Both the position numbers and the translations under genes were made by a program. The notes under the pieces were generated by a model that saw only the letters and a list, made by a program, of their open reading frames with translations, did not search any database and had not been told where the DNA came from. This document shows positions 1-28,774 of a stretch of DNA of 28,774 nt, in pieces. The stretch's first letter is position 1; each line of letters begins with the position of its first letter. Origin of the DNA: a virus. The DNA is taken from the IMG/VR virus record IMGVR_UViG_3300015165_000002, positions 1 to 28,774 of that record, one strand, 5' to 3'.

Positions 1-650
1 GGAATGCCCTTCGCCTCGTCGAACACGTACAGCAGGTGTGTGGCGTGGGCGCCCTCGATCGCCACGGCGTCATGGGACGCCATCGCCCACGCCTGGCCGT
101 GGGACAGCTTCAGCCGGGTCACCTGCATCTCCATGCGGGTGAAGGGCTCCCGGCCGAGATCGGTCCACCGGAGACGAGTGGCCCACTGGTGGATCTCGGG
201 CCAGAGGTAGTGCAGGAGCTGGCGGTAGACCGTGGCCGTGGTCGGGATCTTCCAGTCGATGCCCGCTTGATCCCTGGTGATGGCGAACCAGAGCACGGTC
301 AGCGCAGCGAGTGCAGTCTTCCCGGCGCCGTGGACCGATCGAACGGCCAGGCGACCAGCCACGGCCAGTTCGTCGAGGGCATCCCGCTGGTAGCCGGCCA
401 GATCCTTCCCGCCAGTCACCCCAGAGAAGTCCACGAACGCATCGATCCACCCGCACGGATCCATCAACCACGACTGGGACCTATCCCTGGCCATGACCGC
501 TTCGATGGCTTGGCCCATCAAGGCTCGCTCGTCGTCGGTAGCAGCCGTGGCTTTGGCAGCCATGGCCTCCTCGGACAGGCTCAGCAGATGCTCACCGAGC
601 GCTAGGAGGTCGATCGGGGCCTCATCACGAATGGTGCGCTGCCCGGCCAC
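1..650 (-). CDS. Terminase large subunit, N-terminal part (truncated by window edge)
   Basis: This is the ATPase motor that packages phage DNA. The reading frame continues past base 1, so only the N-terminal ATPase region is present. It shows a Walker A motif RSVHGAGKTA (about bases 310-340), preceded by SWLMDPCGWIDAF and YQRDALDELA, and a Walker B motif LLYVFDEAKGIP at the very left edge, an arrangement typical of phage terminases. The start is uncertain. GTG at 650 keeps the plausible N-terminal stretch DLLALGEHLLSL but lacks a good Shine-Dalgarno. ATG at 563 has GAGGAGG just upstream. The upstream portion overlaps the broken methyltransferase ORF in another frame, so the N-terminus may have been remodelled by a deletion. 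The nuclease domain lies outside the window. Confidence 0.88.
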   Translation of the reverse strand, partial: MAGQRTIRDEAPIDLLALGEHLLSLSEEAMAAKATAATDDERALMGQAIEAVMARDRSQSWLMDPCGWIDAFVDFSGVTGGKDLAGYQRDALDELAVAGRLAVRSVHGAGKTALAALTVLWFAITRDQAGIDWKIPTTATVYRQLLHYLWPEIHQWATRLRWTDLGREPFTRMEMQVTRLKLSHGQAWAMASHDAVAIEGAHATHLLYVFDEAKGI

Positions 651-712
651 TGACCGGCGGTCTTCACACCACCAGCGCCACAAAACAGGTCCAGCAGCCG
701 GGGCTTGCTCAC
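602..712 (-). pseudogene. Truncated C5-cytosine DNA methyltransferase (motif I only)
   Basis: A 36-codon ORF starts at GTG 712 in a 4-base GTGA overlap with the stop of the preceding gene, exactly as intact genes in this cluster do. Its first residues read SKPRLLDLFCGAGG, the SAM-binding motif I at the start of C5-cytosine DNA methyltransferases. Homology then stops, the sequence becomes unrecognisable and a TAG ends it at 604-602. C5 methyltransferases are normally 300 or more residues, so more than 90 percent of the gene is missing. The terminase reading frame overlaps its 3' half, which suggests a deletion that joined the methyltransferase start to the terminase N-terminus. The peptide cannot be catalytic; whether it is still translated is unknown. 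Confidence 0.75.
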
Positions 713-1173
713 AGCGCCCCCTCGGTCACAAGGGCGGCGGCCAGGTTGCGCAGCCGCTCGTTGGCGGCCTCAAGCTCCCGCACCCTGGCGATGAGAGCCA
801 CGATCTCCGACCGAGCCACCCCCATGGCCTCTTGGGCACCCAACCGAACAAGCGTTTCCGGGTCGGTGATGTTGCCTGGGTCGATGCCGGCCGCTAGTTC
901 CCGGTCGGCCTCAAGCTCCCGCACCCTCGCAATGAGGGCGGGCACGTCGGTGCGGGCGTGGGCGATGAAGGCGACGTTTGGCGCCGGATCTTCAAACTCG
1001 GCCCCACCTAGCTCCGCATTTTCTCCGCCGACCTCCCACGTCCAGTAGAACGCCTGCTCTCCTGGAGCAAAGTCGATCTCTGTATCGTTGAGATGCACCT
1101 CCCAGTTCCACGGTCCCGGCGTTGCCGCCTCCGCTCGGGCCTCAATGTCGTCCAGGTCGATGGGCTCGCTCAT
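709..1173 (-). CDS. Hypothetical protein with repeated AHARTDVPALIARVRELEA-type motif
   Basis: A 154-residue acidic protein. The chosen start, ATG 1173, gives MSEPIDLDDIEARAEA and a 4-base ATGA overlap with the preceding gene. The segments ATPGPWNW and FIAHARTDVPALIARVREL match a pattern I recall from many Streptomyces and actinophage proteins of unknown function. A second, related helix (EIVALIARVRELEAANERL) follows near the C-terminus, so this part is an internal duplication with heptad-like coiled-coil character. The family has no established activity. The gene sits directly before the methyltransferase remnant, and coupling (GTGA) would have fed ribosomes into that gene. Confidence 0.8.
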   Translation of the reverse strand: MSEPIDLDDIEARAEAATPGPWNWEVHLNDTEIDFAPGEQAFYWTWEVGGENAELGGAEFEDPAPNVAFIAHARTDVPALIARVRELEADRELAAGIDPGNITDPETLVRLGAQEAMGVARSEIVALIARVRELEAANERLRNLAAALVTEGAL

Positions 1174-1352
1174 GGGCAGTCGCAGAAACCTTGGCCGTGG
1201 CACAGATCGTCCACGCAGCCCCGCATGCCGCACCGGTAGCACAGGTCCTGGTCCCGGCCGTACAGCCCGTCCGTCTCCTGGTCGCAGAGCCAGCAGCGGC
1301 TACAGATGCCGTCGGCGGGGTCCTCGTAGTCAACGTCGATGGGCTCGCTCAT
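1170..1352 (-). CDS. Small cysteine-rich, probably zinc-binding protein
   Basis: A 60-residue protein with ten cysteines, arranged as CSRCWLC, LCYRCGMRGC, DLC and CDC. CxxC pairs like these usually bind zinc, so a small zinc-ribbon or knuckle protein is likely. It starts at ATG 1352 in an ATGA overlap with the previous gene and ends in an ATGA overlap with the next. Its first residues, MSEPIDVD, resemble the next gene's MSEPIDLD, and the DNA around both starts shares an 18-base stretch, which suggests local duplication or a shared initiation region. Function unknown. Confidence 0.75.
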   Translation of the reverse strand: MSEPIDVDYEDPADGICSRCWLCDQETDGLYGRDQDLCYRCGMRGCVDDLCHGQGFCDCP

Positions 1353-1576
1353 TCGAAAGGTCCTAGCCAGGTCGCCATGACGCTGGGACCTGCCAACCCT
1401 GCGCAGCGGTCACAGAAGGGCCAGCCCTCGCCGTACGGCTGTCCTACCTCGCCGACGAATCGGACCGGACCCTTGCCGCACAAGGCGGAGTTGGCGCCAT
1501 CCTTCTGCACGTGCCGCACATGCCTCGGCCGTTTGCCTGTCCTTGTTGCCACGGCGTAGGACTCAATGCGGGTCAT
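1349..1576 (-). CDS. Small protein with split CxxC zinc-binding pattern
   Basis: A 75-residue basic protein from ATG 1576 (MTRIESYAVATRTGKRP), chosen because it forms an ATGA overlap with the stop of the transglycosylase gene. An upstream in-frame start at 1615 would overlap that gene by 43 bases and is less likely. A cysteine at ALCGK and a pair at FCDRC form a Cys-x(n)-CxxC arrangement, compatible with a degenerate zinc ribbon. The segment RHVRHVQKDGANSALCG resembles small actinophage and Streptomyces proteins of unknown role. It ends in an ATGA overlap with the cysteine-rich gene downstream. Confidence 0.7.
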   Translation of the reverse strand: MTRIESYAVATRTGKRPRHVRHVQKDGANSALCGKGPVRFVGEVGQPYGEGWPFCDRCAGLAGPSVMATWLGPFE

Positions 1577-2103
1577 CTCGTAGCCGCCCATGGCGATGAC
1601 CCCGACGAGGCCCACAGCATGGCCGCTCGGCAGTCCTGCTCGGCAGGGGATGCGTTGGCGGCGCTACCCGTTCCGCCCATGGCATGCCACGTGGTATCCA
1701 ACATCTGCCACGCGCCCGAGGCAGTTGACGATGGGTTGCGGGCGGTGTAGTCGCCGCCTGACTCCCGCTGTCGGATGTAGTCCGGCGGGGTAGGCCCAGC
1801 GAAGGAGCACCCCCTGCCGGCGGCGACTGGCACAGCGCTCGGGCGGGAGGTACGTGGAGCCCGCTGGGGGCGACCTGTCGTGGGGGTGACAGGCACAGCC
1901 TCTGCAGGCTCCACGATCGTTGCCGCTGTGGTGGGCGGCGAGAAGCGCACCGGGTCACGGTTGGCGGCTGCCATCTCCCCCCGGTGGACGCTGCGACGTG
2001 GCTCGGGGCTGGGGTCGGTGGCGCCGATGGTCACCAGCGCCGCAGGCAGGGCGAACGCCCCGATGGCCGACAGCACCCGGACGACGGGTCTGGTGGGGGT
2101 CAC
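1573..2103 (-). CDS. Membrane-anchored or secreted transglycosylase-like (Rpf-like) protein
   Basis: A 176-residue protein. The start is GTG 2103, in a GTGA overlap with the Gly/Tyr/Asp-repeat gene. Residues 8-28 form a hydrophobic signal or anchor segment (VRVLSAIGAFALPAALVTIG). A Pro/Thr/Arg-rich linker follows to about residue 98, then a C-terminal lysozyme-like domain: PDYIRQRESGGDYTA, ASGAWQMLDTTWHAMGG, and AEQDCRAAMLWASSG. The glutamate at about 114 in the RESGGDY motif is the expected catalytic acid. The domain resembles resuscitation-promoting factor and transglycosylase families that cleave peptidoglycan glycan strands. It lies beside the terminase, far from the lysis cassette, so a role in DNA entry, virion assembly or host-wall remodelling is possible (inference). 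Confidence 0.8.
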   Translation of the reverse strand: MTPTRPVVRVLSAIGAFALPAALVTIGATDPSPEPRRSVHRGEMAAANRDPVRFSPPTTAATIVEPAEAVPVTPTTGRPQRAPRTSRPSAVPVAAGRGCSFAGPTPPDYIRQRESGGDYTARNPSSTASGAWQMLDTTWHAMGGTGSAANASPAEQDCRAAMLWASSGSSPWAATR

Positions 2104-2291
2104 CAGCCGTCGCCGTAGCCGTCGCCGCAGCCGTCGCCGTCGCCGTAGCCGTCGCCGTAGCCGTAGCCGTCGCCGTAGCCGTAGCCGTCGCCGTCGCCGT
2201 AGCCGTAGCCGGAGCCGTAGCCGGAGCCGGAGCCGTAGGTCGCCTGGCTGTCTTCGCCAAGCGAACCGACTAGCGCAACGACGCTGCCCAT
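2100..2291 (-). CDS. Small Gly/Tyr/Asp-repeat protein
   Basis: A 63-residue protein starting at ATG 2291, behind a strong Shine-Dalgarno (GAGGAGG, 4 bases before the ATG). A short head (MGSVVALVGSLGEDSQA) is followed by about 45 residues of alternating glycine with tyrosine, aspartate or serine, as in GYGYGDGDGYGYGDGYG, ending in GDGW. The composition is that of a disordered, low-complexity, possibly phase-separating or adhesive polypeptide. I do not recognise a family. The other two frames across the DNA repeat give Arg-rich or Ala/Thr-rich strings. This frame is preferred because it has the ribosome site, and because its TGA overlaps the GTG of the transglycosylase gene (GTGA). It overlaps the previous gene by 22 bases. 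Confidence 0.7.
   Translation of the reverse strand: MGSVVALVGSLGEDSQATYGSGSGYGSGYGYGDGDGYGYGDGYGYGDGYGDGDGCGDGYGDGW
2106..2237. repeat. Tandem hexamer repeat, 22 units of a GCCGTA/GCCGTC type
   Basis: About 132 bases are built from hexamers of the form GCCGTA, GCCGTC, GCCGGA or GCCGCA (plus strand). They lie inside the Gly/Tyr/Asp-repeat gene, where each hexamer encodes a GY, GD, GS or GC dipeptide. The unit is a multiple of three, so gain or loss of units keeps the frame and only changes repeat number. Confidence 0.95.
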
Positions 2292-2578
2292 TTGTCCTCC
2301 TCGGCATCGATGATCGCCACGGTGGTCAGGACGTGGAACTCGACGTGGCCAGCCGGGTCGAGCTTGGTCGTGGACGTGGGTCCGGTGACCAGCTCCCCGA
2401 TGCCCTTCGACGTGCCCCACACCCGGATGACGGAGGCGTCGTCGAGCGAGCACATGTCGCCGTCTCGGGACCAGCGCCCGACCATGACCCATCCTCGCTG
2501 GAGGATCACGATCTTGACGGTGGCGCATGACGCCTTCGGCACGTACGTGCACCCGTTGATGGTCACTTCTGGCTGCAT
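2270..2578 (-). CDS. Conserved phage hypothetical protein (RGWVMVGR...SVIRVWGTSKG type)
   Basis: A 102-residue protein starting at ATG 2578 with the upstream Shine-Dalgarno AGGGAG. It is the first gene after promoter module A. The motifs VILQRGWVMVGRWSRDGD, SVIRVWGTSKGIGEL and the segment around GPTSTTKLDPAG are typical of a small protein found in many phages and prophages of diverse hosts whose function is not known to me. No membrane segment or signal is visible. It ends 22 bases inside the next gene, which has its own ribosome site. Confidence 0.8.
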   Translation of the reverse strand: MQPEVTINGCTYVPKASCATVKIVILQRGWVMVGRWSRDGDMCSLDDASVIRVWGTSKGIGELVTGPTSTTKLDPAGHVEFHVLTTVAIIDAEEDKWAASLR

Positions 2579-2594
2579 GGCTTCTCCCTTTGTC

Positions 2595-2638
2595 GGTCGG
2601 TACTGACCATACTAACGCACCCTACGGGGCGGTGTCAC
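2595..2638 (-). promoter_or_regulatory. Promoter/leader module A
   Basis: On the minus strand GTGACA (2638-2633), an 18-base spacer and TAGTAT (2614-2609) form a sigma70/SigA-like promoter. TAGTATGG is followed by ACCGACC at 2601-2595, so the predicted transcript starts at or just before that motif, about 24 bases ahead of ATG 2578. The -35 lies inside the 3' end of the MazG-like gene. Seven related modules occur in the window. Confidence 0.75.
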
Positions 2639-2957
2639 GTTCAGCATCCAGCGCCGCCGCATGGCCACTGGTCGGATCTACCAGGATGGCAAGCTTGGCC
2701 CGAACCTCTCCGATCAGGTCAACCGCGGGGAACCACCGACCAAGCAGGACGAGCAGCGTTATGAGCACGTCTGCGCTCTCGCCTCCCACGTCGCCACCAC
2801 CCGTCGCCATGTTCCGGCCGAGTACGCCGTTGATGGCCCTGGCGACCTCGCCTGCTTCCTCACACGTCTTGAGGGCTACGTGCTCCATTCCGGCGTGAGG
2901 GAACCGCTGGCAGTGCCACAGCACGGCGGCGGTTTGTAGGTCGTCTAGTTCGCTCAC
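2622..2957 (-). CDS. MazG-like nucleotide pyrophosphohydrolase
   Basis: A 111-residue all-alpha protein starting at GTG 2957 in a GTGA overlap with the preceding gene. The motifs CEEAGEVARAINGV and GGESADVLITLLVLLGRW match the EExxE ... ExxD pattern with which MazG/dUTPase-like all-alpha NTP pyrophosphatases bind magnesium. Such enzymes hydrolyse (d)NTPs to monophosphates. Phage members are thought to adjust nucleotide pools or lower ppGpp-linked starvation signals. The length matches small single-domain MazG-like proteins. Its stop is followed within 10 bases by the -10 of promoter module A. Confidence 0.8.
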   Translation of the reverse strand: MSELDDLQTAAVLWHCQRFPHAGMEHVALKTCEEAGEVARAINGVLGRNMATGGGDVGGESADVLITLLVLLGRWFPAVDLIGEVRAKLAILVDPTSGHAAALDAERDTAP

Positions 2958-3871
2958 CGCTTCACCTTCTCACCACACTGTCCACATCCGTCTCCGAGTC
3001 GGCGACTGACGGGGTGGTGGCACTTGCCCTCGGGCTCGGGAGCGTGGCGCTTGTTCAGGCGCTGGATCGCTTCCGCCGTGCCACCACGGACGGTCGGAGG
3101 ACGCAGGCGGGGGAAACCAGGGGAGTTCCTGATCTCCCAGGCGCACTCGACCTTGACAGCGAAGTCCCGAACCTCTGTACCCTCCTCGGCGGACATGGCA
3201 GCTCCCAGCTCGGCCGGATCGTAGGACCGGAGCATGGCGAGGAACCGGGAGACGGCCATGCGCTCGGGGAGATTGCCCCACATCTCCTTCTCCTTGACCG
3301 CTGACTCCTCTCCGACCGTTCCGCCTCCTTCGGGAACCATCGTCTGAGGCTTGGCCCGAGGAGGCGAGGGGGTGCGCACGGGTGGAGCTGGGGGGCTCGC
3401 CTCCTCGGGGGCGTGGCTTCCGGTTTCGGCGCTCTCATCGCGAGTCACAGAACCGGAAGCGGTCGTGTCGATCGGCTCAAGTTCTCGGCGCCGGGCAGTC
3501 TGTCGCCGGGCCGCCTCACGCTGGGAGATCGGAGCCGAAGTGGGACGCGGTGTCCCGGACTGACCAGCACTTTCGCGCTCGGGGTTCGTCAATTCATGGT
3601 GATCGGCGCTCTCGACGGCGAGAGCGATTCGGCGGTTTCCTGTACGGACAGAGAAACCCCAGACGTCGAGGCAGTAGGACTCGAACGACGAGTGCCCGGC
3701 CCGGTACAGCCGGCGGTCGCGGATCTCCCGCAGAGCATCGCCGGTCTGTTCTCCCGCCGCCTTCTCGACCTTGCGGATCCTGGCTTCGAGCTGGCGTAGG
3801 TGCTTGGCCTCGGCAAGCGTCAGGCCCTCGGTGCCGTCGAGCCGGTGGGGTACTGGCGTCTGGTCGGCCAT
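2954..3871 (-). CDS. Putative DNA-binding protein with C-terminal zinc-binding tail
   Basis: A 305-residue protein. ATG 3871 is chosen because it overlaps the stop of the preceding gene (TAATG). The N-terminal region has LEARIRKVEK, ALREIRDRRLYR, SFESYCLDVWGFSVRTGNR and IALA. This pattern, in which an EIRDxxLYR helix is followed by SFExYCxxxWG and a helix-turn-helix-like RTGNRRI, is common in actinobacterial phage and mobile-element proteins and looks like a ParB/KorB-type DNA-binding helix. A long Pro/Ser/Arg-rich linker (about 110-200) follows, then a helical region and a C-terminal CHHP ... CGQC cluster that could bind zinc. A phage-encoded regulator is the best guess; the exact function is unknown. 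Confidence 0.7.
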   Translation of the reverse strand: MADQTPVPHRLDGTEGLTLAEAKHLRQLEARIRKVEKAAGEQTGDALREIRDRRLYRAGHSSFESYCLDVWGFSVRTGNRRIALAVESADHHELTNPERESAGQSGTPRPTSAPISQREAARRQTARRRELEPIDTTASGSVTRDESAETGSHAPEEASPPAPPVRTPSPPRAKPQTMVPEGGGTVGEESAVKEKEMWGNLPERMAVSRFLAMLRSYDPAELGAAMSAEEGTEVRDFAVKVECAWEIRNSPGFPRLRPPTVRGGTAEAIQRLNKRHAPEPEGKCHHPVSRRLGDGCGQCGEKVKR

Positions 3872-4230
3872 TACACGTACTCCTCGCTGCCCCAGGCGTG
3901 AGCACCTCGGGCACGCCAAGCAAACCGGTGCTTCGGCCACCACTGTTTAGGGTCGATCCCCAGGAACAGAGACGTAGGCGGCGGATCGTTCGGGACTACC
4001 TCGGGACCACGTAGACGCTCCCGCACTCTGCGGGCGATCTGCTCCAGCGACACGATCGAGGGATCGAAGAGCACCGATACGGTCACGGTGGCCTCTTTCA
4101 GGCCAGAACCGTAGGCCAACGACTTAGCGCCGAAGAATGCGTCGAACAGTTCGCTCGTCGTCATCCCGTCGCTGGTCGGCTTCGGGTAGGCCGCCTCGTA
4201 GATTCCGCCTCGGGATACTGTCTCTGCCAT
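3871..4230 (-). CDS. Hypothetical protein, 119 aa
   Basis: A soluble protein starting at ATG 4230, preceded by a GAGG ribosome site 5 bases upstream. It contains a predicted alpha/beta stretch (LKEATVTVSVLFDPSIVSL followed by EQIARRVRERLRG) and a Trp-rich tail (KQWWPKHRFAWRARG). I do not recognise the family. Its TAA stop overlaps the next ATG by one base (TAATG). The 68 bases upstream of it contain no gene, only a possible weak -10 (TAGGCT). Confidence 0.65.
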   Translation of the reverse strand: MAETVSRGGIYEAAYPKPTSDGMTTSELFDAFFGAKSLAYGSGLKEATVTVSVLFDPSIVSLEQIARRVRERLRGPEVVPNDPPPTSLFLGIDPKQWWPKHRFAWRARGAHAWGSEEYV

Positions 4231-4298
4231 CAGGACCTCGTTTCCTGGTCGAGCCCCGGCCGTTCGTCGCGGTGCGGGGCGATCTCTTTCCCGCCAGC

Positions 4299-4508
4299 CT
4301 ACCCGCCCTCAGGTGTCGACCTTCGGGCCACGATCCGGCGCACACCAGCGGCACTGAGGCCGGCCGCTTCGGCGATGGCTCGGTAGCTGGCGCCCTGGTC
4401 GTGCATCTGGCAAACCAGCCGATCCCGCCTTGCCGTCGCCCCTCGGGCCTGGCTGGCCCAGTGGGCAAGACCTCGGGCCGCGGAGGGGGACCACGTATCG
4501 GCGGTCAT
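4299..4508 (-). CDS. Small helix-turn-helix DNA-binding protein
   Basis: A 69-residue protein starting at ATG 4508 in an ATGA overlap with the leaderless gene. Its C-terminal half, QGASYRAIAEAAGLSAAGV followed by RRIVARR, is a clear helix-turn-helix of the sigma-region-4 or resolvase type, with AEAAGLSAAGVRRIV as the turn and recognition helix. The N-terminus (MTADTWSPSAARGLAHW) is probably a small extra helix. It resembles the HTH protein at 12374-12679, so the phage carries two related small HTH proteins. A regulatory role is inferred. Confidence 0.75.
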   Translation of the reverse strand: MTADTWSPSAARGLAHWASQARGATARRDRLVCQMHDQGASYRAIAEAAGLSAAGVRRIVARRSTPEGG

Positions 4509-4900
4509 ACCGCCACCTCCTGCCCGAGCAGGTGATCGGCACCGTCGAGGATGTCGGAGAGGACGATGGCTGCGTTGTTGGCGTAGGGCGAGCCACAGGT
4601 GGTGATGGTCCCGGCGTGCGATTCCAGCCACTCGATCCGCTCGCCGTGGCCCTGGGCGACCAGCTCGGCCCGGTGCGTGGCGCGACGAGCGTCCCGTGCA
4701 GCTACCCATGCCAACCGGTTCACTTCCCGCTCGACCGCTCCGGCAGCCCATCCGGTCGCCTTGGCGGCGCAACGTCGGCCCAGCTCAGCGATGGTGCCGT
4801 CGGTGTACCGGACGGTGAAGACCCGCCCGAGTTCCCGGCCGCATGCCTCGCACTGGCCCTGCGTGCTCGTGATTCCCGTCAGAGTTGCCGTGTTCGTCAT
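4505..4900 (-). CDS. Zinc-finger-like hypothetical protein from a leaderless promoter
   Basis: A 131-residue protein. ATG 4900 is preferred over GTG 4906 because the predicted transcription start coincides with the A of that ATG. The N-terminal region CEACGRELGRVF, then ELGRRCAAKATG, looks like a small zinc-binding fold of the kind seen in phage and plasmid proteins that recognise their own class of ribbon. The middle is rich in Arg/Ala helices (REVNRLAWVAARDARR), and the C-terminus (VLSDILDGADHLLG) is acidic. Family not recognised. It heads a chain that continues by ATGA coupling into the small HTH gene. Confidence 0.7.
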   Translation of the reverse strand: MTNTATLTGITSTQGQCEACGRELGRVFTVRYTDGTIAELGRRCAAKATGWAAGAVEREVNRLAWVAARDARRATHRAELVAQGHGERIEWLESHAGTITTCGSPYANNAAIVLSDILDGADHLLGQEVAV

Positions 4901-4903
4901 GTA

Positions 4904-4949
4904 CACATTGTACCCACTACCCCGCCAGGTTTCAACACAAAGTACCCAC
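4904..4949. repeat. Direct repeat CACAwwGTACCCAC flanking the promoter (possible operator)
   Basis: Two 14-base copies (12 of 14 identical) on the plus strand at 4904-4917 and 4936-4949, 32 bases apart, or about three helical turns. One overlaps the -10 and the other lies just upstream of the -35, as expected for an operator bound on one face of the helix. GTACCCAC recurs in a palindrome before the endolysin gene. Confidence 0.55.
4907..4935 (-). promoter_or_regulatory. Strong leaderless promoter (TTGAAA-N17-TACAAT)
   Basis: On the minus strand TTGAAA (4935-4930), exactly 17 bases, then TACAAT (4912-4907). This is the best sigma70/SigA match in the window. The base expected to be +1 is 4900, the A of ATG, so the mRNA should lack a 5' leader. 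Leaderless transcripts are common in actinobacteria. The -10 is embedded in GTGGGTACAAT. Confidence 0.8.
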
Positions 4950-4964
4950 CGACCCGAAGATTTC

Positions 4965-5630
4965 CTACTCCTCGACCACTTCGGCCACGTCGATGACCTC
5001 GCCTCCCGGCCCCAGTTCGGGGCGGTCCTCGCCGGCCTCGTCCCGAGCGGCTGCCCACTTGGCCATCAGGCCCTCTACCTGCAGCTCGACGGGGATGGGG
5101 CCACCACCGGGGCCGCTGTGCTCGTTGCGGGTCTTGGGCGCCCAGGCATCGAAACGGCGCTCTGCCACCCAGCGCAGGTTGGCCACGTCAGGCGGCCGGC
5201 GGATGGTCGTGACCTCCTCGGCGTAGATCGGCTCAGGGCGTCCGTCGGGGCCTTCCACGGTGCCGATGAGCTTGCGGGTCGTCCTCGTTTCGACCGATTC
5301 CGCCAGGCCAGCGGCCATCACGGAGCCGATCGTCCCGGTCTCGGCATGGCCCAATGCGCGGGCATACCGGTCCGAAAAACTGGCCAGGTAGCGATCCTTC
5401 TCCGTCAGCCTGTGACCCTTCGGGACCCGACCGTCGATCACCCGGCGCCCGTGGCGAAGGGAGGCGTACAGCGTCTCCTTGCTCACGCCTGCGGTAGCGG
5501 CGGCCGCTTCGGGGCGGTTGTTGCCCTCGATCAGGGCGATGATCCGATCGGCTACGTGGGGCACGTCGGGGCCGATGGCGAGGGGCCTACCTGACTTGCG
5601 CTTGGCCGGCGTCTGTTTCGTAGCTGGCAT
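4965..5630 (-). CDS. Probable terminase small subunit
   Basis: A 221-residue protein from ATG 5630. The N-terminus is basic (KQTPAKRKSGRPL), followed by a helix-turn-helix (AAAATAGVSKETLYASLRHG). The middle has the acidic/aromatic helix pattern of small terminases (RYLASFSDRYARALGHAE). Later come PPDVANLRWVAERRFDAW, close to the xWxAARWLERRxPxxW pattern usual there, and an acidic C-terminal tail (VIDVAEVVEE). Small terminases bind pac or cos DNA and load the large subunit. It is unusual that the large subunit starts about 4.3 kb and roughly ten genes downstream. No clear Shine-Dalgarno precedes the ATG, but TACCAT lies 7 bases upstream, so this gene might also be leaderless. An HTH regulator is the alternative. 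Confidence 0.65.
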   Translation of the reverse strand: MPATKQTPAKRKSGRPLAIGPDVPHVADRIIALIEGNNRPEAAAATAGVSKETLYASLRHGRRVIDGRVPKGHRLTEKDRYLASFSDRYARALGHAETGTIGSVMAAGLAESVETRTTRKLIGTVEGPDGRPEPIYAEEVTTIRRPPDVANLRWVAERRFDAWAPKTRNEHSGPGGGPIPVELQVEGLMAKWAAARDEAGEDRPELGPGGEVIDVAEVVEE

Positions 5631-5655
5631 GGCTTCGATGGTAGGCCAGGATGCG

Positions 5656-5820
5656 TTAGTGAGGGGGCAGGGCGGCTAGGCGTTGCTCCAACACCAGGCG
5701 CAGCATGGCAGCGATCAGGGCCGAGTCAGTGGCGCAGATCAGCGAACCGTCGGCGTTGATGATCGTGCTCGGGCCGGCGTGGCGGTCGCTTCGGTGCTCG
5801 CAGGGGATGTAGGTGCTCAC
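5656..5820 (-). CDS. Small hypothetical protein, 54 aa
   Basis: The GTG 5820 start overlaps the methyltransferase stop (GTGA). It begins VSTYIPCEHRSDRHAGPST and continues with INADGSLICATDSALIAAM and a Leu-rich helix ending LPPH. The two cysteines are isolated, so there is no obvious metal site. Coupling to the methyltransferase is the main support for it being a real gene. Function unknown. Confidence 0.6.
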   Translation of the reverse strand: MSTYIPCEHRSDRHAGPSTIINADGSLICATDSALIAAMLRLVLEQRLAALPPH

Positions 5821-6806
5821 CCGACAGGGGATGGTTCGTCGAACATGGAGACCTCCCGCACTGTGCCTTGCTCTGCGGCGGCCACGTTGGCGACGGCCTG
5901 GCGGTAGTAGGTGGGCTTCAGTTCCACCCCGAGGGCCTTTCGCCCTGCCAGCACGGAGGCGTAGACCTCGCTCCCCACCCCCATGAACGGGGTCAGGATC
6001 GTCTCGCCAGGGTTGGACCCGAGCACTAGGGAGCGGTCGATCACGTCGAGCTGCAGGGGATGGCAGTGCTTCTCGTCCTCCTCGGCTCGGGCCTCTCGGA
6101 AGGGTAGGACCCGGTCGATCCGCACGTCGTCCCAGAAGGCCGAGGCGTACTGTCTCCAGATCCAGTGGGAGTAGCGGTTCTCGGTCTGCTTGCCCGTCCA
6201 CCCTCGGAAGCGATGAAGCTCGGCGGGGATGAGACGGGACCCGGCGTACTCCATCAGTCCGTTCGGGTGCTCGACCGGGACGGGGTTTTCCCCGGCACGG
6301 CGGAACCCGAGGAGGTAGTCCGCCGAAGCGACCGAGCACCGGGTGGAGTCCTCCACGATGGTCCGGTGGGCCAGATCCTTCTTCATGGTCCGGTTCCGCA
6401 CGGCGAGTGGTTCCTTCCAAACGTGGTAGCGGGCCACGTAGGACCAGCCGAGCTGGCGGTGGAGGCGGACGATGTCACCGGGGAAGTCGGCCAACGCATC
6501 CCCGCCGCTGTTGCCGGTGGGAACGTCCATGCAGTGGACGTAGGACATGCGGCCCGCCATGGTGGCTCGGGTGATCTCAGCCAGGATGAATCGGTACTGC
6601 TCGAAGAACTGCTCGTAGCTGTCGGTGTTCGAGAGGTCCCGCTCGCTGGAGCTGTAGTGGTACAGGGCACCTCCTCCCTCGGTGGCGAAGGGTGGGGAGT
6701 AGACCGACATGTGGACTGAGCCGTCGGGGATCGACGGGAGCACTTCCATGCAATCCCCGTTGTAGAGGGCGTAGGAGTCGGTGATGGTCGAATCGGCTAT
6801 AGCCAT
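5817..6806 (-). CDS. DNA methyltransferase, N6-adenine/N4-cytosine (beta-class order)
   Basis: A 329-residue enzyme from ATG 6806, overlapping the helicase gene by 10 bases. Near the N-terminus YNGDCMEVLPSIPDGSV and SVYSPPF give catalytic motif IV (SPPF), typical of exocyclic amino methyltransferases. Near the C-terminus GETILTPFMGVGSEVYAS gives the SAM-binding motif I and GRKALGVELKPTYY the next strand. Motif IV before motif I is the beta-class order (N4-C or N6-A). The middle (FRGWTGKQTENRYSHW) probably recognises DNA. It is likely to methylate phage DNA against host restriction. No partner nuclease is visible, but an SF2 ATPase gene overlaps its start. Confidence 0.88.
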   Translation of the reverse strand: MAIADSTITDSYALYNGDCMEVLPSIPDGSVHMSVYSPPFATEGGGALYHYSSSERDLSNTDSYEQFFEQYRFILAEITRATMAGRMSYVHCMDVPTGNSGGDALADFPGDIVRLHRQLGWSYVARYHVWKEPLAVRNRTMKKDLAHRTIVEDSTRCSVASADYLLGFRRAGENPVPVEHPNGLMEYAGSRLIPAELHRFRGWTGKQTENRYSHWIWRQYASAFWDDVRIDRVLPFREARAEEDEKHCHPLQLDVIDRSLVLGSNPGETILTPFMGVGSEVYASVLAGRKALGVELKPTYYRQAVANVAAAEQGTVREVSMFDEPSPVG

Positions 6807-8167
6807 GCGGGAACCATTACCTCTCGGTCGTAGGACTCTGAACGGGTGATGGCCTGAGCTTGGGCCATGTGGGCAACGAGACTGTCGTACATCCGGTCGG
6901 CCTGAGCCGACTTGCGTTGGAGATTCGCCAGGGCCTTGCGGCCACCCTCGGTGGTGACCACATCGACCCTCACGGGGTGCTGTTGGCCGTAGCGGTCGAA
7001 CCGGCGCACCGATTGGTAGAACTGCTCGTAGCTGTGGCTCGGGAAGTAGGTGGTCCGGTGGCAGTGCTGCCAGTTCATGCCCCAGGCGCCGATGGCCGGC
7101 TTGGTGACCAGCACCCGAATCTCTCCCCGGCTGAACGCCAGGAGTGATTCCTCTTTCTGATCGGCGCTGTCCGAACCCCGGACCTGCACGGCGCCGTCGA
7201 TCAGGTCCGTCAGCTGGTCGCCCTCGTCGTTCAGTTGGCACCACGCCACGGCCACAGGTGCATCCGACAGAAGCTCGGCCGCTTTCTCGCACCGCTCATT
7301 CAGCGTGCGCCGGGCCTCCTCCCTCTCCTCGAACAGTCGAGCGGCGGGCACGTCGAACAGGCGATCCTCAGGGGGACGGCGGGCGTCCACGATGTGCTGT
7401 TGGTAGGCCACAGGTGGGCGGACGAAACCCTCGTCGGAGTACCCGAGGTCGGAGGGCTTGCGCATGGCACGGGCCCACGAGGCGACCCACTTCCAGAACG
7501 GTTCCTCGGCGTGGCCCTTGAATCGCCATGCCTCCCGTTTGGTTGCCCCGTACGACCGGCCATGTTTGTACAGCGGGTCCCGGTTCGTGAACCACCGAGT
7601 AAGCATGTCCTGATACCCCAGGTAGCCGAGGGCCTCCGATGACGTGCCCAGCTCCATGTAGTCGTTCGGGGCGGCGGTGGCGGTGCAGAGCAAGCGGTAG
7701 GGCAACCGCCGCATGAACTGGGTCACCAGGGCTTTGCGCTCGGAGTCGAACGACTTGATGGCGCTCGACTCGTCGGCCACCATCCCAGCGACGTCGGATG
7801 GGTCGAACAGGTGGAGGCGATCGTAGTTGGTGATCGTGATCCCGGCCGTGATCTGCCCATTCCGAGACACGGCGGCCTCGATGCCGAACTTCTCGGCCTC
7901 GCCCAAGGTCTGGAAGGTCACGGCCAGCGGAGCAACGAGCAGCACCGGGCGCCCGGTGTGCCGGACCACGTTTTCGGCCCATACTAGTTGCTGTGGAGTT
8001 TTGCCCAACCCGCAGTCTTCGAACAGGGCGGCGTGGCCCTTACGGGTTGACCACTGCACCATGTCCCGCTGGAACTCGAACAGGAACTCAGGGACCCATG
8101 AGGGATCGAACCCGTACTCGCTGTCATCCTGAGACTTCGACGCCAGGAACGCTGCGTAGTCGCTCAC
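6797..8167 (-). CDS. SF2 (SNF2-like) DNA helicase/translocase
   Basis: A 456-residue protein starting at GTG 8167 in a GTGA overlap. Motifs read in order: Q-like FEFQRDMVQWS (30-40), motif I EDCGLGKT (50-57), motif Ia VLLVAPLAV, motif II ADESS (131-135, a DEAD variant), motif III TATAAPNDY (162-170), motif V-like LVTKPAIGAWGMNWQ, and motif VI QSVRRFDRYGQ near residue 400. The QxxxRxxRxGQ form of motif VI is characteristic of SNF2 ATPases, which translocate on double-stranded DNA. It is followed by the methyltransferase with overlapping coding, so the two proteins probably act together in modifying or remodelling phage DNA (inference). No nuclease domain is visible. Confidence 0.88.
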   Translation of the reverse strand: MSDYAAFLASKSQDDSEYGFDPSWVPEFLFEFQRDMVQWSTRKGHAALFEDCGLGKTPQQLVWAENVVRHTGRPVLLVAPLAVTFQTLGEAEKFGIEAAVSRNGQITAGITITNYDRLHLFDPSDVAGMVADESSAIKSFDSERKALVTQFMRRLPYRLLCTATAAPNDYMELGTSSEALGYLGYQDMLTRWFTNRDPLYKHGRSYGATKREAWRFKGHAEEPFWKWVASWARAMRKPSDLGYSDEGFVRPPVAYQQHIVDARRPPEDRLFDVPAARLFEEREEARRTLNERCEKAAELLSDAPVAVAWCQLNDEGDQLTDLIDGAVQVRGSDSADQKEESLLAFSRGEIRVLVTKPAIGAWGMNWQHCHRTTYFPSHSYEQFYQSVRRFDRYGQQHPVRVDVVTTEGGRKALANLQRKSAQADRMYDSLVAHMAQAQAITRSESYDREVMVPAWL

Positions 8168-8373
8168 GCCATCGGCCCCAAGTCGTGACCGACCGAGCGC
8201 ACGGCCAGCACATCGCCGGCCCCTTCGGAGGGGTACAGGACCCACTTGATGTCCAGGGTGGGGTTCAGGTCGGGGTCGCAGAGGTCGAGGCCCCAGGCGA
8301 ACTCGTCGTCTTCGTCGGGCCATTCGCACACGTCGGCGGCTTGGGTAGCGAGGAACAGCGCAGGAAGGCTCAC
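8164..8373 (-). CDS. Small acidic hypothetical protein, 69 aa
   Basis: Starts at GTG 8373 overlapping the WhiB-like stop (GTGA) and ends in a GTGA overlap with the helicase. It is strongly acidic and aromatic (CEWPDEDDEFAWGLDLCD, then LDIKWVLYPSEG), with no recognisable motif. The acidity suggests a DNA mimic or a protein-interaction partner, but that is speculation. Confidence 0.65.
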   Translation of the reverse strand: MSLPALFLATQAADVCEWPDEDDEFAWGLDLCDPDLNPTLDIKWVLYPSEGAGDVLAVRSVGHDLGPMA

Positions 8374-8657
8374 AGCCGACCCAATCCGCCGATGGGCAGA
8401 CGGGACCGGCGGAGCATCCGGGCCCGTTCGTCGGGGGTCGTGGCGCCGAAGATGCCGTGGGCCTCCTGGGCGTTGAGGGCGTAGCCGAGGCATTCGACCA
8501 GGCTCGGGCACTGGCGACAGATGGCCTTGGCCCGCTCCTCGCCTCGTGTGTCGCCTCGCTCGGGGAACCAGACACCGGGTGGGATGCCGCTACCGGGGCG
8601 GCAGAGGGCGGCGGATCGCCACTCCTCCTCGGCGTCGTAGATGGCCAGGGCGCTCAC
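8370..8657 (-). CDS. WhiB-like Fe-S transcription regulator
   Basis: A 95-residue protein from GTG 8657 (GTGA overlap). Four cysteines at about 19, 47, 50 and 56 form C-x27-CxxC-x5-C (AALCRPG ... AICRQCPSLVEC), the [4Fe-4S]-binding signature of Wbl proteins. They are followed by the glycine turn GIFGATTPDERARM and a basic C-terminus (LRRSRLPIGG) that contacts DNA. The first spacing is longer than usual. Wbl proteins are known from Actinobacteria and their phages and act with the host sigma factor region 4. Here it may redirect host or phage transcription, possibly from the shared promoter modules (inference). Confidence 0.9.
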   Translation of the reverse strand: MSALAIYDAEEEWRSAALCRPGSGIPPGVWFPERGDTRGEERAKAICRQCPSLVECLGYALNAQEAHGIFGATTPDERARMLRRSRLPIGGLGRL

Positions 8658-9073
8658 GGTGCGTCGGCCAGTTCCCGCAGCACGCCGGCATCCTCGCCAC
8701 AGCGGGCGCAGAGCTGGGCCGTGTAGCCCCGCTGGACCTCTCGCATGGCCACGTCGTCGTCCTGGGAGTCGCAGGCGATGCAGGCGGGGGCGTAGTCGCT
8801 GAGCAGGCGCCCGGAGTCGATCCGGTCGGCCAGTTCGGTAGTGGCGCTGACCGGGCCGTAGAAGTGACGATGCGCCCGCACGCAATCCACCACGACCTCC
8901 CACGTCTGGTCGCTGGGGGGGCGGGTACCGGCCAGCTCGGCGGTCAGCTTGCGGCCCTTGTCGTCCAAGGCGGCGGTGGTGGCGGCGTCGGCGCCGTGAG
9001 CGATGAGAACGGCGGCCATCTTCTCGGCCTTCGCCTGCCTGGCGGCCACCTTGTACCCGGACTGTGCGTGCAT
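8654..9073 (-). CDS. Hypothetical protein with paired CxxC motif
   Basis: A 139-residue protein and the first gene after promoter module B. ATG 9073 is chosen over longer starts because AAGGGAG lies 5 bases upstream. A basic, helical N-terminal half (YKVAARQAKAEKMAAVLIA) is followed by WEVVVDCVRAHRHFYG and then ACIACDS ... LCARCGED, two CxxC pairs likely to bind zinc. The family is not recognised. It is coupled by GTGA to the WhiB-like gene, so both are probably made together. Confidence 0.72.
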   Translation of the reverse strand: MHAQSGYKVAARQAKAEKMAAVLIAHGADAATTAALDDKGRKLTAELAGTRPPSDQTWEVVVDCVRAHRHFYGPVSATTELADRIDSGRLLSDYAPACIACDSQDDDVAMREVQRGYTAQLCARCGEDAGVLRELADAP

Positions 9074-9088
9074 CGGTGCTCCCTTCGT

Positions 9089-9130
9089 GGTCGGTAGTGC
9101 CATACTAATGCACTCACCGGCCGGGCGCAA
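9089..9130 (-). promoter_or_regulatory. Promoter/leader module B
   Basis: Minus-strand TTGCGC (9130-9125), a 17-base spacer and TAGTATGG with -10 TAGTAT at 9107-9102. ACCGACC at 9095-9089 is followed by an AAGGGAG ribosome site and ATG 9073. The -10, its 6-base gap to ACCGACC and the short leader match the other modules. Confidence 0.75.
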
Positions 9131-9144
9131 GAGCGAACGCGACA

Positions 9145-9169
9145 CCGCCCCCGGTTTTCCCGGAGGCGG
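9145..9169 (-). terminator. GC-rich hairpin after the SF1 helicase gene
   Basis: On the minus strand CCGCCTCCGG, loop GAAAA, CCGGGGGCGG forms a 10-bp stem with one G-T pair. No U-tract follows, as is common for actinobacterial terminators. It lies between the helicase stop and promoter module B, so it probably insulates the two transcripts. Confidence 0.55.
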
Positions 9170-9208
9170 TTGGTTGCCGACACACTTCCCCAAGGGTCGG
9201 GTCGCTCT

Positions 9209-9222
9209 GCCGGTTGCCCGGC
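9209..9222 (-). terminator. Small hairpin directly after the helicase stop
   Basis: GCCGG and CCGGC arms, 5 bp, enclose a 4-base loop a few bases after the TAG at 9229-9227. It may act with the larger hairpin at 9145-9169 or protect the mRNA 3' end; it is short and could be chance in GC-rich DNA. Confidence 0.3.
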
Positions 9223-9226
9223 CGAT

Positions 9227-10819
9227 CTAGTGGACCGATTCCACCTCGTTCACGCAACCGTCGCAGACGACAGCCTCCACGCTGGCAATGTCCCGACGAG
9301 CCACGGTCGAATCCTGGCGCCCACAGAGGACGCATTCGGCTGTCGTCTCGGGCGTTTCGGGCTTCGCCTCTTGCGGCTTGGCGAACAGCCCGACCAGGCT
9401 GTGGTCCAGCTCCCGCCGGGCACGGGTAAGGGCCACGTACAGCAGCCGCAGCTCGGGGTCGGCGGGGATCTCGTCGGCCGATCCGGGGAAATCCCCGGCG
9501 ATTTGCACCGAGTCCCACTCCCGGCCCTTGGCTTTGTGGGCTGTAGAAACCACCACGTCGGCGCCGGCCTCGGGAATCATCCGGTCGAGAGCCTGGATGA
9601 TCATGGCTACGCCGAACTCCTCAACGAGCTTGACCATCAGCCGCAACTCGCCTCCCTGCTCGTCGTGGTCCACGTAGTCCAACACCTCACCCCATGTATC
9701 GAAACATGCCAGCTCCGGGTGATAGGTGGGCTGGCCGTTTATCAGCTCGCCGGCCGCCTTGGCGAAGGCGACGACCTCTGCCCCGCCGCCGACTAGGTGG
9801 ACGGACTGCCCCGCCTTCTGGCGAGTCAGCACCTCACCCACGGCGATGGCGTTGGTGCGGCACAAGATCACGTCGGGGGTAGGGACCGGGCCGACGACCG
9901 AAGCGATGTTTTCGTTGCCTTTGAGTACCAGGGGAGATTCGAGGTACCCAAGCACCTGATTGGCGACAGCGGCGACCTCGGGGCCAAAGCGGAACGACTG
10001 GGAGAGGTGGGTCCGGTTGCCCTCGAAGCTGGCCAGAGCGTTGACAGCGCCGGTCCACTCGTAGATGGCCTGCTGGGAGTCACCGACCCACACCCGCTGG
10101 GCGTGCGTCTGAGCATCCACGATGGCGGCAAGCACAGGGTTGGCATCCTGTGCCTCGTCGAACAGGATGAAGTCGGCCCCGATAGTCGGGTTCGTGAGCT
10201 GCCACAGCTTCAGGTAGTGCTCGTGCTTGTAGGGCAACATTCCGTCCAGTCGCACAAGATCGGCCCAACCGCGAACGAGAGCGGGAGCGAGGATCGTTGC
10301 CAGCTCCCGGTTGTTGGCCCATCCTCGGGAACCGTCAGGGTGCGGGAGGTCGATTCCCTCGACGTAGGGAACGTGCATGGCGGTCGGCGCCGGGTCGGCG
10401 GTCTGGCAGAACCGGGTGATGGCTCGCATTGCCAGGCCTGCGAGGAACCCCGGCGACATCACTTTGCGGTCTTGGCCGAAGGTGACCACGAACGGGTCGA
10501 TACGGAGCAGGCGGGCTATCTCCATCGACCTCATTCGGCGAGACCCCCGGAGACGGGCGCCGTACTTGTGGCCAACGGCCCGATAGGCCAGCGAGTGAGC
10601 GGTCGAACAGGTGACGTTGCGGGGCATCTTGGCGGATGCCTCCACGACGATGGCCTTGTTGAATGCGATGTACTGGCCTGTGCGACCAGTGGACTCAGCG
10701 ATCAGACACAGGGTCGAAGTCTTGCCCGTGCCCGCTCCTGCCTCGATGACCAGATCGTCTCCGGTGGCGAACAGGCGTAGGGCCTCAGACTGCTCGGGGG
10801 TGGGGGGGAAGTTGGCCAT
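9227..10819 (-). CDS. SF1 (UvrD/Rep-like) DNA helicase with C-terminal zinc-binding tail
   Basis: A 530-residue helicase from ATG 10819, with GAGGAG 6 bases upstream. The motifs are: Q-motif FPPTPEQSEAL, Walker A AGAGTGKT (27-34), Ia-like YIAFNKAIVVEA, motif II FILFDEAQD (217-225), motif III VWVGDSQQAIYEWTGA (243-258), motif IV-like LSQSFRFG, motif V-like STAHKAKGREWD and motif VI LLYVALTRAR. It belongs to the UvrD/Rep/PcrA group and unwinds DNA 3' to 5' with ATP, probably in replication or recombination. The C-terminus adds a CVLCG ... CDGC pair that likely holds zinc and is not usual in UvrD. It is the only gene between promoter module C and the hairpins downstream. Confidence 0.93.
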   Translation of the reverse strand: MANFPPTPEQSEALRLFATGDDLVIEAGAGTGKTSTLCLIAESTGRTGQYIAFNKAIVVEASAKMPRNVTCSTAHSLAYRAVGHKYGARLRGSRRMRSMEIARLLRIDPFVVTFGQDRKVMSPGFLAGLAMRAITRFCQTADPAPTAMHVPYVEGIDLPHPDGSRGWANNRELATILAPALVRGWADLVRLDGMLPYKHEHYLKLWQLTNPTIGADFILFDEAQDANPVLAAIVDAQTHAQRVWVGDSQQAIYEWTGAVNALASFEGNRTHLSQSFRFGPEVAAVANQVLGYLESPLVLKGNENIASVVGPVPTPDVILCRTNAIAVGEVLTRQKAGQSVHLVGGGAEVVAFAKAAGELINGQPTYHPELACFDTWGEVLDYVDHDEQGGELRLMVKLVEEFGVAMIIQALDRMIPEAGADVVVSTAHKAKGREWDSVQIAGDFPGSADEIPADPELRLLYVALTRARRELDHSLVGLFAKPQEAKPETPETTAECVLCGRQDSTVARRDIASVEAVVCDGCVNEVESVH

Positions 10820-10835
10820 AGTGCGCTCCTCGGAT

Positions 10836-10878
10836 GGTCGGCAACCTCCATACTAATGCACTAGGGCGGACTTGTCTA
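10836..10878 (-). promoter_or_regulatory. Promoter/leader module C
   Basis: TAGACA (10878-10873, 5 of 6 to the consensus), a 17-base spacer and TAGTAT (10855-10850) followed by GG. The leader motif here is GCCGACC (10842-10836), one base different from the other copies. A GAGGAG site and ATG 10819 of the SF1 helicase follow. Confidence 0.78.
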
Positions 10879-10887
10879 CCCCCCCCG

Positions 10888-11061
10888 TCAGCGGTCGGAG
10901 TCGGCCACTTTCTGAGCCCGTAGCCGCTCTAGCTCGGCACGTAGGGCGGCGTTGGCGACCTGGAGCGCAGCGATGGCGGCGTCAGCGGACGCCAGCAGGG
11001 TACGCAAGCGGGCGACCTCTCGGGGTCCTGTAGCTCGGGTACCGCTGCGGCCGGGCCTCAC
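10888..11061 (-). CDS. Small coiled-coil protein, 57 aa
   Basis: The GTG 11061 start overlaps the previous stop (GTGA). After a short basic head (VRPGRSGTRATGP) the rest is a continuous amphipathic helix with Leu/Ala heptads (LRTLLASADAAIAAL and ALRAELERLRAQK), so a coiled-coil oligomer is expected. No family recognised. It is the last gene of its transcript before promoter module C. Confidence 0.6.
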   Translation of the reverse strand: MRPGRSGTRATGPREVARLRTLLASADAAIAALQVANAALRAELERLRAQKVADSDR

Positions 11062-11258
11062 GAATCGGCGGACGGGTAGAGGACCAGAGACATGATGTTG
11101 TCGATGCCGTCGAGGTAGTGCGGGCAGTCCATGTAGTACTCGACGCCACAGAGACAGGCTTCCCGGTGGGCCCAGTCCAGTTCGCCTCGCTCGCCGTGGG
11201 CGAAGGTCGTTGACCCGATCGAATCGGTCATCGGCAGGATTCGGACCTCGGCGGTCAC
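11058..11258 (-). CDS. Small Cys/His-containing hypothetical protein, 66 aa
   Basis: Starts at GTG 11258 in a GTGA overlap. It contains CLCGVEYYMDCPHYLDG, a CxC ... CPH pattern that might bind a metal. The rest (DSIGSTTFAHGERGELDW) is unremarkable. An internal ATG (MTDSIGS) is an alternative start but would lose the coupling. Function unknown. Confidence 0.6.
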   Translation of the reverse strand: MTAEVRILPMTDSIGSTTFAHGERGELDWAHREACLCGVEYYMDCPHYLDGIDNIMSLVLYPSADS

Positions 11259-11482
11259 GCCTCCACCCCATCGACAAACACCCGCACCGAGCGGCCGGAC
11301 GGACTGATCGACACCTGAACCTCACGCTCGCCCGCCAACAGGTGGACCGTCCGGTAGTCACCCCGGCCCTTGCGGAACTCGAATCGGTGCCACATCAGCG
11401 CCGCCAACCCGTCGGCGGCGGGAGTCCAATCCGCCTTCTCGATGGCACGGTGGACTCGAAACGATGGCTGCGCCGTTCTCAC
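11255..11482 (-). CDS. Hypothetical protein, 75 aa
   Basis: The start is GTG 11482, overlapping the HNH stop (GTGA). The sequence begins VRTAQPSFRVHRAIEKADW, then has LMWHRFEFRKGRGDYRTV and a beta-rich tail (VQVSISPSGRSVRVFVDG). It looks like a small alpha+beta fold. Family not recognised. It is part of a coupled chain running from about 13095 to 10888. Confidence 0.65.
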   Translation of the reverse strand: MRTAQPSFRVHRAIEKADWTPAADGLAALMWHRFEFRKGRGDYRTVHLLAGEREVQVSISPSGRSVRVFVDGVEA

Positions 11483-11847
11483 CGACGCACCAGCCCGAGC
11501 GCCGTTGCCCACAGCGGCCGATCTTCAACCTCGTCGTTTCCGCCGACACAGAGCGTGGCTCCGTTGTCGATCGAGTAGGCCCCGCCTCCGCTGGCCTTCT
11601 TCAGGTGATGGAAGGTGAGCCGACCCATGCAGCGGTGCTCGGGGTCGAGCCCGATCAGCAGGCACCCGCCGTCTCGCTCGAACACGGCCCGTCGCACCTC
11701 GGCCCGTTCGTCTCGCTCGCCGGCACGCTTGGCGGATACAGGCTTCAGCGGGCGCTGACGGCGCTTGGGGGCCTGACCGGAGGCAATCGGCCGTCTGGCG
11801 GTTGTGGCCTTGAATCCGGCCCGTTTGAGCGGAGCGGATCGCTTCAC
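11479..11847 (-). CDS. HNH nuclease-like protein
   Basis: A 122-residue protein from GTG 11847 (GTGA overlap). The N-terminus is very basic (KRSAPLKRAGFKATTARR ... KRRQRPLKPVSAKRAG), then RRAVFERDGGCLLIG, CMGRLTFHHLKKASGGG and NGATLCVGGNDEVED. HH followed by N fits the betabetaalpha-metal HNH fold. The usual final metal-binding histidine (CxxHNxxxH) is replaced by acidic residues, so activity is uncertain. Such proteins in phages nick DNA near packaging sites or act as homing nucleases. It sits within the replication-region chain. Confidence 0.75.
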   Translation of the reverse strand: MKRSAPLKRAGFKATTARRPIASGQAPKRRQRPLKPVSAKRAGERDERAEVRRAVFERDGGCLLIGLDPEHRCMGRLTFHHLKKASGGGAYSIDNGATLCVGGNDEVEDRPLWATALGLVRR

Positions 11848-12377
11848 GGTTCGTCTGTGACCAGAGAAGCTTCCAGCTCCTCCAGCCGTGCAGCCGGAAC
11901 AAGCTCGGAAACTGTGGGAATCCCCCGGAGAAAGGCGTGGGCCTCGTCGGTTTCGAGAGCGCCGATGGCGAGCGATTGGAGTAGGTCCACCTCCTCCCGG
12001 TCGAGTCGCAGTTTGGCCGCCTTCACTTTGGCATCCAGGTCGCTCAGGGCTGCCCGGCGCAGTTCAGATCGGCCGTCATCGTCCCACCGGAAGCCCGGAT
12101 AGCCGATGCCGAACCTGCCCATCCCCACCACCTCCCGACGCTCGCTCAACTCGGCGTCAACCTGACGCTGCACATCCTCCAATAACCGGCGAGCCATGCG
12201 TTCGACCTCGGACCGCTGAAAGTCCCGTGTCTCGTGCTTCTCCACGATGGCGTTGTCAATGGTGGCGGCCAACTCCCGCTGGCGAACCTCCATTTCAGAA
12301 CGGAGCACCTTGAATCGCTTTGCTACCAGCACCTTCAGTTCTCGCCGCTCGCCAGGGGTGATCGCTGACGTGCTCAC
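11844..12377 (-). CDS. Helical hypothetical protein, 177 aa
   Basis: Starts at GTG 12377 (GTGA overlap). It is almost entirely helical and charged, with coiled-coil potential in RSEMEVRQRELAATIDNAI, VERMARRLLEDVQRQVDAEL and LDAKVKAAKLRLDREEVDL. A short Gly/aromatic insert (FGIGYPGFRWDDDGR) interrupts the helices. No enzyme motif is visible. Similar helical proteins occur in actinophage early regions, but I cannot assign a role. Confidence 0.7.
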   Translation of the reverse strand: MSTSAITPGERRELKVLVAKRFKVLRSEMEVRQRELAATIDNAIVEKHETRDFQRSEVERMARRLLEDVQRQVDAELSERREVVGMGRFGIGYPGFRWDDDGRSELRRAALSDLDAKVKAAKLRLDREEVDLLQSLAIGALETDEAHAFLRGIPTVSELVPAARLEELEASLVTDEP

Positions 12378-12679
12378 GGCGCCACCGCCCGGGCCGCTGC
12401 CTGACGCCCGGCCACGCCCCTACGAGCCCGAGCAGCTTCCACGGCATCGATTGCTGACAGGTTGCCTGCCTTGGCCGCTCGTCGGACGGCACCGAGCACC
12501 GCCGCATCGGAGACGCCAGCAGCCTGGCCCACGGCGGCGTAGCTGGCACCGGCAATGATGGCCCGGCAGTAGGCGTCGATGCAGGTGGCAGGGATGCCGT
12601 GGCCGGGGCCTCGGTAGGACTCGGTGGGGCAGGCCTCGGCTATCTCTGCCAGGACACGGGCCAGGGGATCAGTGGTCAT
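12374..12679 (-). CDS. Small helix-turn-helix protein (paralogue-like)
   Basis: A 101-residue protein from ATG 12679 (ATGA overlap). The central SYAAVGQAAGVSDAAV followed by LGAVRRAAKAG is a helix-turn-helix resembling that at 4299-4508 (SYRAIAEAAGLSAAGV). An N-terminal helix (LARVLAEIAEACPTESY) and an Ala/Arg-rich C-terminal helix (EAARARRGVAGRQAAARA) flank it. A DNA-binding regulator is likely. Alternatively it could be a small-terminase-like HTH protein, since those share the fold. Confidence 0.68.
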   Translation of the reverse strand: MTTDPLARVLAEIAEACPTESYRGPGHGIPATCIDAYCRAIIAGASYAAVGQAAGVSDAAVLGAVRRAAKAGNLSAIDAVEAARARRGVAGRQAAARAVAP

Positions 12680-13095
12680 TCCGGGTTGTCGGCCTCTGCC
12701 GCTTCGGCCTTGGCTGCCTCCTGCTCGGCGAACAGGGAGCGGCGGTTGGCGGCCTCGTCCAGGCGCTTCTGGTGGGCGTCGAGGGCCTTCTTGACCACGG
12801 CCGGATCCACGATGGTGACCAATCCAGCCCGCAGGACGTGCAGGCGATCGACGCCGTCCTGCTCCCACTGGGACTTGCCGGGCACGAAGGCGATGGAGTC
12901 CACGAACGCCTCGATGACCAGGGCGACCCGCTGGCCCCGGCCCAACTCGACGGGCTCGACCTCGGCCAGCTTCGACAGGCCATCCCCGAGCCCCTTTACC
13001 CGAAGCTTGGCACCCCAGATCGGGTCATCTTCGAAGTAGCCGAGGGCCGGTTCGTTCTCAGGGGCGTTGTCAGGCACAGCAGCGATTCGAACCAT
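12676..13095 (-). CDS. Hypothetical early protein, 139 aa
   Basis: The first gene after promoter module D. ATG 13095 is chosen because AGGAGG lies 6 bases upstream. The N-terminal two thirds look like a compact beta-rich domain (LGYFEDDPIWGAKLRVKG and VALVIEAFVDSIAFVPG). The C-terminus is a charged helix (KKALDAHQKRLDEAANRR) ending in Ala/Glu. The pattern is reminiscent of conserved actinophage proteins of unknown function. Four further genes follow by 4-base overlaps. Confidence 0.72.
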   Translation of the reverse strand: MVRIAAVPDNAPENEPALGYFEDDPIWGAKLRVKGLGDGLSKLAEVEPVELGRGQRVALVIEAFVDSIAFVPGKSQWEQDGVDRLHVLRAGLVTIVDPAVVKKALDAHQKRLDEAANRRSLFAEQEAAKAEAAEADNPE

Positions 13096-13113
13096 GGGAG
13101 TCCTCCTGGTCGG

Positions 13114-13139
13114 GGTCGGTATCCATCGGACCCATACTA
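13114..13139 (-). promoter_or_regulatory. Promoter/leader module D
   Basis: TAGTATGG with -10 TAGTAT at 13139-13134. The leader motif ACCGACC at 13120-13114 lies 13 bases away instead of 6-7, and a second CGACC follows directly. The TAG that opens the -10 is also the stop codon of the RuvC-like gene. No convincing -35 is seen. Confidence 0.6.
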
Positions 13140-13652
13140 ACTCACCGCCGAGGGACCCGGCGGGGTGAGAACCGGCCAGGTCACCGATGCGAGCGCCGAC
13201 CGGTTGAGCGCCGGCATGGCCATCAGCGGCTCGCCGTAGTAGTCGAGCGCAGCGGCCCTCAACCACCAGGCGTCCACCTGGTTGTCGTCGGCCACGTCAA
13301 GCCCGGCCCGCTTGTAGAGCGCCATTCGCATGTCCGGCTTGGTGGCGTTGCCCCTGCCGGTGGCGAACTTCTTCAAGGTGCCGGGAGGGATCAGGACATA
13401 GGGGATGCCCGCCTCGTAGAGCGCCGTCTTGACGACGCCCCCCAACTCCCCGATGGCCGTGGCCTGGTTGGGTCGGCCGAAGGCGTAGCCCTCGATGGCG
13501 ACAACCTGAGCGGCTTGGCACAGGTACAGAACCTCGTCCCGCAGCTTTGCCAGTCGGGCGGGCCCGGTCACCTTCGGCCTCAGCGTCAGTGTCCCGGAAC
13601 CGTCAGCCACGCCTGTAGCGGCCAGCGACAGATCCAGGCCGGCGACTCTCAC
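13137..13652 (-). CDS. RuvC-like Holliday junction resolvase
   Basis: A 171-residue RNase H-fold nuclease from GTG 13652, 3 bases after the previous stop. Acidic catalytic residues are in place: D7 in VAGLDLSLAATG, E54 in VVAIEGYAFG, and D122/D123/D127 in DVADDNQVDAWWL. A conserved helix (GELGGVVKTALYEAG) and IPPGTLKKFATGRGNATK also fit the phage RuvC family. RuvC enzymes cut four-way junctions, and phage forms resolve branched DNA before packaging. The length is normal. Its TAG stop forms part of the -10 of promoter module D. Confidence 0.9.
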   Translation of the reverse strand: MRVAGLDLSLAATGVADGSGTLTLRPKVTGPARLAKLRDEVLYLCQAAQVVAIEGYAFGRPNQATAIGELGGVVKTALYEAGIPYVLIPPGTLKKFATGRGNATKPDMRMALYKRAGLDVADDNQVDAWWLRAAALDYYGEPLMAMPALNRSALASVTWPVLTPPGPSAVS

Positions 13653-13655
13653 CGC

Positions 13656-13877
13656 TCACCCCGCTCCATCAGAGTGGGACCGCAGGTACTGACGCCGAAG
13701 TTCGGCGAGTGCCCGGCGGTGAGGGTCGGAGAGGGGATCACGGCGCAGGCGCTGTACGAGGTCGCAGGTCGTGACCACGGCGCCGATGATGAGCAGCGAG
13801 GCCACCACGGCGACGGCGAGGCTCTCGGCCAGCAGCGCCACGAAATGCATGAGGCGGTAGATGGTCACTGGCCTCAC
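13656..13877 (-). CDS. Small membrane protein, 73 aa
   Basis: The GTG 13877 start overlaps the preceding stop (GTGA). One strong membrane helix (about residues 12-37, FVALLAESLAVAVVASLLI and on) is followed by a basic, helical cytoplasmic tail (VQRLRRDPLSDPHRRALAE). No signal cleavage site is evident. Function unknown. It is one of two small membrane proteins in this replication-region chain, the other being at 14122-14253. Confidence 0.68.
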   Translation of the reverse strand: MRPVTIYRLMHFVALLAESLAVAVVASLLIIGAVVTTCDLVQRLRRDPLSDPHRRALAELRRQYLRSHSDGAG

Positions 13878-14125
13878 CCGATCCAGAAGTTCATGGCCTC
13901 GGCGGCACCACGGCGCCGAACTCGGTCCATCTCGGCAAGGCGCTCGACTAGTTCTCGACGCTCCTGCGGCGTGAAGGTGGGGATCGTGGGGCAGTCCGAG
14001 TAGTGGGTGATGCCGGTCGAAAGGACCGGATACCCCGGGCCTGGGTTGCGCTCGATGGGCGGCGTCCAGTTGCACTGCGGGCATGGGATGTACGTCCCGT
14101 CCTTTTGCCTGCCGGTGTCGTTCAC
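13874..14125 (-). CDS. Small zinc-ribbon-like protein, 83 aa
   Basis: Starts at GTG 14125 (GTGA overlap). CPQCNWTPP, later HYSDCP, gives a CxxC plus single Cys/His set compatible with one zinc. The C-terminal half is helical and charged (QERRELVERLAEMDRVRRR). Family not recognised; coupled on both sides. Confidence 0.66.
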   Translation of the reverse strand: MNDTGRQKDGTYIPCPQCNWTPPIERNPGPGYPVLSTGITHYSDCPTIPTFTPQERRELVERLAEMDRVRRRGAAEAMNFWIG

Positions 14126-14253
14126 CACTGGCTCCCGTTGTCGTCCCAGTCCCACTCGGGCGGAGGACGGTGCGAGGCCACGGCGCACCACAGCGTGAGC
14201 AGGCCAGCGCCAAGCGCCAACCACGCCCCGGCGAGCCACAGGAGGGAGGTCAT
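14122..14253 (-). CDS. Very small membrane protein, 43 aa
   Basis: The ATG 14253 start overlaps the preceding stop (ATGA). A hydrophobic helix from residue 3 (SLLWLAGAWLALGAGLLTL) is followed by a short acidic, Trp-rich tail (PPEWDWDDNGSQW). It ends in a GTGA overlap with the next gene. Size and topology resemble small phage membrane peptides, but I cannot assign a role. Confidence 0.65.
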   Translation of the reverse strand: MTSLLWLAGAWLALGAGLLTLWCAVASHRPPPEWDWDDNGSQW

Positions 14254-14405
14254 CGCTCATCGCTAGGGGGCTTCGGCGTGTAGATATAACCCCGGGCAGC
14301 GTGACGGGCACGCCGCTGGAAGTCGTCGAGGGCGTCCCACTCAGCCTGGCGGGCCTTGGCCTCGGCCTGGCGCTTCGGTTTGCGGTCGGTGCGGGTTCGG
14401 GTCAC
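14250..14405 (-). CDS. Small basic protein, 51 aa
   Basis: Starts at GTG 14405 (GTGA overlap) and ends in an ATGA overlap. It is rich in Arg/Lys, with a helix KRQAEAKARQAEWDALDDF and a tail GYIYTPKPP. It could bind nucleic acid, but no motif is diagnostic. Confidence 0.62.
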   Translation of the reverse strand: MTRTRTDRKPKRQAEAKARQAEWDALDDFQRRARHAARGYIYTPKPPSDER

Positions 14406-14731
14406 CGCTTGATCCCCCGCACGACGGAGATGGCGAACCGCAGGCCGGGCACGGATGCCACCTGCCCGTGGTCAGCGTCGCCGTCGTCGAGCGCGGCCAC
14501 GAGGTCACCGAGGTGCATCACCACGTCTGCCTTCGCAGCGGCGTAGCCCTCGTCGTAGCCCGCCCGGCGTAGCCCGGTGACGTGGGCGTCGTAGTACGCC
14601 TGGCGCAGGTCCATACGCACGGTGCGGTTGCTACTGCCCTGCGGGGGGGGCTCGTCTTCGCCGTCGATGTTGGGCGGCTCAGGCAGGGGCTGGCGGGACA
14701 GGTGCTCGTCGGCTTGGTCGATGGCTGGCAC
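14402..14731 (-). CDS. Hypothetical protein, 109 aa
   Basis: The first gene after promoter module E. GTG 14731 is chosen because GAGGAGG lies 5 bases upstream. A longer in-frame start at ATG 14758 falls inside the -10 and so is not transcribed from that promoter. The N-terminal third is acidic and Pro-rich. The rest is a helical region with AYYDAHVTGLRRAGYDEGY followed by AAKADVVMHL, a repeated-tyrosine helix pattern common in small actinophage proteins of unknown function. Confidence 0.7.
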   Translation of the reverse strand: MPAIDQADEHLSRQPLPEPPNIDGEDEPPPQGSSNRTVRMDLRQAYYDAHVTGLRRAGYDEGYAAAKADVVMHLGDLVAALDDGDADHGQVASVPGLRFAISVVRGIKR

Positions 14732-14743
14732 GGCTACCTCCTC

Positions 14744-14762
14744 GGTCGGTAGACCCATACTA
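14744..14762 (-). promoter_or_regulatory. Promoter/leader module E
   Basis: TAGTATGG with -10 TAGTAT at 14762-14757, six bases, then ACCGACC (14750-14744), GAGGAGG and GTG 14731. The TAG of the -10 is also the stop codon of the upstream gene, as in module D. A weak -35 candidate, TGGCGT, lies at 14785-14780. Confidence 0.7.
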
Positions 14763-14951
14763 ACGCATACCAGCGGCAGACGCCATAGCTTCGGGGTCGG
14801 TCAGCCAACGGATCCCAGCCTCGATCAGATCGGCCTCGTCCGCCGCCATCGATGGTGGCACCGGCCTTCCGGTTTCGGCGTAGTAGCGCAGGTTGTTGAC
14901 CGCCGCCTGGAGTCGGAACAGGGCCTCGGTGCGGAGCGGGTCATCGGGCAT
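14760..14951 (-). CDS. Small helical protein, 63 aa
   Basis: Starts at ATG 14951 with AAAGGA 6 bases upstream, overlapping the end of the DnaB-like gene by 11 bases. It is helical (EALFRLQAAVNNLRYYAE, then ADEADLIEAGIRWLTDPEA). It is the last gene of the replication transcript before module E. Its position right after the helicase could indicate a helicase accessory factor, but the sequence gives no direct sign. Confidence 0.68.
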   Translation of the reverse strand: MPDDPLRTEALFRLQAAVNNLRYYAETGRPVPPSMAADEADLIEAGIRWLTDPEAMASAAGMR

Positions 14952-16215
14952 AGCTGGTCCTTTCATCGTTGATGGGTCCGGGCAGTAGCTCGGGCTCGGG
15001 GAGATTGGGAACGGGCCGGGAGCGCTCGACGGTCCACGGCAGGACGCCACCGCGGCGCAGCTTGGTCGGCCATGACCGCTCGTCTCGTGACCCACGCCAG
15101 GTGCGCAGGTGGGAAACGTTGGCGTCGTCCTTGTCGACCACCAGGCCCAGGCCGAACTCGGGCCAGCGGCGCCACAGGCTGGCACCGTAGGGGCGCATGT
15201 CCCGATCGTGGCCGGCGGCGCCGTGGGGGGAGTGGGCCTCGATGACCATGGCGAAGCCGTAGCGGGTCCGGGCCACGTCCCAGACCTTGGCCACCTGTGC
15301 GGCCGGGCCTTCGTCGTTGGGATTGCCGGCGTGCATCTTGTAGAGCGGGCCACCGACGACGATCTGCGGGCGGTTGGCCTCGAATCGCTCGTAGAGCCAC
15401 CGGACGTCGGCTCGGGATAGCAGGTCGATCCCCTCAGTCCGCACCACCGGGCGCAGCATCCCCGCCGCCGGCCGGTGGGCGTGGCCGTCGAGGGCGTGAG
15501 AGAGCAGGCGCAAGCCCCGGCGAGTTTGCGGTATGGAGTTTTCGAGGTCCAAGATCATCACCCGCAGGGGGTCGATCGGGGCCAGCGTGAACGGCTGGAC
15601 CCCGGCGGCGAAGCAGGCGGCGAGCTGGCGCAACAGGTAGCTCTTTCCCTTGCCCTCCACTCCGGTGAGGATGCATCGGTCGCCCACCTCAAGCAGGCCG
15701 GGCACGAGCCAGTCGTACTCATCTTCGACGGCTAGGAACGCATCCAGGTCGGGGTCGGGCACGGTGTCGAGAATGGGCATCTCGATCGTCCCGACCGCCG
15801 CCCGAGCTTGTTCGGCAACCTCCTCGATCGGCTTGGCCATGTCTTCGAGGTCGGCCCGGGCCCGGCCCAGGACCTCCATCGCCCGGCGGCGAGCGGCGCA
15901 CTCGACCACCTCACGAATGTGGCGCTGCGGCTTGGACCCGATGCACCGGGCGGCCAACGACACCAGGCGGGCAGAGGCATCCGGCACCCGTTTGTAGATG
16001 TCGTGGCGCTCCAGTTCGAGCTGGACGGCGGCCGACTCGACCCGGTACCCGCCGGCGAACACGACCCGGATGGCCTCGCACACCTCCCGGTGCCACGGGA
16101 CGTAGAAGTCCTCAGGCACCACTTCGGCCAGCAGATCACTGGCCGCACCAGGGAACACCAGGGCGGCGCCGAGGATGTTTTCCTCGGCATCGATGGCGTG
16201 GGGGGGAAGGCTCAC
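14941..16215 (-). CDS. DnaB-like replicative helicase / RepA-type ATPase
   Basis: A 424-residue protein from GTG 16215 (GTGA overlap with the initiator gene). The N-terminus (PPHAIDAEENILGAALVFP, then PEDFYVPWHREVCEAI) matches the DnaB N-terminal domain. A linker leads to a RecA-type ATPase: Walker A TGVEGKGKSYLL (184-195), Walker B VMILDLEN (219-226), and later QIVVGGPLYKMHAG and VIEAHSPHG, as in RepA/AAA_25 ATPases. The last 60 residues look disordered. The fold implies a hexameric 5'-3' helicase loaded at the phage origin. It directly follows the initiator gene, as lambda P follows O. Confidence 0.87.
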   Translation of the reverse strand: MSLPPHAIDAEENILGAALVFPGAASDLLAEVVPEDFYVPWHREVCEAIRVVFAGGYRVESAAVQLELERHDIYKRVPDASARLVSLAARCIGSKPQRHIREVVECAARRRAMEVLGRARADLEDMAKPIEEVAEQARAAVGTIEMPILDTVPDPDLDAFLAVEDEYDWLVPGLLEVGDRCILTGVEGKGKSYLLRQLAACFAAGVQPFTLAPIDPLRVMILDLENSIPQTRRGLRLLSHALDGHAHRPAAGMLRPVVRTEGIDLLSRADVRWLYERFEANRPQIVVGGPLYKMHAGNPNDEGPAAQVAKVWDVARTRYGFAMVIEAHSPHGAAGHDRDMRPYGASLWRRWPEFGLGLVVDKDDANVSHLRTWRGSRDERSWPTKLRRGGVLPWTVERSRPVPNLPEPELLPGPINDERTSYAR

Positions 16216-16937
16216 CCGTCAACAATGTCGTAGTCGGGCCGGAACTCCTCGGGGAGCTGGCCAGCCACGAACGACACGGAAGCCGCCTCCGGCTGGTAGT
16301 CGGTTCCCTTCCGAGCAGGCTTGGCCCAATCTCGGGCGTTGCCGATCCAGGTCCGCCATGCCGCCCGCCAGTCGGTGTACCGCTTCCCGTTCGCCAGAGC
16401 GTGATCCTTGAACTTCTCAGTCTCAGCCGAGAGGTTCACCGCTGGTGCCTTCTCGTTGGCCCATGCCCTCATCGCTTCATCGACTTCAAAGTCGTCAGGT
16501 AGGGAGCGAGAGCGACCAGGCTTGCCCGTTGAAAGACCTTCCGTTGTATAAACCGTTGGCGACGTTTCGTAGGTAGGGCGAGTAGCCGCTTTCGGGTCAG
16601 GAGTAGCCGCTTTCTGGTCCGAAAGTAGCCGCTTTCCGTCCAAAAGAGGCTCACTAGTAGCCGCTTCTTGGCGGCCCATGAGCACTCGGTAGACGGTCGC
16701 CCGGCCCCGTCCCTTGCCCTCCTCCTCGATGGCCACCCATCCCTCATCGACCAGTCGCCGGACGATCTTGGTCACCATGGCCCGGCTGTAGAGCGACCCT
16801 TCGACCATCGCCTCCTTGCCGGGATGGGCGTGCTCGCCGTCACGGTTGGCGGCGTCGGCGATGGTGATGAGAACGGCTCGCATCGCTCGGACCTTCGGGC
16901 CGTGTTGCAGCACCCAACCGGTGCACTGGCCGCTCAT
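16212..16937 (-). CDS. Winged-helix replication initiator (lambda O-like organisation)
   Basis: A 241-residue protein from ATG 16937 (ATGA overlap). Residues 1-85 form a winged helix like those of phage replication initiators (RAVLITIADAANRDGEHAH, SRAMVTKIVRRLVDEGWVA, GRATVYRVL). Residues about 90-120 are a linker that contains the DNA iterons. The C-terminal region (DEAMRAWANEKAP, then KFKDHALANGKRYTDWRAA and WRTWIGNARDWA) matches the conserved C-terminal helices of phage and plasmid initiator proteins. It probably binds the iterons in its own gene and recruits the DnaB-like ATPase encoded next. Confidence 0.85.
   Translation of the reverse strand: MSGQCTGWVLQHGPKVRAMRAVLITIADAANRDGEHAHPGKEAMVEGSLYSRAMVTKIVRRLVDEGWVAIEEEGKGRGRATVYRVLMGRQEAATSEPLLDGKRLLSDQKAATPDPKAATRPTYETSPTVYTTEGLSTGKPGRSRSLPDDFEVDEAMRAWANEKAPAVNLSAETEKFKDHALANGKRYTDWRAAWRTWIGNARDWAKPARKGTDYQPEAASVSFVAGQLPEEFRPDYDIVDG
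16581..16668. repeat. Four iterons, AGTAGCCGCTTTC: probable replication origin
   Basis: Copies begin at 16581, 16602, 16624 and 16656 on the plus strand; the last ends CTTCT. The steps are 21, 22 and 32 bases, close to 2, 2 and 3 helical turns. Because 22 and 32 are not multiples of three, the repeat is read in two different protein frames, so selection is on the DNA. Locally AT-richer DNA containing TTGTATAAACC lies beside it at about 16528-16560. The arrangement parallels the lambda origin inside gene O. Confidence 0.75.
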
Positions 16938-17128
16938 CGCTCGCCCTCCCGGGCCCAGCGGCTACGGCTGTCGGTCGGTGAGCCAAGCCTGGCCTCGGGA
17001 CCGCAGGCAACGCAGATGGTCCGGGACTCACCAGGGAACCGGTAGCCAACGTGGAGCCCGCAGGGCAGGTCCACTCGTTCGGGGATGCGCCGCTCCCCCT
17101 TCGCCTTGGCGTTCGTGGTACTTTTCAA
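16934..17128 (-). CDS. Small Cys-containing protein, 64 aa, TTG start
   Basis: The chosen start is TTG 17128, with AAAGGA 8 bases upstream. It lies 12 bases after the six-codon leader ORF. The sequence is basic (KSTTNAKAKGERRIPERV), then LPCGLHVGYRFPGESRTIC and VACGPEARLG. One Cys plus a CxxC suggests a degenerate zinc ribbon. It ends in an ATGA overlap with the replication initiator, so it opens the replication operon. Function unknown. Confidence 0.62.
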   Translation of the reverse strand: MKSTTNAKAKGERRIPERVDLPCGLHVGYRFPGESRTICVACGPEARLGSPTDSRSRWAREGER

Positions 17129-17140
17129 GGGCTGATCCTT

Positions 17141-17161
17141 TCAGTGGGTTGTTGCTCTCAT
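17141..17161 (-). CDS. Six-codon leader ORF (MRATTH) behind promoter module H
   Basis: ATG 17161 is preceded by AGGAGG with 7-base spacing, the strongest ribosome site nearby. The frame ends at TGA after MRATTH. It holds the first-gene position of the promoter module. The next start (TTG 17128) lies 12 bases downstream, which suits termination-reinitiation. It may tune expression of the replication operon; no direct proof of translation exists. Confidence 0.4.
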   Translation of the reverse strand: MRATTH

Positions 17162-17176
17162 TCGGTTGCCTCCTGT

Positions 17177-17195
17177 GGTCGGTGGCGAGAGCGTA
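17177..17195 (-). promoter_or_regulatory. Promoter/leader module H (variant)
   Basis: The -10 is TACGCT (17195-17190) instead of TAGTAT, with six bases to ACCGACC (17183-17177), then AGGAGG and ATG 17161. Spacing and leader match the other modules. The region where a -35 would lie falls inside the hairpin at 17211-17241. Confidence 0.5.
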
Positions 17196-17210
17196 GCCCG
17201 ACGGACACGC

Positions 17211-17241
17211 CGAAGGGGGACCCGCAGAGGGTCCCCCTTCG
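17211..17241 (-). terminator. Perfect 13-bp hairpin ahead of the replication operon
   Basis: CGAAGGGGGACCC and GGGTCCCCCTTCG form a perfect stem (17211-17223, 17229-17241) around a 5-base loop. No U-tract follows on the minus strand; the plus strand has only TTTGT. It lies 20 bases after the stop of the 40-aa gene and just upstream of module H, so it probably ends the recombination-gene transcript. Confidence 0.7.
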
Positions 17242-17261
17242 TTTGTCTGGGCCAGGAATCG

Positions 17262-17384
17262 CTAGTCCGTCTCGGCGTCGCGTTCGGCCTCGACCAGCAC
17301 CACGCCCGCCGTCTCGGGCCGTGGCTTGCACACCAGGCAGGCCACCCACGGCAGGGCGATCCGGTGGTAGTGGGGGCATCTCAC
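17262..17384 (-). CDS. Very small zinc-binding-type protein, 40 aa
   Basis: Starts at GTG 17384, about 10 bases after the preceding stop. CPHYHRIALPW followed by ACLVC gives a CxxxH ... CxxC set within 20 residues, well suited to one zinc. The rest is an acidic tail (VEAERDAETD). No ribosome site is visible, so translation probably depends on coupling. A longer ORF in another frame across this stretch lacks any recognisable features. Confidence 0.5.
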   Translation of the reverse strand: MRCPHYHRIALPWVACLVCKPRPETAGVVLVEAERDAETD

Positions 17385-17394
17385 AGGACGGACA

Positions 17395-17634
17395 TCAGAA
17401 CGGCTCCTCGTCGGGCGGTGGCGGGGGAGGTAGGTCTGTGCTCGCCGGGCAACCACCGGCCACCCGTACCGCTCGTGCAAGGTCAGCCATACGGTACGAC
17501 GTGGCCAGGGTGGCCAGGACTTGCGCCCGGGCGACCAGTAGCGCCGGATCGGTCTGATCGAACGACAGGCCCTCCAACCGCACCAGAATCGTGACCGCGC
17601 CCACTTCGGCGTCGTAAGCAAGGTCCCGGCTCAC
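17395..17634 (-). CDS. Hypothetical protein, 79 aa
   Basis: The GTG 17634 start overlaps the ERF-like stop (GTGA). It is probably a small alpha+beta domain (VGAVTILVRLEGLSF, then ARAQVLATLATSYRMADLA), ending in a proline run before DEEPF. The tight coupling suggests a recombination accessory protein, such as a single-strand-DNA partner of the annealing protein, but no motif proves it. Confidence 0.62.
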   Translation of the reverse strand: MSRDLAYDAEVGAVTILVRLEGLSFDQTDPALLVARAQVLATLATSYRMADLARAVRVAGGCPASTDLPPPPPPDEEPF

Positions 17635-18584
17635 GGCGCTGGCGTGTCAGCGTCAGGGAAGGGCACATGGCAGCGGTGGTACATCTTGCCGTCCTCGCCC
17701 ACGGCCGCTCGCATGGCCATCGGGGGTTTCTCGTGGTCGGGCAGGATCGGCGCCTCGCACTGCGAGCACAGGTCCTCGTCCTCGCTCTGTGCTCCGATCA
17801 GATCACCGATAGTCCCAGGATCGCCGGATACGGCCTCAGACGGGCCAGGGGCGGCCTCGGGGGCGTCGTGGGTCCCTTTCCCTGTCTCGGGGGGCAGAGG
17901 GCCAGAATCGGCGCTCTGTGGCTCGGCTTTCTCGGCGTCGAGCAGCAGCGCCGCCAGCCGCCCCAGTTCGTCGGCCGGCATGGGCCAGCCATAGGCGGCT
18001 TTGAACTCCCGGCCGGTCAGTCGCACCGGGTGGTTCTCGGGCAGGGCGGCGAGGCGGGCAGCGACGGCGACGTGGGCGTCGTGCTCGGCTGTGGCGCTGG
18101 CCCATCCCTCGGTGCGGGCGGGGGGAGGCGTCGAGCGCCGCTCGGTGTCGGGTACCTCGTGGCGCTCGGAGTCCGAGCCGCTGTCACCGATGCAGAAGGT
18201 TTGGCAGAGCATCGACTTGAATGCCGAGGTCATCGCCTTCTGAATCGACTTGTCGCCCATGTCGGTTCCCTGGCCCCAACACTCGGCCGTGAGCGTGTCG
18301 CCGGCCGGGCCGTGGAAGGTCCACTGCACCCGCAGGTCGACGACGAACTGAACCTTGTTGCCCGAGACGCTGCGCTCGGAGTCCCGCCGCTCCATGACTT
18401 GCGGCAGGCAGAACACGCCATGGGCGGCCAGGGCGGGCTTCAGGGCGCCGAGAATGCCCTCGATGCCCCGGAAGCTGTAGCCGCCCATGTTGGCCGGGGC
18501 CTTCTCGGTCTTGCCCACGTCGGCCACGTCGGCCAGGACTCGACCCATGAGCACAGGCAGGGTGGGGGGGGATTCGTCGGTCAT
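17631..18584 (-). CDS. ERF-family single-strand annealing recombination protein
   Basis: A 317-residue protein from ATG 18584 (ATGA overlap). Residues 20-135 match the ERF core: ANMGGYSFRGIEGILGALKP, then LAAHGVFCLPQV, and ECWGQGTDMGDKSIQKAMT followed by AFKSMLCQTFCI. ERF proteins anneal complementary single strands, promoting recombination and circularisation of phage genomes. The middle carries a small domain (HPVRLTGREFKAAYGWPMP) and a Pro/Gly/Glu-rich linker. The C-terminus has CSQC and HRCH, likely a zinc site and not part of the usual ERF core. The RuvC-like and SF1 helicase genes complete the recombination set. Confidence 0.88.
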   Translation of the reverse strand: MTDESPPTLPVLMGRVLADVADVGKTEKAPANMGGYSFRGIEGILGALKPALAAHGVFCLPQVMERRDSERSVSGNKVQFVVDLRVQWTFHGPAGDTLTAECWGQGTDMGDKSIQKAMTSAFKSMLCQTFCIGDSGSDSERHEVPDTERRSTPPPARTEGWASATAEHDAHVAVAARLAALPENHPVRLTGREFKAAYGWPMPADELGRLAALLLDAEKAEPQSADSGPLPPETGKGTHDAPEAAPGPSEAVSGDPGTIGDLIGAQSEDEDLCSQCEAPILPDHEKPPMAMRAAVGEDGKMYHRCHVPFPDADTPAP

Positions 18585-18766
18585 CGGGCACCCACTCGGA
18601 TCAGATCCTCGTCAGCAACGGACGAGCACTCACAGCCGCTCACTTCCTCGCCGCAGGACAGACAGCGGGGCTCCGGCGCCCGCTCGTCGTCGAAGTCCCG
18701 GTCGTCGAATCCGTGGTCCCTGGCGTCGAGCCAGGCGTCTCGCATATCTCGGTGCAGGTCGAGCAT
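18581..18766 (-). CDS. Small Cys-cluster protein, 61 aa
   Basis: The first gene after promoter module F. ATG 18766 has AGGAGG 6 bases upstream. The N-terminal half is Asp/Arg-rich (RDAWLDARDHGFDDRDF), then CLSCGEEVSGCECSS, a CxxC ... CxC metal-binding pattern. It ends in an ATGA overlap with the ERF-like gene. Function unknown. Confidence 0.7.
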   Translation of the reverse strand: MLDLHRDMRDAWLDARDHGFDDRDFDDERAPEPRCLSCGEEVSGCECSSVADEDLIRVGAR

Positions 18767-18783
18767 GGGAGCCTCCTGTAGGT

Positions 18784-18802
18784 GGTCGGTCCTCCCATAC
18801 TA
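18784..18802 (-). promoter_or_regulatory. Promoter/leader module F
   Basis: TAGTATGG with -10 TAGTAT at 18802-18797, six bases, then ACCGACC (18790-18784), AGGAGG and ATG 18766. A possible -35, TTGAGT, lies at 18827-18822 with a 19-base spacer. Confidence 0.7.
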
Positions 18803-18941
18803 ACGCATACCTAAGACAGGAACTCAACCGGGCCGGGGCCAACCTTCAGGACGGAACATCGCAAACGCCTCTGTTGACGCCGAAGCGCAGGCAGCCCATG
18901 CGGAGGAAAGGTTTCTCCGTGGCCCGGTCGAGAGCTTGGGG
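18803..18941. other. Short intergenic stretch with a weak hairpin
   Basis: This is the longest gap between genes (with module F, about 175 bases). I see no convincing coding. A weak inverted repeat at 18901-18919 (CGGAG ... CTCCG arms with an inner AAA/TTT) could end the transcript of the gene before it. The remainder has no recognised motif. Confidence 0.4.
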
Positions 18942-19463
18942 TCAATCCCGAGCGGGGCGGATGACCAGCGTGGGCAAGCGCCGATGGACGTGGACTCCCT
19001 CAACAGGGTCACCCTCGCCGGTGATGAGACGGCCACTCTCTACGTCAGCGTGACCCTCAGCCGTCAGGGCCTCGATGACGTGGGACGAAACCCTCGACTC
19101 CGTGGACGTGGACAGGAGCTGGAGGGTTTCCCTGATGCGCTCGAAGGCGTTGGAGTCGACGTGCTTGCGCGGGACGACGAACACCAGCTCCACGTCATCG
19201 GGGTAGCGGTCGGCGCACCAGTCGGCGTAGGCGGTCATGTCCGAGATGGTCACGCCCGGCTCCCCACCTTGGAGCAGCGCCGTCCCCATGCCCTTGACCC
19301 GGTTCGTCGGCAGGGCGCCGGTGGCCTCGTACTGCGCCCGCAGGATGGCGTCGATGTCGGGCCGTATCTCAGCCTTGGCCGCTTTGGCCGCCTTCTCGTC
19401 GGCGTCCCACTCTCGATAGGCGGCGAGCAGGTCGGGGAGCTTGGGGCGGTCGGGGTCGGGCAC
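18942..19463 (-). CDS. Hypothetical early protein, 173 aa
   Basis: The first gene after the late region. GTG 19463 follows AGGAGG by 7 bases and promoter module G by about 19. The N-terminus is a charged helix (KLPDLLAAYREWDADEKAA, then AEIRPDIDAILRAQYEATG), as in nuclease-inhibitor and Gam-like proteins, but the match is loose. The rest is mixed (DWCADRYPDDVELVFVVPR, then FERIRETLQLLSTSTES). It is a single-gene unit before module F. Position suggests an immediate-early protein; family not recognised. Confidence 0.72.
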   Translation of the reverse strand: MPDPDRPKLPDLLAAYREWDADEKAAKAAKAEIRPDIDAILRAQYEATGALPTNRVKGMGTALLQGGEPGVTISDMTAYADWCADRYPDDVELVFVVPRKHVDSNAFERIRETLQLLSTSTESRVSSHVIEALTAEGHADVESGRLITGEGDPVEGVHVHRRLPTLVIRPARD

Positions 19464-19481
19464 GGTGCTACCTCCTGAGTC

Positions 19482-19501
19482 GGTCGGTAGCTCCCATACT
19501 A
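19482..19501 (-). promoter_or_regulatory. Promoter/leader module G
   Basis: TAGTATGG with -10 TAGTAT at 19501-19496, seven bases, then ACCGACC (19488-19482), AGGAGG and GTG 19463. It lies about 20 bases after the pectate-lyase-like gene and so marks the switch from late to early genes. No clear -35 or terminator is present. Confidence 0.7.
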
Positions 19502-19521
19502 ACCCAAGGGGTAGGACAGGA

Positions 19522-20457
19522 TCAGGCCCCGGCGCTAGCCATGATGCGCTCGGCCAGGCCGGTCGTCGGGTCCACGGTGTAGGCATAGGGCGCGGCCTCC
19601 ACCAGCGACGAGTCGCCGAACTTGGCGATGGCCCCGGACTCGAACACGTCGCCCACCGACCGCACGCACCCGTCGCCCGTGCAGGCCGGCGTCTTGGCGT
19701 CCCCCTTGGCGTTGTTATTCACGAGCACTGCATTGGGGTCGGCGCCCGGCCGGTAGGTGTTGGCCTCCGACAGGATGCGGCCCCCGCAGAGGGCGTAGAC
19801 ACCGTACTCGCCCCAGTGGTCGATGAGGTTGTTGAGCAGGTGGGCATAGCCCGCCTTGATCCGAGGCGAGCGGATCCCGACCCGCTCGAACCATGAGTGG
19901 TGGATCGTCACCCGGTTGGCGCCGCTGCAGGCGATGTCGGAGTCGTTGCCGATCTGGATGCCCTTTGCGCAGTCTTGGAAGTGGCACCACGCCACGGTGA
20001 CGTTCGGGGCGCAAGTGATTCCTATCTTGCCGCCGTTGTTCCTCACGGTCAGGTGGTCGAGCACGTAGCCCGCGCCGCCGGTGATGTAGATCGGGTGGGG
20101 GAACGGCTGCGTCTCGGTCGGGTTGGCCAGATCGCCCCAGTCGCTGAAGGTGAGGTTCCGCACCACGTTGTTGCCGTTGGCCAGCAGCAGGCCCGTCGTG
20201 CGAGCTCCACCGTTGGTCAGGGTGATGTTGGCCCCGGTGCCGTCGATGCGAACGTCGGGCGCCAGGTCGATGGCATCGGGAACCATGATCGTGCCCGCCA
20301 TGCCCGGCTCGAAGCTCACCCACGACCCCGCCAAGGTGGCCGCTTCCCGCAGGCTGCCGGGCCCGCCGTCGGCCAGGGTGGACACGTAGCGCCGGGTCAG
20401 TCCACCTCGAGCGATGCCGCCGAAGCCGACAGCGGCGCGGAACCGAGAAGCGGTCAT
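19522..20457 (-). CDS. Pectate-lyase-like parallel beta-helix protein (possible depolymerase)
   Basis: A 311-residue protein from ATG 20457 (ATGA overlap with the HNH gene). The sequence follows polysaccharide lyase family 1: VSTLADGGPGSLREA near the start, DVRIDGTGANITL, NNVVRNLTFSDWGD, VTIHHSWFERVGIRSPRIK, AGYAHLLNNLIDHW, then YGVYALCGGRILSEANTY. The RxP segment at 196-201 corresponds to the catalytic-arginine region of pectate lyases, though the last arginine is lysine here. Pectate lyases cleave polygalacturonate by beta-elimination; in a phage the likely target is an acidic capsule or exopolysaccharide. No signal peptide is visible, so a virion-associated tail enzyme is more likely than secretion. 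It is last in the late operon. Confidence 0.85.
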   Translation of the reverse strand: MTASRFRAAVGFGGIARGGLTRRYVSTLADGGPGSLREAATLAGSWVSFEPGMAGTIMVPDAIDLAPDVRIDGTGANITLTNGGARTTGLLLANGNNVVRNLTFSDWGDLANPTETQPFPHPIYITGGAGYVLDHLTVRNNGGKIGITCAPNVTVAWCHFQDCAKGIQIGNDSDIACSGANRVTIHHSWFERVGIRSPRIKAGYAHLLNNLIDHWGEYGVYALCGGRILSEANTYRPGADPNAVLVNNNAKGDAKTPACTGDGCVRSVGDVFESGAIAKFGDSSLVEAAPYAYTVDPTTGLAERIMASAGA

Positions 20458-20747
20458 GGTGCCCCCAATGAGGTCCGGGTCGGGATCGCCGGCCGCTGGT
20501 CCCACGCCTGAGCCGCCAGGGCCCGGGTGAGGTCGTTGTACATGGCCAGCACTGAGGCGGCAGGCTTGGCCCCGGCGGTCACGTAGGCGTCGAGGAGCCT
20601 GTGAATCTGGCGATGGCTCGTGGGGCAGATTTCGACCCGGTTCGAGGCCACGTCCGGCCCGCCCCAGCTCCGGGGCAGGATGTGGTGCGTGTCGGTGGCC
20701 ACCACGCGCGGTGAGTGGCGCTTCGAGCAGGCGCAGGTGGCTCTCAC
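20454..20747 (-). CDS. HNH endonuclease
   Basis: A 97-residue protein from GTG 20747 (GTGA overlap). A CAC ... HH/N/H core is clear: TCACSKRHS, THHILPRSWGGPD, NRVEICPTSHRQIH. The spacing fits the HNH betabetaalpha-metal fold, with all three signature residues present. A helical tail (DAYVTAGAKPAASVL) follows. HNH proteins in phages nick DNA and often support packaging. Here it is placed between structural genes instead of next to the terminase, so a mobile or homing origin is also possible. Confidence 0.85.
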   Translation of the reverse strand: MRATCACSKRHSPRVVATDTHHILPRSWGGPDVASNRVEICPTSHRQIHRLLDAYVTAGAKPAASVLAMYNDLTRALAAQAWDQRPAIPTRTSLGAP

Positions 20748-21271
20748 GGCGTAGACCCTGGGACAGGGGGCAATGGCGGCAGGGGAAGGGACTTCCCGCT
20801 CGGACAGGCCACGAGGGGCAGGTCGGCCAGCGAGTCAGCGTAGAACTTCGCCGCCGCCGCCCGCTGCTCGGGGGAGATCGTGGGGTTGGACGCCGAGACT
20901 GCCCGGGCTCGTATGAGGAGGTTGCGAAGCTGCTCGGTGCGAGCGTTGCCCCGCTGGCATTGCGTGGTGGCGTCCTGGCGGATCTGCGACAGGGCCAGGG
21001 TCACCAGGACGAGCGCCACGACCACTCCCATCACCAGCAGGAAGTAGGCCAGCACCGCGCGCCGGGTCACCCACGAGGGCACGACCACGCCCGGCTCGCC
21101 CTTCGGCCCGCGCTGTCCCTCGGCGCCGGTGTCGCCCTGCTGGCCGTGGTCGCCCTGGGGGCCACGCTCGCCGGGTACCCCGTCATGTCCTCCCTGGCCG
21201 TGGTCGCCGTGCGGGCCACGCTCGCCCGGTAGCCCGTCGTGGCCTGTCAGCCCTCGCTCACCGCTCGCCAC
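20744..21271 (-). CDS. Collagen-like membrane protein
   Basis: A 175-residue protein starting at GTG 21271, overlapping the previous gene by 14 bases. Residues 4-61 form about 19 uninterrupted Gly-X-Y triplets (GERGLTGHDGLPGERGPHG and on), the collagen triple-helix repeat. A membrane helix follows (about 72-94, VLAYFLLVMGVVVALVLVT). The C-terminal domain resembles a membrane-protein tail I recall from actinophage lysis regions (CQRGNARTEQLRNLLIRAR, then AAAAKFYADSLADLPLVAC). Collagen repeats are common in phage fibres, but in front of a membrane helix within a lysis cassette they are unusual. A spanin-like or holin-regulating trimer is possible (inference). Confidence 0.78.
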   Translation of the reverse strand: MASGERGLTGHDGLPGERGPHGDHGQGGHDGVPGERGPQGDHGQQGDTGAEGQRGPKGEPGVVVPSWVTRRAVLAYFLLVMGVVVALVLVTLALSQIRQDATTQCQRGNARTEQLRNLLIRARAVSASNPTISPEQRAAAAKFYADSLADLPLVACPSGKSLPLPPLPPVPGSTP

Positions 21272-21476
21272 AGCACCGGTCCTTGATCCAGGCGGCGGCG
21301 TGGATCAGCACGACCACGGCAATGACGATGAGAGGCCCGATGGTGGGCGCGAACGGGGTCACGGTGACCATGGCGGCGATGTAGCAGAGGATCCATCGGT
21401 TGCGCCTTGCCTTGCACTTCAGGCAGTCGCCGGTTCCGGGAGCCAACCCCGGCTTGTGGCGTATGGCGGGGCTCAC
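21258..21476 (-). CDS. Small membrane protein, holin candidate, 72 aa
   Basis: The GTG 21476 start overlaps the previous stop (GTGA). A basic N-terminal portion with CLKCKARRNRWI is followed by one long or two short hydrophobic helices (ILCYIAAMVTVTPF and TIGPLIVIAVVVLIHAAAW), then a basic tail (KDRCCGER). Position between endolysin and collagen-like genes suggests a holin or antiholin, but several small membrane proteins compete for that role. Confidence 0.65.
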   Translation of the reverse strand: MSPAIRHKPGLAPGTGDCLKCKARRNRWILCYIAAMVTVTPFAPTIGPLIVIAVVVLIHAAAWIKDRCCGER

Positions 21477-21682
21477 TGTTTGGCCCCTTCCTCGTGGTCC
21501 TTGTCCTCCTCGGACGTGAGGCGGTTGACCACATCTTGCACCGTGCGGATGAAGGGCAGCCCGAGCAGCCCGAACGCACCGGCAGCGATCTCCGGTCGGT
21601 GCGGGACCCACGGCGTCAACTGGGACAAGAGCAAGCCCCACGCACCTACCCACGTCAGAGCGTCCTGCGTTCGCCGGCTCAC
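21473..21682 (-). CDS. Holin-like protein, 69 aa
   Basis: Starts at GTG 21682. Two hydrophobic segments (ALTWVGAWGLLLSQL and EIAAGAFGLLGLPFI) are separated by a proline turn, then a charged, acidic tail (LTSEEDKDHEEGAKQ). The two-helix hairpin with a charged end fits class II-type holins. It lies 134 bases past the endolysin stop, with a tiny membrane peptide between. It is the most holin-like of the three candidates, and the assignment is by topology and position only. Confidence 0.68.
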   Translation of the reverse strand: MSRRTQDALTWVGAWGLLLSQLTPWVPHRPEIAAGAFGLLGLPFIRTVQDVVNRLTSEEDKDHEEGAKQ

Positions 21683-21704
21683 TCACGCCCGACCTCGGTA
21701 CGCA

Positions 21705-21812
21705 TCACAGCCGTCGTCTCTGCCAGGAGTGGACGCAGAGCACGGCCACCACACCGACAGCGGCGGCACAGATGACCACGGCGGCCACGATCGCTAGCTC
21801 GTCTCCCTGCAC
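21705..21812 (-). CDS. Tiny membrane peptide, 35 aa
   Basis: Begins at GTG 21812, 3 bases after the endolysin stop. It has an acidic head (VQGDEL), one membrane helix (AIVAAVVICAAAVGVVAVL) and a basic tail (HSWQRRRL), which gives a clear inside-positive orientation. Such small single-span proteins are common in actinophage lysis cassettes, where they act as or with holins. Short, but hydrophobicity and position support it. Confidence 0.6.
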   Translation of the reverse strand: MQGDELAIVAAVVICAAAVGVVAVLCVHSWQRRRL

Positions 21813-21815
21813 CGC

Positions 21816-22580
21816 TCAGGTCAGCGTCCCGAGAGCGGCGAACAGGTTCCCCTGGTCGTCGCCGGGATTGCCTCCGACCTTCACGCCGGCAGCCTTGAGG
21901 GCATCGGCGGCGACAGGTTGGAGGCCGAACGCCGAACGCTTGCCGTCGGCGATCAGGTAGAGAGCGCCTTTGTGCCAGATCAATACCATGGTGGACTCCT
22001 CGTCGTCGGGTGGTTGGGGAGGGGGCGCCTGGCCTGCTCTCGCCAGGATGGCGGCGATGGGACAGACCGGGTCGCTGTGGTCGTTGCCGGGCACGTTGAA
22101 GTGCCCGTAGTGACCGGCAACGTTGAACCACACGTTGGAGTTGCGGTCCCCGGGGGCCAGAGGTGCGGTCGCCGGGATACCCCACGAGGCCGCCATCGCC
22201 ATGATCTCGGCCAGGCCGTGCATCGGGGTGTCAGGCAGCTGGTTGTACCGCACACCGTTGCGAACGACGCCAGGGGTGAAGTACCACTCGATCTGGATGC
22301 AAGCCGTGCCCGTCTTGTTGTTCGTCACCAGCGCGGAGCCACCGACATCGGCGGGGAGGAGCTGGATGATCCGGCCGTCGACGGGGTCGATGACGAAGTG
22401 CGGCTGGTACCCCTTGGAGTTGAGGTAGTCGGTCACGTTGTCCAGGGTGATGCCCGGCGACCCGTCGGAGCGCAGGGAGTCGTAGGTGATGTGGTGCACG
22501 ACCCTCGGCGGCCCACCGCTCATCGCCCAGCCGGCGTGGACCTGGCGACGCTCCGCAGTAGGAATCCACAGCTCAGGCAT
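21816..22580 (-). CDS. Endolysin: N-acetylmuramoyl-L-alanine amidase
   Basis: A 254-residue amidase_2/PGRP-type enzyme from ATG 22580, with AAGGGG 5 bases upstream. Zinc ligands are RVVHHIT (H29/H30 region) near the start and GHYGHFNVPGNDHSDP (157-171) near the end of the domain. FVIDPVDGRIIQLLPADVGG and TACIQIEWY fit the fold. After a Pro-rich linker (APPPQPPDDEES), about 55 residues (MVLIWHKGALYLIADGKRS) form a C-terminal domain likely to bind the wall. It cleaves the amide bond between muramic acid and the stem peptide. No signal peptide is seen, so export depends on a holin. A separate promoter may lie upstream. Confidence 0.9.
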   Translation of the reverse strand: MPELWIPTAERRQVHAGWAMSGGPPRVVHHITYDSLRSDGSPGITLDNVTDYLNSKGYQPHFVIDPVDGRIIQLLPADVGGSALVTNNKTGTACIQIEWYFTPGVVRNGVRYNQLPDTPMHGLAEIMAMAASWGIPATAPLAPGDRNSNVWFNVAGHYGHFNVPGNDHSDPVCPIAAILARAGQAPPPQPPDDEESTMVLIWHKGALYLIADGKRSAFGLQPVAADALKAAGVKVGGNPGDDQGNLFAALGTLT

Positions 22581-22608
22581 CCGTTCCCCTTCTCGCTAAC
22601 ACGTCGAT

Positions 22609-22628
22609 AGCGTACCCACGATGGGTAC
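22609..22628 (-). promoter_or_regulatory. Palindrome and possible promoter ahead of the endolysin
   Basis: GTACCCA and TGGGTAC arms (22612-22618, 22622-22628) flank three bases. On the minus strand GTGGGTACGCT includes a -10-like TACGCT (22614-22609) whose predicted start is near 22603. It shares GTGGGTACNNT with the leaderless promoter at 4907. No convincing -35 is seen. It could be an operator, a promoter or a small hairpin. Confidence 0.5.
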
Positions 22629-22639
22629 CGCTTAGTGGG

Positions 22640-22903
22640 TTAGGTCACCCAATGCAGCCCCCCGGGCCCCGCCGGGTTGGCGACGAGATGCTGACCCACG
22701 GTGCCTACCGGGACGACGATCCACTCTCCACGGTTGGCATCCCACGCCAGCAGATCGCCCGTAGAGCGGCCGTCTGGCAGGAATGGGGAGTCGGCCAGTA
22801 GACGGGCCGGGAGGGACGCTAGGGCCGTCTCAGCCCGTCTCAGGCGCTCGTAGAGGTCGGCTAGCTGATCCTCGGTGGTCAAGGGCGGGCGGCGGAAGCT
22901 CAT
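22640..22903 (-). CDS. Small tail-associated protein, 87 aa
   Basis: Starts at ATG 22903 in an ATGA overlap with the minor tail protein. The first half is a coiled-coil-like helix (TTEDQLADLYERLRRAETA). The second half (GDLLAWDANRGEWIVVPVG, then TVGQHLVANPAGPGGLHW) resembles the repeat found in phage tail-fibre tips and receptor-binding modules, where LxWD and GxxLxANPxG recur. It may be a short fibre or trimerisation unit. No terminator follows its TAA. Confidence 0.7.
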   Translation of the reverse strand: MSFRRPPLTTEDQLADLYERLRRAETALASLPARLLADSPFLPDGRSTGDLLAWDANRGEWIVVPVGTVGQHLVANPAGPGGLHWVT

Positions 22904-23943
22904 GGCGCCTGCGTCCCCAGCGGGGCCACTTCGATGGTCACCGTTTCAGTGTCGCCGGTATCGCTTGCCGACCACGACACGTCCACCTTCGTCAGCCGGT
23001 AGTAGCCGATCAGCGGGCGGGCGAGGTGGTCGATGCCGAGACGGGGCTTGGACCCCGGCACCAGTTGGGCGATCGACACCGGGGCTTGTGGGTCGAGGGT
23101 CATCGATGCCGACACCGGCTCGCCCCGGTAGAAGTCCAGGCGGCTCTGAGCGGCGAGGGCTACGTCGGCCATGGTCTTGGCCCCGCTCTCGTTGTCCGTC
23201 TCGGTCACCAGGCCGATGAGGGGGTCGATGCCTCCCACGGTGACGATCAGCGGCACCCCGGCCGCGCCTGAGTTGGCGCCGGTCACGGTCACCTCCGATG
23301 CCGTCGGTAGCGGGGTGATGGTCACTCCCGACACCACGTCAGAGGTCAGGTAGGTCATGGGGATGCCGGGGAACTCGGGGGCACCGAGGAGGAGGTCGTC
23401 CCGAATCACCGTGAAGTCCACGCCCGAGCGGGCCAAGGTACGCAGCACGTCGGCAGCCTTCGATCGCTGGGCGGGGTCGACGGTCAGTTCCCCCTTGATC
23501 CCCGACAGGGCCGGGAGCAGGGTCAGGCCGGGGTGAGGGTCCCGCACAGTGGCCGAGCGGAGCACGTAATAGAAGATGTAGGTGAGGTCCATGTCGACGA
23601 GGGTCAGGGGGTATTCGAGGTCACGACGCTCGAAGAAGGCGAAGAAGTCCTTCGCCGGCACGGTCACCGAATCCTCTGAGATGGTTGGCGTCGGGGTCAC
23701 CGGTCCCCGCCACACCAGCTCGTCGCCCCGGTAGATCCACAGCTCGTGCTGCCACTCCCGCAATGAGCCGAGCAGTTTGCGGGAGCGTGAGTAGGGGTCG
23801 CACGTCACCGAGGCCGAGGAGATGTCGTCGAGCACACGGCCCCAGGTGAGCGAGGAGAACTCCAACTCGTCGAAGGGGATGGACGCTCCCCGCTTGGCCA
23901 CCATGACCGTGTAGTCCCCGGTGCCGAGCCGGTCGGCGCCCAC
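22900..23943 (-). CDS. Minor tail protein (ReqiPepy6 Gp37-like / baseplate hub)
   Basis: A 347-residue protein from GTG 23943, directly after the preceding TAG; an alternative start is the ATG at MVAKRG. The pattern FDELEFSSLTWGRVLDDIS, HELWIYRGDELVWRGPV, TISEDSVTVPAKDFFAFFE with a beta-rich C-terminus (YYRLTKVDVSWSASDTGD) matches the siphovirus Gp37-like tail family, which forms the hub below the distal tail ring in Gram-positive phages. The length is normal for it. It overlaps the small tail protein by 4 bases. Confidence 0.83.
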   Translation of the reverse strand: MGADRLGTGDYTVMVAKRGASIPFDELEFSSLTWGRVLDDISSASVTCDPYSRSRKLLGSLREWQHELWIYRGDELVWRGPVTPTPTISEDSVTVPAKDFFAFFERRDLEYPLTLVDMDLTYIFYYVLRSATVRDPHPGLTLLPALSGIKGELTVDPAQRSKAADVLRTLARSGVDFTVIRDDLLLGAPEFPGIPMTYLTSDVVSGVTITPLPTASEVTVTGANSGAAGVPLIVTVGGIDPLIGLVTETDNESGAKTMADVALAAQSRLDFYRGEPVSASMTLDPQAPVSIAQLVPGSKPRLGIDHLARPLIGYYRLTKVDVSWSASDTGDTETVTIEVAPLGTQAP

Positions 23944-25110
23944 CTACAGCTCCCGAGCTTCGGTGGTAACCGTCACGTTGGCCTGTCCCGTCCCGGCCAG
24001 GCGCAGCGTCACGCACACCGTCGAGCAGGGCGGAACGATGATCCAGGGGAAGGGGGAGACGAACACCAGCGCATCGAAGCCGGACTTGACCGACTTCGAC
24101 GTGTCGTCCCACTCGCGCACCCGCCGAGAGGTGGCGTCGATAGTGAGGATGTTGCCGTTGTCGAGATGCTTGACGATGTAGGCGGCGCAGGTGTTGACCG
24201 TGAGGGCGGGGTCGTAGGTGCAGCTCTGGCCGGGGATCATCGGCCGGGCCGCTATCTCCATGGAGGTCAGATCGCCTACCGCCTCGATGTCGAGAGTGAC
24301 CGCTACCTCCCCGCCCCATTCGGTCGTGGAAATGGGCACCGAGACGTAGGCGCCGGTCGTGGTGAGGGGAACGACCGTGGGTGCCGACCCGTACTGACGG
24401 TGGAGGTAGGGGTTGGCGGCCACGAGCTGCCACGCCACTTGCTGCATCCGGTGCCCCGGCCCGCCATGCCCGAGAATCGGCGTAAACACCGGCCCGTCGA
24501 CCAGGCCGACCTCGTACAGCGTGCGGAACCCGCTGGCGGCCCCCGTCGCCCCGTCGCCGCACGCCGGCAGAACCTCGGCCGTATCGCCCCCCTCGGCCTC
24601 GCACATCGACCCGGCGAGCACCATGTTCAGCCACCGCTCGCCGTAGGCCATCCCCCGTGGCGTCGATGCGTACATGTGCCCGGCGAACTGCATGGTTCGG
24701 GGCTTGGCCCGGAGTCGCCCCATCGACCCGCCACCCGATGACCGCGCCGTCACGGCCCGGATCTGCGTCGGCCCCAGGTCCACGGTTTCCAGCCCGATCC
24801 CGAGGAACTCGCCCGAGGCGGGGATGGCCGAGTCGTACCAGGGGGCATGGTCGGCGGCCGGGCTCACGAAGTTGGAAGGGTCGTCGAGGTCGGAGCAGTA
24901 GCAGGCCAGCACCGAGGCGAACGACGTATCCCCCTCGTAGATGTCGCTGTAGATGTCGCTGTAGCCCGAGACGAGCGAAGCCGGATTGGCGGCCCCGTTG
25001 GTCGCCACCTCGAAGCCCGACCCGCCCAGCCCCCGCAGGAGGTAGCTGCGGCTCCTCACCTCGTTGGCGATCTCGGTGCCGGCGAGGCAGAGATACCCGA
25101 GCCCGTTCAT
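23944..25110 (-). CDS. Minor tail protein, distal-tail (Dit)-like
   Basis: A 388-residue protein from ATG 25110 (ATGA overlap with the tape measure). Its position right after the tape measure, a domain near residues 110-240 (GLETVDLGPTQIRAVTARS, then YGERWLNMVLAGSMCEAE) and a C-terminal beta-domain (NILTIDATSRRVREWDDT, then FPWIIVPPCSTVCVTL) match distal tail proteins of Gram-positive siphoviruses. These form the ring joining the tail tube to the baseplate. The many cysteines (about ten) are unusual for the family and might stabilise it by disulphides or metal. Confidence 0.78.
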   Translation of the reverse strand: MNGLGYLCLAGTEIANEVRSRSYLLRGLGGSGFEVATNGAANPASLVSGYSDIYSDIYEGDTSFASVLACYCSDLDDPSNFVSPAADHAPWYDSAIPASGEFLGIGLETVDLGPTQIRAVTARSSGGGSMGRLRAKPRTMQFAGHMYASTPRGMAYGERWLNMVLAGSMCEAEGGDTAEVLPACGDGATGAASGFRTLYEVGLVDGPVFTPILGHGGPGHRMQQVAWQLVAANPYLHRQYGSAPTVVPLTTTGAYVSVPISTTEWGGEVAVTLDIEAVGDLTSMEIAARPMIPGQSCTYDPALTVNTCAAYIVKHLDNGNILTIDATSRRVREWDDTSKSVKSGFDALVFVSPFPWIIVPPCSTVCVTLRLAGTGQANVTVTTEAREL

Positions 25111-28100
25111 CGGCGGGCCGCCTGACCGATGCGAGACGACACGGCAAAGGCGGTCGCCCGAGGATCAGCGGCCACCTCATACACGTTCACGTTTTGGGTC
25201 ACCGGGGCTGCTGACGTGGTAGGCGACCTGGCCTCGATGCCGAGGTTGGCGGCGCTGGCGACAATCTGGCGAAGCTGGGCCTGGTTGAAGATCGTGCCCG
25301 ACACCGACGGTACGAACACCTCGGCCTCACGCTCGCCGACGACGTAGGTATCGCCGGCTGCAACCGGGCCACCAGCCATGCGCCCGGCCTGTACTTGACC
25401 GATGATCTGTTGGACCAGGGGAGCGAAGTAGGTCCCTTGGACATTGCGGACAGCGGCATCGAACTGCGACGTGTCGGCCGTGATCTTCACTGGGGGCGGG
25501 GAATGGATGGAGTCAAGCTGGTTCGCCGTCTGAATGAGCTTCTGCCCGAGCGGCGAATCCACTCCGACAGTCTGGGCGGTCTGTCGAAAGGCCTCGGCAG
25601 TGATGTGCTGTTGCTGCTCGGCGCTCAGTGACGCCCCGGTGAGGGCCAGCGTCTTGTTCTGGGCCTCGATGTTGGCAGAGGCGACGGCCAGGGCGGATTG
25701 CTCAACGTCCAGTTCGGCGGTGTGGAGCTTGATCGACGCATCCCGAGCCTCGGTCGACGCTGCGCCATGAGCCGTGACGGCGGCAGCGGCGTCTTTCTGA
25801 GCGGCAGTGAGGGCGATGGCGGCGGTCTGGGCGGCGATCTGAGCACGTTCCAGCTTGATCCCCGAATCGAAGGCGGCTAGCTCGGACTGCACCAGGGCGT
25901 TCAGGGCGTCGTCGGCCTTCTTGAGGGCCTGTGCATGGGCGTCGGCCGCCCCCGCCGCCCCCTTCTGGCCGGCCGCCTCGCCGTCGAGGGCAGGCTTCAC
26001 CTGGCGTAGCACGGCGAGAAAGTCGGTGTGGCCGTTGGCCAGCTTGTGTTGTGCCTCGGCCCCGTCCACGGCCGCCTTGTTGGCCTGGCTCTGAGCGGCG
26101 AAGTCCTTCACTGCCGTCTCGGCGCTCTTCTGGGCAGCGTTGGAGGCAGCCCGGAAGCTGTCGGCCAGCTTTATGGTGGACTGGCTCAGGTGCTCGCCGC
26201 CCGTCGCCGCTCCACCGCTGTCTAGTGCTAGTGACTTCAGCGATCGTCCGGTCGATAGCAGCGCCTCCTTGGTCGTCTCACTGATCTGGCCTGTGCGTAC
26301 CAAACCAGAGAGGAAGGCGTCGTACCCGTCCTTGCCCTCTTTGGCCTGTCGGGTAAGCACATCGAGTGAAGTCCTCACACCCAGGATGGCATCAGACTGG
26401 CCCTTGAACTTCCCGGTGATGTCCTCATCCAGAACGGCGTCGATGGATTTCTTCGTATCGAGAAGCTGATCGGCGTACCGCTGGTTGTCCTCCTTGGCCT
26501 TGCGGGCAGCGGCGGCCTGGGACAGGAACGTACCGACCAGCACCCCGACCCCAATGGAGATCAATCCCACGGGCCCCGTCAAGAACTCGAGGGCCGAATA
26601 CAGGCCGGCGATCACCTCAGTCCCCGCAGGGATGGCAAAGAACAAGGTCGAGAGGGCCTTTCCGGCCAACGACACGGCAGGCCCGAGAGTTAGAAAGGCG
26701 GCCACAGCGGTCAGGATCGGCGTCGGGATCTTGACGATGAGGTCCACGACCGGCCCAAGGGCACTGACTAGCAGCCCGAAGGCCACCGATGCCCCACCGA
26801 CCAGGGGAGCGATGGCCTCGATGCCCTTCTGGAACAGAGGCAGAACAGCCTCGGCTAGGTGGCCCAGATCGGTGCCGATCTGGATGAGCAACGGCTGTCC
26901 TTCCCGCAGTGCCCGCACCAGGGGGTCGAGGAGCGGCTTGCCCAGTTCTTCGAGAGCCAGGTGGAACTCCTGCTTCAGCGAGCGAATCTGCACCTCGGCC
27001 GACTTGGCTCCCTGGTTGATGTCGGTCCCCAGATGAGAGCCAAGGCGTTCGGTGGTGATCGCTGCGCCGGCAGCGGCCTTCTCGAACAGGGTCAGCTCGG
27101 TCGCTGTGGACTTGCCGGTATCCCGCAGCGCCCGCGCGTTGATCTCGCTCGACGTGAGGGCGATGCCGAAGGGGATCAGCGCTCGGCCACCACGGGCGAA
27201 GGCCCCAGCCAGCCGGTCGGCCACGTCGCCGGCCTCGCCGAGGTTCGGGTTCATGGTGGTGGCTCGGATGGCCACGACGTTGATCTGTTCGGCCAGTGCT
27301 GCGATCTGAGGGTCAGTGGCACCCGCCGAGTGGCCGAGGTCGCCGATCTTGGCGTCAGCGAGGAGGAGCTGATCCTTGGCGTTACCTGTGCGGGTGGCCA
27401 GCCCCACCAGATCCTCATTCAGCCCGCCGATGTTGACGTGCTTCACCGATTCGGCCACGTCGCCGAGCGAGGAGGCGAACTTGTTCTCTGCCACCTGCCC
27501 CTCAGCGGCGGCGTGGAACAACTCGGCCGTGAACCCGGTCAAGGCCACCACCCCAGCAGCAGCGGCCCCCGCCCCGGCCCCCAGCCCCCCCGCAGCCTCA
27601 CCGAGTGCCCCAACCTCTCCCTTGCCCAGAGCGGCTGCCGTTCCCAGCCCTTCGGCTACCCCCTTGAGCTGTTCCACGCCACCGGCCGACGAGGAGGCAG
27701 CCGAGCCGAGCTGGTTGACGGCCTCGGTGGCCTGGGATGTGTCGGCGCCAACGGTGACCGTCGAGTCAGCCCCGGCCACGGCGGCGTCGATCTCGCCGGC
27801 CACAGCGGAGGCGTCCACATTGATCGGAACCGTGGCATCGACGGCAGCCACAGCAGCATCGATGTCGGAGGTGATCGATCCGGCGTCGGTGCTCGGGGTG
27901 ACCTGGGCGTCGACAGCGGCCACGGCCGAGTCGATGTCAGCAGTGACTGAGGAGGCATCGGCGGTGACCACCGGAGCCAGATCGGCCCCGGTGACAGCGG
28001 CGTCGATGGCCGTGGTGACCTCGGTAGCGTCGACCGTGCCGACCTGTAGCGAGTCGAGCACCGACAGGGCCTCGGTCAGCGATGAAGCGAAGAGCGAGGC

Positions 28101-28184
28101 AGCGGAAGTGAGGGCGGTTTCGAGTTGGCCGACGCTGTTCAGGGCGTCGTCGATCGACAGGAGAAGCTGCTCTTCGAGGGCCAC
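25107..28184 (-). CDS. Tape measure protein, 1025 aa
   Basis: The longest gene here, from GTG 28184, with its stop overlapping the next ATG. It is Ala-rich and mostly helical, with hydrophobic segments in the middle (LVGGASVAFGLLVSALGPV, ILTAVAAFLTLGPAVSL, GLISIGVGVLVGTFLSQ) as tape measures have for membrane insertion during DNA delivery. Residues about 52-155 carry four to five copies of a 24-residue unit (DASSVTADIDSAVAAVDA type). The C-terminal part has long coiled-coil regions (AALTAAQKDAAAAVTAHG). Length sets tail length; at about 1.5 Angstrom per residue the tail would be near 150 nm (inference from the family rule). The start has only a weak ribosome site and follows the chaperone stop by 3 bases. 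Confidence 0.95.
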   Translation of the reverse strand: MALEEQLLLSIDDALNSVGQLETALTSAASLFASSLTEALSVLDSLQVGTVDATEVTTAIDAAVTGADLAPVVTADASSVTADIDSAVAAVDAQVTPSTDAGSITSDIDAAVAAVDATVPINVDASAVAGEIDAAVAGADSTVTVGADTSQATEAVNQLGSAASSSAGGVEQLKGVAEGLGTAAALGKGEVGALGEAAGGLGAGAGAAAAGVVALTGFTAELFHAAAEGQVAENKFASSLGDVAESVKHVNIGGLNEDLVGLATRTGNAKDQLLLADAKIGDLGHSAGATDPQIAALAEQINVVAIRATTMNPNLGEAGDVADRLAGAFARGGRALIPFGIALTSSEINARALRDTGKSTATELTLFEKAAAGAAITTERLGSHLGTDINQGAKSAEVQIRSLKQEFHLALEELGKPLLDPLVRALREGQPLLIQIGTDLGHLAEAVLPLFQKGIEAIAPLVGGASVAFGLLVSALGPVVDLIVKIPTPILTAVAAFLTLGPAVSLAGKALSTLFFAIPAGTEVIAGLYSALEFLTGPVGLISIGVGVLVGTFLSQAAAARKAKEDNQRYADQLLDTKKSIDAVLDEDITGKFKGQSDAILGVRTSLDVLTRQAKEGKDGYDAFLSGLVRTGQISETTKEALLSTGRSLKSLALDSGGAATGGEHLSQSTIKLADSFRAASNAAQKSAETAVKDFAAQSQANKAAVDGAEAQHKLANGHTDFLAVLRQVKPALDGEAAGQKGAAGAADAHAQALKKADDALNALVQSELAAFDSGIKLERAQIAAQTAAIALTAAQKDAAAAVTAHGAASTEARDASIKLHTAELDVEQSALAVASANIEAQNKTLALTGASLSAEQQQHITAEAFRQTAQTVGVDSPLGQKLIQTANQLDSIHSPPPVKITADTSQFDAAVRNVQGTYFAPLVQQIIGQVQAGRMAGGPVAAGDTYVVGEREAEVFVPSVSGTIFNQAQLRQIVASAANLGIEARSPTTSAAPVTQNVNVYEVAADPRATAFAVSSRIGQAARR

Positions 28185-28187
28185 CGA

Positions 28188-28774
28188 TCAGCCGCCGGTG
28201 TCGATCCGGCCCAAATCCATGAACCCGAGGTTACTAGCGCCCTCCGGGTCGGGACGTGGAGTGCCCGGAAGCGGGGCCGGTCCCTCTCCCCGAGCATGGG
28301 CCATGCGCTCGGCTATGAGGTCACGTTCACCGGTCCTGGGGCCGGGGCCGGAGTCGTCCTCGTCGCCGGTGTCCTCGTAGCGGCGAAGGATCGAGGCGAC
28401 CTCCACGACCTCCATCGTGTCGATGGTGCGGGGGTCGAACCCGAGGGGGACCAGGGCCTCGTACAGCATGAGGAACTGGTCGATCCACTGTCCCGCCAGG
28501 GGCCGGGGTGGGCCGGGGTCTACACCAGGACCGAGGGGCCGCCATGGGCTAAAGGGACCGTGCGCCAGTGGTTCAGCAGCCTCACCGGCAGCGTCCGGTC
28601 GATGACGTAGCCGGGCATGTCGTCGAGGTCGGGCACGTCGTCTCGGTGGTCGGAGAGCATCACCATGGCATCGCGTGCCCACGCCACGATCTGGGCCTCG
28701 TACTCGTCGTCGATCTTCTGGCGCTCGGTCGCCTCGGCGATGCGGTCGGCGGCTCGGCGCTCCAGGTACGTCTG
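28188..28774 (-). CDS. Tail assembly chaperone G-T fusion by -1 frameshift (5' end outside window)
   Basis: The frame-0 ORF from the right edge is joined at the slippery site 28556-28550 to a second ORF that has no good start of its own and ends at TGA 28190-28188, just before the tape measure. The fusion continues SPWRPLGPGVDPG, then LAGQWIDQFLMLYEALVPL and an acidic, Pro-rich tail (GDEDDSGPGPR). This is the conserved G/GT arrangement of long-tailed phages, in which GT recruits tape measure and tail tube proteins. The join was made by frame inspection only. Confidence 0.82.
   Translation of the reverse strand, partial: DVPGAPSRRPHRRGDRAPEDRRRVRGPDRGVGTRCHGDALRPPRRRARPRRHARLRHRPDAAGEAAEPLAHGPFSPWRPLGPGVDPGPPRPLAGQWIDQFLMLYEALVPLGFDPRTIDTMEVVEVASILRRYEDTGDEDDSGPGPRTGERDLIAERMAHARGEGPAPLPGTPRPDPEGASNLGFMDLGRIDTGG
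28520..28774 (-). CDS. Tail assembly chaperone G (partial, unshifted product)
   Basis: C-terminal 84 residues of the zero-frame product, open to the right edge. It is helical and acidic (LERRAADRIAEATERQ, then IDDEYEAQIVAWARD), followed by DLDDMPGYVIDRTLPVRLL and ending GGPSVLV at TAG 28522-28520, ten codons past the slippery site. The major product G is normally made in excess over GT. Its start lies outside the window. Confidence 0.8.
   Translation of the reverse strand, partial: QTYLERRAADRIAEATERQKIDDEYEAQIVAWARDAMVMLSDHRDDVPDLDDMPGYVIDRTLPVRLLNHWRTVPLAHGGPSVLV
28550..28556 (-). other. -1 ribosomal frameshift site CCCTTTA
   Basis: The minus-strand heptamer C CCT TTA fits the X XXY YYZ rule in the frame of the chaperone ORF. 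Slippage by -1 enters the longer downstream ORF, giving the G-T fusion. It lies upstream of the zero-frame stop at 28522-28520. Confidence 0.85.

Follow-up and report, generated by a model that had tools for sequence, protein, structure and literature searches.

Promoter-like modules of an extended -10 block and an ACCGACC leader head replication and recombination operons in an uncultured, probably actinobacterial phage

The IMG/VR record IMGVR_UViG_3300015165_000002 is a 28,774-base (28.8-kb) fragment of an uncultured, probably actinobacterial phage, and the whole of it (positions 1 to 28,774) is the window analysed here. Leftward (minus-strand) gene groups for replication and recombination carry the repeated modules described below, while tail and lysis genes lie at 20-28 kb; a scan of the window with TGNNTTAGTATGG found no module in front of the genes of this latter region. 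Judging from their gene content, the operons headed by modules would be expressed early. These operons, and two genes for candidate regulatory proteins located in them, are the following.

Operon A, minus strand: gene 2270-2578; headed by module A
Operon B, minus strand: 8654-9073, WhiB, SNF2-like helicase and methyltransferase; headed by module B
Operon C, minus strand: UvrD-like helicase, 9227-10819; headed by module C
Operon D, minus strand: 12676-13095, HTH-like protein and HNH endonuclease; headed by module D
Operon E, minus strand: 14402-14731 through RuvC-like resolvase (13137-13652); headed by module E
Operon F, minus strand: 18581-18766 and ERF recombinase 17631-18584; headed by module F
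Operon G, minus strand: gene 18942-19463; headed by module G
Operon H, minus strand: replication initiator and DnaB-like helicase; headed by the variant module H
8370..8657, minus strand: gene of a WhiB-like protein (PF02467, E = 7.8e-18; four Cys), a candidate trans-factor
12374..12679, minus strand: second gene in operon D, for a 101-aa protein containing an HTH-like stretch, a candidate regulator only

The first gene in operon A is directly followed by a 63-aa ORF of Gly-Tyr-Asp repeats (GYGDGYGYGDG; 2100-2291, minus strand). A pectate-lyase/beta-helix protein and a collagen-like tail fibre (19522-20505 and 20744-21271, minus strand) are encoded in the interval from the lysis genes to module G.

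Each module combines a -10 element with a leader, positioned as follows.

2607..2619, minus strand: module A, -10 block TGCGTTAGTATGG (exact match); -35 GTGACA 18 nt upstream
2595..2601, minus strand: module A, leader ACCGACC, predicted mRNA 5' end (leader scans)
9100..9112, minus strand: module B, -10 block TGCATTAGTATGG (exact match)
9089..9095, minus strand: module B, leader ACCGACC (leader and start-site scans)
10848..10860, minus strand: module C, -10 block TGCATTAGTATGG (exact match); -35 TAGACA 17 nt upstream
10836..10842, minus strand: module C, leader GCCGACC, in front of the UvrD-like helicase (leader scans)
13132..13144, minus strand: module D, -10 block TGAGTTAGTATGG (exact match); its TAG ends the RuvC-like gene 13137-13652
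13114..13120, minus strand: module D, shifted leader ACCGACC (13 nt from the -10), sharing bases with a second CCGACC that adjoins the ribosome site
14755..14767, minus strand: module E, -10 block TGCGTTAGTATGG (exact match); its TAG ends the upstream ORF
14744..14750, minus strand: module E, leader ACCGACC (leader and start-site scans)
17190..17195, minus strand: module H, variant -10 TACGCT (TAnnnT-leader scan)
17177..17183, minus strand: module H, leader ACCGACC in the same register (leader and start-site scans)
18795..18807, minus strand: module F, -10 block TGCGTTAGTATGG (exact match)
18784..18790, minus strand: module F, leader ACCGACC (leader and start-site scans)
19494..19506, minus strand: module G, -10 block TGGGTTAGTATGG (exact match)
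19482..19488, minus strand: module G, leader ACCGACC (leader and start-site scans)

The sequence TGNNTTAGTATGG is exact in all seven modules A-G, always on the minus strand and at leftward gene junctions, and occurs nowhere else in the window, where the scan returned one non-module site with two mismatches. Its shorter core, TAGTATGG, is present in eight copies, all on the minus strand, versus 0.05 expected. Seven of them belong to the modules (2607, 9100, 10848, 13132, 14755, 18795 and 19494), and the eighth (7979) lies inside the coding sequence of the SNF2-like helicase, lacks TGNNT as well as the leader, and serves as an internal control with both extensions missing. In modules D and E, the preceding ORF stops at the TAG of TAGTATGG. 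An earlier note on this DNA had placed modules A-G and H correctly within 2 nt, motif and genes being on the minus strand. Its count of seven copies holds for the gene-junction modules and missed the non-module one, and its report of TGC(A/G)T in five copies was right about a conserved upstream part and too narrow about its extent, as the TGNNTTAGTATGG block is larger and found in 7/7.

A TG upstream of TAnnnT, as in SigA-type extended -10 promoters, is found in every one of the modules A-G (TGNNT-TAGTAT), with the TG lying 2 nt farther from the hexamer than in the canonical TGn. As a set, the modules do not have the SigA arrangement with a TTGACA-like -35 at 16-18 nt: 5/6 positions match only in A, with GTGACA at 18 nt, and in C, with TAGACA at 17 nt, while the others match in 1-3/6, the same as random positions. 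This agrees with the earlier note for A and C; module B, to which it ascribed a partial box, is at background. Alignment columns revealed no general conservation across the modules upstream of -17. The window's best match to a canonical SigA promoter, TTGAAA-17-TACAAT (4907-4935, minus strand), is without a module; an ATG (4900) lies six nt after its -10, which predicts a leaderless mRNA for gene 4505-4900.

Downstream of the hexamer, ACCGACC starts after 6 nt in B, E and F and after 7 nt in A and G. Module C has GCCGACC at 7 nt, module D has ACCGACC at 13 nt, and module H (TACGCT-N6-ACCGACC) keeps the leader in the same register with a different -10. On the gene strand, TAnnnT-N5-8-RCCGACC matches seven sites, all of the modules except D (one site on the other strand), and modules A-H account for every gene-strand NCCGACC with a ribosome site and a start codon after it. 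When the tails of A-G were compared for a shared 7-mer, with at most one mismatch and an offset of ±1, the best one covered six of the seven; the random maximum in 2000 draws was four. ACCGACC by itself is only mildly enriched in the window (20 versus 8.8 expected), so that its position is what counts. From the leader start to the start codon there are 19-25 nt in A-G, and the distance from leader to GGAG varies (2-7 nt). Since the distance to the -10 is kept at seven of the eight sites and that to GGAG is variable, the leader appears to be tied to the predicted transcript start. These results agree with most of what the earlier note had said of the leader: its spacing (6-7 nt in 7/8, 13 in D), GCCGACC in C, the TACGCT variant H and a start codon within about 25 bases, while the TGNNTTAGTATGG and RCCGACC scans support its claim of a conserved leader block beyond the -10 and the ribosome site. 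An RNA element in the sense of a structured RNA, which it had also suggested, found no support: the module leaders fold no better than shuffled sequences (z-scores from -0.8 to +1.6), match no known family in an Rfam search, and expose the ribosome site no more than random leaders do. A tRNA was rejected as well.

The spacers between the two blocks (TCAGT, CACT, AGGTT, GTCCGATGGAT, GTCT, GAGG and GAGCT) are unconserved and vary in length (4/5/11). As the region upstream of -17 is unconserved too, this indicates two separately maintained blocks and argues against recent copying. Recent duplicative spread of a single module, as a mobile promoter whose copies would be identical without selection, might account for the highly identical cores; however, spacers and flanks are without similarity, and we consider this already disfavoured explanation highly improbable.

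Two further observations concern the surroundings of module H. A GC-rich 13-bp hairpin just upstream of it (17211-17241), without a T-run on the gene strand, probably ends the ERF operon. Past the ribosome site of H, a short ORF of six codons (MRATTH stop; 17141-17161, minus strand) could encode a leader peptide, and it is followed by a second ribosome site and then the TTG start of 16934-17128.

The most plausible explanation, to which we would assign a probability of about 0.6, is that the modules represent an extended -10 promoter class heading the replication and recombination operons, with mRNAs starting from the A of ACCGACC, a phage-specified reading of the promoter and the leader as a second signal. 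Modules A-G would form one class (TGNNT-TAGTAT-GG) with a mostly dispensable -35 at the heads of the leftward operons, and a common promoter at these places implies that the operons could be switched as one regulon. With initiation by RNA polymerase at the A of ACCGACC, the mRNAs would share their 5' end and have leaders of 19-25 nt; as far as sequence alone can tell, the position of the leader is consistent with a start 6-8 nt after the hexamer, as for SigA-type promoters. Identity at positions hardly read by SigA, together with blocks separated by a variable spacer, suggests that the promoter block is read by a phage-specified factor or by a host RNA polymerase that the phage has modified. 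The leader would then be a second signal at the transcript start, acting as initially transcribed DNA or as the 5' RNA end, and module H would retain it with an ordinary TAnnnT -10. Its lock to the -10 leans towards a signal at the level of initiation. Module D, whose leader is 6-7 nt out of register, counts against this reading, as does the small number of helicase loci with detectable repeated modules, described below. The leader might also do nothing more than favour initiation or translation.

Host SigA could read the modules, and it is possible, if rather unlikely, that they are plain host SigA promoters with a strong extended -10, followed by a generic A/C-rich, ribosome-site-proximal leader without a specific reader, as in many actinophages. 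Indeed, TAnnnT with the TG and the GG discriminator fits SigA, ACCGA-type leaders likewise precede ribosome sites in phages of clusters EC and EI, whose -10s differ, and module H has another -10. On the other hand, the 7/7 identity extends to -10 positions at which SigA is tolerant, the leader is locked to the -10 and not to the ribosome site, and random leaders leave that site equally accessible.

The modules are specific to this lineage in the collections searched. None was found in 297 actinomycete genomes; INPHARED yielded no near relative of the window and no exact module at the near-identity level. Motif scans of IMG/VR gave 17 single scattered matches, none of them repeated; in further scans the matches listed were again single and scattered, and among all of these no other phage had repeated TAGTATGG modules. 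A search of IMG/VR for close relatives with the DnaB-like protein found no contig, and Gordonia phage Dardanus, which has a similar DnaB, showed no such repeat. A half-module match to Escherichia K1-5-like phages (21/23 nt, E = 3) was judged to be due to chance.

When 91 loci with the UvrD-like helicase were screened de novo, detectable repeated modules were present at only 3-4 of about 90. G001 has four exact copies of GTATCCTGATACTTGCAATGGAG-N-CAGGAGG, one of them before the homologous helicase; G002 has ACCGCGGTATGGTT with CACCCAAGGAG, one variant copy preceding the homologous helicase; G003 (L072) combines TGATATGATTAC with a separate CCAGTTGAG box, which stands alone at some starts; and in L081 TGACAACACC is associated with starts and lacks a promoter. 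G001, G002 and G003 carry repeated modules of their own, of other sequence, equivalent position and like layout, and more distant phages have different -10 modules, some with ACCGA leaders. In G002 (L123-L125), the ACCGCGGTAT modules contain the palindrome ATACCGCGGTAT, and copies are readable in both orientations, which is operator-like. The L081 element, TGACAACACC(ACC), lies before AGGAGG at 137, 4871, 6210, 6856, 7830 and two more places, its TGA being possibly the stop of the preceding gene.

Module H, and those sites in relatives that have the leader alone, point rather to a signal at the RNA level. The leader could be a start-associated sequence for translation or mRNA fate, recognised through a phage or host RNA-binding factor. 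At H it persists without the TAGTATGG promoter, in L072/G003 (CCAGTTGAG) and L081 (TGACAACACC) leader boxes occur near the ribosome site without a -10, and D tolerates a change of spacing. Yet the leaders of the window lie at a fixed distance from the -10, not from the ribosome site, and are without structure, which makes this possibility an unlikely one. It is also conceivable, though we hold it improbable, that the replication-gene mRNAs carry ACCGACC as a common 7-nt tag at their 5' ends. The transcription start would set this tag, and a factor made or modified by the phage would recognise it, either in the RNA or in the DNA transcribed first, without dependence on the promoter; related phages would have tags of their own. 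If this were true, actinophages would carry lineage-specific 5' leader codes.

A separate problem is which protein might act at these sites. The WhiB-like activator proposed in the earlier note has its gene in operon B; however, a WhiB7-type site is missing, and none of the other module-bearing phages tested encodes a WhiB. WhiB7 uses an AT-rich stretch just upstream of the -35 (PMC3905903), and no such motif is present in the modules (AT 0.20-0.37 versus a window mean of 0.33). These two negative results leave WhiB a candidate at most. T4 AsiA provides a comparison for a factor which disturbs -35 recognition and favours -35-independent extended -10 promoters, and a phage WhiB disturbing -35 recognition would favour such promoters in much the same way. 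Wbl proteins do bind SigA region 4 (PMC6282962, PMC3905903). The protein encoded at 12374-12679 gave, in a single comparison, a short 28-aa HTH match to EC gp86 (the EC 'sigma factor'), and it matched neither a Pfam family nor EI gp81. No match to sigma-70 region 4 (PF08281) was found in the window. One might also regard the two blocks as an operator, at which a phage repressor or the WhiB-like protein would shut the promoters off, as the site overlaps the -10 and +1 and operon B contains the WhiB-like gene. Nevertheless, the site is asymmetric, its spacing varies (4/5/11), the window scan detected no copies away from promoters, the AT-rich WhiB7-type site is absent, and neither a repressor nor an integrase was recognised in the 28.8-kb fragment; we find such an operator decidedly unlikely.

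Repeated intergenic motifs have already been catalogued in several actinophage clusters, and the earlier comparison with such cluster-specific repeats was well founded, the closest being the EC and EI repeats and the ESAS and SAS of cluster K. What the window set adds is a motif split into two blocks, the extended -10 and the transcript-start leader, each varying on its own. ACCGA-type leaders occur also in unrelated cultured Microbacterium phages (EC, EI) and are there open to direct testing.

Microbacterium cluster EC has an 18-bp motif, TAGaCTATaGGTgTaAgC, in 12 copies (PMC7302621, PMC9224216), which, like the window modules, is asymmetric, occurs in one orientation in short intergenic gaps 21-30 bp before starts, contains a -10-like core and in many copies precedes non-structural genes. 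ACCGA is present at 9/10 EC module starts versus 10/78 other starts (p = 1.4e-6), an association not found in the passages of these papers that were consulted. The EC motif differs from the window modules in its sequence, in a conserved TTAGA box that most copies show near the -35 distance, in a greater distance between the -10 and ACCGA, and in having copies also among structural genes. Microbacterium phage Quhwah (L118) has EC modules with ACCGA leaders, most of them with the TTAGA box near the -35 distance. For cluster EI, 30-bp repeats in five copies are described (PMC7302621). The EI modules, GTATAGAGTAGGCGTTAGCCAAACACCGACC before starts, consist of a promoter-like block and an ACCGACC leader and contain CACCGACC; they differ from those of the window in having another -10, a longer contiguous repeat and a leader off the predicted +1. 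The window modules do not share the EC or EI consensus, although they too are intergenic, in one orientation and about 20-30 bp before starts.

Cluster K phages, among which TM4 encodes WhiB, likewise have a repeated SigA-like promoter (ESAS) and a conserved start-associated sequence (SAS) at non-structural genes, without a known reader (PMC3203893, PMC11373665). The 13-bp SAS, GGGATAGGAGCCC, overlaps the ribosome site, whereas the leader of the window is not this sequence, lies upstream of that site and is locked to the -10. The ESAS holds 17-bp imperfect inverted repeats, which the window modules lack, their upstream columns being unconserved. Cluster A stoperators and cluster O 17-bp palindromes are cluster-specific repeated sites as well, but they lie away from promoters or are palindromic (PMC4351075), while the window copies are promoter-bound and asymmetric. 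Repeats of this kind are already known from actinobacterial phages, and the modules of the window are an example specific to their lineage.
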